Assembly: GCA_006218025.1 (NCBI GenBank) | Contig: VBWA01000001.1 | Coordinates: forward strand, 1 to 64,000 | Length of the DNA: 64,000 nucleotides | Direction: 5' to 3' | Origin: Rhodocyclaceae bacterium | GTDB taxonomy: Bacteria > Pseudomonadota > Gammaproteobacteria > Burkholderiales > Rhodocyclaceae | Shown: positions 1 to 64,000 of the stretch, piece by piece | Layout: each line of letters opens with the position of its first letter | How positions within the stretch are numbered: position 1 is the first letter of the stretch | Made by a program: the position numbers and the translations under genes | Notes under the pieces: model-generated | Told to the model about the DNA's origin: nothing | Databases searched by the model: none | Seen by the model: only the letters and a program-made list of their open reading frames with translations

Positions 1-56
1 CCAATCGTCCCCACGTTCACGTGCGGCTTCGTCCGCTCAAATTTCGCTTTCGCCAT
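1..56 (-). CDS. tuf: Elongation factor Tu, N-terminal fragment
   Basis: Partial gene cut by the left edge; only the first 18 codons are visible, reading leftward from the ATG at 56-54. They give MAKAKFERTKPHVNVGTIG, the canonical EF-Tu N-terminus that leads into the G1 loop. EF-Tu delivers aminoacyl-tRNA to the ribosome. It follows tRNA-Tyr, tRNA-Gly and tRNA-Thr on the same strand, an arrangement common upstream of a tuf copy in betaproteobacteria, so the tRNAs and tuf probably share a primary transcript from the promoter near 402-430. Confidence 0.95.
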   Translation of the reverse strand, partial: MAKAKFERTKPHVNVGTI

Positions 57-87
57 GTCGATTACCCCAACAAAAATACACTAGAAA

Positions 88-162
<75 letters not shown>

Positions 163-184
163 TGAAACCGTTCAAAACAAAACC

Positions 185-258
<74 letters not shown>

Positions 259-309
259 CCGCCCTACTTGTCCGCTAACCGCTTAATAAAATCTGTTTCT
301 GCAACCTGC

Positions 310-388
<79 letters not shown>

Positions 389-401
389 AGCTGAACCAAC
401 G

Positions 402-430
402 ATTATCTCCAAATTTGGCAAAACCGTCAA
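402..430 (-). promoter_or_regulatory. Sigma70 promoter of the tRNA-Tyr/Gly/Thr-tuf operon
   Basis: On the minus strand a -35 TTGACG (430-425) is separated by exactly 17 bases from a -10 GATAAT (407-402). The predicted start near 395 lies just upstream of the tRNA-Tyr 5' end at 388. Confidence 0.8.
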
Positions 431-583
431 CGGGTAAAGCAATTTACGCCCCAATGCCCATCCTGACTGTGGCAAGCCCAAGGCCTGAACTGGAATCTCC
501 TGGCCATGCCCTCAAGGAGAAGGGGACCCTCAATTCAGCATGGGCGCGGCGTAGAATTCGCCGACCCCACCCCGGAGACCGCC

Positions 584-1990
584 ATGAACGCCCCCGTCGA
601 CCGACCCCCGCTGCCGCAGGAACTGGCCGCGACGCTCGCCTCCCGTTTCGGATCGCGCTTCTCCGTTGCTGCGGCGGTGCGCCTGCATCACGGCAAGGAT
701 GAATCCTCGCATCCCCCGATGCCGCCGGACGCGGTGGTATTCGCCGAATCCACCGCGGAAGTTGCGGAAATCGTCAGCCTGTGTCACCGCCATCGCACCC
801 CGGTGATCGCGTTTGGTACGGGCACCTCGCTCGAGGGCCATCTGCTGGCGGTGCAGGGAGGAGTCTGCATCGACCTGTCGGCGCTCAACCAGGTCATCGC
901 TGTGCGCCAGGAGGATCTCGACGCCACGGTTCAATGCGGCGTCACGCGCAAGGCCCTCAACGCTGCCCTGAACGGCACCGGGCTGTTCTTCCCGATCGAC
1001 CCGGGCGCGGATGCCAGCCTCGGCGGCATGGCCGCAACCCGCGCTTCCGGCACCAACGCTGTCCGCTACGGCACGATGCGCGAGAACGTGCTCGGCATGA
1101 CCGTGGTGCTGCCCGATGGTCGCATTCTCAAGACCGGCGGCCGCGCCCGCAAATCAGCCGCCGGCTACGACCTGACGCGTCTTATGGTCGGCTCCGAAGG
1201 CACGCTGGGCATCATCACCGAACTGACGGTCAAGCTCTACCCGGTGCCCGAGGCCATTTCCAGCGCCGTCTGCGCCTTTCCGAGCCTGGCGGCCGCGGTC
1301 AAGACAGTAATCCAGACCATCCAGCTCGGCGTCCCGGTGGCACGCATCGAACTGCTGGACAAGCTTGCAATCACCGCCATCAACCGCCACAGCAAGACCA
1401 CGCTGCGCGAAGAACCGACCCTGTTCTTCGAATTCCACGGCTCACCCACCGGCGTCAAGGAGCAGGCCGAGACGGTGCAGGAGATCGCCGCCGAACACGG
1501 CGGGCAGGATTTCGAATGGGCGACGCGCCCCGAGGACCGCAGCCGCCTGTGGCAGGCGCGCCACGATGCGTACTACGCCGGCCTCGGCCTCAAGCCCGGT
1601 TGCCGCGCGCTGACCACTGATGTCTGCGTCCCGATCTCGAAACTGGCCGATTGCATAGCCGAGACCTTCCGCGACCTCGACGAGAACGCGAGCAACCTGG
1701 CCGGGCCGCTGGTCGGCCATGTCGGCGACGGCAATTTCCACATCATGCTTCTGGTCGACGCCGACAATACGGAGGACCTGGCCCGCGCCCAGGGCTTCGC
1801 CTCGCGCCTGGCGCAGCGTGCGATCCGCATGGACGGCACCTGCACCGGCGAACACGGCATCGGCATCGGCAAACAGGCCTACATGACGCTGGAGCATGGC
1901 GACGTCGCGATCGACCTGATGCGTGCGATAAAACGCGCCATCGATCCCGACAACATCCTGAATCCGGGTAAGATTCTGCCGCCGTCCTGA
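584..1990 (+). CDS. FAD-binding oxidase, D-lactate/glycolate dehydrogenase (GlcD/Dld) family
   Basis: A 468-residue flavoprotein expected to oxidise a 2-hydroxyacid such as D-lactate or glycolate to the 2-oxoacid and pass electrons to a quinone, cytochrome or partner protein. The N-terminal half is a PCMH-type FAD-binding domain, with GTGTSLEGH and GADASLGGMAATRASGTNAVRYG as the phosphate- and flavin-binding stretches. The C-terminal half is the FAD-linked oxidase cap with HVGDGNFH (metal/substrate) and GEHGIGIGK. The ATG at 584 was chosen because GGAG lies six bases upstream and family homology begins there; an in-frame upstream ATG (506) lacks both. The next gene, a 2-ketoacid oxidoreductase, starts 84 bases downstream, so 2-hydroxy and 2-oxo acids could be handled together. 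The substrate is not fixed by sequence. Confidence 0.88.
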   Translation: MNAPVDRPPLPQELAATLASRFGSRFSVAAAVRLHHGKDESSHPPMPPDAVVFAESTAEVAEIVSLCHRHRTPVIAFGTGTSLEGHLLAVQGGVCIDLSALNQVIAVRQEDLDATVQCGVTRKALNAALNGTGLFFPIDPGADASLGGMAATRASGTNAVRYGTMRENVLGMTVVLPDGRILKTGGRARKSAAGYDLTRLMVGSEGTLGIITELTVKLYPVPEAISSAVCAFPSLAAAVKTVIQTIQLGVPVARIELLDKLAITAINRHSKTTLREEPTLFFEFHGSPTGVKEQAETVQEIAAEHGGQDFEWATRPEDRSRLWQARHDAYYAGLGLKPGCRALTTDVCVPISKLADCIAETFRDLDENASNLAGPLVGHVGDGNFHIMLLVDADNTEDLARAQGFASRLAQRAIRMDGTCTGEHGIGIGKQAYMTLEHGDVAIDLMRAIKRAIDPDNILNPGKILPPS

Positions 1991-2074
1991 CCGGGGACGG
2001 CAGGCATGATGCGCGGCCCACAAGGCCGCCGCATCTCCGACATCCGACGTCCAACAAGATTCAGGAGCAGCCTC

Positions 2075-5000
2075 ATGAACGCGCCACTGCGCAACATCAC
2101 CCTCGAGGACAAATACGCCCTCAGCCAAGGCCGGGTGTTTCTTACCGGCACCCAAGCCCTCGTTCGTCTGCTGCTGCTGCAACGACAACGCGACGCCCTG
2201 GCCGGACTGAATACCGCCGGCTACGTGTCCGGCTACCGCGGCTCGCCTCTGGGTGGACTCGATCAGGCGCTGTGGAAAGCCAAACAGCATCTCGGCCAGA
2301 ACCAGATCGTGTTCCAGCCCGGCGTCAATGAGGACCTCGCCGCCACTGCGATTTGGGGCACGCAGCAAGTCAATCTGTCGCCCGGCGCCAAGCATGACGG
2401 CGTATTCGGCATGTGGTACGGCAAGGGGCCGGGGGTCGATCGCTGCGGCGACGTCTTCAAGCATGCCAATTCTGCCGGGACATGGAAACACGGCGGCGTA
2501 CTGGCCGTGGCCGGCGACGATCACGCCGCACGTTCATCCACCGTCGCCCACCAGTCGGAGCACGCCCTGAAAGCGGCGATGATGCCGGTGCTGGTGCCGG
2601 CGGGCGTGCAGGACTATCTCGACCTCGGCCTGCATGGCTGGGCCATGAGCCGCTACTCGGGTTGCTGGGTCGGCTTCAAGGCAGTGGCCGATACCGTCGA
2701 ATCGTCGGCCTCGGTGGATATTTCGCCGGACCGCGTGCGGATCGTGCTGCCCACCGACTATGCCCTGCCGACGAACGGCCTCAACATCCGCTGGCCGGAC
2801 GACCGCCTGCTGCAGGAAGCCCGACTGCTCGACCACAAGCTGTATGCCGCGTTGGCCTATTGCCGCGCCAACCGGCTGAACCAGGTCGTGATCGACGCCC
2901 CCAACCCAAGACTGGGCATCATCACCACCGGCAAGTCCTATCTCGACGTGCGCCAGGCCTTCGATGACCTCGGCATCGACGATGCGCTCGCCGCCGAAAT
3001 CGGCATCCGCCTCTACAAGGTCGGCATGGTCTGGCCGCTCGAGTCGGATGGCGTGCGCCGCTTCGCCGAAGGACTGGAAGAAATCCTGGTGGTCGAAGAA
3101 AAGCGCCAGCTGATCGAGTACCAGCTCAAGGAAGAACTCTACAACTGGCGCGAGGACGTGCGCCCGCGCGTGATCGGCAAGTTCGACGAAAAGGGCGAAT
3201 GGGCCCTGCCCAACGGACGCTGGCTGCTGCCCGCTTCCGGCGAGTTGTCGCCGGCACAAATCGCGCGCGTGATCGCCGACCGCATCAGCCGCCACTTCAC
3301 TTCGCCGCGCATCCGCGAACGTCTGGCGGTCATCGAAGCGAAGGAGCGCTCCGCCGCGCCGGTGATCCAGATCGCGCGCACGCCCTATTTCTGCCCGGGC
3401 TGTCCGCACAACACCTCGACCTGCGTACCGGAGGGTTCGCGCGCGCTGGCCGGCATCGGCTGTCATTTCATGGTGCTGTGGATGAACCGGGCCACGACCA
3501 CCTTTTCCCACATGGGCGGCGAAGGCGCGGCCTGGATGGGGCAGGCACCCTTCACCGAGCAGCGCCATGTCTTCGTCAATCTCGGCGATGGCACCTACTT
3601 TCATTCGGGCTCGCTGGCGATACGCGCCGCGGTGGCCTCGGGGGTCAACGCCACTTACAAGATTCTCTACAACGATGCCGTCGCCATGACTGGCGGCCAG
3701 CCGGTGGACGGCAACCTGACGGTGCCGCAGATCGCCCACCAGCTGCACGCGGAAGGCGTGCATCACGTCGTCGTCGTCACCGATGGCACGGCGCGCGCCT
3801 ATGGCCACCCCGATCTGCCGCACGGCGTGCCGATCCGCCATCGCGACGAGCTCGACACCATTCAGCGCGAGATGCGCGAATGCTCCGGCGTCTCAGCCAT
3901 CATCTACGACCAGACCTGCGCCGCCGAAAAGCGCCGCCGCCGCAAGCGCGGCAAGATGATCGATCCGCCGCGCCGGCTGTTCATCAACGAGGCCGTCTGC
4001 GAAGGCTGCGGCGACTGCGGCGTGCAATCCAACTGCCTCGCCGTGGTACCGGTGGAAACCGAATTCGGCCGCAAGCGCGCGATCGACCAGTCCGCATGCA
4101 ACAAGGACTACTCCTGCGAGAAGGGCTTCTGCCCGAGTTTCGTTTCGGTGCTCGGCGGCGGCGTCAAGAAGGGCCGCGGCCTCGCGGGTTCAGATACCGG
4201 CAGCGATTCATTCGGCGTGCCGCCAGCGCCGACTCCTGCGTCAACCACCAAGCCCTACGGCATCCTGATCACCGGCGTCGGCGGCACCGGCGTGGTCACC
4301 ATCGGCGCCTTGATCGGCATGGCGGCGCACATCGACGGCAAGGGTGTCACCGTGCTCGACATGACCGGGCTCGCGCAGAAAGGCGGCGCGGTGTTTTCCC
4401 ATGTGCGCATCTGCGACGATCCGGAAGCGATTCATGCCGTGCGAGTGGCGACCGGCGAAGCCGACGCCGTGATCGGCGGCGATGTCATCGTCACGGCGTC
4501 ACCCGACGCACTGACGCGGATGCAGACCGGCCGCACGCGCGTGGTGGTGAATTGCGCGGAGACGCCGACAGCAGATTTCACGCGCAATCCGGACTGGCAG
4601 TTTCCGCTGGCGCGCATGCAGGCCGTGGTCAGCGAAACCGTCGGCAGCGGCGCGGCGCATTTCGTCGATGCCTCGGACCTTGCGTTGCGTCTGCTGGGGG
4701 ATTCGATCGCCAGCAACCTGTTCCTGCTCGGCTACGCCTGGCAACAGGGCTCGGTGCCGGTCTCCGCGGAGGCCATCGATCGCGCCATCGAACTCAACGG
4801 CACCGCCGTCGCCATGAGTCGCGCTGCGTTTCTCTGGGGCCGCCGAGCGGCACACGATCCGGCGGCGGTTGCGGCCTATGCCCGGCCGACAATCGCCGTA
4901 CCGCCGGCGCCGACTCTCGACGAAGTGATCGCGAAGCGCGCGAACTTTCTCACCGACTATCAGGATGCCGCCTACGCAGAGCGCTATCGGACTCAAGTGG

Positions 5001-5542
5001 AAAAGATCCGCGCCGCGGAAGCTGCGATCAATTCATCGCAACTGACCGAAGCCGTGGCGCACAACCTGTTCAAGCTGATGGCGATCAAGGACGAATACGA
5101 GGTGGCGCGGCTTTACGCCGAAACCGACTTCCTGCAAAGGATCGGCGAGCGCTTCGAAGGCGATTACACGCTGCAGTTCCATCTGGCGCCGCCCTTGCTG
5201 GCCCGCCCCGATCCGACGACCGGCAAGGTGAAGAAAATGGCCTTCGGCCCGTGGATGCTCACGGCATTCAAGTGGCTGGCGAAGGCCCGCGGCTATCGGG
5301 GGTCGCGCTGGGATGTCTTTGGCCGCAGCGAAGAGCGGCGACTGGAGCGGGCTTTGCTGGCCGGCTATGAAGCCGACCTCGCCGCGCTGCCGGCGAAGCT
5401 GGAACGCACAAACCTGGGCGATGCCATTGCGCTGGCCAGTCTGCCGGAAATGATCCGCGGCTTCGGACACGTAAAGCGGCGCAGCATTGATGCCGCAGCG
5501 CCCGAACGCGAAGCCTTGCGCGGCAGGCTCGGCCTGATTTGA
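2075..5542 (+). CDS. Fused indolepyruvate ferredoxin oxidoreductase (IorA-IorB type)
   Basis: An 1155-residue fusion of the alpha and gamma parts of a 2-oxoacid:acceptor oxidoreductase that decarboxylates aryl pyruvates (indolepyruvate, phenylpyruvate) to aryl-acetyl-CoA using TPP and FeS clusters. The N-terminal pyrimidine-binding region starts YALSQGRVFLTGTQALVRL. The TPP domain contains CPGCPHNTSTC and NLGDGTYFHSG. A 4Fe-4S site follows near residue 641 (CEGCGDCGVQSNC), with more cysteines in CEKGFCPSF. The gamma domain begins ILITGVGGTGVVTIG. The start has AGGAG seven bases upstream. Two copies of the 24-bp dispersed repeat lie inside it, giving VPPAPTPAS near residue 715 in the inter-domain linker and VPPAPTLDE near 941. 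The fused form is typical of aerobic proteobacteria. Its product fits the aromatic-acid CoA ligase encoded further on. Confidence 0.92.
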   Translation: MNAPLRNITLEDKYALSQGRVFLTGTQALVRLLLLQRQRDALAGLNTAGYVSGYRGSPLGGLDQALWKAKQHLGQNQIVFQPGVNEDLAATAIWGTQQVNLSPGAKHDGVFGMWYGKGPGVDRCGDVFKHANSAGTWKHGGVLAVAGDDHAARSSTVAHQSEHALKAAMMPVLVPAGVQDYLDLGLHGWAMSRYSGCWVGFKAVADTVESSASVDISPDRVRIVLPTDYALPTNGLNIRWPDDRLLQEARLLDHKLYAALAYCRANRLNQVVIDAPNPRLGIITTGKSYLDVRQAFDDLGIDDALAAEIGIRLYKVGMVWPLESDGVRRFAEGLEEILVVEEKRQLIEYQLKEELYNWREDVRPRVIGKFDEKGEWALPNGRWLLPASGELSPAQIARVIADRISRHFTSPRIRERLAVIEAKERSAAPVIQIARTPYFCPGCPHNTSTCVPEGSRALAGIGCHFMVLWMNRATTTFSHMGGEGAAWMGQAPFTEQRHVFVNLGDGTYFHSGSLAIRAAVASGVNATYKILYNDAVAMTGGQPVDGNLTVPQIAHQLHAEGVHHVVVVTDGTARAYGHPDLPHGVPIRHRDELDTIQREMRECSGVSAIIYDQTCAAEKRRRRKRGKMIDPPRRLFINEAVCEGCGDCGVQSNCLAVVPVETEFGRKRAIDQSACNKDYSCEKGFCPSFVSVLGGGVKKGRGLAGSDTGSDSFGVPPAPTPASTTKPYGILITGVGGTGVVTIGALIGMAAHIDGKGVTVLDMTGLAQKGGAVFSHVRICDDPEAIHAVRVATGEADAVIGGDVIVTASPDALTRMQTGRTRVVVNCAETPTADFTRNPDWQFPLARMQAVVSETVGSGAAHFVDASDLALRLLGDSIASNLFLLGYAWQQGSVPVSAEAIDRAIELNGTAVAMSRAAFLWGRRAAHDPAAVAAYARPTIAVPPAPTLDEVIAKRANFLTDYQDAAYAERYRTQVEKIRAAEAAINSSQLTEAVAHNLFKLMAIKDEYEVARLYAETDFLQRIGERFEGDYTLQFHLAPPLLARPDPTTGKVKKMAFGPWMLTAFKWLAKARGYRGSRWDVFGRSEERRLERALLAGYEADLAALPAKLERTNLGDAIALASLPEMIRGFGHVKRRSIDAAAPEREALRGRLGLI
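4213..4236 (-). repeat. 24-bp dispersed repeat, copy 1
   Basis: Reverse-orientation copy inside the fused oxidoreductase gene. It encodes the linker peptide VPPAPTP and matches the family core GCCAGCGCCGACT exactly. Confidence 0.8.
4894..4917 (-). repeat. 24-bp dispersed repeat, copy 2
   Basis: Second copy in the same gene and orientation, 681 bases after copy 1 and in the same reading frame (VPPAPTL). It differs from the consensus at two bases. Confidence 0.8.
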
Positions 5543-5544
5543 TC

Positions 5545-5556
5545 GGGGGGGGGGGG
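5545..5556. repeat. G12 homopolymer
   Basis: Twelve consecutive G residues in the 26-base gap between two convergent genes, two bases after the oxidoreductase stop codon. It may be a real slippage-prone tract or an unresolved read length. Confidence 0.9.
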
Positions 5557-5559
5557 CGG

Positions 5560-5580
5560 CGCCGGACCTCAGTTCCGGCG
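5560..5580. terminator. Hairpin between convergent genes
   Basis: Perfect 7-bp inverted repeat CGCCGGA-N7-TCCGGCG. It spans the stop codon of the minus-strand regulator, which is the usual place for a shared terminator, but there is no T-run on either side. Confidence 0.4.
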
Positions 5581-6210
5581 CGGCTTGCGACTCGCCATCA
5601 GGGCGGCTTCCGAGCGGTTGCTGACGCCCATGGCCTTCATGATCGCCGAAACGTGAATCTTGACCGTACCCTCGGTCAAGCCGAGCAACTCGCCAATCTG
5701 ACGGTTGCTGCGCCCTTCAGCCAGGAGTTCCAGTACGCGCGCCTGGGCAGCGGTCAAACCGAAGCGCTGCGCCAGCGACTTGTTTTCGCCGTGCGCGATC
5801 TCGCTGCGATTCGTCAGCTCGCGCAGCTTGGGCGGCAGATAGATTTCGCCGGAGAGCACCGCGCGCAGGGCCTCGAGCAGCTCGCCGCTCGACCCCGACT
5901 TGGAAACAAACCCCGAAGCACCCGCCTTCATCACGCGGGATACGGTATCGGCATCGTCCAGCGCCGACAGGATCACCACCGGAACCGTCGGAAAGCGCCG
6001 TCTTACCACCGGCAGGAAGGTCTGACCCTTGGTTCCGGGCAGCATCAGGTCGAGAATCATCATGTCGATGTCCTGATTCTCCAGCACGCCGATCGCCTCG
6101 TTGGCATCGGGCACGCCGATGGTCTGGGTTTCGGAGCCAAGATTCTTCAGCGTCGCGAGCAAGCCTTCGCGCACCAGGGCATGATCTTCCACCACCAATA
6201 GTCTGAGCAT
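5569..6210 (-). CDS. NarL/FixJ-type response regulator
   Basis: A 213-residue two-component response regulator. The receiver domain (about residues 1-120) has the acidic pair ED at 8-9, the phospho-acceptor Asp54 in MILDLMLPG, and a conserved Lys in VSKSGSSGEL. The C-terminal LuxR-type helix-turn-helix (about 145-205) carries LTAAQARVLELLAEGRSNRQIGELLGLTEGTVKIHVSAI, here recognised from its pattern LT..Q..VL..L..G.SN..IA. The ATG at 6210 fits homologues and has GGGGA upstream; a GTG ten codons earlier (6240) is the alternative. No histidine kinase lies beside it, so it is an orphan here. It is divergent from phaM across 106 bases. Its target cannot be deduced. Confidence 0.88.
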   Translation of the reverse strand: MLRLLVVEDHALVREGLLATLKNLGSETQTIGVPDANEAIGVLENQDIDMMILDLMLPGTKGQTFLPVVRRRFPTVPVVILSALDDADTVSRVMKAGASGFVSKSGSSGELLEALRAVLSGEIYLPPKLRELTNRSEIAHGENKSLAQRFGLTAAQARVLELLAEGRSNRQIGELLGLTEGTVKIHVSAIMKAMGVSNRSEAALMASRKPRRN

Positions 6211-6316
6211 CGCTTTCCCCTGCAGGCCGGATTTGGACACGAATATGACAAAGGGCAGTTTAGCGCGGAAGCCGGCGCTGCGGTAAGATCATCCGACTTT
6301 CGAGGGAGCAACCGCC

Positions 6317-6715
6317 ATGAGCACAACGCCGTCCGATCCGATGGAGTTCCTGAAGTCCCTGTGGGGCAAGACCGGAATGCCGCTGCCGGGCCTGGTCACG
6401 CCGACGCTCGACACCAACGAACTGGACAAGCGCATCACCGATCTGAAGGCGGTCGAGGGCTGGCTCAAGACCAATCTCGGCATGCTGCAAATGACCATTC
6501 AGGGGCTGGAGATGCAGCGCGCAACGCTGTCGGCATTCCAGGCCATGAGCCAGTCGGCGGGCAGTCAGGACGCCAACGCCAATCCCTTCGCCAACCCGGC
6601 GCTGTGGCCCTGGAACTTCATGCAGGGCACCGGCCAGCCCGCTGATGCTGATGCTGCAAGCACGCCCGCTGCGGCAGAGCAGGCGCCGCCCAAAGCGAAC
6701 GGCAAAACCAAGTAG
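6317..6715 (+). CDS. phaM: Polyhydroxyalkanoate granule-associated protein PhaM
   Basis: A 132-residue protein of the PhaM family. These proteins bind PHA granules and activate PHA synthase (PhaC), and in Ralstonia they tether granules to DNA. The diagnostic N-terminal block is present: FLKSLWGKTGMPLPGLVTP, then LDTNELDKRITDLKAVEGWL, then a helix MLQMTIQGLEMQRATL. The C-terminus is Ala/Pro/Gln-rich and ends KANGKTK, a short basic tail like the DNA-binding tail described for the family but with few lysines. Transcription is rightward, and a TAAGAT -10-like element sits just upstream. It implies that the organism stores PHA; no phaC or phaZ is in this window. Confidence 0.85.
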   Translation: MSTTPSDPMEFLKSLWGKTGMPLPGLVTPTLDTNELDKRITDLKAVEGWLKTNLGMLQMTIQGLEMQRATLSAFQAMSQSAGSQDANANPFANPALWPWNFMQGTGQPADADAASTPAAAEQAPPKANGKTK

Positions 6716-6753
6716 CGCTTTGCGCGCCGGGAATTCCGCTTCGCGGGCCGGCG

Positions 6754-7674
6754 TCAGCGTACGGCCAGCCAGAAGGGCAGGCTCAGCATCCCGAGCACCG
6801 TGCCGACCGAAATCAGCCAGGCGACGCGGGCACCGTCGCCGCCCATGCGCTGGGCCAGGATGTAGGCGGAACTGGCGGTCGGCAGCGCCGAAAACACCAG
6901 CGCCACATCGGCATAGACGCCGGTCAGTCCTACCCAGCGGATCAATCCCAAGGTCGCCAGCGGTAGCGCAACGAGTTTCACCGCGAGCAGATAGATTGCA
7001 GCCGCCGTCCCGCCAGCGCCGACTTTCGTGTTGCCGGTGCGCAGCCCGGCTCCCACTGCCAGCAGGCCCAGCGCAATCGCGGCTTCGCCGAGACGGCCGA
7101 GGAACTGCAGCAAGGGCTCGGGCGGCTGGAAGCCGGCCACGTTCGCCGTGACGCCGGCCACCGTGGCGATGATCAGCGGATTCCGCGCCAGTTCGCGCCA
7201 GACGCTTGCATCGCCGTGGCGCGCCAGCATCCATACCGCCGCCATATTGGCCGGCGGCACCATGACGCCGACGACGATGGCCATCGCCGCGATGCCCGGG
7301 ACGCCGTAGAGCTTGCCCGCCACGGCGAGGCCGATGTAAGAGTTGAAGCGGAAGGCGCACTGGTATTGCGAGGCGAAGGACATCGGCGTCAGGCGGAAGA
7401 ATTTCGCCCCGTAGCCCAGCACGATGCCGGTGGCCATGGCCCCCATGGCCACCGCCAGCAGGGGACCGGCCGCAGCCCAGTCGATGCGCGTCTTCACCAG
7501 CCCGTTGAACAGCAGGGCCGGAAAGAGGACGAAGTAGATCAGCTTTTCGAGACCGCTCCAGAAATGATCGCCCAGATGCAGCACGCGGCGCAGGCCGCTT
7601 CCCAGCAGGATCAGGGCGAAGTCGGGAAGAAGGGCGAGGGCCGGGGCGAGCGTCGGGTTGAGCGGAAGGAACAC
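6754..7674 (-). CDS. AEC (auxin efflux carrier) family permease
   Basis: A 306-residue integral membrane protein with about ten hydrophobic helices, ending near FWLAVR. The AEC/MdcF family exports or imports organic anions such as malonate or malate. Family features include an Asn/Pro-broken helix region (PLLQFLGRLGEAAIALGLLAVGAGL) and the C-terminal SALPTASSAYILAQRMGG. The start is a GTG at 7674, four bases past the CoA-transferase stop, so it is translated as the last gene of a long minus-strand operon. One 24-bp dispersed repeat is embedded in frame and encodes TKVGAGGTAAAI, at a cytoplasmic or loop position before a helix. A role in moving an organic acid handled by the operon is likely but not proved. 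Confidence 0.85.
   Translation of the reverse strand: MFLPLNPTLAPALALLPDFALILLGSGLRRVLHLGDHFWSGLEKLIYFVLFPALLFNGLVKTRIDWAAAGPLLAVAMGAMATGIVLGYGAKFFRLTPMSFASQYQCAFRFNSYIGLAVAGKLYGVPGIAAMAIVVGVMVPPANMAAVWMLARHGDASVWRELARNPLIIATVAGVTANVAGFQPPEPLLQFLGRLGEAAIALGLLAVGAGLRTGNTKVGAGGTAAAIYLLAVKLVALPLATLGLIRWVGLTGVYADVALVFSALPTASSAYILAQRMGGDGARVAWLISVGTVLGMLSLPFWLAVR
7003..7026 (-). repeat. 24-bp dispersed repeat, copy 3 (matches consensus)
   Basis: This copy equals the family consensus at every position. On the gene strand it encodes KVGAGGTA inside the AEC permease. Confidence 0.85.
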
Positions 7675-7678
7675 GCCG

Positions 7679-8887
7679 CTAAATTACTCCGGAATCGCGC
7701 AAGCGTGCAATCTCGGCCTCGGTGTAGCCCGCGGCCTTCAGCACGGCTTCGCTGTCGGCGCCCGCGGCCGGCGCCGGACTGGCGGCAGCCCAGGGCCAGG
7801 CGGAGAGTTTGAAGGGCGGCGCGAACTGCCTGGTGCCGCCGACCTCGACCACCATCTCGCGGGCAAGCATTTGCGGATGCCTGATCGCCTCGTCCATGCG
7901 CAGAATCGGTGTGACGCAGCAGTCGGCGGCAGCGAAAACGGGTTCCCAATCGGCGAGCGGCCGGGCAGCAAGCACGGCGGCCAACTCGCCTTTCACGCGT
8001 CGGCCTTCGCTGCCCATGGCCAGGCCGAAAGGCGCCAGATCGGGCCGCTCGATCGCGGCGCAAAGGGCCTGCCAGAACTTCGGCTCCAGGGCGCCGACGG
8101 CAAGGTAACGATCGTCCGCGGTGCGATAGACGCCGTAGCAGGGCACGCCGCCGGTCAGCAGATCGGCGCCGCGCGGCATCGGCTGTCCGAACACCTGAGT
8201 GGTGACCAGCGGAAAGATGGTGTGGGCCAGCACGGCATCGGTCATCGCCACATCGACATGGCTGCCCAGCCCCGTCGCCTTGGCGCCGATCACCGCAGCG
8301 AGAACCCCAAGCAAGGGAGTAAGCGCTCCCCCCAGCAGATCACCGATCTGCAGGTTGGGAATTGCCGGTGGCCCACTGGTGGTGCCGTCGTGGCTGCCGA
8401 TCTGATCGAGCAGCCCGGCGGTGGCCAGATAGTTGATGTCGTGGCCGGCCAGTTCCGCCCAGGGGCCGGTCTGTCCGTAGCCGGTGATGGCGCAATAGAC
8501 AATGCGCGGATTGACCGCCCGCACCGTTTCGTAGCCGATGCCGAGTTTGTCCACCACGCCGGGGCGAAAGCTCTCGAAGATCACGTCGGCATCCGCGGCC
8601 AGACGCATGAAGGCCTCGACGCCGGCGGCCTGCTTCAAATCCAGGCGCAGGCTCTTCTTGTTGCGATTGACCATGCGGAAGAACAGGCTATCGCCAGCAG
8701 CACCTTTGCCGCCGGCCGTGCGTTCGCCCGGACCCATGGCGCGGGCATAGTCACCGGCGCCGGTGTCTTCGATCTTGATCACCTCGGCCCCGAGATCCGC
8801 CAGATGCATGGTTGCCACCGGGCCCGGCAGCAACCGTGTCAGATCGAGGATACGCAGACCGGCAAGAGGTCCGCGTGCTTCAGTCAT
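7679..8887 (-). CDS. CaiB/BaiF family CoA-transferase
   Basis: A 402-residue class III CoA-transferase that moves CoA between a donor acyl-CoA and a carboxylic acid, typically succinyl-CoA and an aromatic or carnitine-like acid. The sequence opens with GPLAGLRILDLTRLLPGP and contains LADLGAEVIKIED, NRNKKSLRLDLK, and a GYGQTGPWA motif characteristic of the family. The ATG at 8887 overlaps the stop of the upstream ligase gene by eight bases (ATGACTGA), which indicates translational coupling. The neighbours (acid-CoA ligase, Liv transporter, acyl-CoA synthetase) suggest CoA activation of an imported acid. The real donor and acceptor are unknown. Confidence 0.88.
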   Translation of the reverse strand: MTEARGPLAGLRILDLTRLLPGPVATMHLADLGAEVIKIEDTGAGDYARAMGPGERTAGGKGAAGDSLFFRMVNRNKKSLRLDLKQAAGVEAFMRLAADADVIFESFRPGVVDKLGIGYETVRAVNPRIVYCAITGYGQTGPWAELAGHDINYLATAGLLDQIGSHDGTTSGPPAIPNLQIGDLLGGALTPLLGVLAAVIGAKATGLGSHVDVAMTDAVLAHTIFPLVTTQVFGQPMPRGADLLTGGVPCYGVYRTADDRYLAVGALEPKFWQALCAAIERPDLAPFGLAMGSEGRRVKGELAAVLAARPLADWEPVFAAADCCVTPILRMDEAIRHPQMLAREMVVEVGGTRQFAPPFKLSAWPWAAASPAPAAGADSEAVLKAAGYTEAEIARLRDSGVI

Positions 8888-10124
8888 ATTTTCGGGCGTC
8901 CTCGATGACCTTGCCGTCATTGGGCAGGCTGCCGGGGGCCACCAGCTTCACCTCGGCGCGCAGTTTGGTGACGTCGCGTACGGTCTCGGCAATGGCCTTC
9001 TCCAGGTCCCCGCCTGATGCGCCGGATGCGCCGGCTTCGCAACTCAGGGTCATGTGGTCGGTGCTGTCCGGATTGGTCACCACCAGTCGCGCCCGGGCAA
9101 TCTCCGGATGACGCTTGACCACCGCCGCCACCTGCTCGGGATGGACGAACATGCCCTTGATCTTGGTGGTCTGGTCGGCGCGCCCCATCCAGCCCTTGAT
9201 GCGCATGTTGGTGCGGCCGCAGGGGGAGTCACCAGGCAGGAAAGCCGACAGGTCGCCGGTGCCGAAACGGATCAGCGGGTAGTCGGTATTGAAGGTAGTC
9301 ACCACCACTTCGCCGACTTCGCCGACATTCACCGGATCGCCGGTACCCGGGCGCACGATCTCGACAATCACGCCTTCGTCGATCACCAGACCCTGGCGCG
9401 CCTCGGTTTCGTAGGCGATCACGCCGAGCTCGGCCGTGGCGTAGGCTTGGTAGCCGGCAATCCCGCGGGCCAACAGGGCCTCGCGCACCGGCGGCAGGAA
9501 AGCCTCGCCTGAAACCAGCGCCTTGGTGAGCGACGGGATCTTGACGCCGAGCTCGTCAGCCTTGTCGAGCAGGATGCGCAGAAAGGACGGGGTGCCGACA
9601 TAGCCGTTGGGCAGCAGGTCAGCCATCGCTGCCACCTGCTGCTCGGTCTGCCCGACACCCGCCGGGAACACGGTGCAACCGAGAGCCTGCGCGCCCGCCT
9701 CGAGAATCCATGCACCCGGCGTCATGTGATAGGAGAAACTGTTGTGCACCAGATCGCCGGAGCGAAAGCCTGCCGCATAGAGAGCGCGCGCCGTGCGCCA
9801 ATAATCTGCAACGCGTCCCTCCGGTTCGTAGATCGGGCCCGGCGACGAGAACACACGTCCCAGCCTGCCCCACTGCGATGCCGCCAGTCCCCCGAACGGC
9901 CGCTGCATTTTTTGCAGTTCGATCAGGTCGCTCTTGCGCACCACCGGCAGGCCTGCCAGCGCCGCAGCCGAAACAATCGCCGCGGCATCCACATGCTTCA
10001 GGGATTCGGCGAAGTACGCAGTGTTTGCCTTCGCGTGCGCGATCTGCTGCGGCAGCCGTGTCGCCAGCGCCGACTTTCGTTCGTCCGAGGAACGGGTTTC
10101 GAGCGCGTCGAAATATTTGGACAT
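8880..10124 (-). CDS. Phenylacetate-CoA ligase family AMP-forming enzyme (PaaK-like)
   Basis: A 414-residue adenylate-forming ligase of the PaaK family that would activate an aryl carboxylic acid with ATP and CoA. Recognisable parts are the N-terminal segment with LAGLPVVRKSDLIELQ, HNSFSYHMTPGAW, the adenine-binding YQAYATAELGVIAYE, and a C-terminal GWMGRADQTTKIKGMFVHPEQV that contains the hinge and the catalytic-lysine region. The ATG at 10124 has GGAG eight bases upstream. Longer upstream frame lacks homology. The 24-bp repeat at 10054 encodes RKSALATRLP near the N-terminus, in a different frame from most other copies. Position in the Liv operon supports aromatic-acid degradation. Phenylacetate itself is an inference from family. 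Confidence 0.87.
   Translation of the reverse strand: MSKYFDALETRSSDERKSALATRLPQQIAHAKANTAYFAESLKHVDAAAIVSAAALAGLPVVRKSDLIELQKMQRPFGGLAASQWGRLGRVFSSPGPIYEPEGRVADYWRTARALYAAGFRSGDLVHNSFSYHMTPGAWILEAGAQALGCTVFPAGVGQTEQQVAAMADLLPNGYVGTPSFLRILLDKADELGVKIPSLTKALVSGEAFLPPVREALLARGIAGYQAYATAELGVIAYETEARQGLVIDEGVIVEIVRPGTGDPVNVGEVGEVVVTTFNTDYPLIRFGTGDLSAFLPGDSPCGRTNMRIKGWMGRADQTTKIKGMFVHPEQVAAVVKRHPEIARARLVVTNPDSTDHMTLSCEAGASGASGGDLEKAIAETVRDVTKLRAEVKLVAPGSLPNDGKVIEDARKYD
10054..10077 (-). repeat. 24-bp dispersed repeat, copy 4
   Basis: Lies in the ligase gene at codons 16-24. The reading frame differs from copies 3, 6, 9, 10 and 11: here it is translated RKSALATR. Confidence 0.8.
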
Positions 10125-10245
10125 GGGAACTCCGAAGGTTGAGACGGGCGCATAGCAGGTCGCAGGGCAAGGCGCGAGGTGGCGCCGTGTGCTAATCGCA
10201 CACAAGCCGCCGAGCAACGCCGCCATGCGACGTGCTATGCGGCCG

Positions 10246-11058
10246 TCAAGCGAGCCAGCGTTTGCGGCGGCGATAGTGCTTGGACTCGCGAAAGCTCTTG
10301 CGCTCTCCCGAAGATATGCCAAGGTAGAACTCCTTGACGTCCTCGTTGTTGGCCAAGTCCTTGGCCGCACCCTCCATGACCACACGGCCATTTTCGAGGA
10401 TGTAGCCGAAGTCGGCATAACGCAGGGCCATATTGGTGTTCTGTTCGGCCAGAAGGAAGGTCACTTTTTCCCGCTGGTTGAGATCTTTGACGATGCCGAA
10501 AACCTCATCGACGATTTGCGGTGCCAGGCCCATCGAGGGCTCGTCCAGCAGCACCATGGTCGGATTCGCCATCAGGGCGCGCCCGATGGCGCACATCTGC
10601 TGCTCGCCGCCCGAGGTGTATGCCGCCTGGCTGGTACGCCGCGTCTTCAGGCGCGGAAAGTAGGTGTAGACCTTTTCGAGGGTCTGCGCCACGGCCGCCT
10701 TGCCATCACTGCGGGTGTAGCTGCCGGTCATCAGGTTTTCTTCAATGGTCAGGTGGCCGAAACAATGGCGACCCTCCATGACCTGAACCACGCCGCGCTT
10801 GACCAGGTCGGCAGGCGTCAGCGCTTCAATTCGTTCGCCGCGACACTCGATCGAACCCTTGGTTACCTCGCCGCGCTCGCCATGGAGCAGATTGCTGACG
10901 GCACGCAGGGTCGTCGTCTTGCCTGCGCCGTTGCCGCCGAGCAAAGCCACGATGCTGCCTTCCGGCACTGACAGCGAGACGCCCTTGAGCACGAGGATGA
11001 CGTGGTTGTAGATCACCTCGATGCTGTTGACGTTGAGAAGAATATTGGCGGTAGTCAT
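10246..11058 (-). CDS. livF: Branched-chain-type ABC transporter ATPase LivF
   Basis: A 270-residue ATP-binding subunit of a HAAT-family importer. It has Walker A GGNGAGKTTT, a Q-loop region (RGVVQVMEGRH), the signature TSGGEQQM, and Walker B MVLLDEPSMGLAP followed by the H/Q switch LAEQN. The signature SGGEQQM and the short length identify LivF rather than LivG. The C-terminus carries an extra basic tail (HYRRRKRWLA). It pairs with livG, livH, livM and the binding protein in the same operon. It would hydrolyse ATP at the inner face of the cytoplasmic membrane. The substrate is set by the binding protein. Confidence 0.93.
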   Translation of the reverse strand: MTTANILLNVNSIEVIYNHVILVLKGVSLSVPEGSIVALLGGNGAGKTTTLRAVSNLLHGERGEVTKGSIECRGERIEALTPADLVKRGVVQVMEGRHCFGHLTIEENLMTGSYTRSDGKAAVAQTLEKVYTYFPRLKTRRTSQAAYTSGGEQQMCAIGRALMANPTMVLLDEPSMGLAPQIVDEVFGIVKDLNQREKVTFLLAEQNTNMALRYADFGYILENGRVVMEGAAKDLANNEDVKEFYLGISSGERKSFRESKHYRRRKRWLA

Positions 11059-11086
11059 GTGTTCTTTCGATCGGTGCGGGCGGAAA

Positions 11087-11119
11087 TTCCGGACGAGGCT
11101 CAGCGAGCCCCGCCCGGAA
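11087..11119 (-). terminator. Stem-loop between binding-protein gene and livF
   Basis: Interrupted hairpin (outer TTCCGG/CCGGAA, inner GGCTC/GAGCC) in the 71-base gap after the substrate-binding-protein stop. No T-run follows. It is best read as a partial terminator or mRNA-stabilising structure, which often keeps binding-protein expression above that of the ATPase. Confidence 0.5.
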
Positions 11120-11129
11120 AGCCCTTATG

Positions 11130-12491
11130 TCACTTCTTGCAGTCTTCCGGAGTGCGCGGCTTGAGCTTCTTTTCTTCCGCGTACTTGGCGGAGGCCAGCA
11201 TCACCATCGGCCGCAGCACCTTCTCGTCGCCCTGATACCAGTCGGAAGTGAAGTTCCACTTCTTGCCGTCCCAAGTGTGGACGCGCGCCCATGCCGAACC
11301 CATGTGGTCGAGGCAGGAAGTCTGCACCGGACGCATCACGCCGGCAAAACCGAGGGCGTCTAGCGCCTTCTGGTCGAGGTTGATGTTCTCCAGGCCCCAA
11401 CGCATCTGCTCGCCCGTCACCCACTTGCCCTTGCCGTAGCGTCCCTGCGCCGCGCGCACGCCTTCGACTTGAAGCATGGCGGAAATCAAGCCGCGCATGT
11501 AGAGCACCTGGCCGACTTCTTCCTTCGGACCGGTTCCCTGGCCCTTGGCATGCACTTTCTCGAGGACTTCCTTGATCACCTTGGCGTTCGGCTCGGCGCC
11601 ATGCTGCATCGCCAAAGCGTTATAGCCCTTGGCACCGTCGCCGACGTCCTTGACGTCCGGTTCGGCACCCGACCACCACACGCCGTACATCTTCTCGCGC
11701 GGATAACCGGTGGCTTGCGCTTCCTTGATCGAGGTCGAGTTCATCACGCCCCAGCCCCAGAGGAATACGTAGTCCGGCTTGCTCTGGCGAATCTGCAGCC
11801 AGGTAGCCTTTTGCTCGACACCGGGGTGGGCGACGGGCAGCAACTGGACCTCGAAGCCGTGCATCTTGCCACGCTCCTGCAGCAGCGCAATCGGCTCCTT
11901 GCCATAGGGGCTGTCGTGGTAGACCAGAGCAATCTTCTTGCCCTTCAGCTTGTCGAAGCCGCCTTCCTTCTTGGCGATGTGCTGCACCAGTACGTCGGCG
12001 CCCATCCAGTAGGTGCCGACCAGCGGGAAGTTCCAGCCGAACACCGCGCCGTTCTGCGACTCGCTGCGGCCATAGCCGGCGGTGATGACGGGGATCTTGT
12101 CGACCGGCGCCTTCTCGGTCAGGGCGAAAGTGATGCCGGTAGACAGCGGCTGCACTGCGGTCGCGCCACCGTGCTTGCCCTTCAGACGCTCGTAGCACTC
12201 GACACCCCGGTCGGTGGCATAGCCCGTTTCGCATTCCTCCCAGAGCAGCTGGACGCCATTGACGCCGCCGCGCGCGTTGGTCAGCTTCATGTAGTCGACA
12301 AAACCGTTGGCCCAAGGTGCGCCGTTGGGCGCGTATGCGCCAGTGCGATAAGCCAGCACCGGAAAGAACTGCGGCTGGGCGGCAGCCGCCTTGGCTGGTG
12401 CCTTGGCGGCCTGGGCCAAGGCCGCGGGCGCCGTCAGTGCAGCGGATAGTCCAATCACGGCAATGGCGCCGGCAAGTTTGCTTATATGCAT
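11130..12491 (-). CDS. ABC transporter substrate-binding protein (Leu/Ile/Val-binding superfamily)
   Basis: A 453-residue periplasmic binding protein. The N-terminal signal peptide (KLAGAIAVIGLSAALTAPAALAQA) is followed by an Ala/Lys-rich spacer and a type I periplasmic-binding fold (FPVLAYRTGAYAPNGAPWANG at the start). It is longer than classic LivJ (about 370) and resembles proteins that accompany aromatic-acid ligases. The C-terminus ends with a paired cysteine segment (TPEDCKK). It lies within the Liv operon between livM and livF. Ligand identity cannot be read directly; the ligase and transferase neighbours argue for an aryl or other organic acid rather than an amino acid. Confidence 0.88.
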   Translation of the reverse strand: MHISKLAGAIAVIGLSAALTAPAALAQAAKAPAKAAAAQPQFFPVLAYRTGAYAPNGAPWANGFVDYMKLTNARGGVNGVQLLWEECETGYATDRGVECYERLKGKHGGATAVQPLSTGITFALTEKAPVDKIPVITAGYGRSESQNGAVFGWNFPLVGTYWMGADVLVQHIAKKEGGFDKLKGKKIALVYHDSPYGKEPIALLQERGKMHGFEVQLLPVAHPGVEQKATWLQIRQSKPDYVFLWGWGVMNSTSIKEAQATGYPREKMYGVWWSGAEPDVKDVGDGAKGYNALAMQHGAEPNAKVIKEVLEKVHAKGQGTGPKEEVGQVLYMRGLISAMLQVEGVRAAQGRYGKGKWVTGEQMRWGLENINLDQKALDALGFAGVMRPVQTSCLDHMGSAWARVHTWDGKKWNFTSDWYQGDEKVLRPMVMLASAKYAEEKKLKPRTPEDCKK

Positions 12492-12596
12492 GCTTTTATC
12501 CTCCTAGGATGATTTAGTTTTACGCCTGCTATGGAACCCGAAAAGAACCGATGTGCAACTTCTGGGAATACTACCTGCCGATCATGCTCCTGTCTC

Positions 12597-13673
12597 TCAA
12601 TGCGGAAACGGCCACAAACGCAGCTTCTCCCTGCCCGTCGACCACAAGCGCGCAATGCCATGCGGTTCGACGATGAGGAAGAAGACGATGAGCGCGCCAA
12701 AAATCATGATCTCGACGTGCGACACCAGCGCTATGGAAACTTCCAGCCCGAACAAACCCCCGACCAGCGGCAGCATCTGGTTCAGAAAGATCGGCAGGAT
12801 CACGATAAAAGCCGCGCCGAAAAAGCTGCCGGCGATGGCCCCCATCCCGCCGATGATGACCATGAACAGCAACTGGAAAGAGCGGTCGAGCGAAAACGCC
12901 GCCGGTTCCCACGATCCGAGATGCACCATGCCCCACAAGGCGCCGGCCACGCCGACATAGAACGAACTGACGGCGAAGGCGGTCAGTTTTGCGTACATCG
13001 GGCGAATGCCGATTACCGTGGCCGCAACGTCCATGTCCCGGATTGCCATCCATTGCCGGCCGATGCTGCCGCGCACCAGGTTTTTCGCCATCAGGCTGAA
13101 AATGACCAGGATGCCGAGGCAGAAAAGATACTTGTCGGTCGGCGTATTGATGGTCCAGTCGAATAGTTCGATGTCCGCCACCGAAACCGAACCCGATGAC
13201 GAATCATTGGTAAACCACTTGACGCGAAGGAAAGCCCAGTCCCAGAAGAACTGGGCAGCCAGGGTGGCCACCGCCAGGTACAGGCCGCGCACGCGCAGGC
13301 TCGGGATGCCGAACACGATACCGACCGCCGCTGCGGTCAAGCCTCCGAGGAGAATCGCGCCAAGCGCCGGCATGCCGCTGATGCGGATCAGGAAATTGTA
13401 GGCCGCATAGGCGCCCACCGCCATGAAGGCGCCGGCGCCGAGAGTGATCTGCCCGCAATAGCCGACCAGAATATTCACCCCAAGCGCCGCAAGCGAAAGG
13501 ATCAGGAAGGGAATCAGGATGGCGCGGAACAGGTATTCGTCGACCAGCAGCGGAATCCCGACAAAGGCAAAGACAATGAGGGCGAGAATCGCCCAGCGAT
13601 CCTGGGGAATCGCGAATATCTGCTGATCCGACTTGTACGAGGTCTTGAACTGACCGTTTTCTCTATAGAACAT
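12597..13673 (-). CDS. livM: Branched-chain-type ABC transporter permease LivM
   Basis: A 358-residue inner-membrane permease with eight or more hydrophobic segments. After a polar N-terminus it carries IPLLVDEYLFRAILIPFLILSLAALGVNILVGYCGQITLGAG, here recognised by the GQxSLGxGAFM-type motif (GQITLGAGAFMAVGAYAAY). The EAA-like loop is RGSIGRQWMAIRDMDVAA. It would form the translocation channel with LivH. It starts 15 bases downstream of livH, so the two are coupled. The N-terminal ~30 residues before the first helix are longer than in E. coli LivM orthologues relative to that helix. Confidence 0.92.
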   Translation of the reverse strand: MFYRENGQFKTSYKSDQQIFAIPQDRWAILALIVFAFVGIPLLVDEYLFRAILIPFLILSLAALGVNILVGYCGQITLGAGAFMAVGAYAAYNFLIRISGMPALGAILLGGLTAAAVGIVFGIPSLRVRGLYLAVATLAAQFFWDWAFLRVKWFTNDSSSGSVSVADIELFDWTINTPTDKYLFCLGILVIFSLMAKNLVRGSIGRQWMAIRDMDVAATVIGIRPMYAKLTAFAVSSFYVGVAGALWGMVHLGSWEPAAFSLDRSFQLLFMVIIGGMGAIAGSFFGAAFIVILPIFLNQMLPLVGGLFGLEVSIALVSHVEIMIFGALIVFFLIVEPHGIARLWSTGREKLRLWPFPH

Positions 13674-13688
13674 CCGTAATCCCTCGTA

Positions 13689-14618
13689 TCAAACGCGATC
13701 GATGATCTTCTCCCCGAACAGACCCTGCGGCCTGAACAGGAGGAACACCAGCGCCAGCATGTAGGCAAACCAGATCTCGATGCCGCCGCCGACATAAGGC
13801 CCCAGATAGACTTCGGACAGCTTCTCGCCGACGCCGATGATCAGACCGCCGATGATCGCGCCGGGGACCGAGGTCAGCCCGCCCAGGATCACCACCGGCA
13901 AGGCCCGCAGGGCCACGGTCGATAGCGAAAACTGGGCGCCCAGCTTGGAACCCCAGATGATGCCTGCCACCAGTGCCGTGATGCCGGCGACGCACCAGAC
14001 GATGACCCAGATCCGGCCCAGTGGAATGCCGATCGACTGCGCCGCCTGATGGTCGTCCGCCACTGCACGCAGCGCCCGGCCGGTCGCCGTCTTCTGGAAG
14101 AAAATAGTCAGGGCCACCACCAGCATGGCGGAAATGAAAGCAGCGACGAAGTCTTCCTTGTTGATCAGGATGCCTCCTTCGAACACGCTTTCCAGCATCA
14201 TCACCGGCTCTTTCGGCATGCCGACATCGATCTTGTAGATGTCGCTGCCGAAGATGGTCTGGCCGACGCCGTCGAGAAAGTAGGCGATGCCCAGCGTCGC
14301 CATGAGCAGCGTCGCGCCTTCCTGGTTGACCAGGTGGCGCAGCACCAGGCGCTCTACCAGCCAGGCCACGGCAAACATCACCATGACCGATACCACGAAG
14401 GCCAGCACGTTGGCCATGAACAGGTTGTCCATGCCCAGCCAGAGCGGAATCCACTCCGAAAAACGCGCCATGGACAAGGCGGCAAACAGCACCATCGCGC
14501 CCTGGGCGAAATTGAACACGCCGGAGGCCTTGTAGATCAGCACGAAGCCAAGGGCCACCAGCGAATAAAGCATCCCGCTCATCAAACCGCCAAGCAGGGT
14601 TTCCAGGAAGAAGCTCAT
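13689..14618 (-). CDS. livH: Branched-chain-type ABC transporter permease LivH
   Basis: A 309-residue hydrophobic permease. LLGGLMSGMLYSLVALGFVLIYKASGVFNFAQGAM is the classic LivH N-terminus (recognised by ALG..LIY...G..NFAQG), and the cytoplasmic loop reads GRALRAVADDHQAAQSIGIPLGRI. It partners LivM in the membrane. The upstream gap of 189 bases to livG holds small hairpins (GTCCCC/GGGGAC near 14653 and TGTAC/GTACA near 14728) and no open frame of note. Confidence 0.93.
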   Translation of the reverse strand: MSFFLETLLGGLMSGMLYSLVALGFVLIYKASGVFNFAQGAMVLFAALSMARFSEWIPLWLGMDNLFMANVLAFVVSVMVMFAVAWLVERLVLRHLVNQEGATLLMATLGIAYFLDGVGQTIFGSDIYKIDVGMPKEPVMMLESVFEGGILINKEDFVAAFISAMLVVALTIFFQKTATGRALRAVADDHQAAQSIGIPLGRIWVIVWCVAGITALVAGIIWGSKLGAQFSLSTVALRALPVVILGGLTSVPGAIIGGLIIGVGEKLSEVYLGPYVGGGIEIWFAYMLALVFLLFRPQGLFGEKIIDRV

Positions 14619-14807
14619 CGTTCAGGTTCCTCAGTAGAACTTGTGAAGAAATCGTCCCCCAAGGGGACTTCCTTCGGGGCGTAGCCGCCGGGCCGCAGCG
14701 GGGTGCGGCCGGAGCGCAGCTGCCGGAATGTACGTTTCTGTACATGAGGATAGCGAGCACCGCCCAAGCCCCGATCCGGCACGCGTAGTAGATTTATTCA
14801 TAAGTTC

Positions 14808-15593
14808 TCAGTGGCTGGCGCCGAGATAGGCGCTAATGACATCAGGGTTGGCCCGGACTTCGTCGGGCGTGCCGTCGCCGATTTTCTTGCCGTAATCGAG
14901 CACCACTACGCGGTCGGAAATGTCCATGACCACTCCCATGTCGTGCTCGATCAGCACGACCGTGGTGCCGAACTGGTCATTCACGTCGAGAATGAAGCGG
15001 CACATGTCCTGCTTTTCCTCGACGTTCATGCCGGCCATGGGTTCGTCGAGCAGCAGGATCTGCGGCTCCATCGCCAGGGCGCGGGCCAGGTCGACGCGCT
15101 TTTGCAGGCCATATGGCAGCCGGCCGACCGGGGTCTTGCGGATATGCTGGATTTCGAGGAAGTCGATGATTTCCTCGACCTTGAGCCGGTGTTCGAGCTC
15201 CTCGCGCTGCGCCGGCCCTAGCCAGAAGGCCTGCTGCAATATGTTGGCCTTCATTTTCAGATTGCGCCCGGTCATGATGTTGTCGAGCACCGACATGCCC
15301 TTGAACAGCGCAATGTTCTGGAATGTGCGCGCCAGCCCGGCCTTGGCCGCCTCATACGAATTCATGTTGGCATAGTGCTCGCCGCGCAGGATGATCTCTC
15401 CATGCTGCGGACGATAGACACCGTTAATTACGTTCAGCATCGAGCTCTTGCCGGCGCCGTTGGGGCCGATGATGGCGCGAACCTCGTGCTCGAGCACATC
15501 GAAGGAAATGTCCTGCAGCGCCTTGACGCCGCCAAAGCTGAGACTGATGTTCTTGAGGTCGAGAATGACCTCTCCGATTTTTCTTCCGCTCAT
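14808..15593 (-). CDS. livG: Branched-chain-type ABC transporter ATPase LivG
   Basis: A 261-residue ATP-binding subunit. It has Walker A GPNGAGKSSMLNVI, the LivG-type motif RTFQNIALFKGMSVLDNIMTG, the signature LPYGLQKRVDLARAL (a divergent C-loop typical of this subfamily), and Walker B ILLLDEPMAGMN with LIEHDMGVV. It forms the ATPase heterodimer with LivF. It is transcribed after the acyl-CoA synthetase gene, separated by a 121-base spacer with palindromic repeats that might affect its expression relative to that gene. Confidence 0.93.
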   Translation of the reverse strand: MSGRKIGEVILDLKNISLSFGGVKALQDISFDVLEHEVRAIIGPNGAGKSSMLNVINGVYRPQHGEIILRGEHYANMNSYEAAKAGLARTFQNIALFKGMSVLDNIMTGRNLKMKANILQQAFWLGPAQREELEHRLKVEEIIDFLEIQHIRKTPVGRLPYGLQKRVDLARALAMEPQILLLDEPMAGMNVEEKQDMCRFILDVNDQFGTTVVLIEHDMGVVMDISDRVVVLDYGKKIGDGTPDEVRANPDVISAYLGASH

Positions 15594-15642
15594 GCTGCCT
15601 CCGACGGGCCGCCCCTAGGGGGCAGCGAGTCAACTTCATGGA

Positions 15643-15690
15643 GCGGGCTTTGCCCGCGAACCTTGGTCACCCCCTTCCGTGGGAAGGGGG
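15643..15690. repeat. Palindromic repeats between acyl-CoA synthetase gene and livG
   Basis: Two perfect hairpins in the 121-base spacer: GCGGGC-TTT-GCCCGC (15643-15657) and CCCCCTTCC-GTG-GGAAGGGGG (15670-15690). The second has the same arms as the palindrome inside the RND gene at 39716. A third, weaker palindrome (CCCCTAGGGG) lies near 15612. Confidence 0.75.
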
Positions 15691-15714
15691 CCGGGGGGAA
15701 GGTCCTGTTCATGG

Positions 15715-17685
15715 TCAAGCTGCTTTCTTCATCACGGGGAAGGTCTTCACGTCGCAAATCGTCAGGTCGGCCGCCACCTTGCCGGTGCGGCCGTCCTCGA
15801 ACTTGACCTGGGTTTCGATGAACTGCGAGGTCTTGCCGGAATACAGGGCGTCGATCAGCACAGCGTACTTTTCGGCAACGAAGCCGCGCCGCACCTTCCG
15901 CGTGCGGGTGAGTTCATCGTCATCGGGATCGAGTTCCTTGTGCAGCACCATGAAGCGATGGACCTGCGTCTCGGCCACCATCGCATCGTGCGACAAGTCG
16001 GCATTGACCTGCTCGACGCATTCGCGAACCAGTTCCAGAACCTCGGGCTTGCCCGCCAGATCGGTATAGCCGGAATATGGCAAGCCGCGCCGCTCGGCCC
16101 AGTTGCCCACCGCGCCGATGTCGATGTTGACGAAGGCGCAGACCATGTCGCGGTCGTGGCCGAAGCAGACCGCCTCCTTGATGTACTGGAAGAACTTGAG
16201 CTTGTTCTCGATGTAGTTCGGGGCGAATATCGCGCCGTCGGCCAGCTTGCCGACGTCCTTGGCGCGGTCGATGATCTTGAGATGTCCGTCCTCGTCGAAA
16301 AAGCCGGCATCGCCAGTGTGGAACCAGCCTTCCGCGTCGATCGCTTCGGCCGTCGCATCCGGGCGCTTGTAGTACTCCTTGAGCAGCAGTTTGCCGCGCA
16401 CCAGCACTTCGCCGCTGTCGGCAATTTTCACCTCGACTCCCGGCGCGGGCTTGCCGACGCTGTCGAACTTGATCTCCCGATCCGGCTGCAGACAGACCGC
16501 GGCGCAGGTCTCGGTCGCACCATAGAGCTGCTTGAGGTTCACGCCGATGGAACGATAGAAGCGGAACAGGTCGGGGCCGATCGCAGCGCCCGCGGTGTAG
16601 GCGACGCGGATGCGGCTCATGCCGAGCACGTTGCGCAGCGGACCGTAGACCAGCGCATTGCCGAGTGCATAGAGCAGGCGGTCCAAGGTGGAAACGCCGG
16701 GCTTGCGGTCGAGAATGTCCGAACCGCAGCGCTTGGCCACCGCCATGAAGTAATGGAACATGCCGCGCTTCACGGCGCCGGCATCCTCCATGCGGATCAT
16801 TACAGTGGTCAGCAGGTTCTCGAACACCCGCGGCGGGGCGAAATAGTAGGTCGGGCCGATCTCGCGCAGATCGGTCATCACCGTGTCGCCCGACTCCGGG
16901 CAGTTGATGGTGAAGCCGGCCACCATGGCCTGCGCATAGGAGAACAGGTGGTCCCCGACCCAGGCCATCGGCAGGTAGGAGAGGATGTCTTCCTGCTCGG
17001 TCAGGTGATCGAAGTCGACGCCGCTGGTCGCTGCGGCGATGAAGGTCTCGTGGGTCTGGCAAACACCCTTCGGCTTGCCCGTGGTGCCCGAGGTGTAGAG
17101 CATCACCGCGACATCTTCGGCACGCCCCTTGGCAATCTCTGCAGGAATGAAATCCGGCTGGTTCTTGTCATGGATGCGCCCCATGGCGATCACTTCATCA
17201 AGACCCTGAAGATAGGTCTGGGTGTAGTGGCGCATGCCACGCGCATCGTCGTAGAGGATGTGCTGCAGACTGGGGCATTGGCCCTTGATTTCGAGCAGTT
17301 TGTCCACCTGCTCCTGGTCCTCGACGATGGCAAAGCGGATCTCGCCGTCGGTCAGCACGAAAGTCATTTCCGCCGCCACCGCATCCTGGTACATCGGCAC
17401 CGGAACGCCGCCCAGCATTTGCGCGGCGCACATCGCCCAGTACAGACGGGGACGGTTGTCGCCGATGATGGCCAGGTTGTCGCCGCGCTTGAAGCCCAGT
17501 TCCGCCAAGCCGCAGGCCATGGCGCGAACTTCTTCGGTGACCTGGCTCCAGTTCCAGGTTTGCCAGATGCCGAGATATTTCTCGCGTGTCGCAGGACGAT
17601 CTCCTCTCGTCGCTGCGTGATTCAGCAGCAGGCGGGGAAATGTATCGAGCGAGTTTGCGGCCCGCTCCGATTCGGATACAGCCAT
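15715..17685 (-). CDS. Long-chain acyl-CoA synthetase-like AMP-binding enzyme
   Basis: A 656-residue adenylate-forming enzyme of the long-chain acyl-CoA synthetase type. The P-loop is VMLYTSGTTGKPKGV. The A5 motif is LKQLYGATETCAAVC, followed by the ATP/ribose-binding GWFHTGDAGFFDEDGHLKIIDRAKD. It would convert a carboxylic acid, ATP and CoA to acyl-CoA, AMP and PPi in the cytoplasm. The ATG at 17685 has GGAGAG upstream; an earlier in-frame ATG (17748) lies inside the divergent promoter region. It is the first gene of the Liv/ligase operon, so it and the PaaK-like enzyme may act on related acids. It is divergent from the Crp/Fnr-type gene across about 100 bases, so that regulator is the obvious candidate controller. 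Confidence 0.9.
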   Translation of the reverse strand: MAVSESERAANSLDTFPRLLLNHAATRGDRPATREKYLGIWQTWNWSQVTEEVRAMACGLAELGFKRGDNLAIIGDNRPRLYWAMCAAQMLGGVPVPMYQDAVAAEMTFVLTDGEIRFAIVEDQEQVDKLLEIKGQCPSLQHILYDDARGMRHYTQTYLQGLDEVIAMGRIHDKNQPDFIPAEIAKGRAEDVAVMLYTSGTTGKPKGVCQTHETFIAAATSGVDFDHLTEQEDILSYLPMAWVGDHLFSYAQAMVAGFTINCPESGDTVMTDLREIGPTYYFAPPRVFENLLTTVMIRMEDAGAVKRGMFHYFMAVAKRCGSDILDRKPGVSTLDRLLYALGNALVYGPLRNVLGMSRIRVAYTAGAAIGPDLFRFYRSIGVNLKQLYGATETCAAVCLQPDREIKFDSVGKPAPGVEVKIADSGEVLVRGKLLLKEYYKRPDATAEAIDAEGWFHTGDAGFFDEDGHLKIIDRAKDVGKLADGAIFAPNYIENKLKFFQYIKEAVCFGHDRDMVCAFVNIDIGAVGNWAERRGLPYSGYTDLAGKPEVLELVRECVEQVNADLSHDAMVAETQVHRFMVLHKELDPDDDELTRTRKVRRGFVAEKYAVLIDALYSGKTSQFIETQVKFEDGRTGKVAADLTICDVKTFPVMKKAA

Positions 17686-17751
17686 GCGTTTTCTCTCCTC
17701 CAGCACTACCGATACAGACTCGCTTGTGTCGCGACTTGTCTGCCACAAAAA

Positions 17752-17781
17752 TTGAGTCTAAGGCATTCTCCTGCCTATAAT
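17752..17781 (+). promoter_or_regulatory. Sigma70 promoter of the Crp/Fnr-type gene
   Basis: A -35 TTGAGT (17752-17757), an 18-base spacer and a perfect -10 TATAAT (17776-17781). The expected start falls at about 17788, on the GTG start codon itself, so the transcript would be leaderless. Confidence 0.75.
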
Positions 17782-17800
17782 TGTCGCGTGCCTGACAATT
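17779..17800. promoter_or_regulatory. 22-bp palindrome, candidate Crp/Fnr-family operator
   Basis: Perfect inverted repeat AATTGTC-N8-GACAATT, the length of a classical CRP-family site. It overlaps the -10 element and start codon of the regulator gene. This placement suggests autorepression. Confidence 0.55.
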
Positions 17801-18486
17801 CAAAAAATACCGCAATCTCGCTCGAACACATGCTGCGCCGCACAAGCTGGGCGCAGGAATTGTCCGCCGAGGATTTCGCGCGCGCCCGCGACGGCACGAT
17901 CGAACGCGTCGTCCCGGCGGGCGGATATGTCTGCAGCAAAGGCGAGCCGGTCGAGCACTGGCACGGAGTCATCGAAGGTCTGGTCAAGATGTCCAGCGAC
18001 TGGGCCACGGGCAAGACCGCCAGCTTCACCGGCATCGCCGCCGGCGGCTGGTTCGGCGAAGGCTCGATGCTCAAGGACGAGCCGCGCCGCTACGACGTGG
18101 CGGCCCTGCGCGACACCCGCGTCGCCTGCATGCGGCGCGAAACCTTCCATTGGCTGCTGGATCACAGCATCGCCTTCAACCGCTTCATCATCAACCAGAT
18201 CAACGAACGGCTGGGCCTGTTCATCGGCCTGCTCGAATCGGAACGGCTGCTGAACGTGGATGCCCGCGTCGCACGCACCATGGCCGCCCTCTTCCACCCG
18301 GTACTGCAACCGGGCATCGAATCCCGCATCGCCATCTCGCAGGAGGAAGTCGCCCGTTTGGCCGGGGTCTCCCGCCAGCGTGTCAATAGCGCCCTGCGCT
18401 CGCTTCAGGAGGCGGGCTACCTCACCAACGAATACGGCAGGATCACCGTCCATGATCTTGACGGCCTGCGCCGCTTCGGCGGCTAG
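17788..18486 (+). CDS. Crp/Fnr-family transcriptional regulator
   Basis: A 232-residue regulator if started at the GTG at 17788 (MPDNSKN...), or 218 residues from the ATG at 17830; neither has a Shine-Dalgarno sequence. The N-terminal cyclic-nucleotide-binding fold carries VPAGGYVCSKGEPVEHWHGVIEGLVKM and GWFGEGSML. A dimerisation helix (FNRFIINQINERLGLFIGLLE) precedes the winged helix HTH_Crp: ISQEEVARLAGVSRQRVNSALRSL, seen here as IS..E.A...G.SRQ.V...L. There is no N-terminal cysteine set as in Fnr, and the Arg/Ser cAMP pocket is not clearly conserved, so the ligand is unknown. It is divergent from the acyl-CoA synthetase/Liv operon and probably regulates it. Confidence 0.88.
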   Translation: MPDNSKNTAISLEHMLRRTSWAQELSAEDFARARDGTIERVVPAGGYVCSKGEPVEHWHGVIEGLVKMSSDWATGKTASFTGIAAGGWFGEGSMLKDEPRRYDVAALRDTRVACMRRETFHWLLDHSIAFNRFIINQINERLGLFIGLLESERLLNVDARVARTMAALFHPVLQPGIESRIAISQEEVARLAGVSRQRVNSALRSLQEAGYLTNEYGRITVHDLDGLRRFGG

Positions 18487-18495
18487 AAGCGAAAA
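18487..18495. other. Short spacer before terminator
   Basis: Only nine bases separate the regulator's stop codon from the hairpin; nothing else is seen. Confidence 0.6.
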
Positions 18496-18518
18496 CGGGA
18501 CGGCATCGCCGTCCCGTC
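18496..18518. terminator. Bidirectional hairpin between convergent genes
   Basis: Perfect stem ACGGGACGGC-ATC-GCCGTCCCGT in the 48-base gap between the Crp-type gene and the convergent dehydrogenase gene. There is no T-run. The right arm is part of a 24-bp dispersed repeat copy. Confidence 0.65.
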
Positions 18519-18530
18519 AGCGCCGACTCT
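18507..18530 (-). repeat. 24-bp dispersed repeat, copy 5 (intergenic)
   Basis: Overlaps the right arm of the terminator hairpin, so the repeat supplies one strand of the stem. It differs from the consensus at two positions. Confidence 0.8.
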
Positions 18531-18534
18531 TGCA

Positions 18535-19383
18535 TCAGTACTGGTAAAACCCGCGTCCGCTCTTGCGGCCCAGATAACCCGCGGCGACCATTTCCTTGAG
18601 CAGCGGAGCCGGACGGTACTTGGAGTCGTTGAAGCCCTCGTAGAACACCCTCATCACCGCCAGCATGGTGTCGAGGCCGATCATGTCGGCCAGCGCCAGC
18701 GGACCGATCGGATGGTTGCAGCCCAGCTTCATGCCGGCATCGATTTCCTCGGCAGTGGCCAAACCCTCGGCGTAAACGAAGATGGCTTCGTTGATCATCG
18801 GGCAGAGGATGCGATTCACCACGAAGCCGGGATTGTTCTTCACCGTGATCGGCGTCTTGCCCAAGGCCTTCGCCAGGGCCTCGACTTTCGCATGCGTCTC
18901 GTCGGTGGTCTGCAGACCGCGAATCAGTTCGACCAGCGCCATCATCGGCACCGGGTTGAAGAAGTGCATGCCGATGAACTGGCCCGGGCGCGCCGTCGCG
19001 GCGGCAAGCTGGGTGATCGAGATCGACGAGGTATTGCTGGCGACGATGGTCCCGGCGCCGATCACGGCCTCCGCTTCCTTGAGAATCCTCAGCTTCAAAC
19101 CCTCGTTCTCGGTCGCGGCTTCGATCACGATGTCGACGTCCTTCATGTCGGCCATCTGCGTCGTCGGCTTGACGCGCGCCATCGCCGCCGCCTTCTGCTC
19201 GGCCGTCATTTTCTCCTTCTTCACCAGCCGGTCCAGGCTGCCGGAAATGGTGGCGACGCCCTTTTGCACTGCGGCTTCGTTGATGTCCAGCATCACCGCG
19301 TCGATGCCGGCGACCGCGCAGGCCTGCGCAATGCCGTTGCCCATGGTGCCGGCGCCGATGATGCCGACTTTCTTGATTGTCAT
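18535..19383 (-). CDS. hbd: 3-hydroxybutyryl-CoA dehydrogenase
   Basis: A 282-residue NAD(P)-dependent 3-hydroxyacyl-CoA dehydrogenase. The Rossmann fold starts KVGIIGAGTMGNGIAQ. The catalytic region is IGMHFFNPVPMMALVELIRG, with the His-Glu dyad of the family (His in GMHFFNP, Glu in LVELI). The C-terminal domain carries NPGFVVNRILCPMINEA and LGCNHPIGPLALADMIGLD, and ends GFYQY. Size and motifs match short Hbd/PaaH enzymes rather than FadB fusions. It could serve fatty-acid or phenylacetate beta-oxidation, or PHB-linked metabolism in line with phaM. It is a single-gene unit transcribed toward the terminator at 18496. Confidence 0.94.
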   Translation of the reverse strand: MTIKKVGIIGAGTMGNGIAQACAVAGIDAVMLDINEAAVQKGVATISGSLDRLVKKEKMTAEQKAAAMARVKPTTQMADMKDVDIVIEAATENEGLKLRILKEAEAVIGAGTIVASNTSSISITQLAAATARPGQFIGMHFFNPVPMMALVELIRGLQTTDETHAKVEALAKALGKTPITVKNNPGFVVNRILCPMINEAIFVYAEGLATAEEIDAGMKLGCNHPIGPLALADMIGLDTMLAVMRVFYEGFNDSKYRPAPLLKEMVAAGYLGRKSGRGFYQY

Positions 19384-19446
19384 TTGCTGCTCCTTGGAAA
19401 AAGCGTAATCAATTTTATCCCGCCGCCGGATGCCGGATGGGACTCC

Positions 19447-20370
19447 TCAATGCAGCGGCCGGTCGAGCTCCTGGTCGATCATGGAGACCGGATCTTCCAG
19501 CGGCTCCAGGTGGGTCGTGACGTGGGCATGCGGCAACATCTGGCGGATATCGGCCTCGATGCGTTCTGCCCAGTCATGTCCCTGCTGCACCGTCCATTGT
19601 CCCGGCACCAGGACGTGCAGGGTGACGAAGACGCGGCTTCCCGCCTGGCGCGTGCGCAAGGCATGAAAATCCAGTCCCTGCTCGCGGTAGCCCACCAGCA
19701 GCGCCTCGATCTGGTCCAGCTTTTCCAGGGGCAAGGAAATGTCCATCAGACCGGCGGCCGAGCGTCGCATCAGATGCCAGCCGGTCCAGACGATATTCGC
19801 CGCAACCAGCAGCGCAATCGCCGGGTCGAGCCAGAGCCAACCCGTCCACCAGACCAGACCGACGCCGGCAATGACCCCGGCCGAGGTCCAGACATCGGTC
19901 ATCAGGTGATGCGCATCGGCTTCCAGGGTGATCGAATTGCGCGCCTGCCCCACACGCAGCAGGATGCGGGCAGTGGCGAAATTGATCACGGAGGCCACCA
20001 CGGAGACCAGCAATCCCGCTCCCACGGCTTCGAGCGGCCGCGGATTCATCAGGCGGTCGATGGCCGTATAGCCGATGCTGAAAGCCGCCAGCAGAATCAG
20101 GAAGCCCTCGAAGGCGCTGGAGAAATATTCCGCCTTGCCGTGTCCATGCGCATGGTCGTCGTCCGCCGGCAGCGCCGCCACGGTCAACATCCAGAGCGCC
20201 ATCAGCGCCCCGGCAAGATTGACGAAGGACTCGATGGCGTCCGACAGCAGTCCGACCGAACCCGTCAGCCACCACGCCGTTCCCTTCAACAGAATGGTGG
20301 CGAGGGCCGCCGCAATGGATAGCCATGCGTACCGTGTCAGAGATGGAGGCGGTGCCGTCGTGGAATCCAT
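19447..20370 (-). CDS. Cation diffusion facilitator (CDF) metal exporter
   Basis: A 307-residue CDF transporter expected to exchange Zn2+, Fe2+, Co2+ or Cd2+ for protons across the inner membrane. Transmembrane helix 2 holds [17 protein letters not shown], and helix 5 holds [13 protein letters not shown]. The two motifs give the D...E/D and H...D metal site of the family, with the order HHxxxD. A short His/Asp loop ([13 protein letters not shown]) separates early helices. The C-terminal ferredoxin-like domain includes [23 protein letters not shown] and a His-rich end ([15 protein letters not shown]). A small secreted or anchored peptide gene ends 16 bases upstream and may share its transcript. 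Confidence 0.93.
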
Positions 20371-20386
20371 AAGCTATCCGCGATAC

Positions 20387-20554
20387 TCAGGTGGCGTGGA
20401 ACGCCATGCTCGAGGCGCCGGCGATTCTGGCTTCCCCGGGATGGCCGCCGATCGCCTGCGGGATCGAGACGAAGGCCGTGCTCATGACAACGAACAAGGA
20501 TGCGAGGACGACCAGGAGCATCGTCCGGAGAAACGGAGTGGGGGAGCGAAGCAT
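20387..20554 (-). CDS. Small membrane-anchored or secreted peptide, 55 residues
   Basis: Short gene with a strong ribosome-binding site (AAGGAAGG about nine bases before the ATG). The product starts MLRSPTPFLRTMLLVVLASLFVV and continues MSTAFVSIPQAIGG, a basic N-terminus followed by one long hydrophobic segment. This fits a signal peptide or single membrane anchor with a roughly 25-residue exposed tail. It stops 16 bases before the CDF exporter gene on the same strand, so co-expression is likely. I do not recognise a family, and function is unknown. Confidence 0.6.
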   Translation of the reverse strand: MLRSPTPFLRTMLLVVLASLFVVMSTAFVSIPQAIGGHPGEARIAGASSMAFHAT

Positions 20555-20687
20555 TCGGATTTCCTTCCTTGAAGTAGGTTCGATCCAACTATGCCACGAT
20601 CCCCTTAAGCACCCCTTAAGCGCTTGCATCGACGGTTGGCGAGGCCGCATTGCGCTCGCCGCCGTACCGCCCCTCCCTCTCTCCCAT

Positions 20688-20745
20688 CCTCTCTCCCGGA
20701 AAGGAGAGAGGCGCCATTGACTTCCCTCTCCGAGGCGGGAGAGGG
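20688..20745. repeat. Tandem CT/GA-rich palindromes
   Basis: Two hairpins in the 215-base gap downstream of the mutase gene: CCTCTCTCC-N6-GGAGAGAGG (20688-20711) and CCCTCTCC-N5-GGGAGAGGG (20724-20745). They have the composition of dispersed extragenic palindromes and may end or protect the mutase transcript. Confidence 0.7.
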
Positions 20746-20769
20746 ATCGAGGGAGAGGATGGCCGACTT

Positions 20770-23700
20770 TTACATGCTGCGCCGGTACTGCCCGCCGACC
20801 AGATACAGGGCATTTGAAATCTGTCCCAGCGAGCAATGGCGCACGGCCTCCATCATCACCGCGAACACGTTCTTGTTGTCGATCACGGCCTGCTTCAGGC
20901 GGGCCAGGCAGGCCTCCGCCTCGCCGGCGTTGCGCGACTGGAAGTCCTTCAGGCGGTGGAGCTGCGACTGCTTCTCCTCCTCGGTTGAGCGCGCCAGTTC
21001 GATCTCGCTGGCGACGCCCGAGCCGTGCGGATTGAGGAAGGTATTGACGCCGATGATCGGGTAGGTGCCGTCGTGCTTCTTGTGCTCGTAGTGCATCGAC
21101 TCTTCCTGGATCTTGCCGCGCTGATAGCCGGTTTCCATGGCGCCGAGCACGCCGCCCCTTGAGGCGATGGCTTCGAATTCCTTGAGCACGGCTTCTTCGA
21201 CCAGGTCGGTCAGTTCCTCGATGATGAAGGCGCCCTGGTTCGGGTTCTCGTTCTTCGCCACGCCCCACTCGCGGTTGATGATGAGCTGGATGATGGCTTC
21301 GTCGTAGGCATTGGTGTGCAGGCTGTTGCAGTTGTCGTAGATCGCGATCAGCGCCTGCAGCGTGGTGCGGATGTCATTGAAGTCCATCTCCTGCGCGTGC
21401 AGCGAACGGCCCGAGGTCTGGATGTGATACTTGAGCTTCTGCGAACGCTCGTTGGCGCCGTAGCGGTTCTTCATCGCCACGGCCCAGATGCGGCGCGCGA
21501 CGCGGCCGATCACCGAGTATTCCGGGTCCATGCCGTTGCTGAAGAAGAAGGACAGATTGCCGGCGAAATCGTCGATGTGCATGCCGCGCGCCAGGTAGGT
21601 CTCGACATAGGTGAAGCCGTTGGCCAGGGTGAAGGCGAGCTGGCTGATCGGGTTGGCGCCGGCCTCGGCAATGTGGTAACCGGAGATCGAGACCGAGTAG
21701 AAATTGCGGATCTGGTTGTGCACGAAGAATTCGGCGATGTCGCCCATCATTTTCAGCGCGAACTCGGTCGAGAAAATGCAGGTGTTCTGGCCCTGGTCCT
21801 CCTTGAGGATGTCGGCCTGCACCGTGCCGCGCACGGATGACAGCGTCCATTCGCGGATCTTCTCGGCTTCTTCCTCGGTCGCATCGCGGCGGTTCTGCTC
21901 GCGGAATTTCTCGATCTGCTGATCGACGGCGGCGTTGAGGAACATGGCCAGGATCATCGGCGCCGGGCCGTTGATGGTCATCGACACCGAGGTCGCCGGG
22001 TCGCAGAGGTCGAAGCCGGAGTAGAGCACCTTGAGGTCGTCCAGCGTGGCGATCGAGACGCCCGAATTGCCGATCTTGCCGTAAATGTCCGGGCGCCGGT
22101 CGGGGTCGCAGCCGTAGAGCGTGACCGAATCGAAGGCCGTCGACAGGCGCTTCGCGGGCATGCCTTCGGACACCTTGAGGAAGCGCTTGTTGGTGCGGAA
22201 GGCGTCGCCCTCGCCGGCGAACATGCGCGTCGGGTCTTCGTTCTCGCTGAGGAACTTGAGCAGTTCGCCTTCGTCGTCGAAGCGCGGAAGCGCGACCTTG
22301 CGCACCTTGGTGCCGGACATGGTTTCAAAAATCAGACAGGTGCGGATTTCCTTGTCGCGGATTTTCACCACGTATTCGTCGCCGGCATAGGCCTTCTTCA
22401 TGTCCGGCCACATCGCCAGGAGCTTCCTGGCATGGGGCGTCAGCTGACCGTCCTTCCAGGCGATCAGCTCGTCGAAGTCGCCCGCGTTCTTGCCACAGCC
22501 CTCGAAGATGGTCTTGGCGGTTTTCAGCGATTGCCGCTCGCGCGCCAGCAGCGCCTGCTCGCCGATCTGGCGGTGATAACCGCGCAGGGCATCGGCAATG
22601 TCGGCCAGGTAGCGCACGCGGTCCGCCGGCACAATGGCGCGGCCGGCCGAGGAATGCTTGACGTTAACCGCCGGCAGCACGGCCTTGCCGAACTTGAGCC
22701 CGCGCTCGGCAAGGCGCGGCACCAGCGCCTGATACAGCGCGGTGACGCCATCGTCGTTGAAGCGTGCCGCCATGGTGCCGAACACCGGCATGTCCTCGGT
22801 CTTTTCCGAGAATCTTTCCCTGTTCCGCTGGTATTGCTTGCGCACGTCGCGCAGCGCATCCTCGGCGCCCTTGCGGTCGAACTTGTTGATCGCAACGAAG
22901 TCGGCGAAATCCAGCATGTCGATCTTTTCCAGTTGCGAGGCCGCGCCGAACTCGGGTGTCATCACGTAGAGCGAGACGTCGACCAGCGGCACTATCGCCG
23001 CGTCGCCCTGGCCGATACCGGAGGTTTCGACCACGATGAAGTCGAAGCCGGCCACCTTGCAGGCAGCGATGACGTCGGGCAGCGCCTTGGAGATTTCGCT
23101 GCCGGTGTCGCGCGTCGCCAAGGACCGCATGTAGATATTGGGGTGCTGAATCGCGTTCATGCGAATGCGGTCGCCGAGCAGCGCCCCCCCCGTGCGCTTG
23201 CGCGAGGGATCGATCGAGATCACCGCAATCTTCTGGCTGTCGTTCTGGTCGAGGCGGAAGCGGCGAATCAGTTCGTCGGTCAGCGAGGACTTGCCCGCGC
23301 CGCCGGTGCCGGTGATGCCCAGGGTGGGAACTGCGGTCGGCGCTGACTTATTACCAATATTCGCGGCGGCCTTTTCATGCAGTGCCTTCTTCGCCTTCTC
23401 CGGCCAGGCGCCATTCTCCAGCGCGGTGATGATCTGCGCCAGATTGCGCAGACGCTCGCTGCGATCTTCGACTTCCAGCGCCTTGAGGTCCTGCGGCGCG
23501 CGCTTGGTGATGTCGATGTCGCAACGCGCCACCATGTCGTTGATCATGCCCTGCAGGCCCATCGTCTGGCCGTCCTGCACCGAGTACAGGTGCGCCACGC
23601 CGTAGTCATGCAGCTCCTGCATCTCGGCCGGGACGATCACCCCGCCGCCGCCGCCGAAGACCTTGATGCTCTCGCCGCCTCTGGCTTTGAGCAGGTCGAT

Positions 23701-23967
23701 CATGTACTTGAAGAACTCGACATGTCCGCCCTGGTAGGACGACACCGCGATGCCCTGCGCATCTTCCTGCAGCGCCGCGTTGACGATTTCCTCGACCGAA
23801 CGATTGTGGCCGAGGTGGATCACCTCGACGCCCGACGATTGCAGAATGCGCCGCATGATGTTGATCGAGGCGTCATGGCCGTCGAAGAGCGAGGTGGCGG
23901 TGACGAAACGCACTTTGTGCTTGGGCTTGTAGGGCACCAGCTTGGCGGCAATCGAGAGGTCGGTCAT
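20770..23967 (-). CDS. icmF: Fused isobutyryl-CoA mutase IcmF
   Basis: A 1065-residue B12 enzyme interconverting isobutyryl-CoA and n-butyryl-CoA (some homologues also act on isovaleryl/pivalyl-CoA). The order is characteristic of IcmF: an N-terminal cobalamin-binding domain (residues 1-160; [17 protein letters not shown] supplies the histidine ligand), a MeaB-like G-protein chaperone (Walker [15 protein letters not shown] near residue 215, [10 protein letters not shown] as the NKxD motif), then the TIM-barrel mutase domain. The ATG at 23967 has GGAG eight bases upstream; an upstream in-frame ATG at 24030 would overlap the divergent regulator's promoter. A degenerate dispersed-repeat copy near 23337-23348 encodes NKSAPTAVP at the linker before the G domain. 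The AraC regulator diverges 100 bases away. Confidence 0.95.
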
Positions 23968-24067
23968 GACGGCAACTCCAGTCAGGGCGGCAGTGCTTGC
24001 ATCATAGGCAATGCAACGCGATCCCGCCATGACACAAAACGACGAGAACTATGCATAATTCGCCATT

Positions 24068-25144
24068 ATGCTTGCCAAATCGCCCCGTTCCCGGAAGTCC
24101 GCCGGAAGCCCCTCCACTGTCGCCATAGGCTTCGTCAGCGGCATCCTGTCGGGAGTTTCGCGGGCCGGACTGGCGCCAGAGAGCCTGCTGGAACATGCAG
24201 CAATTGCCACGCACCTGCTGCACGACCGCAGCGCCCGGATTCCGGTCGCGCGTTACGCCGCGCTCTACCGCCTGATCAACGAAAGCCTCGACGACGAGGG
24301 CTTCGCGCTGTTTTCGCGGCCCTTGCGCCGCGGCAGCTTCGAGTTCCTCTGCCGCGCGGCGCTCTCGGCGGCGACGCTGGAAGAAGCCCTCGATCGCATC
24401 GCGCGCTTCCTGCATGTCGTGCTCGACGATCTGGAAGTGGAAGTGGAAAGGACCGGGCGCGCCGCCTTGATCGTCATCAGCGAGGAGCAGGCGCTGCCGG
24501 TCGGCCCGGCGGGGCGCGTGTTCGCCTACGAATGGCTGCTGCGCATGATCCACGGCCTGGCGGCGTGGCTGGTCGCGCATCCGCTGCCGCTCGACGAAGT
24601 CTGCTTCCCCTATCCGCCGCCGCTGCATGCCGCCGACTACGAACTGGTCTTCGCGCCGCGCTACACCTTCGATGCGCCGCGCCTCGAAGCGCGCTTCCCG
24701 GCCGAGTGGCTGGCCCTGCCGGTGCGCCGCGACGAAGCGGCGCTGACCCTGTTCCTCGCCGACGCGCCGGCCAGCATCACCACGCTCTACCGCCGCGACC
24801 GGGCGCTCGCCCTGCGGGTGCGAGAGCACCTGCGCGCAGCCCTGCCGGAGCAACCGGCCCTGCCCGCGATCGCGCGCCGCCTGTTTCTGTCGCCGCGCAC
24901 ACTGCACCGGCGTCTGGAAGACGAAGGCACGAGCTTTCGCGCCATCAAGGACGGCCTGCGCCGCGATCTCGCCACAGATTGGCTGACCAAGACCGCGCGC
25001 CCCTTGAGCCGCATCGGCGCCGATCTCGGCTTTGCCGACGCCGCCGCCTTCTATCGCGCATTCGCAGCATGGACGGGAAGCGGCCCGCGCGAATTCCGCA
25101 AACGCTTCAGTCGCTCGGCAGGACTGCCACCCCACCCGACCTGA
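24068..25144 (+). CDS. AraC-family transcriptional regulator
   Basis: A 358-residue regulator of the OruR/ArgR-like AraC subfamily. Residues ~25-215 form the arabinose-binding-like effector domain (PF12625 type), with IPVARYAALYRLINES and EFLCRAALSAATLEEALDR. The C-terminal AraC helix-turn-helix pair contains PALPAIARRLFLSPRTLHRRLEDEG and IGADLGFADAAAFYRAFAAWTGSGPREFR, here recognised by L...A..L..S.RTL.R.L and G(F).D...F.RAF..W.G..P..FR. It is divergent from icmF, which makes it the likely activator of the mutase in response to an acyl-CoA precursor. A CATAAT -10-like element lies only nine bases before the ATG and no Shine-Dalgarno is evident, so this message may also be leaderless. Confidence 0.9.
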   Translation: MLAKSPRSRKSAGSPSTVAIGFVSGILSGVSRAGLAPESLLEHAAIATHLLHDRSARIPVARYAALYRLINESLDDEGFALFSRPLRRGSFEFLCRAALSAATLEEALDRIARFLHVVLDDLEVEVERTGRAALIVISEEQALPVGPAGRVFAYEWLLRMIHGLAAWLVAHPLPLDEVCFPYPPPLHAADYELVFAPRYTFDAPRLEARFPAEWLALPVRRDEAALTLFLADAPASITTLYRRDRALALRVREHLRAALPEQPALPAIARRLFLSPRTLHRRLEDEGTSFRAIKDGLRRDLATDWLTKTARPLSRIGADLGFADAAAFYRAFAAWTGSGPREFRKRFSRSAGLPPHPT

Positions 25145-25227
25145 AGCTTGCGGATCGCCCGAAGCTTCGAATTTTCATTGCCCATGGTGCTAGCATTGGT
25201 AATCTTCCGCAGCGTCGCCACCCGATT

Positions 25228-25659
25228 GTGAACAGCACCCACCCCAATCAAGGACCCGGTGAACTCGATATCGGCATTGCCGAAATCGACTTGCAGCATC
25301 GCCACCTCTTGTATCTGCTCGAACGCCTCAGGAGTTCAACGGACAAGCAATACGGCTACGCGGCAAACGCCATCCTCGATGAACTGGCGATCGAAACCCG
25401 GATACATTTCGCGGTGGAAGAAAGCCTGATGAGACTGCTCTCCTTTCCCGGAACCGAGGCCCATCTGGAGGAGCATCGCAAGCTGGCGGGACAGCTCGAG
25501 AAATTCAGGCAGCGCGCCCAGGACTTCGACGTTGCGGACGGGCTTTCGAGTTTCATCCAGACCTGGCTGATCGATCACGTCGATAGCTACGACCGGAAAT
25601 TCGTCGCGCATTTCCTCGCCATGGGCGTCGATCCGCTGGCGGCGCCCAAGCCCGACTGA
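25228..25659 (+). CDS. Bacteriohemerythrin
   Basis: A 143-residue hemerythrin-domain protein with a di-iron oxygen-binding four-helix bundle. Expected ligands are visible: His in DLQHRHLL, His and Glu in RIHFAVEE, two His in HLEEHRKL, and His/Asp in LIDHVDSYDRKF. The domain starts about 20 residues after the proposed GTG at 25228; no ATG is available in frame close by and no ribosome-binding site stands out, so the start is uncertain. It stands alone downstream of the AraC gene. A role in oxygen sensing, storage or delivery to oxygen-dependent enzymes is known for the family but is not specific here. Confidence 0.85.
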   Translation: MNSTHPNQGPGELDIGIAEIDLQHRHLLYLLERLRSSTDKQYGYAANAILDELAIETRIHFAVEESLMRLLSFPGTEAHLEEHRKLAGQLEKFRQRAQDFDVADGLSSFIQTWLIDHVDSYDRKFVAHFLAMGVDPLAAPKPD

Positions 25660-25680
25660 GTCCGGCCACAGAGGCCGGAC
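25660..25680. terminator. Bidirectional hairpin terminator
   Basis: Perfect 8-bp stem GTCCGGCC-ACAGA-GGCCGGAC directly after the hemerythrin stop, between it and the convergent DUF302 gene. A weak T-stretch (GATTTGA) follows on the plus strand. Confidence 0.7.
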
Positions 25681-25722
25681 GATTTGACCGATGCCGCATA
25701 CCCGCGGCACCCGCAACGCCGG

Positions 25723-26115
25723 TCAGAGCGCGTCCATCACCCTGTGCAGCTTCTGCTGCACTTCCGCACCCAGTGTCGCGACGTCCTTGTTGTCGGTCAT
25801 CTGGCCCATCATGCCGGGATCCAGGAACTCGACATGCACCGCTCCGGCGCCGTCCTGACGTACGAGTACGTTGCACGGCAGCAGCAGTCCGATAGTGGCT
25901 TCCGCGGTAATCGCACGCTTTGCCAGGGGCGGGTTGCAGGCACCGAGAATCCGGTAGGGCGGCATGTCGTGATCGATCTTCTTCTTCATTGTTGCGGCAA
26001 CATCGATCTCGGTGAGGATGCCGAAACCTTCCTTCTGCAACTCGGCAGTCACCCGCGTGATCGCCTCGTCGAAACCCATGCGTACTTCCTTGCCGAAACC
26101 ATAGCGATTCTGCAT
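25723..26115 (-). CDS. DUF302 family protein
   Basis: A 130-residue soluble protein of the DUF302 family. Characteristic stretches are FDEAITRVTAELQKEGFGILTEIDV, YRILGACNPPLAKRAI with its conserved Gly-Ala-Cys-Asn-Pro, and IGLLLPCNVLV with a second conserved cysteine. There is no signal peptide, so a cytoplasmic location is expected. DUF302 proteins are often found beside metal or sulfur stress genes, and here it trails the cusA pump. Its function is unknown; the two cysteines could bind metal or a thiol. A hairpin lies between it and cusA, so co-transcription would require readthrough. Confidence 0.85.
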   Translation of the reverse strand: MQNRYGFGKEVRMGFDEAITRVTAELQKEGFGILTEIDVAATMKKKIDHDMPPYRILGACNPPLAKRAITAEATIGLLLPCNVLVRQDGAGAVHVEFLDPGMMGQMTDNKDVATLGAEVQQKLHRVMDAL

Positions 26116-26147
26116 ATCTTTCCTCTATTTTCCACACTGCAGGCACA

Positions 26148-26172
26148 GGCGTTCGGATCTTGTCCGAATGCC
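26148..26172 (-). terminator. Hairpin downstream of cusA
   Basis: Stem GGC.TTCGGA-TCTTG-TCCGAA.GCC with one mismatch, in the 142-base gap between cusA and the DUF302 gene. It may terminate or attenuate the efflux operon. No strong T-run. Confidence 0.5.
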
Positions 26173-26257
26173 TGCTTCAAGACTTCCCTTCCCAGTATCC
26201 GCGGCCGCGGCGTATCCGTCAAACGTAAGCCGCCCTGCCTGACAGGCCGATGCTGCC

Positions 26258-29200
26258 TCAATCCTCCGCACCGTGGCGCAAGCGCCATTCCTTGACCAAC
26301 GCATAGATGGCCGGGATCACCGCCAGCGTCAGTATCGTCGATGAAATCATGCCGCCGACCATCGGCGCGGCGATGCGGCTCATGACTTCCGACCCGGTAC
26401 CGGTGCCCCACATGATGGGCAGGAGGCCCGCCATGATCGCCGTCACGGTCATCATTTTCGGCCGCACCCGCTCGACTGCACCCTCCATCACCGCCGCGTA
26501 TAAGTCGGCGCTGGCGGCACGGCGATTTTCCGCCGCGCAGCGCGCCTGCGCCGCCGCCCAGGCATGGTCGAGATAGATCAGCATCACCACGCCGGTTTCC
26601 GCCGCGACGCCGGCCAGGGCGATGAAGCCGACCGCCACTGCGACCGACAGGTTGTAGTTCAGCAGCCACATCAGCCAGACCCCGCCGACCAGCGCGAAGG
26701 GCACCGAGAGCATGACGATCAGGGTTTCGGTCAGGCGCCGGAAGTTGAGATAAAGCAGCAGGAAGATGATCAGCAGGGTCAGCGGAATCACCACTTTCAT
26801 TTTCTCGATGGCGCGTTCCATGTACTCGAACTGGCCACTCCAGGTCACGTAATAGCCGGGCGGGAACTTGATCTTTTCCGCAACCGCACGTTTGGCGTCG
26901 GCGACATAGCCGCCGATGTCGCGGTCGCGGATGTCGACGAAGATGTAGGCGGAGAGCAGGGCGTTCTCGGTGCGTATGCCCGGCGCGCCCTTGACGATCT
27001 CGACCTTCGCCACCTGGCCGAGCGGGATCATCGCGCGAGTGTCGTCACTGAGCATGGTCGGTACCAGCACTTCGCGCGCAATCTGCTGCGGATCGGCGCG
27101 CAGTTCGCGCGGGTAGCGCACCTGCACGCCGAAGCGCTCGCGGCCCTCGACCGTGGTGGTCACCATCTCGCCGCCGAGCGCGCTGCCGATCACGTCCTGC
27201 AGGTCGCCGACCGCCAATCCGTAGCGTGCCAGTTGCTCGCGGTCCGGCGTGATGTCGAGGTAGAAGCCGCCGGTGAGGCGTTCGGCGAACGCACTGGTGG
27301 TGCCCGGCACGGCCTTGACCACGGCCTCGATCTCGCGGGCCAGCTTTTCCATTTCGCCGAGGTCCTTGCCGAACACCTTGATGCCGATCGGCGTGCGGAT
27401 GCCGGTGGACAACATGTCGATGCGCGCCTTGATCGGCATGGTCCAGGAGTTGGCAACGCCGGGAAATTGCAGCGCCTTGTCCAGTTCGGCGATCAGCTTG
27501 TCGGTAGTCATGCCGGGCCGCCATTCGGATTCGTGCCTGAGGTTGATCACGGTCTCGAACATCTCGGTCGGCGCCGGGTCGGTCGCGGTGTTGGCGCGGC
27601 CGGCCTTGCCGTAGACCGAGACAACTTCGGGGAAACTCTTGATGATCTTGTTCTGCGTTTGCAGCAGCTCGGCGGCCTTGGTGATCGACATGCCGGGCAG
27701 TGACGTCGGCATGTAGAACAGCGTGCCTTCGTTGAGGGTCGGCATGAATTCGGAACCCAGCTTTGATGCCGGATAGATCGAGACGGCCATGGCCAGTACG
27801 GCGAGCAGGATGGTCCGCTTCTTCCAGCGCATCACGCCGGCAATGATCGGCCGATAGACCCAGATCAGGAAACGATTCACCGGGTTCTTCGCTTCCGGCA
27901 TGATCTTGCCGCGGATGAACAGCATCATCAGCACCGGCACCAGCGTGATCGACAGCAGCGCCGCGCCGGCCATGGCGAAGGTCTTGGTGTAGGCCAAGGG
28001 CGAGAACAGCCGGCCCTCCTGGCCTTCCAGGCTGAACACCGGCAGGAAGGAAACGGTGATGATCAAGAGCGAGAAGAACAGCGCCGGGCCGACCTCCTTA
28101 CACGCCGCGATGATGGCTTCGGCGCGGGCCGCTTCTCCCCCTCCCCCGGCCCCTCCCCCACAAGGGGGGAGGGGAGCAAAGCCCCTCCCCCCTTGTGGGG
28201 GAGGGGCCGGGGAGGGGGGCGGCAGTCGCTCCAGGTGCTTGTGCGCATTCTCGATCATGACGATGGCGGCATCGATCATGGCGCCGATGGCGATGGCGAT
28301 GCCGCCCAGGCTCATCAGGTTGGAGGTCATGCCGAGCAGGCGCATGGCGATGAAGGCGATCAGGATGCCGACCGGCAGCATCAGGATCGCCACCAGCGCA
28401 CTGCGCGCATGCAGCAGGAAGACGAAGCAGACCAGGGCGACGATGATCGATTCCTCGGCCAGCGTCCGCTTCAGGGTTTCGATCGCGCGGTGGATCAGAT
28501 CGGAGCGGTCATACACCGTCTCGATGGTGACACCGGCCGGCAGGCCGGCGGAGACTTCGACTATCTTCTCCTTGATGTTGTGGATCACTTCCAGCGCGTT
28601 CTGCCCATAGCGCGCCATGACGATGCCCGACACCACCTCGCCCTCGCCGTTGAGTTCCGTGAGGCCACGTCGCTCGTCGGGCCCCAGTTCGACGCGGGCG
28701 ATGTCGCGGATCAGCACCGGCGTTCCCTTCTCGCTTTTCACCACCAGCAATTCGAGATCGCTCATGCCGCGCAGATAGCCCTTGCCGCGCACCATGTACT
28801 CGGTCTCTGCCATCTCGACCACGCGACCACCGACGTCGCGGTTGGAATCGCGAATCACCTGCGCGACTTTCATCAGCGGAATGCCGTAGGCGCGCAGCTT
28901 GACCGGATCGACCGTGACCTGATAGGTCTGCACGAAGCCGCCGATCGAAGCGACTTCGGCGACGCCGTGCGCCTTGGTCAGCTGGTAGCGCAGATACCAG
29001 TCCTGGATGCTGCGCAGCTCGGCCAGGGTCTTGTCTTTCGCCAGCAGCGCGTATTGGTAGACCCAGCCGACGCCCGTGGCGTCGGGGCCGATCTGCGGCG
29101 TGATGCCTTTCGGCATGCGCCCAGCAGCGAAGTTGAGGTATTCCAGAACCCGCGAACGCGCCCAGTAAATGTCGGTGCCGTCCTCGAAAATGATATACAC

Positions 29201-29476
29201 GAAGGACGCGCCGAAGAAGGAAAAGCCGCGCACTACCTTGGATTTGGGCACCGAGAGCATGGCCGTGGTCAGCGGATAGGTAACCTGGTCCTCGACCACC
29301 TGCGGCGCCTGGCCGGGGTATTCTGTATAGACGATGACCTGCACGTCGGACAGATCCGGCAGCGCGTCGATCGGCGTGCGCAGCACGGCGTAGATGCCGG
29401 CCAGGGTGACGAACAGCGTGGCGAGCAGGACCAGGAAGGTGTTGCGCGCCGACCAGTCGATCAGGCCATTCAACAT
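26258..29476 (-). CDS. cusA: Copper/silver efflux RND pump CusA-type
   Basis: A 1072-residue heavy-metal RND proton antiporter of the inner membrane. It is recognised by the N-terminal NGLIDWSARNTFLVLL and YTEYPGQAPQVVEDQVTYPL, the proton-relay helix IGAMIDAAIVMIENAHKHLE (Cus subclass), and the later VGFIALAGVAAETGVVMLIYL. The ATG at 29476 follows the cusB stop with one base between. An 85-base palindromic element sits in frame at residues ~419-447 and encodes a Pro/Gly-rich stretch (PPPSPAPPPQGGRG and so on) directly after the relay helix, before CKEVGPALFF. The cytoplasmic loop there is longer than in typical CusA. It is co-transcribed with cusC, cusB and cusF under cusRS. Confidence 0.94.
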   Translation of the reverse strand: MLNGLIDWSARNTFLVLLATLFVTLAGIYAVLRTPIDALPDLSDVQVIVYTEYPGQAPQVVEDQVTYPLTTAMLSVPKSKVVRGFSFFGASFVYIIFEDGTDIYWARSRVLEYLNFAAGRMPKGITPQIGPDATGVGWVYQYALLAKDKTLAELRSIQDWYLRYQLTKAHGVAEVASIGGFVQTYQVTVDPVKLRAYGIPLMKVAQVIRDSNRDVGGRVVEMAETEYMVRGKGYLRGMSDLELLVVKSEKGTPVLIRDIARVELGPDERRGLTELNGEGEVVSGIVMARYGQNALEVIHNIKEKIVEVSAGLPAGVTIETVYDRSDLIHRAIETLKRTLAEESIIVALVCFVFLLHARSALVAILMLPVGILIAFIAMRLLGMTSNLMSLGGIAIAIGAMIDAAIVMIENAHKHLERLPPPSPAPPPQGGRGFAPLPPCGGGAGGGGEAARAEAIIAACKEVGPALFFSLLIITVSFLPVFSLEGQEGRLFSPLAYTKTFAMAGAALLSITLVPVLMMLFIRGKIMPEAKNPVNRFLIWVYRPIIAGVMRWKKRTILLAVLAMAVSIYPASKLGSEFMPTLNEGTLFYMPTSLPGMSITKAAELLQTQNKIIKSFPEVVSVYGKAGRANTATDPAPTEMFETVINLRHESEWRPGMTTDKLIAELDKALQFPGVANSWTMPIKARIDMLSTGIRTPIGIKVFGKDLGEMEKLAREIEAVVKAVPGTTSAFAERLTGGFYLDITPDREQLARYGLAVGDLQDVIGSALGGEMVTTTVEGRERFGVQVRYPRELRADPQQIAREVLVPTMLSDDTRAMIPLGQVAKVEIVKGAPGIRTENALLSAYIFVDIRDRDIGGYVADAKRAVAEKIKFPPGYYVTWSGQFEYMERAIEKMKVVIPLTLLIIFLLLYLNFRRLTETLIVMLSVPFALVGGVWLMWLLNYNLSVAVAVGFIALAGVAAETGVVMLIYLDHAWAAAQARCAAENRRAASADLYAAVMEGAVERVRPKMMTVTAIMAGLLPIMWGTGTGSEVMSRIAAPMVGGMISSTILTLAVIPAIYALVKEWRLRHGAED
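28136..28220. repeat. Large palindrome inserted in frame in cusA
   Basis: Two ~39-base C-run/G-run arms (right arm starts CCCCTCCCCCCTTGTGGGGG) separated by AGCAAAG form a near-perfect hairpin inside the coding sequence. The open frame is kept and encodes about 28 Pro/Gly-rich residues. Confidence 0.85.
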
Positions 29477-29477
29477 T

Positions 29478-31052
29478 TCAGTGGCCCTTGTGCGGGTCGG
29501 CCGGCGCGCTCGACCCGGTCTGCGCTGCCGCATCCATCTTCGTGATTACCCACTCGCCCGGCTTGCGCTCGACGAACTCGATATTGACCGCGCTGCCGGG
29601 TTTGATCTTCTGCGTCAGCGAAGGATTCGCCAGCATGAAGTCCATGGTCATGCCCGGCCACTTGAGGCTTGGCACCGGACCGTGTGTCACGGTCACGCTG
29701 CCGGCCTTGGCATCGACGGCGTCCAGCGTGCCCGTCGCCTGGTGGCTGGCTGACTTGGGCGCCGCAGGCGCCGCAGCGGCAGTCAAGCCGCCGAGCGCCG
29801 CCTTGAGATTGCTTTCGGCATCGATCAGGAAATTGGCGGCGACCACCACCGGCTCGCCGTCCCTGACGCCCTCGATAACCTCCACGTAGCTGTCGCTGCG
29901 CGCGCCGAGCTTGACCTCGCGCGGCTCGAAACGCCCCGCGCCTTTTTCGATCAGCACGATCTGCCGCGTACCGCTGTCGATCACCGCCGAGACCGGCACC
30001 GTAACCACCTTGTCGCGCTCGCCCACCGCCAGCTCGACGCTGGCATACATGGCCGGCTTCAGCAGCCCGCCCGGATTGGCCAGCTCGATGCGCACCGGTA
30101 TCGTCCGCGTCTCGGCCTTCAAGGTCGGGTAGATGTAGGCGATGGTGCCGGTAAAGCTCTTCTCCGGGTAGGCGCTGATGCTGAGCCTGACCTTTTGCCC
30201 GGCCTTGACCTGCGCGATGTCGCGCTCGAAAACATCGGCCAGCACCCAGACCGAGGACAGGTCGGCGATCTGGTAGAGCATCTCGCCGGGCATGAAGCGC
30301 ATGCCGGCCACGGCCTTCTTCTCCAGCACCACGCCGCTCACCGGCGAGCGGAAGCTCAGCGTGCGCCTGGCCTCGCCGCCGGCCGCCAGCGCCTTGATCT
30401 GTTCCTCCGAAATGTCCCAGTTGCGCAGGCGGACCAGGCTGGCGTCGGCCAGCTGGCGCATGCCCGACTGCATTTCGCTGCTGGCGTCCTTGAGCGCCGC
30501 GACGCCCTTGGCGGCCACCACGTATTCGCGCTGCGCCGAGACCAGCTCCGGGCTATACACCTCGAACAGCGGCTGGCCCTTGGCCACCGGCTGGCCCGTA
30601 GCATTGACGTGCAGGTGCTCGACCCAGCCCTCGAATTTCGGTGCCACGTTGTGCAGGCGGCGCTCGTCGATTTCGACCCGACCGGAAGCCCGCACCTGGC
30701 GCGCCAGTTCGCGCAGCGCGGCGGGTTCTGTCCTGACGCCCAGCTTCTGAACTTTCTCGGTGCTGATCTTCACTTCGCCCGATGCGGCGCCGTCGTCCTC
30801 GCCGTCATAGACCGCGATGTAGTCCATGCCCATCGAGTCCTTCTTCGGCGTCGGCGAAGTGTCGGGCAGGCCCATTGGGTTGCGGTAGTAGAGCAGCTTG
30901 CGCTGCTTCGCCTCTACCGGCGCCGCCGCAACGCCCGGGGCAGCGGCAATCGCCGTGTCGCCAGCGCCGACTCTTGTCTTGCCGCCCAGCCAGTAGCCAC
31001 CGCCGACAGCCAGCAGCAGGGCCGCCAGCACGGCCGGTATTTGGTATTTCAT
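29478..31052 (-). CDS. cusB: RND efflux adaptor CusB-type with C-terminal CusF-like domain
   Basis: A 524-residue membrane-fusion protein linking pump and outer-membrane channel in the periplasm. The N-terminal anchor is IPAVLAALLLAVGGGYWLGG. A heavy-metal-binding domain follows (YYRNPMGLPDTSPTPKKDSMGMDYI, here noted by its PMG/PDTSPxPK/DSMGM pattern). Then come the barrel-sandwich and alpha-hairpin domains (WVEHLHVNATGQPVAKGQPLFEVYSPEL). Residues ~445-520 form a CusF-like metallochaperone domain with THGPVPSLKWPGMTM, which keeps the His, Trp and two Met ligands of CusF. A 24-bp repeat copy gives TRVGAGDTAIAA just after the anchor. Its ATG overlaps the cusC stop (ATGA). Confidence 0.93.
   Translation of the reverse strand: MKYQIPAVLAALLLAVGGGYWLGGKTRVGAGDTAIAAAPGVAAAPVEAKQRKLLYYRNPMGLPDTSPTPKKDSMGMDYIAVYDGEDDGAASGEVKISTEKVQKLGVRTEPAALRELARQVRASGRVEIDERRLHNVAPKFEGWVEHLHVNATGQPVAKGQPLFEVYSPELVSAQREYVVAAKGVAALKDASSEMQSGMRQLADASLVRLRNWDISEEQIKALAAGGEARRTLSFRSPVSGVVLEKKAVAGMRFMPGEMLYQIADLSSVWVLADVFERDIAQVKAGQKVRLSISAYPEKSFTGTIAYIYPTLKAETRTIPVRIELANPGGLLKPAMYASVELAVGERDKVVTVPVSAVIDSGTRQIVLIEKGAGRFEPREVKLGARSDSYVEVIEGVRDGEPVVVAANFLIDAESNLKAALGGLTAAAAPAAPKSASHQATGTLDAVDAKAGSVTVTHGPVPSLKWPGMTMDFMLANPSLTQKIKPGSAVNIEFVERKPGEWVITKMDAAAQTGSSAPADPHKGH
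30951..30974 (-). repeat. 24-bp dispersed repeat, copy 6
   Basis: In cusB, just after the membrane anchor; translated RVGAGDTA, the same frame as copies 3, 9, 10 and 11. Confidence 0.8.
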
Positions 31053-32320
31053 AGGTCTTCTCCCACCATCTTTTCGATTTCGGCCAGGCGTATCTGCTGG
31101 TCGCCGCGCGCCTTCACCAGTTCATTGCGGGCGCGACGCAGTTGCCGGTGCGCATCGAGCACCGCGGCGAAATCGACGCGGCCGTTTTCATAGGCGGACA
31201 GCGCCGCGTTCAGGTTCAGTTCGGCCTGCGGCAGCAGGCCCGTGGTCACCAGCGACTCCAGCCGGCGGGCGACTTCAAGGCCGGCCAGGCTTTCGCTGAG
31301 TTCGGCCAGGGCCTGATTCACGTTGCCCTGGCGACGCAGGCGCGCCGCTTCCAGGTTCAGCTCCGCCTCACGTTCCTGCGCGCGGCGGCTGCCCTGTTGC
31401 AGCGGAATGTTGATCTCGAACATCAACTCCCATTCGCTGACGCGGTTGCGGGTCTGGGTCGGCGAGATGCCAAGATTCACGTCGGGATAGCGATTGCGCT
31501 GCACCAGGTCGCGCCCCTTTTCGGCGCCGCTGATGCGCGCGTCATCGGCGGCGAGCTGCGGATTGTTGGCGCGCAGCCGCGCTTCCAGCGCGACCATGTC
31601 CAGCTGTGCCACCGGCGGCAGCAGGCGCAGCTTTTCGGGCGGGCGCAGCTTGACGTTTTCCGGCCGCCCCAGCAGCGCACGCATGCGCGCGCTGGCCTGG
31701 GCGCTCTCGCCTTCGAGCATGACCAGGTCGGTTTCCATGGCGATGATTTCGGATTGCGCGCGCAGGGCATCCTGCTGGCTGCCGAAGCCGCTGCCATAGC
31801 GGGTGCGGGCGATCTCGGCGACGCGCCGCATCAGGTCGAGATTCTCCTGCGCATAGCGGATGCTGGTCAGATGCACGTGGTGCTGGGCGTAGGTCAGCTT
31901 GATCTTCGTCGCCAGTTCGATCCAGCCGGCGCGGGCGCGGGCCTGCGCTTCGTCGGCGCTGGCGCCTGCGACTTCGCGGCGCAGATCGCGCTTGCCGAAC
32001 CAGGGCAGGCTCTGGCTGATGGCATAGCGCGCACTGCCGATGCGCGGCGGCAGCAGGTTGGCGCTGGCGGCATCGTTACCCTCATTGGTGATGTTACGCA
32101 ATTCGGTACGCAGCATCGGATCGGGCAGTGCCCCGGCCGGCTCGACGCGCGCCGTGGCCGCCTCGGCCTCGGCGCGCAAGGCGGCGAACTCGGGATGGCG
32201 GCTGCGGGCGAATTCGAGCAGGCTCTCGACCTGGCCGCCGATCAGCTGCTCGGGTTCCGCGGCACGGGCTGGCCCGGCCGCGAGCAGCAGCAGCGCAATC
32301 AGGAGGGGGCCGCAGCGCAT
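31049..32320 (-). CDS. cusC: Outer-membrane channel of the Cus system (TolC family)
   Basis: A 423-residue outer-membrane efflux protein with signal peptide CGPLLIALLLLAAGPARAA. Two OEP domains are marked by LLEFARSRHPEFAALRAEAEAA near the N-terminus, then LAADDARISGAEKGRDLVQRNRYPDVNLGIS and a late YENGRVDFAAVLDAHRQL. It forms the trimeric periplasm-spanning tunnel for CusBA. The ATG at 32320 lies four bases after the cusF stop region; upstream frame lacks homology. The order cusF-cusC-cusB-cusA matches the E. coli set in content though not exactly in order. Confidence 0.9.
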   Translation of the reverse strand: MRCGPLLIALLLLAAGPARAAEPEQLIGGQVESLLEFARSRHPEFAALRAEAEAATARVEPAGALPDPMLRTELRNITNEGNDAASANLLPPRIGSARYAISQSLPWFGKRDLRREVAGASADEAQARARAGWIELATKIKLTYAQHHVHLTSIRYAQENLDLMRRVAEIARTRYGSGFGSQQDALRAQSEIIAMETDLVMLEGESAQASARMRALLGRPENVKLRPPEKLRLLPPVAQLDMVALEARLRANNPQLAADDARISGAEKGRDLVQRNRYPDVNLGISPTQTRNRVSEWELMFEINIPLQQGSRRAQEREAELNLEAARLRRQGNVNQALAELSESLAGLEVARRLESLVTTGLLPQAELNLNAALSAYENGRVDFAAVLDAHRQLRRARNELVKARGDQQIRLAEIEKMVGEDL

Positions 32321-32324
32321 GGCC

Positions 32325-32663
32325 CTACTTCGCCGGCACGACGCGGACGACGGTGTACTGGCCGTCCTTTTCCTCGGCGCGGAAGCGCACCTTGTCGCCA
32401 TCCTTGACCGACGCCGGCACGACGCCCTTCTTGAAGCTGAAGGTCATGGTCATCGCCCCCATGCCCAGGTTCTCGATCGGGCCATGGGTAATCGTGACGC
32501 TGCCCGCCTCCCTGTCGAGTCTCCTGACCTTGCCTTCGGACAAGGTCTGCTTGGCCGCCTTCGCCGCCGGCGCGGCATGCGCGGAATGATCCATCGCGAT
32601 GGCCGGTTGCAGGAAGGATGCAAAAGCAAGCGCCAACGCGGTGCGCAGAACAATCTGTTTCAT
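32325..32663 (-). CDS. cusF: CusF-like periplasmic copper-binding protein
   Basis: A 112-residue secreted metallochaperone with signal peptide LRTALALAFASFLQPAIA and a His-containing N-terminal tail (MDHSAHAA). The OB-fold carries SVTITHGPIENLGMGAMTMTFSF. His and the MTM methionine pair are kept, but the Trp that caps the metal in CusF (as in NWPEMTM) is replaced in this free copy by a Leu-Gly-Met stretch, while the domain fused to CusB retains Trp. It would hand Cu(I)/Ag(I) to CusB. It is the first efflux gene after cusS, behind a short hairpin spacer. Confidence 0.9.
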   Translation of the reverse strand: MKQIVLRTALALAFASFLQPAIAMDHSAHAAPAAKAAKQTLSEGKVRRLDREAGSVTITHGPIENLGMGAMTMTFSFKKGVVPASVKDGDKVRFRAEEKDGQYTVVRVVPAK

Positions 32664-32704
32664 GAAAATCTCTCCTGTGACAATGAACGTTCAACAATCA
32701 GCCC

Positions 32705-32721
32705 GGCGCCACGGCGGCGCC
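32705..32721 (-). terminator. Short hairpin between cusS and cusF
   Basis: GGCGCC-ACGGC-GGCGCC in the 60-base gap; likely an intra-operon stem-loop rather than a full terminator because no T-run follows. Confidence 0.4.
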
Positions 32722-32723
32722 GA

Positions 32724-34109
32724 TCATGCCATTCGCAACTCGAAACACACACCCGCCGTCCCCGAGCTGACGGAAATCTCCCCGCCGTGGGCGCGAATGA
32801 TCGAACGCGTGATGGCCAAGCCCAGTCCGGCGCCTTCGCCGCCGCCATGGCGCGACGCATCGCCGCGATAGAAGCGGTCGAAAATCCGCGACATCTGTTC
32901 CTGCGGAATCGGCTCGCCGGAATTCTCCACGCTCAGTTGGGTGCCCTCGCTGCAGGCCGCGATGGCGACCCGGATGCTGCCGCCCGCCGGCGTGTGCCGG
33001 ATCGCATTGGAAATCAGGTTGGCCAGCGCCCGGCGCAGCATCAGCTTGTCGCCGGAGACCCGGCCACTGCCCGTCAGCGTGAGCCGCAGGCCTTTTTCCT
33101 CGGCCAGCGCATCGAAGAAGTCGAACAGTTCGCGCACCTGCAGCGCCAGATCGACCGGTTCGCGGTTTGGCACCACCAGCCCGTGGTCGGCCTGCGCCAG
33201 GAACAGCATGTCGCCGACCATGCGCGCCAGGCGTTCGTATTCTTCTTCATTCGAGGCCAGCACCTCGCGATACTCGTCCGCGCTGCGCGCCCGCGTCAGC
33301 GCCACCTGGGTCTGCGTCATCAGGTTGCTGATCGGCGTGCGCAGTTCGTGGGCCAGGTCCGACGAAAAGTCCTTCAGTCGCTGGAAGGAATCTTCCAGCC
33401 GGGCCAGCATCTGGTTCAGGGTTTCGGCCAGTTCGGCAAGCTCGACCGGCACCGCGTCCAGGCTCAAGCGGGTGTCGAGGCGGTTCGCCGTGACGCTTGC
33501 CGCGTCGCGACGCATGGCCTGCAAGGGCGCCAGTCCGCGCCGCACCACGACCCAACCGAGGAAGCCCACCAAAATCGCGGCAATGGCGACGAACAGCCAC
33601 AGCGTCTGGCGGAAGGATTCCATGAAGTGCTCATGATGGGAGATATCGACCGCGACGGCGACCAGCATGGTCGGCCACTCGCTGTTGCCGGTCGGCAACA
33701 GCGTGGCAATGCCGCGCCAGGGATGGCCGTCCTGCGACCATGACTTTGGTGTTGCACCGGCGCTTGCCGGTTTCAGCATGACGTCCGGAAAGGCGGCATT
33801 CGGCGTCGCGAACACGCGCTTGCCATCAGGCGCAAGAACCACTACGGCCAGTCCGTGATGGCCGACCAGGGAATCGTCGAGCTGTCGCAGCAGGGTGTTC
33901 GAATCCGCCGGCGAGCCCAGCTGGGCCAGCAAGTTGGCGGCCAGTTGCGTCTTGCCGCTCAGCACCTCCATGTCCTGCTCGACGAAATGCTGTTCGACCG
34001 CATTGCCGATCAGCAGGCCCAGCGCCAGCAGCACGGCCGTCGACACGGCGGCGAACAGCAGGGTCAGGCGCGCGGTAATCGATGTGCTGCGCGACGTGCT
34101 GCGCTTCAT
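32724..34109 (-). CDS. cusS: Heavy-metal sensor histidine kinase (CusS family)
   Basis: A 461-residue inner-membrane kinase. Helix 1 ([26 protein letters not shown]) and helix 2 ([25 protein letters not shown]) flank a ~140-residue periplasmic sensor region. A HAMP linker leads to the H-box [16 protein letters not shown], then the ATPase domain with the N-box [11 protein letters not shown], and the G-boxes [24 protein letters not shown]. Length and architecture match CusS/CopS sensors. Its start codon overlaps the stop of the response regulator (ATGA). It likely detects periplasmic Cu(I)/Ag(I) and phosphorylates the neighbouring regulator. Confidence 0.93.
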
Positions 34110-34786
34110 GTCGCATCCGCTTCCAGCACATAGCCCATGCCGCGCACGGTGCGAATCAGCTTGGTGTCGAAACCGTCGTCGATCTTGGCGCGCAGCCGGC
34201 GCATCGCCACTTCGATGACATTGGTGTCGCTGTCGAAATTCATGTCCCACACCTGCGAGGCGATCAGGGACCGCGGCAGGACTTCGCCCTGACGACGCAA
34301 CAGGAGTTCCAGCAGCGCGAACTCCTTGGCGGTGAGGTCGATGTGGCGGCCGCCGCGCGAGGCGCGACGCCGCAGCAGATCCAGTTCGAGGTCCGCCGCG
34401 CGCATCTGCTGCGGCTCCTGGCTGCGACTACCGCGCCGCAGCAGGGTGCGCACGCGGGCCAGCAGCTCGGCGAAGGCGAAGGGCTTGACCAGGTAATCGT
34501 CGGCGCCGAGTTCGAGGCCCTTGACGCGGTCCTCGACCTGGTCGCGGGCGGTGAGGAACAGCACCGGCATTTCGCGCCCGGCGCGGCGCAGGCCGGCCAG
34601 CACCTGCCATCCATCCAGCTTCGGCAGCATCACGTCGAGAATCGCCAGGTCGTAGTCGCCGGTTTCGCCCAGATGCAGGCCATCCACCCCGTCGCGCGCC
34701 AGGTCGACGACGAAGCCGGCCTCGACCAGCCCCTGCCTGAGGTAGTCGCCGGTTTTCGGCTCGTCTTCCACGACCAGAAGCTTCAT
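34106..34786 (-). CDS. cusR: Heavy-metal response regulator (CusR/CopR family)
   Basis: A 226-residue OmpR/PhoB-type regulator. The receiver has Glu7-Asp8, phospho-acceptor Asp51 ([13 protein letters not shown]), Thr in LFLTARD and Lys in LVKPFAF. The winged-helix domain carries [55 protein letters not shown], here noted by LT.KE..LLELL....EVL.R..I...VWDM.F...TNV..V...RLR.K. The pattern [14 protein letters not shown] is typical of CusR/CopR/CzcR. Its operator is probably the GATTACA-N4-TGTAATC box found three times on the island. Confidence 0.94.
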
Positions 34787-34847
34787 TGCCCGTTCCCACC
34801 CGTTGCGATGCCGCGATTGTGCGCCTGCAGCATCGACGCCCGGCCGA

Positions 34848-34865
34848 GATTACAGAAATGTAATC
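34848..34865 (+). promoter_or_regulatory. Candidate CusR/CopR operator, box 1
   Basis: Perfect inverted repeat GATTACA-GAAA-TGTAATC, followed after five bases by GTCAGCTT, exactly as at boxes 2 and 3. The downstream half points rightward, away from cusR, and lacks a good -10 at the position where boxes 2 and 3 have one. Confidence 0.75.
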
Positions 34866-34932
34866 GGCGTGTCAGCTTCCGGTGAGGATGCCGTTTGGCA
34901 TCGGTGCCAGGAAGGATTCAGGGCGCGCCGCG

Positions 34933-34956
34933 AAAGTCGGCGCCGGCGGGACGGCG
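34933..34956 (+). repeat. 24-bp dispersed repeat, copy 7 (intergenic)
   Basis: Forward orientation, one base from the consensus. Together with copy 8 (reverse orientation at 36157) it brackets the brnTA module. Confidence 0.8.
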
Positions 34957-35120
34957 AGGGAGCAGTCGCGAAGCGCTGCTTCGCGCCCTCGCCGGTCGGT
35001 GGGCCATGCAGGGCCACCGAGGGCTCCGATCAGGGGCCGAAGCGGGATTCAAAATGGTGCGCCTTTTCGGCCAGAGCGGACGATCGTTAATTTCAAGTCG
35101 ATATCCGCTTCGTGCCCTTT

Positions 35121-35209
35121 GCCGTCGTTCCCGCGAACGCGGGAATCCAACGGCGTTTGAACAAACACACTGGATTCCGGGTTCCGCTGCGCAGCCCCGG
35201 AATGACGGC
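35121..35209. repeat. Inverted-repeat element of the GTCATTCCCGCG type
   Basis: Ends GCCGTCGTTCC and GGAATGACGGC form near-perfect terminal inverted repeats (10 of 11). Internal GGGAATCCA/TGGATTCC arms and CCCGCGAACGCGGG strengthen the hairpin. This resembles a widely distributed extragenic repeat in beta- and gammaproteobacteria. Confidence 0.75.
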
Positions 35210-35326
35210 AGTTGGCCGAGTGCCGAAGTAGAACTAGTCACCGCTAATGGCCGTTGCCCATGCATTGCGTGCATTGACCAGCGCAACGACAACTGGTGCA
35301 AGGGACCAACTCAGCGCAAAGATCAG

Positions 35327-35629
35327 CTAGGCGGCCTTCCGGCCTTTCAATTCCTCGCGGATAACCTTGCGGATTGTCGTCTCGATGTCGGCCTGGTGAA
35401 GCGAGGTCTTCAACGTCTCATTGATCAGTGTCTGATAACCGCGATCACCGGCCATGCCCTTGAATCGTTCCACAATCGTTGCGTCAAGGTAAAGCGTGAC
35501 GCGCTTCTTGGGTAGCACCACGCCGCCGCCGGCCGTGCGCTTGCGCAGAACCAGCTTGCCGGTATCGATGTCGCCCTGGGTGATGGGCGCGTTCTCGTCA
35601 AACGTTGCCGTAGTAGATTTCTTCTTCAT
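35327..35629 (-). CDS. brnA: BrnA-type antitoxin
   Basis: A 100-residue antitoxin of the BrnA (CopG/ribbon-helix-helix) type. The DNA-binding segment is PKKRVTLYLDATIVERFK, with RGYQTLINETLKTSL following, the standard RHH pattern. The C-terminus (IRKVIREELKGRKAA) is basic. Its start overlaps the end of brnT by 32 bases. BrnA neutralises BrnT by direct binding and the complex represses the operon. A perfect TATGCGCATA palindrome between the promoter elements is a likely operator. Confidence 0.85.
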   Translation of the reverse strand: MKKKSTTATFDENAPITQGDIDTGKLVLRKRTAGGGVVLPKKRVTLYLDATIVERFKGMAGDRGYQTLINETLKTSLHQADIETTIRKVIREELKGRKAA

Positions 35630-35870
35630 TTTGCTCAGCCCTTCGCATCGAAATCACCCGGATTTCCTCATCCGTTTCGGCAGTGGCAATCACCACCACA
35701 TCCCCGCGCAACATGCCCAGCGTGATGAAACGCTGCTCGTCATAGTCAAAGCGCCGATCCTCAAACGTTACCGTGCGATCAGCTTCGATCACTTGCGGCG
35801 CATCCTTGAAGTCGTAACCGTGCTTCTTAAGATTCGCGGCTCGTTTTTTCGGATCGTGCGTGTAGCGCAT
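35598..35870 (-). CDS. brnT: BrnT-type ribonuclease toxin
   Basis: A 90-residue toxin of the BrnT family (RelE-like fold). It opens MRYTHDPKKRAANLKKHGYDF and contains DDAP-like KDAPQVIEADRTVTFED, RFITLGML, and the C-terminal IRVISMRRAEQNEEEIYYG; R..SMR.A...E...Y is the family signature. It cleaves RNA and inhibits translation under stress. The toxin precedes the antitoxin, as usual for this system. The promoter -10 lies six bases before the ATG, so the message is probably leaderless. The module stands between two copper-operator boxes, which looks like a later insertion. Confidence 0.9.
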   Translation of the reverse strand: MRYTHDPKKRAANLKKHGYDFKDAPQVIEADRTVTFEDRRFDYDEQRFITLGMLRGDVVVIATAETDEEIRVISMRRAEQNEEEIYYGNV

Positions 35871-35876
35871 GAGCTA

Positions 35877-35905
35877 ACTATATGTATAAATATGCGCATA
35901 GTCAA
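35877..35905 (-). promoter_or_regulatory. brnTA promoter with palindromic operator
   Basis: -35 TTGACT (35905-35900), exact 17-base spacer, -10 TATAGT (35882-35877). The spacer contains the perfect palindrome TATGCGCATA (35891-35900), a plausible BrnA site. The predicted start coincides with the brnT ATG. Confidence 0.75.
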
Positions 35906-36220
35906 ACGCTTTTTGTTTCAGGCGTTTTCTTGAGCGGGATTATCTGCACTCCGTGGCTGCTACCCAAAAAGGACGAGCAGCGTTGGTCCGGATAGTGAAT
36001 GGCTGTTTTCGTTAGCGCCGACAGGCAGCTCGGGGCGCAGAGGGGAAGTAGCGATTTCCGATAAGCCGCCGCCGCTCGGATTTGTGGCTCCCGTTTTCCA
36101 CTGCAGGGCTTCGAACGGCAGCAATGCGAACGGCAGCTGCCGGTCAACCAGCTCGCCGCCGTGCCATCGGCGCCGACTTTCAGGCCGCCGCTTCGCCCTT
36201 GCACCTTTCCCGCCCGCCTT
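35906..36220. other. 315-base spacer upstream of the second efflux operon
   Basis: No convincing gene. A minus-strand open frame (about 35902-36204) is Cys/Ser/Arg-rich with no recognisable motif and no start signal. The region ends with a 24-bp dispersed repeat and leads into metal-operator box 2. Confidence 0.6.
36157..36180 (-). repeat. 24-bp dispersed repeat, copy 8 (intergenic)
   Basis: Reverse orientation, four bases from the consensus. It lies 41 bases before metal-operator box 2. Confidence 0.75.
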
Positions 36221-36238
36221 GATTACAAAAATGTAATC
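36221..36238 (+). promoter_or_regulatory. Candidate CusR/CopR operator, box 2
   Basis: Perfect inverted repeat GATTACA-AAAA-TGTAATC, five bases, then GTCAGCTT. A -10-like CAGAAT starts 27 bases after GTCAGCTT begins (36271). It drives the second efflux operon starting at about 36333. Confidence 0.8.
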
Positions 36239-36332
36239 CGCGCGTCAGCTTCCCGTGGGCTTGGCCTTCGCAGAATGCGTGACACGTCAAACGATGGGTA
36301 GCTTGGGCATGGCAACAGGAAATCGCGGGCTT

Positions 36333-37559
36333 ATGGGCAGGGCGCTGGTCTGTGCCGTGGCGCTGCTGCTGGGTCAGGCGGCGCTGGCGGCAGATGCCGG
36401 CAAGCCCGCGAGCGGACTGGCGTCTGCGCTGGCGCAGGCTTGGCGGCTGCATCCGCAGGCCGCCGCGCTGGATGCGCGCGATGCCGAGGCGCAGGCGGCG
36501 CGGGAGATTGCCGGTGGCCTGACGCCGGAACCGGGTGCCATTTCCATCGGCAGCCGCAACGACCGCTGGAATCGCGATCGGGGGCAGCAGGAATACGAAG
36601 TCGAGCTGGCGACGCCCTTGTGGCTGCCGGGACAAAGGGCAGCGCGCGAGGACGCGGCGATGAGCCAGGTCGATGAAGTGGCGGCGAAGCGCATCGCCTT
36701 GCGCTGGGAGCTGGCCGGCGAGCTGCGCGAGGCGTGGTGGGCGCTGGCGGCAGCGCGCAACGTGCGGGCGCTTGCCGCGCGCCGCGCGGAGACGGCACGC
36801 GCACTGGAATCCGACGTGCGGCGGCGTTACCGCGCCGGCGACCTGTCGCGCATCGACGGCAATCTGGCGCAATCGGAAGTGCTCGCCGCCGAGGCGGAAC
36901 TGATCGAGGCCGAGGCAAACCGGCTGCAGGCGGAACAGGTCCTGCGCACGCTGACCGGCGCCAGCGCACCGGTCGAAATTGGCGAGGAAGCGCCGGCACC
37001 GATGGCGGTGCAGCCCGCCGACGCTGCCGCGACGCATCCGCTGCTGGCCGCCGCGGCCGCCGCGTCACGCAGCGCGCGGGCGCGCACCACGGTCGCCGCG
37101 GAATCCAGGCGCGCGGCGCCGGAACTGGCATTGCGCGCGGTGCGCGAGCGCGGCGACTTCGCCGAGCCCTACGCCAACAGCATCGGCGTGCGCTTGAAGA
37201 TTCCGTTTTCCTCGGGCGCGCTGGTGCGCCGCGACACCGCCGCGGCGCAGGCCGAGGCCAGCCAGGCCGACGCCGAAATGCTGCGTGCGCGCACCCGCGT
37301 TGAGCTGGAGACGGAGCGCGCCCAACGCGCGCTGGCCGCGGCCGGGCGGCAACTCGCCATGGCCGAAGAGCGCCGTGCGCTGGCCGCCGACAACCTGCGC
37401 CTGGCCGAAAAGGCGTTCGCGCTGGGCGAATCCGATCTGTCGGCATTGCTGCGCATCCGCGCCGCCGCCTTCGACGCCGAATCCTTTTACGACCGTCAGC
37501 GCGTGGCCCGCGCGGCGGCGATATCGCGCCTGAACCAGGCGCTGGGAGCATTGCCATGA
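36333..37559 (+). CDS. Outer-membrane efflux protein of the second metal RND system (TolC family)
   Basis: A 408-residue TolC-like protein with signal peptide MGRALVCAVALLLGQAALA. Two OEP repeats are present: ALAQAWRLHPQAAALDARDAEAQ with EYEVELATPLWLPGQR, then later RLKIPFSSGALVRRDTAAAQAEA and ALGESDLSALLRIRAAAFDAE. The ATG at 36333 gives the best signal peptide and has AGGAA eleven bases upstream; ATGs at 36294 and 36309 and a GTG at 36255 are in frame alternatives. It begins a five-gene plus-strand operon behind operator box 2. It differs from the CusC at 31049, so the island has two independent outer channels. Confidence 0.87.
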   Translation: MGRALVCAVALLLGQAALAADAGKPASGLASALAQAWRLHPQAAALDARDAEAQAAREIAGGLTPEPGAISIGSRNDRWNRDRGQQEYEVELATPLWLPGQRAAREDAAMSQVDEVAAKRIALRWELAGELREAWWALAAARNVRALAARRAETARALESDVRRRYRAGDLSRIDGNLAQSEVLAAEAELIEAEANRLQAEQVLRTLTGASAPVEIGEEAPAPMAVQPADAAATHPLLAAAAAASRSARARTTVAAESRRAAPELALRAVRERGDFAEPYANSIGVRLKIPFSSGALVRRDTAAAQAEASQADAEMLRARTRVELETERAQRALAAAGRQLAMAEERRALAADNLRLAEKAFALGESDLSALLRIRAAAFDAESFYDRQRVARAAAISRLNQALGALP

Positions 37560-38092
37560 TGCAAGCAGGAGCACTTCTTCTGGCGACAATCATCGCCTTT
37601 CCCGCATGGGCCGGCGGCGACGCCAGCGATGGGCATACCCACGCGGGATCGGCACCGGCCCCGGTCCCGGTCACGGCCAGCGCGCCGCGTGCGGTAGCCG
37701 CCACCGAGGATTTCGAAGTGGTCGCCATCCTCGACGGCAGGCATCTGGTGGTCTATGTCGATCGTTTCGCCAGCAACGAGCCTGTCGCGAAAGCCAAGGT
37801 GGAAGTCGAGGGTGCGGGACTGAAGGGGTTCGCCGGCGAGGCCGCGCCCGGCACCTATGTGATGGACCTTGCGGCGGCCCTGCCGCCCGCCAAACATGCC
37901 TTGACCATCAGCATCGAAGCCGGCGATACCGCCGACCTGCTGAGCGCAACACTGGATACGTCGCAGCCGGCAGCGAATAACGAGCATGCCCATAGCCGGG
38001 CCGAGTGGGTGGTCTGGATCGTCGCCGCGCTGCTGCTGTTGGCTGCCGGCGCTTTGCTGGTCTTTCGACGCCGCAAGGCCAGGGGAATCTGA
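37556..38092 (+). CDS. Secreted, membrane-anchored protein of the metal efflux operon
   Basis: A 178-residue protein with signal peptide (QAGALLLATIIAFPAWA), a His-containing segment (DASDGHTHAGS), a beta-rich periplasmic core, and a C-terminal helix (WVVWIVAALLLLAAGALLVF) followed by RRRKARGI. The predicted topology is periplasmic domain with a C-terminal membrane anchor. It overlaps the preceding gene by four bases (ATGA) and directly precedes the adaptor gene, so it is part of the efflux unit. I do not recognise a named family. The HxH motif and placement suggest metal binding or adaptor support. Confidence 0.7.
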   Translation: MMQAGALLLATIIAFPAWAGGDASDGHTHAGSAPAPVPVTASAPRAVAATEDFEVVAILDGRHLVVYVDRFASNEPVAKAKVEVEGAGLKGFAGEAAPGTYVMDLAAALPPAKHALTISIEAGDTADLLSATLDTSQPAANNEHAHSRAEWVVWIVAALLLLAAGALLVFRRRKARGI

Positions 38093-38093
38093 G

Positions 38094-39248
38094 ATGACGA
38101 AAATGAATTTGCGCGTTCTGTTCGCCGCGACAACGCTGACACTGGCGGCGAACGGCGCGCTGGCCCACGGCGACGAGGATCACAGCCAGGACGCCAAGAA
38201 GGCCTCGTCCACGACGCCGGCCAGTGGTGCGCCGGGCGCGGCCGATGCGCCGGCCGCGCTGCAGCGCCTGGCCGATGGCAGCCTGTTCGTGCCCAAGCCG
38301 GTGCAGCGCCAGCTCGGTATTCGTACCCAGCAGGCACGCATTGGCGATCTCGCGGCAACGGTCGAACTCAATGGCAAGGTGATTGCCGACCCGAACACCG
38401 GCGGCCGCGTCCAGGCTCCGGTTGCCGGCAGCGTGATGCCCGGCCCCAAAGGCATGCCGACGCCGGGTCGCAAGGTCGTCAAGGGCGAGCTGCTGGCCTG
38501 GCTGCGCCCGGTGGCGAGCGCCATCGAACGCGGCAACCAGAAAGCGCTTTTGTCCGAACTGGAGGCCCAGCTGGCGATTGCCGATGGACGGGTGAAGCGT
38601 TTCGAACAGCTCGAGGGCGCCGTGCCGCAAAAGGAAATCGACGCGGCACGGATCGAGCACGGGGCGCTGCAAAAGCGCCGCAGCTTCGTCGCCGCCAGCA
38701 TCGATAGCGCCGAGCCGCTGCTGGCACCGGGGGCGGGCGTGATCAGCGCCTCGCACCATCTGGTGGCCGGCCAGATCGTCGATGCCAGGGAGGTTCTGTT
38801 CGAGATCGTCGATCCCGACCACCTTGCGGTCGAGGCCCTGTCCTACGATCCCGGGATCGGCGCGAGCCTGATCTCCGCCAGTGCGCTGGCGGAACAAACC
38901 GCGCTGGAACTGAAATACGTCGGCGGCGGCCGCCAGTTGCGCGAACAGGCGCTGCCGCTGCTGTTCCGCATCGTTTCCGCCAACTCGATGGTGGCCGTCG
39001 GCCAGCCGGTCAAGGTGATGGTGCGCACCGCGCACGAGGTCAAGGGCGCGGCGGTGCCGCGCTCGGCGCTGACCAAAGTCGGCGCTGGCGAGACGGCGGT
39101 GTGGGTGCATACGGAAGCCGAGCGCTTCGTCGTGCGCCGCGTGCGCCATCAGGCGCTGGATGCCGCCAATGTCGCGATTGTCGACGGCCTGCACGAGGGC
39201 GACCGAGTGGTCGTCGAAGGTGCCGGCCTGCTATCGCAAGTCCGCTAA
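38094..39248 (+). CDS. RND efflux adaptor (CusB/CzcB type), second system
   Basis: A 384-residue periplasmic adaptor with signal peptide RVLFAATTLTLAANGALA and a mature His-rich start (HGDEDHSQD). The barrel-sandwich hybrid motif is GRVQAPVAGSVMPGPKGMPTPGRKVVKGELLAWLRP, here noted as G.V.AP..G.V. A helical hairpin (LSELEAQLAIADGRVKRFEQLEGAVPQKEIDAA) follows, then the beta-barrel and membrane-proximal domain. The sequence AGGGGA lies 13 bases before the ATG. A 24-bp dispersed repeat gives TKVGAGETAVW near residue 330. It lacks the N- and C-terminal metal domains of the first CusB, so it may serve another metal. Confidence 0.9.
   Translation: MTKMNLRVLFAATTLTLAANGALAHGDEDHSQDAKKASSTTPASGAPGAADAPAALQRLADGSLFVPKPVQRQLGIRTQQARIGDLAATVELNGKVIADPNTGGRVQAPVAGSVMPGPKGMPTPGRKVVKGELLAWLRPVASAIERGNQKALLSELEAQLAIADGRVKRFEQLEGAVPQKEIDAARIEHGALQKRRSFVAASIDSAEPLLAPGAGVISASHHLVAGQIVDAREVLFEIVDPDHLAVEALSYDPGIGASLISASALAEQTALELKYVGGGRQLREQALPLLFRIVSANSMVAVGQPVKVMVRTAHEVKGAAVPRSALTKVGAGETAVWVHTEAERFVVRRVRHQALDAANVAIVDGLHEGDRVVVEGAGLLSQVR
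39075..39098 (+). repeat. 24-bp dispersed repeat, copy 9
   Basis: Forward copy in the adaptor gene, one base from the consensus; translated KVGAGETA. Confidence 0.85.
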
Positions 39249-39251
39249 ATC

Positions 39252-42200
39252 ATGTTCGACTTCATCATCCACACCGCGCTCAGGCAGCGCCTGATCGTCC
39301 TCGGCGTTTCGCTGCTGCTGATCATTTACGGTGCGATCACGCTGCGGCAGATGCCGGTCGATGTCTTTCCCGACCTCAACAAGCCGACGGTGACATTGAT
39401 GACCGAGGCCGGCGGCATGGCGCCGGAAGAGGTCGAGCAACTGGTTACGTTCCCGATCGAATCGAGCATGAACGGCATGCCCGGCGTGACGCGCGTGCGC
39501 TCGGTGTCGGGCATCGGCCTGTCGATCATCTATGTCGAATTCGAGTGGGGCTCCGACATCTATCGCAACCGGCAACAGGTTGCCGAGCGCCTGAACCTGG
39601 TGCGCGAACAACTGCCGCCGGGCATCGTTCCGCAGCTGGGGCCGATCTCCTCGATCATGGGGGAGATCGCGTTGATCGCGATCCCCCTTCGGGCCAATAG
39701 GGACATCCCCCCCATCCCCCCTTCCGGGAAGGGGGGCGACTATAGAGGGCCGACTTCGTCGGCCGAAAACGAGGTCACGTCGGCGATGCAGGTGCGCGAA
39801 TATGCCGACTGGGTCTTGCGGCCGCGTCTGCTGACCATCCCCGGCGTCGCCCAGGTGATTCCGATCGGCGGCGAAGTGCGCCAGTACCGCGTCGAGCTCA
39901 AGCCCGCGCAGTTGCAGGCACTGGGCATCGAGCGCGAAAAGCTGGAAGCAGCCCTGCGCGATTTTGGCGCCAATACCAGCGGCGGCTTTCTCGAAGCGCA
40001 GGGCCGCGAATACCTGATCCGCCAGATCGGCCGCAGCTCGCGCATCGAGGATTTGCAGAATCTGGTGGTGAGCGTGAAAAACGGCCAGCCGATCCTGCTC
40101 AGGCAGCTCGCCGAGGTCAAGCTGGCGCCGGCCATCAAGCGCGGCGATGGCAGCTACATGGGCAAGCCGGCCGTAATCCTGTCGGTACAGAAGCAGCCGG
40201 CCGCCGACAGCGTGACCCTGACCCGCGAGGTGGAAAAAGCCATCGCCGAACTGGGCAAGAATCTGCCGCAGGGCATTGATGCACCGTCCTTCCTGTTCAA
40301 GCAGGCCGACTTCATCGAGCATTCGGTAGGCAATGTCGAGGAAGCACTGCGCGACGGCGCGATGCTGGTCGCCGTGATCCTGTTCCTGTTCCTGCTCAAT
40401 GTGCGCACCACGATCATTTCGCTGATGGCGATTCCGGTGTCGCTGCTGGCCACGGCGCTGGTGTTCCACTACTTCGGGCTGTCGATCAACACCATGACGC
40501 TGGGCGGACTGGCGATTGCCATCGGCGAGCTGGTCGATGACGCCGTGGTTGGCGTCGAGAATGTCTTGCGCCGGTTGAAACTGAATCAGTCCGCAGCCTC
40601 ACCGCGCCCGGTGGCCGAAGTCATCGCCGCCGCGACACTCGAAGTGCGCTCGGCCATCGTCTATGCCACGGTGATCATCGTGCTGGTGTTCGTGCCGCTG
40701 TTCGTGCTGCCCGGCATCGAGGGCCGGCTGTTCACGCCGCTGGGCGTGGCCTACATCGTGTCCATTCTCGCCAGCATGGTCGTTTCGGTGACGCTGACGC
40801 CGGTGATGGCCTATTACCTGCTGATATCACCCATCCCCTCCCCTACCCTCCCCTTGAAGGGGAGGGAGAAAATCGGCAACGGCGACAGCCCGCTGGTGAC
40901 CTGGCTCAAGCGCTGGGACGCCAGGCTGCTGCACTGGTCCTTCAAGCACGCGCGCGCCCTGCTGGCCGGCGCGCTGGCGCTGGTGCTGATCGTCGCGGCG
41001 AGCGTGCCCTTCTTCTCGCGCTCCTTCCTGCCGCCGTTCAACGAGGGCACGCTGACGGTCAATGTGCTGCTCAATCCCGGCACCTCGCTGGCCGAATCCA
41101 ACCGTATCGGCACCCTGGCCGAGCAGCAGCTTGCCCAGGTGCCCGAAGTGACCAAGGTCGGCCGTCGCACCGGCCGCGCCGAGCTCGACGAACATGCCGA
41201 AGGCGTGCATTACACCGAGATGGACGTGGACCTCAAGGCCTCCGCGCGCAGCCGCGAGCAGATCATCGCCGACATCCGGCAACGCCTGGCCAGCCTGCCG
41301 GCCGCCTCCAACGTCGGCCAGCCGATCTCGCACCGGCTCGACCATCTGCTGTCCGGCGTGCGCGCCCAGATCGCGCTGAAAATCTACGGCGACGACCTCG
41401 ACACGCTGCGCGGCCTGGCCGCCGAGCTGCGCGAGCGCCTGGCGAAGATTCCCGGCGTCACCGATCTGCAGATCGAGAAACAGGTGCTGATCCCGCAGGT
41501 CAAGATCCGCCTCGACTACGAGCAGGCGGCGCGCTACGGCGTCGCCCCCGGCAACCTGCTGCGCAGCCTGGAGCAGATGATCGAGGGCGAGCGCATCACC
41601 CAGGTCATCGAAGGCAACCGGCGCTTCGACCTGCTGGTGCGCCTGCCGGAAAGCGCGCGCAGCCCGCAGGCGCTGGCCGACCTGCTGATCGAGACGCCGG
41701 GCGGCCACGTGCCGCTGTCGCGCATCGCCAGCGTCGAGGAAAGCGACGGCCCGAACCAGGTCAGCCGCGAGAACTCGCGCCGCCGCATCGTGCTCTCAGC
41801 CAATACCGATGGCCGCGACATGTCGCAGGTGATCGCCGATGTGCGTGCCGAACTCGCCGCCAAGCCCTTGCCGGAAGGCTATTTCACCGCGCTCGAAGGC
41901 CAGTTCCAGGCCCAGGAGCAGGCGGCGCGGCTGATCACGCTGCTGGCCGCCGTGTCGCTGACCATGATTTTCATGGTGCTCTACAGCCGCTACCGTTCGA
42001 CGGCGCTGACCCTGATCATCATGGGCAATATTCCGCTGGCCCTGATCGGCAGCGTCATCGCGCTGTGGATTTCCGGCCAGCCGCTGTCGGTCGCGGCGCT
42101 GGTCGGCTTCATCACCCTGACCGGCATCGCCACGCGCAACGGCATCCTCAAGATCAGCCACTACATCAACCTGTGCGCCTTCGAAGGCGAGGCATTCGGC

Positions 42201-42464
42201 CAGCAAATGATCGTGCGCGGTTCACTGGAACGCCTGACGCCGGTGCTGATGACCGCGCTGGTCGCCGCCTTCGCGCTGCTGCCATTGCTGCTGTCGGCCG
42301 ACGCCCCGGGCAAGGAAGTGCTGCACCCGGTGGCGGTGGTGATCTTCGGCGGTCTGATCAGTTCGACACTGCTCGATTCCCTGCTGACGCCGCTGATGTT
42401 CTGGCTCTGGGGCAAGCCGGCGCTGGAACGCCTGCTGGCCGACCAGTCGAAAGAAAGTTTCTGA
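39252..42464 (+). CDS. Heavy-metal RND efflux pump (CusA/CzcA type), second system
   Basis: A 1070-residue inner-membrane proton/metal antiporter. Features include VDVFPDLNKPTVTLMTEAGGMAPEEVEQLVTFPIE (recognised by DVFPDLN.PTV...TE..G..PEEVE), the relay helix LAIAIGELVDDAVVGVENVLRRLK, and the later LVGFITLTGIATRNGILKISHY. It differs from the cusA above by the VDDAVV.VEN signature, so its metal preference may differ. Two palindromic elements are inserted in frame: residues ~145-174 (RANRDIPPIPPSGKGGDYRG region, in a periplasmic domain) and ~526-541 (SPIPSPTLPLKGREK, in a cytoplasmic loop). Both keep the frame open. Confidence 0.93.
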   Translation: MFDFIIHTALRQRLIVLGVSLLLIIYGAITLRQMPVDVFPDLNKPTVTLMTEAGGMAPEEVEQLVTFPIESSMNGMPGVTRVRSVSGIGLSIIYVEFEWGSDIYRNRQQVAERLNLVREQLPPGIVPQLGPISSIMGEIALIAIPLRANRDIPPIPPSGKGGDYRGPTSSAENEVTSAMQVREYADWVLRPRLLTIPGVAQVIPIGGEVRQYRVELKPAQLQALGIEREKLEAALRDFGANTSGGFLEAQGREYLIRQIGRSSRIEDLQNLVVSVKNGQPILLRQLAEVKLAPAIKRGDGSYMGKPAVILSVQKQPAADSVTLTREVEKAIAELGKNLPQGIDAPSFLFKQADFIEHSVGNVEEALRDGAMLVAVILFLFLLNVRTTIISLMAIPVSLLATALVFHYFGLSINTMTLGGLAIAIGELVDDAVVGVENVLRRLKLNQSAASPRPVAEVIAAATLEVRSAIVYATVIIVLVFVPLFVLPGIEGRLFTPLGVAYIVSILASMVVSVTLTPVMAYYLLISPIPSPTLPLKGREKIGNGDSPLVTWLKRWDARLLHWSFKHARALLAGALALVLIVAASVPFFSRSFLPPFNEGTLTVNVLLNPGTSLAESNRIGTLAEQQLAQVPEVTKVGRRTGRAELDEHAEGVHYTEMDVDLKASARSREQIIADIRQRLASLPAASNVGQPISHRLDHLLSGVRAQIALKIYGDDLDTLRGLAAELRERLAKIPGVTDLQIEKQVLIPQVKIRLDYEQAARYGVAPGNLLRSLEQMIEGERITQVIEGNRRFDLLVRLPESARSPQALADLLIETPGGHVPLSRIASVEESDGPNQVSRENSRRRIVLSANTDGRDMSQVIADVRAELAAKPLPEGYFTALEGQFQAQEQAARLITLLAAVSLTMIFMVLYSRYRSTALTLIIMGNIPLALIGSVIALWISGQPLSVAALVGFITLTGIATRNGILKISHYINLCAFEGEAFGQQMIVRGSLERLTPVLMTALVAAFALLPLLLSADAPGKEVLHPVAVVIFGGLISSTLLDSLLTPLMFWLWGKPALERLLADQSKESF
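39716..39764. repeat. Palindromic element inserted in frame in the second RND gene (site 1)
   Basis: Hairpins CCCCCCTTCC-G-GGAAGGGGGG (39716-39736) and GGCCGAC-TTC-GTCGGCC (39748-39764). The first has the same arms as the palindrome upstream of livG (15670). It adds roughly 25-30 residues relative to typical CzcA/CusA. Confidence 0.8.
40846..40866. repeat. Palindromic element inserted in frame in the second RND gene (site 2)
   Basis: Perfect stem CCCTCCCCTT-G-AAGGGGAGGG inside the coding sequence, translated within SPTLPLKGRE. Confidence 0.8.
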
Positions 42465-42492
42465 ATTCCAATCAACCCCGAGAACACATCCA

Positions 42493-42972
42493 ATGAAAAC
42501 CCTGAACGTTCTGATCTTCACCGCCGCCATGCTGACCGGCGCCTTTGCCACCCCAACAGCGCTGGCGCATAGCGACGACGTGCTCGATACCCAGAAAGCG
42601 CCCAACGGCGGCCAGTTGCGCATGGCCGGCGTCTATCACTTCGAACTGGTCGTCGCCAGGGACAGCAAGGAGGCCAGGGACAATCCGGTCGTCGTCTTTG
42701 TCACCGACCATGCCGGTGCGAAGATTCCAACAGTCGGCGCTGGCGGCACGGCGACCATCCTCGCCGGCAAGCAAAAAGCCAGCGTCAAGCTGGTCCCGGA
42801 TGGCGACAATCGCCTCAAGGGCGTCGGCAAGTACGCCTCGACGCCGGACATGAAGGCTGTGGTCTCGGTCACCATGGCCGGCAAGCCCGCCGAACAGGCG
42901 CGGTTTACTCCGCTGGCACCCATGACACCCGCTGCTGCCGCCAAGGACGGGCATACGGATCACAAGCACTGA
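42493..42972 (+). CDS. Secreted conserved hypothetical protein of metal efflux operon
   Basis: A 159-residue periplasmic protein with signal peptide LIFTAAMLTGAFATPTALA. The mature part begins HSDDVLDTQKAPNGGQLRMAGVYHFELVV, a pattern I associate with small proteins encoded beside Czc/Cus pumps, and ends in a His-rich tail DGHTDHKH that could bind metal. A 24-bp repeat copy encodes TVGAGGTATI in the middle. It follows the RND pump by 28 bases and closes the operon. A periplasmic metal buffer is a reasonable inference; no enzyme motif is visible. Confidence 0.75.
   Translation: MKTLNVLIFTAAMLTGAFATPTALAHSDDVLDTQKAPNGGQLRMAGVYHFELVVARDSKEARDNPVVVFVTDHAGAKIPTVGAGGTATILAGKQKASVKLVPDGDNRLKGVGKYASTPDMKAVVSVTMAGKPAEQARFTPLAPMTPAAAAKDGHTDHKH
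42730..42753 (+). repeat. 24-bp dispersed repeat, copy 10
   Basis: Forward copy, two bases from the consensus; translated TVGAGGTA. Confidence 0.8.
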
Positions 42973-42982
42973 AAACGCCGCG

Positions 42983-43000
42983 GATGACAGAAATGTCATC
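42983..43000 (+). promoter_or_regulatory. Candidate CusR/CopR operator, box 3
   Basis: Perfect inverted repeat GATGACA-GAAA-TGTCATC, five bases, then GTCAGCTT, with GATACT as a -10-like element 27 bases on. It is placed just ahead of the DUF411 gene. Confidence 0.8.
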
Positions 43001-43065
43001 TGCGCGTCAGCTTGCCGTCGGAGTCGGAGGACGATACTGGCCTTGTCTACCCTCAGGAGCCGAAA

Positions 43066-43503
43066 ATGAAATCCGCCATCCGCATCGCCCTTGTCCTCTC
43101 GCTGCTGGCCCCCATGGCCTGGGCGGCGGCACCCTTGCCGACCGTGACGGTGTACAAGAGCCCGAGCTGCGGTTGCTGCGGCAAATGGGTCGAGCACATG
43201 AAGGCCAGTGGTTTCCCAGTGGTCACCATCGACACCGAAAACGTCGCCGCGCACAAGACGCGCCTCGGCGTGCCGCTGGCCATGGGTTCCTGCCATACCG
43301 CCGAAGTCGGCGGCTACCTGGTCGAGGGCCACGTCCCTGCCGCCGACGTCAAGCGACTGCTGGCCGAAAAGCCGCGTTCCCGCGGCCTGGTCTCACCGGG
43401 AATGCCGGCCAGCGCGCCCGGCATGGACGACGCACGCAAGATCCCCTATGAAATTCTGCTGGTCGGCAAGGATGGCCGCACGACCACCTACGCGCGCCAT
43501 TGA
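43066..43503 (+). CDS. DUF411 family periplasmic metal-binding protein
   Basis: A 145-residue secreted protein: signal peptide IALVLSLLAPMAWA, then the DUF411 thioredoxin-like start TVTVYKSPSCGCCGKWVEHM with a CxCC motif, a later MGSCHTAEVGGYLVEGHVPAADVKRLL, and a PGM-rich end (SPGMPASAPGMDDA). Cysteines and methionines fit copper binding. AGGAG lies eight bases before the ATG. It has its own operator box 3, so it is a separate transcription unit of the same regulon. DUF411 genes commonly cluster with copper resistance. Confidence 0.9.
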   Translation: MKSAIRIALVLSLLAPMAWAAAPLPTVTVYKSPSCGCCGKWVEHMKASGFPVVTIDTENVAAHKTRLGVPLAMGSCHTAEVGGYLVEGHVPAADVKRLLAEKPRSRGLVSPGMPASAPGMDDARKIPYEILLVGKDGRTTTYARH

Positions 43504-43515
43504 CGCTGCGTCAGC

Positions 43516-45567
43516 TTACTCGTCCTCGTCCCTGAACTTGAAGCTCGCCGCCAGTTTCTGCTGCACCTGCGGCGGCACCTGGGCGTGGCGGACGAACTCG
43601 ATGCTGAAGGAACCCTGGCCGCCGGTCATCGATTTCAGGCGCGAGGCGTAGTCGGTGATCTCGGCCAGCGGCACTTCGCCGGTGATCGAGGCGGTGTTGC
43701 CAGGACGCGGACTGGTGCCGGTGATGTGGCCGCGCCGGCTCGACAGGTCGCCGGTGAGGTCACCGATCGCGGCCTCGGGTGCCACGATCTCGATGCTGAC
43801 AATGGGCTCCAGCACGATCGGACTGGCGGCACGTATCGCTTCCACCGTGGCTTTGCGGCCCGCGGTGACGAAGGCAATGTCCTTGCCATCCACCGCATGC
43901 GTCTTGCCGTCGTACACGATGACGCGAATGTCCTGCGCCGGAAATCCGGCGATCACGCCATCGGTCAGCGCCTGGCGCACGCCTTTCTCGACCGAGGTCA
44001 TGAATACGCCGGGAATCACGCCGCCCTTGACGCGATCGACGAACTCGAAACCGGCGCCGCGCTCCAGCGGCTCGATCTTCAGATACACCTCGCCGAACTG
44101 GCCGGCGCCGCCCGACTGCTTCTTGTGCCGGCAATGTCCGTCGGCATTCGTCGTAATGGTTTCGCGATAGGGTATCAGCGGCAGTCTGGTGTCGAGTTCG
44201 AGCTTGAACTGCGTCGCCATCTTTTCCAGCTTGTAGCGCAGATGCATTTCGCCGAGGCCGCGGATCACTGTCTCGTGCGTGGTCGGGTGGCGCTCGACTT
44301 CGAAGCAGGGGTCTTCCAGTTCCAACTTGTGCAGGATGTCGAACAGGCGCTGCTCGTCGCCCTTGCGCTTGGTCTCGACCGCCAGGCCCTGCATCGGCCG
44401 GGGGAACTCCAGCGGCTTCAAGTGGATGTGGTCCTCGTCGTGCGAGTCGTGCAGCACGGCGTCGAAATCGATTTCCTCGACCTTGGCGATGGCGCCGATG
44501 TCGCCCGGCAGCAGGCTGTCGACCTCGACGTAGTCCTTGCCCTGCAACTGGTAGAGGTGGCCGACCTTGAACGGCTTCTTGCCGTCGCCGACGAAGAGCT
44601 GGCTGTCCTTCTTCATCGTGCCCTGATGCACGCGGAATATGCCGACCTTGCCCATATAGGGATCGGCGATGATCTTGAACACGTGGGCCAGCACGTGCTT
44701 CGTTGCGTCGGGCTCGGCAGCGAAGGGTTCTGCGGTATGGCCCGGCTCACCGCGGTAGAACGGCGGCGGATTGCCTTCAGTGGGATTTGGCGCCAGTGAG
44801 GCCAGAACATGCAGCAATTCGCCGATGCCGGCGCCGGTGCGCGCCGACGTGAACAGGATCGGAATCAGGTGGCCGGAGCGCAGTGCCTTCTCGAAGGGCG
44901 CGTGGAGCTCCTTCGCGTCGGGGTCCTTGCCCTCTTCCAGGTAGCGCGCCAGCAGCGATTCATCCTCCTCCACCAGCTGGTCGATCAGTTCGCGGTGGGC
45001 ATGGGCGATGGAATCGAAATCGGCATCACCGGCGTCGTGCTCCAGCACTTCGACCACATCCTGCCTGCCGTGCGCGGGCAGGTCGAGCAGCAGGCATTCC
45101 TTGCCGAAACGCTCGCGGATCTGATTCACCAGGTCCGGCAGATCGACGTTGTCGGCATCGATCTTGTTGATCACGATCATGCGCGCCAAGCCCCGAGCCT
45201 GGGCCGCCCGCATCATGCGCTCGGTCGCAAGCTCGATGCCGGTCTGCGCGTTGATGATGACGATCGCGGTTTCGACGCCGGCCAGGGCGGCGATCGCCTG
45301 CCCCGAGAAATCTGGATAGCCCGGGGTGTCGATCAAGTGCAGATGCACGCCCTCGGCGGCAAAATTCACCATTGCCGAATTGAGCGAATGACCGGCCGTT
45401 TTTTCCTGCGCATCGAAGTCGCAGACGCAGCTGCCTTTTTCCACGCTGCCCTTGGCGGGGATCGCCCCGGCCTTGAACAACAGGGCTTCGGCCAGCGTGG
45501 TCTTGCCGGCCCCGCCGTGCCCGACGAGGGCCACAGCGCGGATGGATTCGGTGGTGTACTTGGCCAT
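43516..45567 (-). CDS. Elongation factor G-like GTPase
   Basis: A 683-residue EF-G-like protein. The G domain carries Walker A GHGGAGKTT, switch DTPGYPDFSG, and NKxD in VINKIDADN. Domains II-V follow, including a QSGGAGQFGEVYLKIEP region and the C-terminal GDLTGDLSSRRGHITG. The start GHGGAGKTTLAE and shorter G' segment match the EF-G-like (FusA2-like, NCBI 'elongation factor G-like') group rather than the canonical translocase. The ATG at 45567 has GGGAAT upstream. It overlaps no neighbour; its relation to the metal island is probably incidental. Confidence 0.9.
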   Translation of the reverse strand: MAKYTTESIRAVALVGHGGAGKTTLAEALLFKAGAIPAKGSVEKGSCVCDFDAQEKTAGHSLNSAMVNFAAEGVHLHLIDTPGYPDFSGQAIAALAGVETAIVIINAQTGIELATERMMRAAQARGLARMIVINKIDADNVDLPDLVNQIRERFGKECLLLDLPAHGRQDVVEVLEHDAGDADFDSIAHAHRELIDQLVEEDESLLARYLEEGKDPDAKELHAPFEKALRSGHLIPILFTSARTGAGIGELLHVLASLAPNPTEGNPPPFYRGEPGHTAEPFAAEPDATKHVLAHVFKIIADPYMGKVGIFRVHQGTMKKDSQLFVGDGKKPFKVGHLYQLQGKDYVEVDSLLPGDIGAIAKVEEIDFDAVLHDSHDEDHIHLKPLEFPRPMQGLAVETKRKGDEQRLFDILHKLELEDPCFEVERHPTTHETVIRGLGEMHLRYKLEKMATQFKLELDTRLPLIPYRETITTNADGHCRHKKQSGGAGQFGEVYLKIEPLERGAGFEFVDRVKGGVIPGVFMTSVEKGVRQALTDGVIAGFPAQDIRVIVYDGKTHAVDGKDIAFVTAGRKATVEAIRAASPIVLEPIVSIEIVAPEAAIGDLTGDLSSRRGHITGTSPRPGNTASITGEVPLAEITDYASRLKSMTGGQGSFSIEFVRHAQVPPQVQQKLAASFKFRDEDE

Positions 45568-45608
45568 GATGCGGATTCCCTTATTTTTTACTCGTATAAA
45601 GACAAATT

Positions 45609-46100
45609 CTAACCCTGCGCGCCGCCCCGGTCCTGCGCAGTTTCGTGATCGCGCGACGGGATGCGCCACAACACGAGTGCGGTGGAAATCCCAATGAAGG
45701 CCAGCAGGGCCTGCAGCCAGGGCATGCCGGAAAAAGTCCACATCGAGGCACAAATGGTCAGGCTCATCGCGGTAATGGCTGTCACCTTGACGCGATACGG
45801 AATGCTGTGGTGGCGCCGCCACTCGATGATCAGCGGACCGACGGTGGGATTGGCGATCAGTCTGCGATAGAAGGTTTCCGAAGCCCGTGCGTAGCACGCG
45901 GCGGCGACCAGAACGAAGGGCGTGGTGGGCAACCCGGGCAGGAAGATGCCGATGATGCCGAGCAGCAGGGCCAGGCTGCCGAGTGTCCACAGCACCACGC
46001 GCACCACCAGCGAGGGATGGAGTTCCGACTCGGCGCTCTGCACGCCTGGGATTCCCCTTCGGGGGCAGGCGATTTCGTTGGGCGGCTCTTCTTCAATCAT
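45609..46100 (-). CDS. YbaN/DUF454 family inner-membrane protein
   Basis: A 163-residue membrane protein. The DUF454 core runs VVLWTLGSLALLLGIIGIFLPGLPTTPFVLVAAACYARASE, then RLIANPTVGPLIIEWRRHHSIP and two more helices. The first ~27 residues (EIACPRRGIPGVQSAESE) are unlike the family and share the GIPG-QSA element with the insertion in glmU, so this N-terminus seems to derive from a repeat. It overlaps the radical SAM gene by four bases (ATGA). Function is unknown. Confidence 0.85.
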   Translation of the reverse strand: MIEEEPPNEIACPRRGIPGVQSAESELHPSLVVRVVLWTLGSLALLLGIIGIFLPGLPTTPFVLVAAACYARASETFYRRLIANPTVGPLIIEWRRHHSIPYRVKVTAITAMSLTICASMWTFSGMPWLQALLAFIGISTALVLWRIPSRDHETAQDRGGAQG

Positions 46101-47992
46101 TGGAGAGCCCGCTCGATGAAGTGGCGCGGCACTTGTGTGCGCGGCACCCGGCCGGAAAACCAGCTGCGCACGTCCTGGTCGAGGCCGAGGCCGTGCATGT
46201 AGTTGTAGAGCGCCTTGTTCAGGGCAACGCCCAGCGCGGCATGGTCGACGCCGGTCGGATCGACGAAGCCGACGTCATTTTTTGCAAACGTGGTCGCGGG
46301 CAAGGACTTGAGCGTGATGCCATAGCGCTCGGGGTGTTGCCCGACCGGAGAATGCACGGTACAGGCAAAACGATGGAAGAAGCCCGACTGGATGCAGTTC
46401 GCGGCGAACAGCTGGCGCACGTATTCGAGCGCATCGACCGTGTCCTGCACGGTTTGCGTGGGAAAGCCGTACATCAGGTAGGCGTGGACAAGGATGCCGG
46501 CATCGGTGAAGGCATGCGTCACGCGCGCCACCTGCTCGACCGAAACGCCCTTCTGCATCAGCTTGAGCAGTCGGTCGGAGGCGACTTCGAGCCCGCCGGA
46601 AACGGCGATGCAACCGCTGTCGGCGAGCTGGGCGCAGAGTTCCGGGGTGAAGGACTTCTCGAAGCGGATGTTGCCCCACCAGGAAATCGCCCGGTTGCGC
46701 TTCTGCAGTTCGACGGCGAGCGCCTTCAGGGCCTTGGGCGGGGCGGCCTCATCGACGAAATGGAACCCGGTCTGCCCGGTCTCCTTGATGATGGTCTCGA
46801 TGCGGTCGACCAGAATCTCCGCAGTGGCCGCGTCATAGCGCGAGATGTAGTCCAGCGACACGTCGCAGAAGCTGCACTTCTTCCAGTAGCAGCCGTGGGC
46901 GACGGTGAGTTTGTTCCAGCGCGCGTCGGACCAGAGCCGGTGCATCGGATTCAGCATGTCCAGCAGCGACAGGTAGCGGTCGAGCGGCAGACCGTCCCAG
47001 GTCGGCGTGCCGACCTCGGCAAAGGGGATGTCCGGCTCGCCGGCATCGATGTAGCGCACGCCATCGCCCGTGCGCACGAAAGTGCGCACCAGTTTGTCTT
47101 GCGCGCGCCGCATTTGCCCCCCCTCGCCGAGATGCTCGAGCAGTGCCAGCAGCGGCCGCTCGCCGTCGTCCAGAGTGACATAGTCGAAATAGTCGAACAC
47201 CCGCGGCTCGCTGAGCTCGCGCAATTCGGTATTGACGAAGCCGCCGCCGAGGACGGTGACGATCGCGGGGTCGTGCAGCTTGATCGCCTGGGCGATGCGG
47301 AAGGCGCCGTACACGTTGCCGGGAAAGGGCGCCGACACCAGCACGAGCTGCGGCGCATGCCGCGCCAGGGCTGCCAGCGTCAGTTCGCGCAGGGTGCTAT
47401 CGACCAGATTGAGCGGCGCCGCGAGCGCCCGTGCCAGGGGATCGAAGCTGGCCTGACTCTGGGCCAGGGATTCTGCGTAGCGCACGAACTCGAAGCGCGA
47501 GTCGACCGCATCGCGCAGCACATCGGCGACATCGTTGAGGTAGAGCGTGGCGAAGTGCCGGGCGCGGTCCTGTACGCCGAGCGCGCCGAAAGCCCAGGCG
47601 AGCGGGTCGCCCCCGTCAGGATCGACATAGGCGTCGAGAGGATCGAAACGCGGCCCCTCGGGAAGAAAGTTGCGCCCGGCGATGCGATGCCCGATGGAGG
47701 GATCCCGCCCCTGCAGAAATGCCACCGCAGGCCCGATGGTGGCGAGATAGCGATCGAACCCCCGCTCGAAGGCCTGGACCAGCGGGCTGCGCTGCTGCTT
47801 CGGCAAGGCCGCAATAGCTTCGCGGATCGCCAGCAGGCCATCGCGCGAAAACAGCCGCAGGACCAGCGCCAGGGCAAGGTCTTCCTGCACGGCAGCGATG
47901 CCGCGCGAACGCAGGAAACCTGTCAGATAGGCCGTCGACGGATACGGGGTGTTGAGCTGCGTCATCGGCGGGATGACGGACAGGACGCGCAT
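46097..47992 (-). CDS. B12-binding radical SAM protein
   Basis: A 631-residue radical SAM enzyme with an N-terminal cobalamin-binding-like region (VLSVIPPMTQLNTPYPSTAYLTGFLRSRG; later PAIVTVLGGGFVNTELR). The 4Fe-4S cluster motif is GCYWKKCSFCD (CxxxCxxC) near residue 360, followed by a TIM-barrel core (FVDEAAPPKALKALAVELQ, GGLEVASDRLLKLMQKGV). Substrate is unknown; the group includes methyl- and other radical transferases. Downstream YbaN is translationally coupled. No substrate-peptide gene is seen next to it. Confidence 0.88.
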   Translation of the reverse strand: MRVLSVIPPMTQLNTPYPSTAYLTGFLRSRGIAAVQEDLALALVLRLFSRDGLLAIREAIAALPKQQRSPLVQAFERGFDRYLATIGPAVAFLQGRDPSIGHRIAGRNFLPEGPRFDPLDAYVDPDGGDPLAWAFGALGVQDRARHFATLYLNDVADVLRDAVDSRFEFVRYAESLAQSQASFDPLARALAAPLNLVDSTLRELTLAALARHAPQLVLVSAPFPGNVYGAFRIAQAIKLHDPAIVTVLGGGFVNTELRELSEPRVFDYFDYVTLDDGERPLLALLEHLGEGGQMRRAQDKLVRTFVRTGDGVRYIDAGEPDIPFAEVGTPTWDGLPLDRYLSLLDMLNPMHRLWSDARWNKLTVAHGCYWKKCSFCDVSLDYISRYDAATAEILVDRIETIIKETGQTGFHFVDEAAPPKALKALAVELQKRNRAISWWGNIRFEKSFTPELCAQLADSGCIAVSGGLEVASDRLLKLMQKGVSVEQVARVTHAFTDAGILVHAYLMYGFPTQTVQDTVDALEYVRQLFAANCIQSGFFHRFACTVHSPVGQHPERYGITLKSLPATTFAKNDVGFVDPTGVDHAALGVALNKALYNYMHGLGLDQDVRSWFSGRVPRTQVPRHFIERALQ

Positions 47993-48114
47993 GGGCTTGG
48001 CTGGGTTTCCCGGTTATTGGAGTCGAATGTTCAACGTTAACACCCGCGCGGGCTCCGCGCCATCCAATTCTAAACAGGGTTTTCCGGCTGCCGGAACCGG
48101 CCGGAAGGAAACCC

Positions 48115-48147
48115 AAAACAAAAGGCCACCGGGATCGCCGATGGCCT
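48115..48147 (-). terminator. Rho-independent terminator of the HIG1-type gene
   Basis: On the minus strand the stem AGGCCA...TGGCCT (GC-rich inner CGG/CCG) is followed by TTTTGTTTT. A second hairpin GTTGCC-N5-GGCAAC (48154-48170) lies just before it. Confidence 0.75.
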
Positions 48148-48186
48148 CGTTCCGTTGCCCGTCAGGCAACAATCCGCGAACTCCCC

Positions 48187-48381
48187 CTAGCGAACGCTCA
48201 ACAACACAGCCGTAATGAGCAGCAGCACGGTAAATGCCTGCAAGCCCACCCGCGCAATCATCAACTGATGACTGTGCCGATCATCGAACTCGCCGCCTTT
48301 CACCATTGAACCCAAGCCGGTGAAAAGGACCGCAACCGTTGCTACGGTGCCGAGCGCGATCAAGAGCATAAAAGTATTCAT
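48187..48381 (-). CDS. HIG1-domain (hypoxia-induced) small membrane protein
   Basis: A 64-residue two-helix membrane protein: MLLIALGTVATVAVLFTGLGSMVKGGEFDDRHSHQLMIARVGLQAFTVLLLITAVLL, recognised from helix-G.x.MxxGG..D...S..LM..RV..Q-helix. Strong SD AGGAGG six bases before ATG. Bacterial HIG1 proteins associate with respiratory (often cytochrome oxidase) function. It ends in a good terminator and is divergent from the MBL fusion gene. Confidence 0.8.
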   Translation of the reverse strand: MNTFMLLIALGTVATVAVLFTGLGSMVKGGEFDDRHSHQLMIARVGLQAFTVLLLITAVLLSVR

Positions 48382-48638
48382 TTCTACCTCCTGTTTTGAC
48401 GCACACAGTTTCCCTATAGCTCATGGACGGCCCAAGATCAAACTTTCGCAACACGACGGCGCTGCCCCAGCTATTGGCGACATGCCGAAAATGGTACATT
48501 GACAGCTTGCTCGCGGCTGGCAGAAAGTCGTCGGGCGGCTGCGAATCGGGCCTGCCGGCGGACCGATCTCCGGCAAGTGGCTTCAAACGACAACAAGCAG
48601 TCAAACAAACCGGCGCTTCTTTCCAACGGAGACTACCG
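48382..48638. other. 257-base divergent spacer
   Basis: Divergent promoters are expected between the HIG1-type gene and the MBL fusion. TTGACA occurs at 48494-48499 on the plus strand, without a clear -10 at standard spacing. No further gene is seen. Confidence 0.5.
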
Positions 48639-50882
48639 ATGTCGATACGCAAACTTGTCGTCGCCAACGGGATTTACTATGTCGAGATACCGGCAGCCGG
48701 CCTGTATCTGCTCTGCGGCGCGCCGGCCGACAGCGTCAAGCATCTGTTCCGCCGCGGAATTATCCAGACCAGCGAGCGCAACGGGGTGACCTTCGAAAAC
48801 GGTCCCAACGCCATTCTCCTGTCCGATTCGATGATCCAGAACGGCCACCTCTGCAACCTGGCCGAGTTTCCCATTCTGCAGATGCTCTACCGGCAGGGCA
48901 TGCTGATTCCGAACCATCCCAACAACGTCGGCAACAAACCCAAGCTGATCGGCACGCCGGAACAGCTTGCCGCACAGCTCCGCTACATCCATCGCGGCAA
49001 CTACGGCCTGATTTCTGCCGAGGAAATGATGAGGGCGGGAATTGACGAGGCCGAGGCCAACGAGCTCATGCGCGTCAAGCTCAAGTTCGCCTTCGGCCAG
49101 ATTGCCAAACCCGATACTTTTGTCGATTGCTGGCCGCTGACCACCGGCAGTATTGAAATTGGCGACGGAGTGAGCATCACACGTCTCGCCCACAACGTGT
49201 TCGAGATCCGCCACGGCGAGGACTCCGTCCAGGTGGACCTCAATCTCGGCAGGAACGAAACCTACCCCTGCCCCTATCCCCTGAGCCATGCCGCCATCGA
49301 CCGCCATTACTTCGCCGTGGTGCACACCGGCGACGGGGACGGCTGGGACTACAACCGTCCCGTGATGGGCAGCGTGGTCATCCATCAGGGAAGGGTGTTC
49401 CTGATCGATGCGGGCCCGAACATTCACTACAGTCTCGACGCTCTGGGAATCGGCAAGAAAGAGGTCGCTGGCATCTTCCACACGCATTGCCATGACGATC
49501 ACTTCGCCGGGCTGACCACGCTGCTCCAGTGCGACCAGCCCTTGCAGTATTTCGCCACGCCGCTGGTGCGTGCCTCGGTGACACGAAAGTTCTGTGCGCT
49601 GCTGTCGATCCCGGAAAGCGAGTTCGCCAGGTACTTCGACATCCACGATCTGGAAGTGGACAAGTGGAACGACATCATGGGGCTGGAAGTGCGGCCGATC
49701 GTTTCGCCGCATCCGGTGGAGACCACCATATTCAATTTCCGCGTGCTGTGGGAAGGCGGCTATCGAACCTACAGCCATCTCGCCGACATCGCATCCTTCA
49801 ACGTGATCGATGCCATGACCTGCCCCGACGCATCCGCGCCGGGGCTCAGCCCCGAGCGCGCGCGGGACGTCAAGGCAGCCTATCTGGAGCCTGTGGATCT
49901 GAAGAAGATCGATATCGGCGGCGGGATGATCCACGGCAGCGCCGCCGACTTCGCCGGCGATGAATCGACGAGGCTGCTGCTCGCACACACGGCAAGGGAG
50001 CTGACCGATGCCGAGCGGCGCATCGGTTCGGGCGCGCCCTTCGGCACGCTGGACGTGCTGATTCCGGGGCAGCAGAACTTTTTGCTGCGCGACGCCAGCG
50101 AGTTCCTCAAGAGCTACTTTCCCGCGGTGCCGATGGAGCGGCTGCACATGCTGCTGAATAACCGCATCGTCACTTTCAATCCGGAAACCATCATTTCGCC
50201 GGCGGGGAAGATTCCGGACGAGATCTATCTCCTTCTGGCCGGCAAGGTCGAGATGCTGACGCAGGATCCCAGCAATTCCCATTTCCTCTTCAGCGGCTCA
50301 TTGCTTGGCGAGTCTGCGGCGATCTACAACCGCGAGAGCGAAGAGACCTACCGTTCAGTGGGCTTCGTCCAGGCCTTGCGCCTGCCGTCCGACCTCTACC
50401 GGAACTTCATCGAGCGCTTCTACTCGAGTACCGAGCTGATCGAGGTGCGCAAAGTCGAGGAAAAGCTGCGGCGCACCTTCCTCTTCAGCGACGCCGTCAC
50501 CAACACCACCCTGTTTTCACTCGCCAAGCATTGCAGGATCACCCAGGTGCATGCCGGCGAAAATTTCGTCGGCGACCCGGAACAGATTCATCTGATCGGA
50601 ATCGGGCGCCTTTGCGTGGGGGAAGGCGAAGGCGCGCAGGTGCTCGGCAAGGGGGAATTCTGGGGCTCGGACAGTCTGTTCAGCGCAATGTCGGAGAAAG
50701 CCAAGGGGCAGCAGGGCCTGGCGGACCCGCCGCACGCGCTCGTCGCTCTGGACAGTTGCGAAATCTACTCGGTGCCGCTGAAACTCGTTTCGAGGATTCC
50801 CGTGGTGCGCTGGAAGCTCTTCGAGGCCTTCCGCAACACCCACCCGTATGCCGCCCCCCGCTTTCGCGGAACCCCCAGGTAG
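48639..50882 (+). CDS. Metallo-beta-lactamase fold fused to cyclic-nucleotide-binding domains
   Basis: A 747-residue cytoplasmic protein. Residues ~1-180 are an unassigned N-terminal region; ~180-460 hold a metallo-beta-lactamase fold with HTHCHDDH at 281-288 (HxHxDH zinc/iron motif) and VVIHQGRVFLIDAGPN before it. The C-terminal ~250 residues contain Crp-like cyclic-nucleotide-binding folds (DEIYLLLAGKVEMLTQD, then EQIHLIGIGRLCVGEGEGAQVLGKGEFWG). No DNA-binding helix-turn-helix follows, so a ligand-gated hydrolase is more likely than a regulator. The ATG at 48639 has GGAG seven bases upstream. Substrate is unknown. Confidence 0.82.
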   Translation: MSIRKLVVANGIYYVEIPAAGLYLLCGAPADSVKHLFRRGIIQTSERNGVTFENGPNAILLSDSMIQNGHLCNLAEFPILQMLYRQGMLIPNHPNNVGNKPKLIGTPEQLAAQLRYIHRGNYGLISAEEMMRAGIDEAEANELMRVKLKFAFGQIAKPDTFVDCWPLTTGSIEIGDGVSITRLAHNVFEIRHGEDSVQVDLNLGRNETYPCPYPLSHAAIDRHYFAVVHTGDGDGWDYNRPVMGSVVIHQGRVFLIDAGPNIHYSLDALGIGKKEVAGIFHTHCHDDHFAGLTTLLQCDQPLQYFATPLVRASVTRKFCALLSIPESEFARYFDIHDLEVDKWNDIMGLEVRPIVSPHPVETTIFNFRVLWEGGYRTYSHLADIASFNVIDAMTCPDASAPGLSPERARDVKAAYLEPVDLKKIDIGGGMIHGSAADFAGDESTRLLLAHTARELTDAERRIGSGAPFGTLDVLIPGQQNFLLRDASEFLKSYFPAVPMERLHMLLNNRIVTFNPETIISPAGKIPDEIYLLLAGKVEMLTQDPSNSHFLFSGSLLGESAAIYNRESEETYRSVGFVQALRLPSDLYRNFIERFYSSTELIEVRKVEEKLRRTFLFSDAVTNTTLFSLAKHCRITQVHAGENFVGDPEQIHLIGIGRLCVGEGEGAQVLGKGEFWGSDSLFSAMSEKAKGQQGLADPPHALVALDSCEIYSVPLKLVSRIPVVRWKLFEAFRNTHPYAAPRFRGTPR

Positions 50883-50912
50883 CGGAGCGATCGAGGCGAG
50901 GCGAGGCAGGCA

Positions 50913-51815
50913 ATGAGCGTGTTCGACACGTCCTATATCCCTCGTCGAATTGAGGTGAGCGGCACCAGTCTGTACGTGCTCGTCCGTCAGCATCCTGGCA
51001 AACCCGTCCTCCTTCTGCTGCACGGCTACCCGCAGACGCACGCCATCTGGCACAAGCTGGCACCGCTTCTGGCGTCGGATTTCTCCCTGGTTATCCCGGA
51101 CCTGCGCGGCTACGGCGACTCGGGAAAGCCGCCATCCCTCCCGGACGCATCGAACCAGTCGAAACGGGTGATGGCGCAAGACATGGCCGAGCTCATGACG
51201 GCGCTCGGTCACGAGCGATTTCACGTAGCCGGACACGACCGCGGCGCCCGCGTCGTGCATCGCCTGTGCCTGGATCACGAAGCACGGGTCGCCAGCGCCT
51301 GCGTGATGGACATTGCGCCGACCCTGAGCACCTTCGCCATGACCGACCAGGCTCTCGCCACCGCCTATTTCCACTGGTTCTTCCTGATCCAGCAGCAGCC
51401 GCTGCCGGAACGCATGATCGGCGCCGACCCGGAGTCCTGGCTCAGGGGATGCCTCTCGCGCTGGAGCATGGGCAACGATCAGGCGTTTGCGCCCGAGGCG
51501 GTCGCCGAATACCTGCGCTGCTTTGCGGACCCTGAAGCCATCCGCGCCAGCTGCGACGATTACCGCGCCGCCGCCGGCATCGACCTCGAGCATGACCGGG
51601 CCGATGCGCATCATCGAATACGCTGTCCGCTGCTGGTGCTGTGGGGCGCGAAAGGATTCGTCGGCCGTCACTACGACGTCCTGGCCTTATGGCGGGAGAA
51701 AGCCCGGCGGGTCGAAGGAGCAGCGATTCAATGCGGCCACTTCCTGCCCGAGGAAGCACCGGCCGAGGTGGCGAATCGCCTGCGGGAGTGCGTCGCGAAT
51801 GCCTCCGGCTCCTAA
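50913..51815 (+). CDS. Alpha/beta hydrolase, haloacetate (fluoroacetate) dehalogenase-like
   Basis: A 300-residue hydrolase. It has the oxyanion-hole HGYPQTH, nucleophile Asp in AGHDRGAR (a dehalogenase-type Asp rather than Ser), and catalytic His in [16 protein letters not shown] contains the His-Trp pair that binds the halide in fluoroacetate dehalogenase, and [11 protein letters not shown] has the Tyr of that site. The reaction would be R-CHX-COO- to R-CHOH-COO-. It follows the MBL fusion by 30 bases and its stop codon overlaps that of the convergent DUF2147 gene. Epoxide hydrolase is the alternative; the dehalogenase residues favour the first. Confidence 0.85.
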
Positions 51816-52261
51816 TTCACGCGGATCCAGGTCTGGGTTCGGCCGATGAACAGGATCGAGCCGCGCATTTCCAGCTTCTTTCCTTCCTCGATGACCGTCA
51901 CTTTGGCGTTGTAGGTCTTGCCGTTGTTCGGATCGAGAATCGTGCCGCCGGCATAGACGTTGTCACCGTCTTTCTTCAAGCCGGTCAGGATGGTCATGCC
52001 GATCACCGGCTTGCCCTTGCGCGGATCATCGCCGGCGCATTCGTCGCATTTCGAATCCTGCTTTTTGGGATCGACAATCTTCTCGACCGTTCCGGAAAAC
52101 ACGCCGTCCTTCTCCGTGATGCGAACCAGCGACTTGGGCTTTTTGGTTTCGTCGTCGATCGTGTTCCAGGTGCCGACCGGCGACATCGGATCGGCAAGGG
52201 CAGTCATCGACACGGCGGCGACCAGCAGCGAGGCGCAAAAACGGAATGGCAGTGATGGCAT
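51812..52261 (-). CDS. DUF2147 family secreted protein
   Basis: A 149-residue secreted protein: signal peptide [18 protein letters not shown], then [22 protein letters not shown] and a [14 protein letters not shown] and [19 protein letters not shown] core, ending [11 protein letters not shown], all typical of DUF2147. The ATG at 52261 gives the signal peptide; an earlier ATG at 52324 adds a non-homologous run. Two closely spaced cysteines ([10 protein letters not shown]) may form a disulfide. Function is not known. Confidence 0.87.
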
Positions 52262-52348
52262 GAGAAGTCTCCAGCTACCGGGGTTATCGGGATGAGGCAA
52301 TTGACTTGCAGGCGGGACTGACAACCGGGTTGGCCAGTCCGCACGACC

Positions 52349-54178
52349 TCACTCTACCGTAACGCTCTTCGCAAGGTTGCGCGGTTTGTCCACATCCGTG
52401 CCTTTCACCAGCGCGGCGTGATAGGACAGCAATTGTAGTGGAATGACATGCAGTACCGGTGACAGCAGGCCGTAGTGTTCCGGCAGACGCAGCACGTGCA
52501 CGCCCTCCTCCTGATCCACGGCCGAATCGGCATCGGCGAAGACGTAGAGTTCGCCGCCGCGCGCGGCCACTTCCTTGAGGTTGGACTTGAGCTTTTCCAG
52601 CAGGGCATCGTTGGGCGCAATGCTGATGACCGGCATGTCCTTGTCGACCAGCGCCAGGGGGCCGTGCTTGAGTTCGCCGGCGGGATAGCCCTCGGCGTGG
52701 ATGTAGGAGATTTCCTTGAGCTTCAGCGCGCCTTCCAGCGCGATCGGATAGTGATGGCCGCGGCCGAGGAACAGCGCGTGCTGCTTGTCGGCGAAGCGCG
52801 TTGCCCAGACCTTGATTTCGGGTTCGAGAGCCAGGACTTTCTGCACCGCCACCGGCAGGTGGCGCAGGGCCTTCAGGTGTGCGCCCTCCTGCTCGGGCGT
52901 CAGGCGCCCGGTCTGCTTGGCCAGCGTTACGGCGAGCAGGAACAGCGCGGCCAGCTGGGTGGTGAAGGCCTTGGTCGACGCAACGCCGATCTCGGGTCCG
53001 GCGCGGGTCAGGAAGCGCAGGGCGCATTCACGCACGATGGCCGATTCGGGGACGTTGCACAATGCCAGCGTCTTGCTCATGCCGAGCGCCTTGGCGTGCT
53101 TGACCGAGGCCAGAGTATCGGCGGTTTCGCCCGATTGGGAGATGGCGACCACGAGCTGCTCGGGGTTCGGCACCGAGACGCGGTAGCGGTACTCGCTGGC
53201 GATCTCGACGCTGCAGGCGATTCCCGCCAGCTGCTCGATCCAGTAGCGGGCGACGAGGCCGGCGTGATAGCTGGTGCCGCAGGCGAGGATCAGCACCGAG
53301 CCCACGCCCTTCAGCATTTCCGGCGCGGCGACGCCGAACAGGTTGGGGCTCAGGGTCTGCGCACCGCCGATCATTTCCAGCGTCGCCGCCAGTGCCTGCG
53401 GCTGCTCGAAGATTTCCTTCTGCATGTAGTGCCGGTAGTCGCCCAGCTCGACATCGTTCGCCGAGAGCGTACTTTCATGTACCGGGCGGTCAGCCGGCAC
53501 ATTCAGCGCCGTGCCGTCAGCGCCGACTATTCGAATCGTCTCGCGCGTCAGTTCGGCGACGTCGCCGTCTTCGAGATAGATCATGCGTCGCGTGACCTGC
53601 AGCAGGGCCGATGCGTCGGACGCGGCGTAGTTGCCGTCTTCACCCAGCCCCAACAAGAGGGGTGCGCCGTGACGGGCGACGACGATGGCGTCGTTCCCTT
53701 CCTGCACCACGGCAATCGCATAGGCGCCGATCAGCCGCGCCTTCGCCAGGCGCACGGCATCGAACAGGTCAGGCGCCGTTTTCAGCATGTGCTGGACCAG
53801 ATGGGCGATGACCTCGGTGTCGGTGTCCGAGGTAAACACGTAGCCTTCCGCGACGAGCTCCTGCTTGAGTTCGGAATAGTTTTCGATGATGCCGTTATGC
53901 ACCACCGCCAGGCCGCCGGAAACGTGCGGATGCGCATTGCGCTCGGAGGGCACGCCATGGGTTGCCCAGCGCGTATGGGCGATGCCGTGATGGGCCACCT
54001 GGCCCGCCGCCTGTGTCGCCAGTTCGGCGACGCGGCCGACGCTGCGCAGGCGCGTCAGGGTCGGATTGAGCAGCGCGAGGCCGGCGGAGTCATAGCCGCG
54101 GTATTCCAGGCGTTGCAAACCGGCGATCAGGACCGGAACGATGTTGCGCGCGGCAACGGCTGCGACGATGCCGCACAT
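52349..54178 (-). CDS. glmS: Glutamine-fructose-6-phosphate aminotransferase
   Basis: A 609-residue enzyme making glucosamine-6-phosphate from fructose-6-phosphate and glutamine, the first step of amino-sugar synthesis. Cys2 (MCGIVAAV) is the glutaminase nucleophile; [17 protein letters not shown] and later GNGIIENY-like [11 protein letters not shown] complete the domain. Two SIS isomerase repeats follow ([43 protein letters not shown]), ending KSVTVE. A 24-bp repeat copy inserts [12 protein letters not shown] between the domains. It follows glmU by three bases, so both steps to UDP-GlcNAc are co-expressed. Confidence 0.96.
53507..53530 (-). repeat. 24-bp dispersed repeat, copy 11
   Basis: In glmS; translated VGADGTAL on the gene strand. 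Three bases from the consensus. Confidence 0.8.
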
Positions 54179-54181
54179 AAG

Positions 54182-55624
54182 TCAGCCCTTCTTCTTTTTT
54201 ACCGGCCGCTTCCAGCCGGGAATCGACACCTGTTTCGCGCGCGAAACGGTCAGCTGGTCGGGCGGCGCGTCGCGGCTCAGCGTGGTGCCCGCGCCCAGCG
54301 TGGCACCGCGGCCGACCGTCACGGGCGCCACCAGCTGGGTGTCGGAGCCGATGAAGGCATCGTCCTCGATCACGGTACGGAACTTGTTGGCGCCGTCATA
54401 GTTGCAGGTAATGGTGCCGGCGCCGATGTTCACGCGGCTGCCGATCGTGGCATCGCCGAGGTAGGCGAGGTGATTGGCCTTGGAGTGATCGGCGATGGAC
54501 GAATTCTTCACTTCGACGAAATTTCCGACATGCACGTCGCGGCCGAGTTCGGTGCCGGGTCGCAGCCGCGCGTAGGGACCGATGATGCCGTCCGCTCCGA
54601 TCACGGCGTCTTCGATGTGGCAGAAAGGAGCGATCCGCGTTCCGCTGCCGATGCGGCAATTCTTCAGCACGCAGTTGGCGCCGATGACAACCCTGTCGGC
54701 CAGTTCGACGCGGCCCTCGAAGACGCAATTGACGTCGATCGTGACGTCGCGCCCACAGACAAGTTCGCCGCGCACATCGATTCGCGCCGGATCGCTCAGC
54801 GTCACGCCGGCTTCCATCAGCTGCCCGGCGATAGTGCGCTGATGCACGCGCTCCAGCGTGGCGAGTTGCGCCTTGCTGTTGATGCCCTCGGTTTCCCAGG
54901 GCTCGTCGGGATGTGCCGTCACCACCGGCATGCCTTCGGCCACCGCCAGGGCGACGATGTCGGTCAGGTAGTACTCGCCCTGCGCATTGCGCTTGCCCAA
55001 GTTGGGCAGCCAGCGCGCCAGCGCCGCCGTAGGTGCCACCAGAATGCCCGTGTTGATTTCGTGAATCGCGCGCTCGGCATCGTCGGCATCCTTCTCCTCG
55101 ACGATGCGCTTCACCGCTCCGTCGACGCGGACGATGCGCCCGTAGCCCTGCGGATTGTCCAGATGCGCAGTGAGCAGCGCCAGCGAGCCGGTACCTGCCG
55201 CCTCGATCAGGCGCTGCAGGGTCGAGGCGCGAATCAGGGGGACATCGCCGTACAGCACAAGGGTGGAAGAGGCGGTCGGCGCTGACGCGCTCTGCGTGCC
55301 CGGGATGCCGCTCGCCCGCCGCGAAGCGGAATCCCGGGTGTGTTGAGACCGCGGGCAGGCAACGGCGGGCATCGCCTGCAGCACGGCATGGCCGGTGCCG
55401 AGCTGCGGTTCCTGCAGGGCCCACGCGATGTCGGGTGCGTCGAGCGCGCTGCGAACCTGCTCTCCGCCGTGGCCATATACCACGCAGATTTTCTCTGCGC
55501 CAATCTCGCGCGCCGCATCGAGCACGTGCCCGAGCAACGCCTTTCCCGCCAGCGGATGCAGCACCTTGGGCAGGTCGGAGCGCATGCGCTTGCCCTGCCC
55601 GGCGGCGAGAATGACGACGTTCAA
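54182..55624 (-). CDS. glmU: Bifunctional UDP-N-acetylglucosamine pyrophosphorylase/acetyltransferase
   Basis: A 480-residue bifunctional enzyme making UDP-GlcNAc. The uridyltransferase domain starts [26 protein letters not shown], with [10 protein letters not shown] and a EINTGILV motif. The C-terminal left-handed beta helix (hexapeptide repeats, e.g. [30 protein letters not shown]) carries the acetyltransferase site. Typical GlmU is ~450-460 residues; here ~30 extra residues ([31 protein letters not shown]) split the uridyltransferase domain between AMPAVA and TLVLYGD, at residues ~88-120. The insert overlaps a degenerate 24-bp repeat. It is transcribed before glmS. Confidence 0.94.
55265..55363 (-). 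repeat. Composite repeat inserted in frame in glmU
   Basis: In-frame segment of about 99 bases with a degenerate dispersed-repeat core (GTCGGCGCTGAC at 55275-55286), a GGGATTCC-type hairpin with loop near 55316-55345, and a GCGGTC/GACCGC pair. The peptide part GIPGTQSA matches GIPGVQSA at the start of the YbaN-like gene. Confidence 0.75.
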
Positions 55625-55631
55625 GGTGCGC

Positions 55632-57094
55632 TCAACGCGGCAAAGTGGTGCAGCCCATCAGGAACCGATCGACCGTGCGCGCACACTGGCGGCCTTCACG
55701 TATCGCCCAGACCACCAGCGACTGACCGCGCCGCATGTCGCCGGCGGCAAACACGCCGGGCACGCTGGTGCTGTAGGCCTGCTCGCCCTCGGTATCGGCC
55801 CGCGCATTGCCGCGACCATCCTTGTCGACGCCGAATGCTTCGAGCACGCCGCCCACCGGACTGAGGAAACCCATGGCGAGAAACGCGAAATCGGCAGCAA
55901 TCTCGAATTCCGAGCCGGGCACCTCGCTCATCTTGTTGCCTTCCCATGCCAGACGCACGGCCCTGATCGCCTTCAGCCGACCGTTCTCGCCGACGAAGGC
56001 CTTGGTGCCGATGGCCCAGTCGCGCTCGCAGCCTTCGTCATGCGACGAGGAGGTACGCATGCGCAGCGGCCAGTAGGGCCAGGTCAGCGGGCCATTTTCC
56101 TGCTCGGGCGGACGCGGCAACAGTTCGACCTGGGTAATGCTGGCGGCGCCGTGGCGATTGGAAGTGCCGACACAGTCAGAGCCGGTATCGCCGCCACCGA
56201 TGACGACGACATGCTTGCCATTGACGTTGATCGGATTCTTGTGGCCACCGGCGACTTGCTTGTTCTGCGGAATCAGGAACTCGAGCGCGAAATGCACGCC
56301 TTCCAGTTCGCGGCCGGGAATCGGCAGGTCGCGCGGATTCTCGGCGCCACCGGCAAGCACCACGGCATTGAAGTCCTTCTTCAGCTGCGCCGGGCTGACC
56401 GTCTTCTTCGCGTCATTGACAACGCCCTTGGGCAGGGCCGTGCTGGTCACCAAGGTGCCCGTGACGAACTTGACGCCCTCCGCCTTCATCTGCGCCATGC
56501 GCCAGTCGATCAGGCGCTTGTCGAGCTTGAAGTCGGGAATGCCGTAACGCAACAGGCCGCCGATGCGGTCGTTCTTCTCGAACACCGTGACATCGTGGCC
56601 GACACGCGCGAGCTGTTGCGCCGCCGCCAGCCCCGCCGGGCCCGAGCCGACGATGGCAATTTTCTTGCCGGTCTTCGTTGTCGCCGGTTGCGGCAGCACC
56701 CAGCCGTTCTCGCCGGCCTTGTCGATGATGGCGCGCTCGATCGACTTGATGCCGACCGGAGTCTGCGGAATGTTCAGCGTGCAGGCCGCCTCGCAGGGCG
56801 CCGGACAAATGCGGCTGGTGAATTCCGGAAAGTTGTTGGTCGAATGCAGGGTCTCGATGGCCTCGCGCCAGTTGCCCTTGTAGACGAGGTCGTTCCAGTC
56901 CGGGATCAGGTTATTCACCGGGCAGCCGTTGTTGCAGAACGGGATGCCGCAATCCATGCAACGCGCGCCCTGTATCCGGGCCTGCTCGTCCGTCAAATGC
57001 GGAATGAACTCGTGATAGTGATGGACGCGCGTTTCCGCCTTCTCATAGCTCTCGGAGATGCGTTGAAATTCGAGGAATCCGGTGGGCTTGCCCA

Positions 57095-57095
<1 letters not shown>
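55632..57095 (-). CDS. gltD: Glutamate synthase small subunit
   Basis: A 487-residue FAD/NADPH-dependent subunit of glutamate synthase. The N-terminus has two 4Fe-4S binding patterns ([15 protein letters not shown] and CPAPCEAAC). It is followed by an FAD Rossmann [24 protein letters not shown] and an NADPH-binding [13 protein letters not shown], and ends in the second FAD motif [22 protein letters not shown]. It passes electrons to GltB. Its ATG overlaps the gltB stop by one base (TAATG), so the subunits are made in step. Confidence 0.96.
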
Positions 57096-61723
<4,628 letters not shown>

Positions 61724-61746
61724 CTTGTCATTCCTCGGAAATACGA

Positions 61747-61802
61747 CCGGCAAAAAGCCGGGGGCGGCCGGCAAAAAAGCCGGGGTGATGCCACTCCCCG
61801 GC
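61747..61802 (-). terminator. Tandem attenuator-like hairpins in the gltB leader
   Basis: On the minus strand: stem GCCGGGG/CCCCGGC with a 10-base loop, followed by six T (61802-61773), then CCGGC/GCCGG pairs around T6 and T5. The arms can pair in alternative ways, forming either terminators or antiterminator hairpins. It lies between the gltB promoter (61840-61868) and the gltB ATG. Confidence 0.6.
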
Positions 61803-61839
61803 CTTGGATGGCCCGCCGAACGTGGCGGACGAACGTGTA

Positions 61840-61868
61840 AATATACCGCCAAAAGCCGCCGAATTCAA
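61840..61868 (-). promoter_or_regulatory. gltB promoter
   Basis: -35 TTGAAT (61868-61863), exact 17-base spacer, -10 TATATT (61845-61840). Predicted start near 61833 and a leader of about 110 bases. Confidence 0.7.
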
Positions 61869-61893
61869 TACGTTGCAACGCAACATACGGACT

Positions 61894-63018
61894 TCATAAT
61901 TCCCCGACAGAGAACAGGCGGCGATGCTCCTTCATCGAGTAGCGGTCGGTCATGCCGGCGATATAGTCGGCAGTGGCTCGCGTAATGCTCTCGCTCGCCG
62001 CCATGTCCTGGTATTGGGGCGGCAGCAGGCGCGGATCGGCGACGAAGGCATTGAACAGATCGTGAATGATGCGGCGCGCCTTGGCGGTCATGCGCAACAC
62101 CTGGTAGTGCTGATACAAATGCTCGCGCAGAAAGCCCTTGAGGGCGCGGTTCTCGGCCAGCATCGCATCGGTGAAAGCGATCAGCGCAGGCGCTGCGCGA
62201 ACATCCTGAAGCGTTCGCGGGGCCTCAGCCGTGATGCGTCTCTCCGACTCCGCAAGCAGGTCCGTTACCAGCGCGCCGATCATGCGGCGGATGGTTTCGT
62301 GCACGCGGCGACGGCCAGGCAGGTGCGGGAACTCTGCATCGGCCTCGGCGGCATGGCGGGCAAAGAGACTGACCTCCTCAAGTTGTTCCAGAGTGAGCAG
62401 TCCGGAGCGCAGGCCGTCATCGACGTCGTGATTGTTGTAGGCGATCTCGTCGGCCAGATTGCAGATTTGCGCCTCCAACGATGGCCGGCGCCCCTCGAGA
62501 AAGCGCTGACCGAGCTCACCAAGCTCGCGCGCTTTCGCCGGTGAGCAATGTTTGAGAATGCCCTCGCGGGTCTCGAACATCAGGTTGAGGCCGTCAAATG
62601 CCCCATAGCGCTCTTCCAGGCGGTCGACGATGCGCAGGCTCTGGAGATTGTGCTCGAAGCCGCCATGCGCCTGCATGCACTCGTTCAGGGCATCCTGGCC
62701 GGCGTGGCCGAAGGGCGTATGGCCGAGGTCATGCGCGAGGGCGATGGCTTCGACCAGGTCGTCGTTGAGATGCAGGGCGCGTGCGATCGAGCGCGCGATC
62801 TGGGCCACTTCGATGCTGTGGGTAAGTCGAGTCCGGAACAGGTCGCCTTCGTGATTGACGAAAACCTGCGTCTTGTATTCGAGACGTCGGAAAGCGGTCG
62901 AATGCACGATGCGATCGCGATCGCGCTGAAACTCGCTGCGCGCCTTCGGGCGCGGTTCGACGACTGCGCGCCCATGGCTGGCGGTGTCTACAACAGCGTA
63001 AGGCGCCAGGTCACTCAC
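61894..63018 (-). CDS. dgt: Deoxyguanosinetriphosphate triphosphohydrolase-like protein
   Basis: A 374-residue HD-domain hydrolase that removes triphosphate from dGTP or related dNTPs. The metal set is visible: His in [11 protein letters not shown], the HD pair in [15 protein letters not shown], and Asp in [30 protein letters not shown]-like [10 protein letters not shown] is the family N-terminal signature. The GTG at 63018 overlaps the aroB stop (GTGAGTGA) and fits usual length; an in-frame ATG at 63069 would lie inside aroB. It is transcribed after aroB on the same strand. Confidence 0.92.
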
Positions 63019-64000
63019 GACAGCAGGACTCGATGGCCGCGACAATCTCCTCGCGCGGCGCATCGGCATAAGTCACCGCATCGCCCAGCGCCTTGAGCAG
63101 CACGAGACGCAAGCTGCCGGCGATGACCTTCTTGTCGTGGGACATCAGTTCGAGATAGCGCGCCGCGCCGAGATCGGCGCCTTTGACGGGCAAGTTGGCG
63201 CGCTGCAGCACGGCGCGGACACGGTCGACATCGGCGACGGACAGCCAGCCCAGACGGCGCGAGAGTTCGACCGCCATCATCATGCCGGCAGCCACCGCCT
63301 CGCCATGCAACCATTCGCCATAGCCCATGCCGGTTTCGATGGCGTGGCCGAAGGTGTGGCCGAGATTGAGCAGCGCCCGACCGCCGACCGCAGCAGTCTC
63401 GTATTCGTCCGCCGCGACCACCTCTGCCTTGTTGGCGCAGGAACGCTCGATGGCATGCGCGAGCAATTCACCGTCGCGCGCGAGCAGCCCTTTCATGTTG
63501 GCTTCCAGCCAGCCGAGAAAAGGCAGGTCGCGAATCAGCCCGTACTTGATGACCTCCGCCATGCCGGCTGACAGCTCCCGGTCCGGCAACGTCTTTAATG
63601 TGTCGGTATCCGCCAGCACCAGCTTCGGCTGCCAGAAGGCGCCGACCATGTTCTTGCCGCGCGGATGATTGATGCCCGTCTTGCCGCCCACCGAGGAATC
63701 CACTTGCGAGAGCAGGGTGGTCGGAATCTGGACAAAGGGCACTCCGCGCTGATATGTGGCGGCGGCAAACCCCGCCAGATCGCCGATGACTCCGCCACCC
63801 AAAGCAACGATCGTGGTCCCGCGGTCGCAGCGATTTGCCAGCAGGGCGTCATAAATCAGGTTGAGCGACTCCCAGTTCTTGTGCGCTTCGCCATCGGGAA
63901 GGATGATCGGCGTAACGCCAACGCCGACTTTCTCCAGAGCCTTGACGACAATGTCCAGATACAGCGGCGCAACGTTGGTGTTGCTGACCAGTGCGACGCG
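63011..64000 (-). CDS. aroB: 3-dehydroquinate synthase, partial
   Basis: Partial gene, 5' end lost at the right edge; about 329 residues are present. It cyclises DAHP to 3-dehydroquinate in the shikimate pathway. NAD+-binding [20 protein letters not shown], the metal-binding set (Glu in [13 protein letters not shown], His in [12 protein letters not shown] and [13 protein letters not shown]) and [20 protein letters not shown] are all intact. The 24-bp repeat copy 12 encodes KVGVGVTP near the visible N-terminus. Shares transcription with dgt. Confidence 0.96.
63908..63931 (-). repeat. 24-bp dispersed repeat, copy 12 (diverged)
   Basis: In aroB; translated EKVGVGVT. Four bases from the consensus. 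Confidence 0.65.

What the first reader, a model, noticed from the sequence alone, without database searches (positions are those of the whole stretch)
4213..63931. Dispersed 24-bp repeat family shared by unrelated genes and spacers
A 24-bp sequence (forward: AAAGTCGGCGCTGGC followed by GGGACGGCG) occurs 12 times with 0-4 mismatches: 4213, 4894, 7003, 10054, 18507, 30951, 34933, 36157, 39075, 42730, 53507 and 63908. Two more degenerate copies carry GTCGGCGCTGAC (near 23337 and 55275). Nine good copies lie inside unrelated genes (oxidoreductase twice, AEC permease, PaaK-like ligase, CusB, second adaptor, secreted protein, GlmS, AroB) and three in spacers, one forming a terminator arm. They are read as KVGAGGTA in most genes, but as RKSALATR or PPAPT in others, so conservation is at DNA level, not protein level. 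Density (about one per 5 kb), coding tolerance, both orientations and a terminator location recall DNA-uptake sequences of Neisseria and Pasteurellaceae. A nucleoid or replication protein site, or a tiny mobile element, are alternatives. I know of no described role for this sequence.
Basis: partly seen in the sequence, partly recalled or inferred. Interest (0 to 1): 0.85.

Follow-up and report, generated by a model that had tools for sequence, protein, structure and literature searches.

The report
Genome-wide 26-bp repeated DNA motif
The window carries 13 copies of a 26-base DNA word that occurs hundreds of times in this genome and its relatives and appears to arise by small changes in place inside ordinary genes, as do the tags that some bacteria use to recognise their own DNA during uptake; its function here is untested.

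Summary
The 21-base core occurs 664 times (up to 3 mismatches; backwards-pattern control 3) in the window's genome. All 31 same-genus genomes searched, the own included, carry 45-664 copies. Eleven of 146 other family genomes sampled, in five other genera, carry 191-715; one more genus has its own dialect. Copies lie on both strands, use all six frame relations to genes and are about threefold enriched between genes. They are mostly not insertions: of 60 sites with an orthologue lacking the short motif, 45 have one of equal length and one shows a 24-32 bp difference. At the GlmS site a rare Ile codon is kept in 25 of 26 genus sequences. Best reading: a DNA-uptake-type self-recognition signal working like DUS/USS, confidence 0.55. 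Uptake and a receptor are not shown, and overall motif identity between species does not exceed that of flanks. Some copies carry hairpin inserts at two fixed positions, unexplained.

The parts
4212..4237 (-). motif copy, 35.4 bits, inside a gene with POR, TPP-enzyme and DUF6537 domains (2006-5542 +)
4893..4918 (-). motif copy, 39.3 bits, same gene
10053..10078 (-). motif copy, 35.2 bits, in an AMP-binding ligase gene
18506..18531 (-). intergenic motif copy, 39.5 bits; its 3' half is one arm of an inverted repeat followed by TTTT
   Evidence: terminator scan negative
30950..30975 (-). motif copy, 43.4 bits, best in the window, in a cusB-type gene (HlyD_D23 + CusF domains)
34932..34957 (+). motif copy, 36.3 bits, called intergenic by my simple gene caller
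36156..36181 (-). motif copy, 30.7 bits, called intergenic, upstream of an outer-membrane efflux protein gene
39074..39099 (+). motif copy, 39.3 bits, in a HlyD_3 gene; short form in G002, G010 and G017, long form in G007 at the same place
42729..42754 (+). motif copy, 38.0 bits, in a small gene without a Pfam match; an equal-length motif-less orthologue exists in G007
53506..53531 (-). motif copy, 33.4 bits, in glmS (52349-54178 -); the best-studied site
63907..63932 (-). motif copy, 30.2 bits, in aroB (gene runs past the window end)
55264..55366 (+). approximate extent of an interrupted copy: GTCGGCGCTGAC at 55275, then a hairpin-type insert with further nested sequence, ending GGCAGGCAACGGCG; several other species have a short copy at this place
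23336..23347 (+). degenerate copy; G002 and G010 have a scoring copy at this place

Best explanation
The motif is most likely a DNA-uptake-type self-recognition signal. A surface DNA receptor of the natural-transformation machinery would bind the 26-bp word (blocks AAAGT, CGGCGCTGGCG and ACGGCGA), so that fragments carrying good copies are taken up and recombined more often. Every mutation towards the consensus is then favoured in the DNA pool, and copies build up in place wherever coding or spacer sequence tolerates them. Shown here: number, sequence, distribution, in-place origin at about ten loci, DNA-level maintenance (clearest in GlmS), dialects and apparent losses. Inferred: that the recogniser is an uptake receptor, that uptake bias is the driving force, and that these bacteria are competent.
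For: Hundreds of copies on both strands (338 forward, 326 reverse; 124 and 137 exact copies in the one-contig genome G002). 31 of 31 same-genus genomes and 11 of 146 other family genomes sampled, in five other genera. Of 95 sites in 464 kb, 52 lie in gene models and 43 outside, where about 15% of the sequence lies; all six frame relations are used (binomial p about 2e-12; simple gene caller). In-place origin: of 60 sites with an orthologue lacking the short motif, 45 have one of equal length and 1 shows a 24-32 bp difference; by eye these are about ten independent loci. GlmS: ATA in 25 of 26 genus sequences although ATA is 5.6% of Ile codons, CGA in 18 of 26 although 5.2% of Arg codons, and the least conserved third position is the motif's own free position. 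Third-position identity 167 of 211 (79%) in the motif against 691 of 1077 (64%) in flanks, over ten coding sites (p 1.5e-5; pairs not independent). Dialect: AAAGTCGACGCTGG 139 times in G122 and 0-8 times in each of 24 other genomes. The low-copy genomes G016, G021 and G025 lie inside the genus on a GlmS tree and have degraded GlmS sites. About 34 bits of conservation, while finding 100 sites in 464 kb needs about 13 bits (my arithmetic). ComEC match in 28 of 28 genus genomes tested, partial at a contig edge in G021.
Against: No uptake data. ComEC and DprA are also present in the low-copy genomes and in most outgroups tested, so competence genes do not track the motif. The window's own genome shows no DprA above cut-off, although it has the most copies (possibly an assembly gap). 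The GspH-family pilin survey gave no candidate receptor. Over all 220 ungapped orthologue pairs the motif is not more identical than its flanks (77% vs 81%; higher in 102 of 220), and at the one intergenic site it is less (32 of 42 vs 194 of 228). At intergenic site 18506 the G016 sequence is 39 bp shorter, and one site has a 29-bp difference, so single insertions or deletions are possible. The motif is longer than DUS. Half-motifs are rare (5 hits in 464 kb, no control made) and intermediate scores are few, whereas simple gradual accumulation might predict more. Hairpin forms and tandem arrays look element-like. GlmS sites also carry changes in G001, G010, G015 and G027, which are not low-copy, and a 12-bp length difference lies directly behind the motif in G018 and two outgroups. 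IMG/VR contigs carry the motif.
Confidence: 0.55

Rival explanations
1. The motif is a binding site for a chromosome-organising, repair or regulatory protein, and each site is kept by direct selection rather than by uptake bias.
For: GlmS codons and third positions at ten coding sites show DNA-level constraint. Low-copy lineages could have lost the binding protein. Copies are spread over the chromosome.
Against: About 34 bits of conservation against about 13 needed to find the sites (my arithmetic). No strand polarity seen: the 100 of 124 forward copies listed run from 14 kb to 2.85 Mb in G002 (reverse positions not listed), and contig C7 of the own genome has mixed strands. The sequence is not a palindrome. 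No promoter preference is evident: of 23 copies between co-directional genes, 11 lie within 25 bp of the upstream stop codon, though some also lie close before start codons.
Confidence: 0.2
2. The motif is a tiny mobile or structured repeat (REP-like) that copies itself into genes and spacers; the hairpin-bearing long forms are the complete element and the 26-bp form is a reduced version.
For: Form B occurs 1-35 times in each of 31 genus genomes. Different hairpins use the same two slots. G076, outside the motif-rich clade, has forms B, E and F in an 80-kb sample. Tandem 28/49-bp arrays in G003. Form-B copies look homogenised within species (by eye). One 29-bp and one 39-bp difference at sites.
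Against: 1 of 60 sites with an orthologue lacking the short motif shows a 24-32 bp difference; control positions give similarly rare differences (28-36 bp in 5 of 1587 pairs; sites 29 or 39 bp in 2 of 971). The GlmS motif columns are ungapped against outgroups. The short form outnumbers form B by about 25 to 1 in G000 (664 vs 26).
Confidence: 0.15
3. The matches are protein-driven coincidence (a KVGAGGTA-like peptide motif).
For: 24 of 52 coding copies are read in the KVGAG frame.
Against: 43 of 95 copies are outside gene models and 28 of 52 coding copies use the other five frame relations; rare codons are kept at the GlmS site.
Confidence: 0.01

Closest known systems
DNA uptake sequences (DUS) of Neisseriaceae, bound by minor pilin ComP
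   Same: Hundreds of copies, coding and intergenic, permissive regions, clade-specific dialects (PMC3630211, passages seen; PMC12616744, introduction read).
   Different: About 26 bp and 34 bits instead of up to about 13 nt; unrelated sequence; no receptor identified; uptake bias not tested; two slots that accept hairpin inserts.
Uptake signal sequences (USS) of Pasteurellaceae
   Same: Discontinuous motif of comparable reach (9-nt core plus AT-rich regions, up to 32 nt; PMC12616744, introduction); one orientation preferred in reading frames (abstract of PMC2346458); gradual evolution by point mutation proposed (PMC1939737, passages).
   Different: Here the further blocks are GC-rich rather than AT tracts; different taxon.
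HIP1 of cyanobacteria (recalled, not tested)
   Same: Highly iterated word tolerated in genes.
   Different: HIP1 is an 8-bp palindrome; this motif is long and asymmetric.
REP and small palindromic mobile repeats (recalled)
   Same: Some long forms carry hairpins; dispersed; tandem arrays in one species.
   Different: The common form is not palindromic and rarely looks like an insertion.

Membership tests
DNA uptake sequences (DUS/USS) | Biased uptake of DNA that carries the motif | not testable with these tools
   Needs competent cells.
DNA uptake sequences (DUS/USS) | Hundreds to thousands of copies, both orientations, over the whole genome | tested here: met
   664 copies (338/326) against 3 control; 261 exact copies in G002.
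DNA uptake sequences (DUS/USS) | Copies arise by substitution in place, not by insertion | tested here: met
   45 of 60 sites have an equal-length orthologue lacking the short motif, 1 of 60 a 24-32 bp difference (sites not all independent); GlmS.
DNA uptake sequences (DUS/USS) | Dialects that follow clades | tested here: met
   AAAGTCGACGCTGG 139 copies in G122, 0-8 in each of 24 others; consensus shifts in G003 and G014.
DNA uptake sequences (DUS/USS) | Compact core of about 9-12 nt | tested here: not met
   Conservation spreads over about 26 bp, about 34 bits. For this reason, and because uptake is untested, it is described as working like DUS/USS, not filed as a member.
DNA uptake sequences (DUS/USS) | Frequent inverted pairs acting as terminators | tested here: inconclusive
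   Few close inverted pairs in 464 kb: one at 33 bp in L026 and a cluster at 65 and 112 bp in L012; the inverted repeat at 18506 was not called by the scan.
DNA uptake sequences (DUS/USS) | Transformation machinery present | tested here: inconclusive
   ComEC match in 28 of 28 genus genomes; DprA above cut-off in 17 of 18 genomes tested, the miss being the window's own genome. Pilus genes other than GspH-type pilins were not searched.
DNA uptake sequences (DUS/USS) | Cognate surface receptor (ComP-like minor pilin) | tested here: inconclusive
   GspH-family matches in 18 of 18 genomes tested; none tracks the motif.
REP-type or small mobile repeats | Empty orthologous sites without the element | tested here: not met
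   1 of 60 sites, plus one 39-bp case at an intergenic site; applies to the short form only.
Replication-oriented motifs (KOPS/Chi-like, recalled) | Strand polarity along the chromosome | tested here: not met
   100 of 124 forward copies listed in G002 spread over 14 kb to 2.85 Mb; totals 124 vs 137; reverse positions were not listed.

The most novel reading that the evidence does not exclude
A third, independently evolved self-DNA recognition system exists in Sulfuritalea-like bacteria and neighbours. Its receptor reads three short blocks whose spacing can be bridged by hairpins, so that recognition may act on single-stranded or hairpin-extruded DNA, unlike any described uptake signal known to me.
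Probability: 0.15. Interest if true: 0.95.

Novelty: new variant of a known kind. Interest (0 to 1): 0.8.

Why it matters
[quoted passage not shown] If confirmed, this is a third case, in environmental bacteria, with a far longer motif. It would give an independent test of how uptake signals originate, spread, change dialect and decay, with an experiment that can be tried in a cultured strain.

Tried and rejected
Genus-limited distribution: suggested, overturned, which found high counts in five more genera. Strand segregation in G002: suggested by the truncated list; one search shows forward copies spread along the chromosome and similar totals on both strands. Insertion origin: tested and rejected for most of the short form. 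Loss of competence genes in low-copy genomes: ComEC and DprA are present there, so rejected as a simple explanation. A minor pilin that tracks the motif: none found. Known RNA family: at gathering thresholds Rfam gave only three tRNAs in the window and nothing on the seven long-form loci given. Replacement motif in G016 or in five outgroups: no k-mer of comparable strength in samples of 20-142 kb. Half-motifs on their own: 4 and 1 hits in 464 kb (no control). Higher overall identity of the motif than of flanks between species: not found over 220 ungapped pairs. Independence of the Sulfurisoma copies: of 11 sites in Sulfurisoma loci, two could be anchored in main-clade loci; one clearly sits where G000 has form B, the other in a poorly aligning stretch next to form B, so independent accumulation is not shown; 12 of 183 main-clade sites could be anchored there (nine of them GlmS) and all 12 are absent.
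Full report
WHAT IS THERE. Ten copies with up to 3 mismatches lie in the window against none in 100 shuffles. In the whole genome (G000, 4.44 Mb, 141 contigs; the window is contig C7:1-64000) the 21-base core GTCGGCGCTGGCGGGACGGCG occurs 664 times with up to 3 mismatches, 338 forward and 326 reverse; the same pattern read backwards occurs 3 times. From 464 kb of this genome (the window plus 20 stretches of 20 kb) I built a weight matrix. The conserved part runs from four bases before the core to one or two after it: R-A-R-A-GTCGGCGCTGGCG-R-N-ACGGCG-A, in total about 34 bits; flanks beyond are near random. One hundred sites score 14 bits or more and none in a fourth-order Markov simulation; 14 of the 100 lie between 16 and 28 bits. 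The copies at 23336 and 55275 are degenerate or interrupted copies at places where relatives have a scoring one.

WHO CARRIES IT. All 31 same-genus genomes searched, the own included, have 45-664 copies, with controls of 6 or fewer; the 30 outside genomes of that call have 0-9, the highest of them with a control of 6. A wider search of 150 family genomes drawn evenly from a larger group (up to 2 mismatches on a 22-mer; controls of 2 or fewer) overturned my first view that it is limited to one genus. Beside four genomes of the own genus, eleven genomes in five other genera have 191-715 copies (G061; G091; G072, G156, G201; G123, G177, G213; G141, G189, G223). Three more have 37, 27 and 18, and the other 132 have 0-10. 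On a GlmS tree the motif-rich genera fall in one clade with the own genus, which also holds G122 and the copy-poor G067, except g94 (Sulfurisoma by a contig length), which stands apart (one gene, support not examined). G122 has its own dialect: AAAGTCGACGCTGG occurs 139 times there and 0-8 times in each of 24 other genomes. G003 and G014 show milder consensus shifts.

WHERE THE COPIES SIT. With a simple gene caller of my own (346 genes, 85% coding), 52 of 95 sites are inside gene models and 43 outside (p about 2e-12); genes missed by the caller would lower this enrichment. Inside genes the copies use all six frame relations: 24 in the KVGAG frame, 7 and 1 in the other forward frames, and 11, 6 and 3 in the reverse ones. 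Of 23 copies between co-directional genes, 11 lie within 25 bp of the upstream stop codon. In the one-contig genome G002, 261 exact copies (124 forward, 137 reverse) occur; the 100 forward positions listed run from 14 kb to 2.85 Mb (reverse positions not listed). One 20-kb stretch of lower GC content with sugar-modifying genes has no copy, a single example.

HOW COPIES ARISE AND ARE KEPT. I anchored both flanks of 358 sites in the loci held. Ninety-two sites had anchored orthologues, and 60 of these had at least one orthologue without the short motif (long forms count as lacking it). In 45 of the 60 such an orthologue has exactly the same length, and in one there is a difference of 24-32 bp as an insertion would give. 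In the pair counts, differences of 29 or 39 bp occur in 2 of 971 pairs at sites (the 39-bp one at the intergenic site 18506 against G016), and differences of 28-36 bp in 5 of 1587 control pairs. Many of the 45 are GlmS orthologues; by eye about ten loci are independent. GlmS (window 53506) is the clearest case. Of 27 genus relatives searched, 25 gave a usable GlmS (G003 and G008 did not). The motif columns are ungapped in the 26 genus sequences and 3 outgroups; the outgroup G035 reads RIMRPDGAS where the genus mostly reads RIVGAGGTA or RIVGADGTA; a 12-bp length difference lies directly behind the motif in G018, G032 and G035. In 25 of 26 genus sequences the Ile codon is ATA (5.6% of Ile codons in my gene models), in 18 of 26 the Arg codon is CGA (5.2% of Arg codons), and the least conserved third position is the motif's own free position. 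As a whole the site is less exceptional: 7% of eight-codon windows of the gene are as conserved at third positions. Over ten coding sites with ungapped orthologues, third-position identity is 79% in the motif (167 of 211) and 64% in flanks (691 of 1077), while first and second positions are alike; 16 gapped pairs were set aside, and the one intergenic site goes the other way (32 of 42 vs 194 of 228) (p 1.5e-5; pairs not independent). Against this, over all 220 ungapped pairs the motif is on average not more identical than flanks (77% vs 81%; higher in 102 of 220); my reading is that sites lie in weakly conserved stretches and some orthologues lack them. The three genomes with few copies (G016 45, G021 123, G025 194) lie inside the genus on the GlmS tree and have degraded GlmS sites, which reads as loss and decay. 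G001, G010, G015 and G027 also have changes there without being low-copy.

HAIRPIN VARIANTS. A minority of copies carry extra bases at two fixed positions. Slot 1, between AAAGT and the CGCTGGCG block, takes form B (TCCCNNAGGGACGCANNGCGCTGG, usually +21 bp) or form E (TATGCGNAGCGGTATCCCCTTGNGGGA). Slot 2, between CTGGC and ACGGCGA, takes form D (TGCGTACCTGGGATTCCGCTTCGCGGGCAGGTA, which also occurs without the motif's other blocks) or form F (with CCCCTTGGGGGA). Form B occurs 26 times in G000, 1-35 times in each of 31 genus genomes and once in each of 2 of 90 others. Its short stem shows paired changes (TTCC/GGAA, GCCC/GGGC, TCTC/GAGA variants in the list; read by eye, not counted with a tool). 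At one place G007 has form B where G000, G002, G010 and G017 have the short form. G076, outside the motif-rich clade, has forms B, E and F in an 80-kb sample. In G003 short and long units form tandem arrays of 28- and 49-bp period. I cannot explain these forms; they are the main unexplained point and the main support for a mobile-repeat component.

WHAT IT MOST LIKELY IS. In-place origin, spread on both strands, intergenic enrichment, tolerance in permissive gene regions, clade dialects and decay in some lineages resemble the pattern described for DUS and USS (PMC3630211, passages; PMC1939737, passages; PMC2346458, abstract; PMC12616744, abstract and introduction). A ComEC match is present in 28 of 28 genus genomes. 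DprA is above cut-off in 17 of 18 genomes tested, the exception being the window's own genome. Both are present in low-copy and most outgroup genomes tested, so they do not discriminate. No receptor candidate tracks the motif. I put the uptake-type reading at 0.55, a chromosomal binding site at 0.2 and a mobile repeat at 0.15.

NOVELTY. Searches of the held library found no paper with 'DNA uptake sequence' and Rhodocyclales, 'natural transformation' and Sulfuritalea, 'uptake sequence' and Rhodocyclaceae, or the string GTCGGCGCTGGCG. The library lacks most subscription papers. PMC12616744 names only Neisseriaceae and Pasteurellaceae as families with such discrimination. I therefore rate it a new variant of a known kind, with function unproven.

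Noticed in passing
L011, L013, L018, L027, L069, L148, L155, L164, L168-L184, L422 and others: Long motif forms with hairpin inserts at two fixed slots (B, D, E, F); form-B copies look homogenised within species (by eye).
   Followed up: partly
L165 and L166 (G003): Tandem arrays of the motif with 28-bp (short) and 49-bp (long) periods.
   Followed up: partly
L228 and L229 (GlmS of G007 and G005): About 120 bp in-frame insert near residue 39 of GlmS, different from the motif.
   Followed up: no
genome G000: No DprA match over the cut-off, whereas 17 of 17 other genomes tested have one; possibly an assembly gap.
   Followed up: no
   Followed up: no
L020 (G000:C28:20001-40000): Lower-GC region with sugar epimerase, aminotransferase and methyltransferase genes and no motif copy.
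   Followed up: partly
window 29478-31052: CusB-type adaptor with a fused CusF copper-binding domain.
   Followed up: no
window 15679-18486: 935-residue open frame whose only Pfam matches are a cNMP-binding plus Crp-type HTH end; the true start may be further downstream.
   Followed up: no
window 91-388: Three tRNA genes in a row on the minus strand.
   Followed up: no
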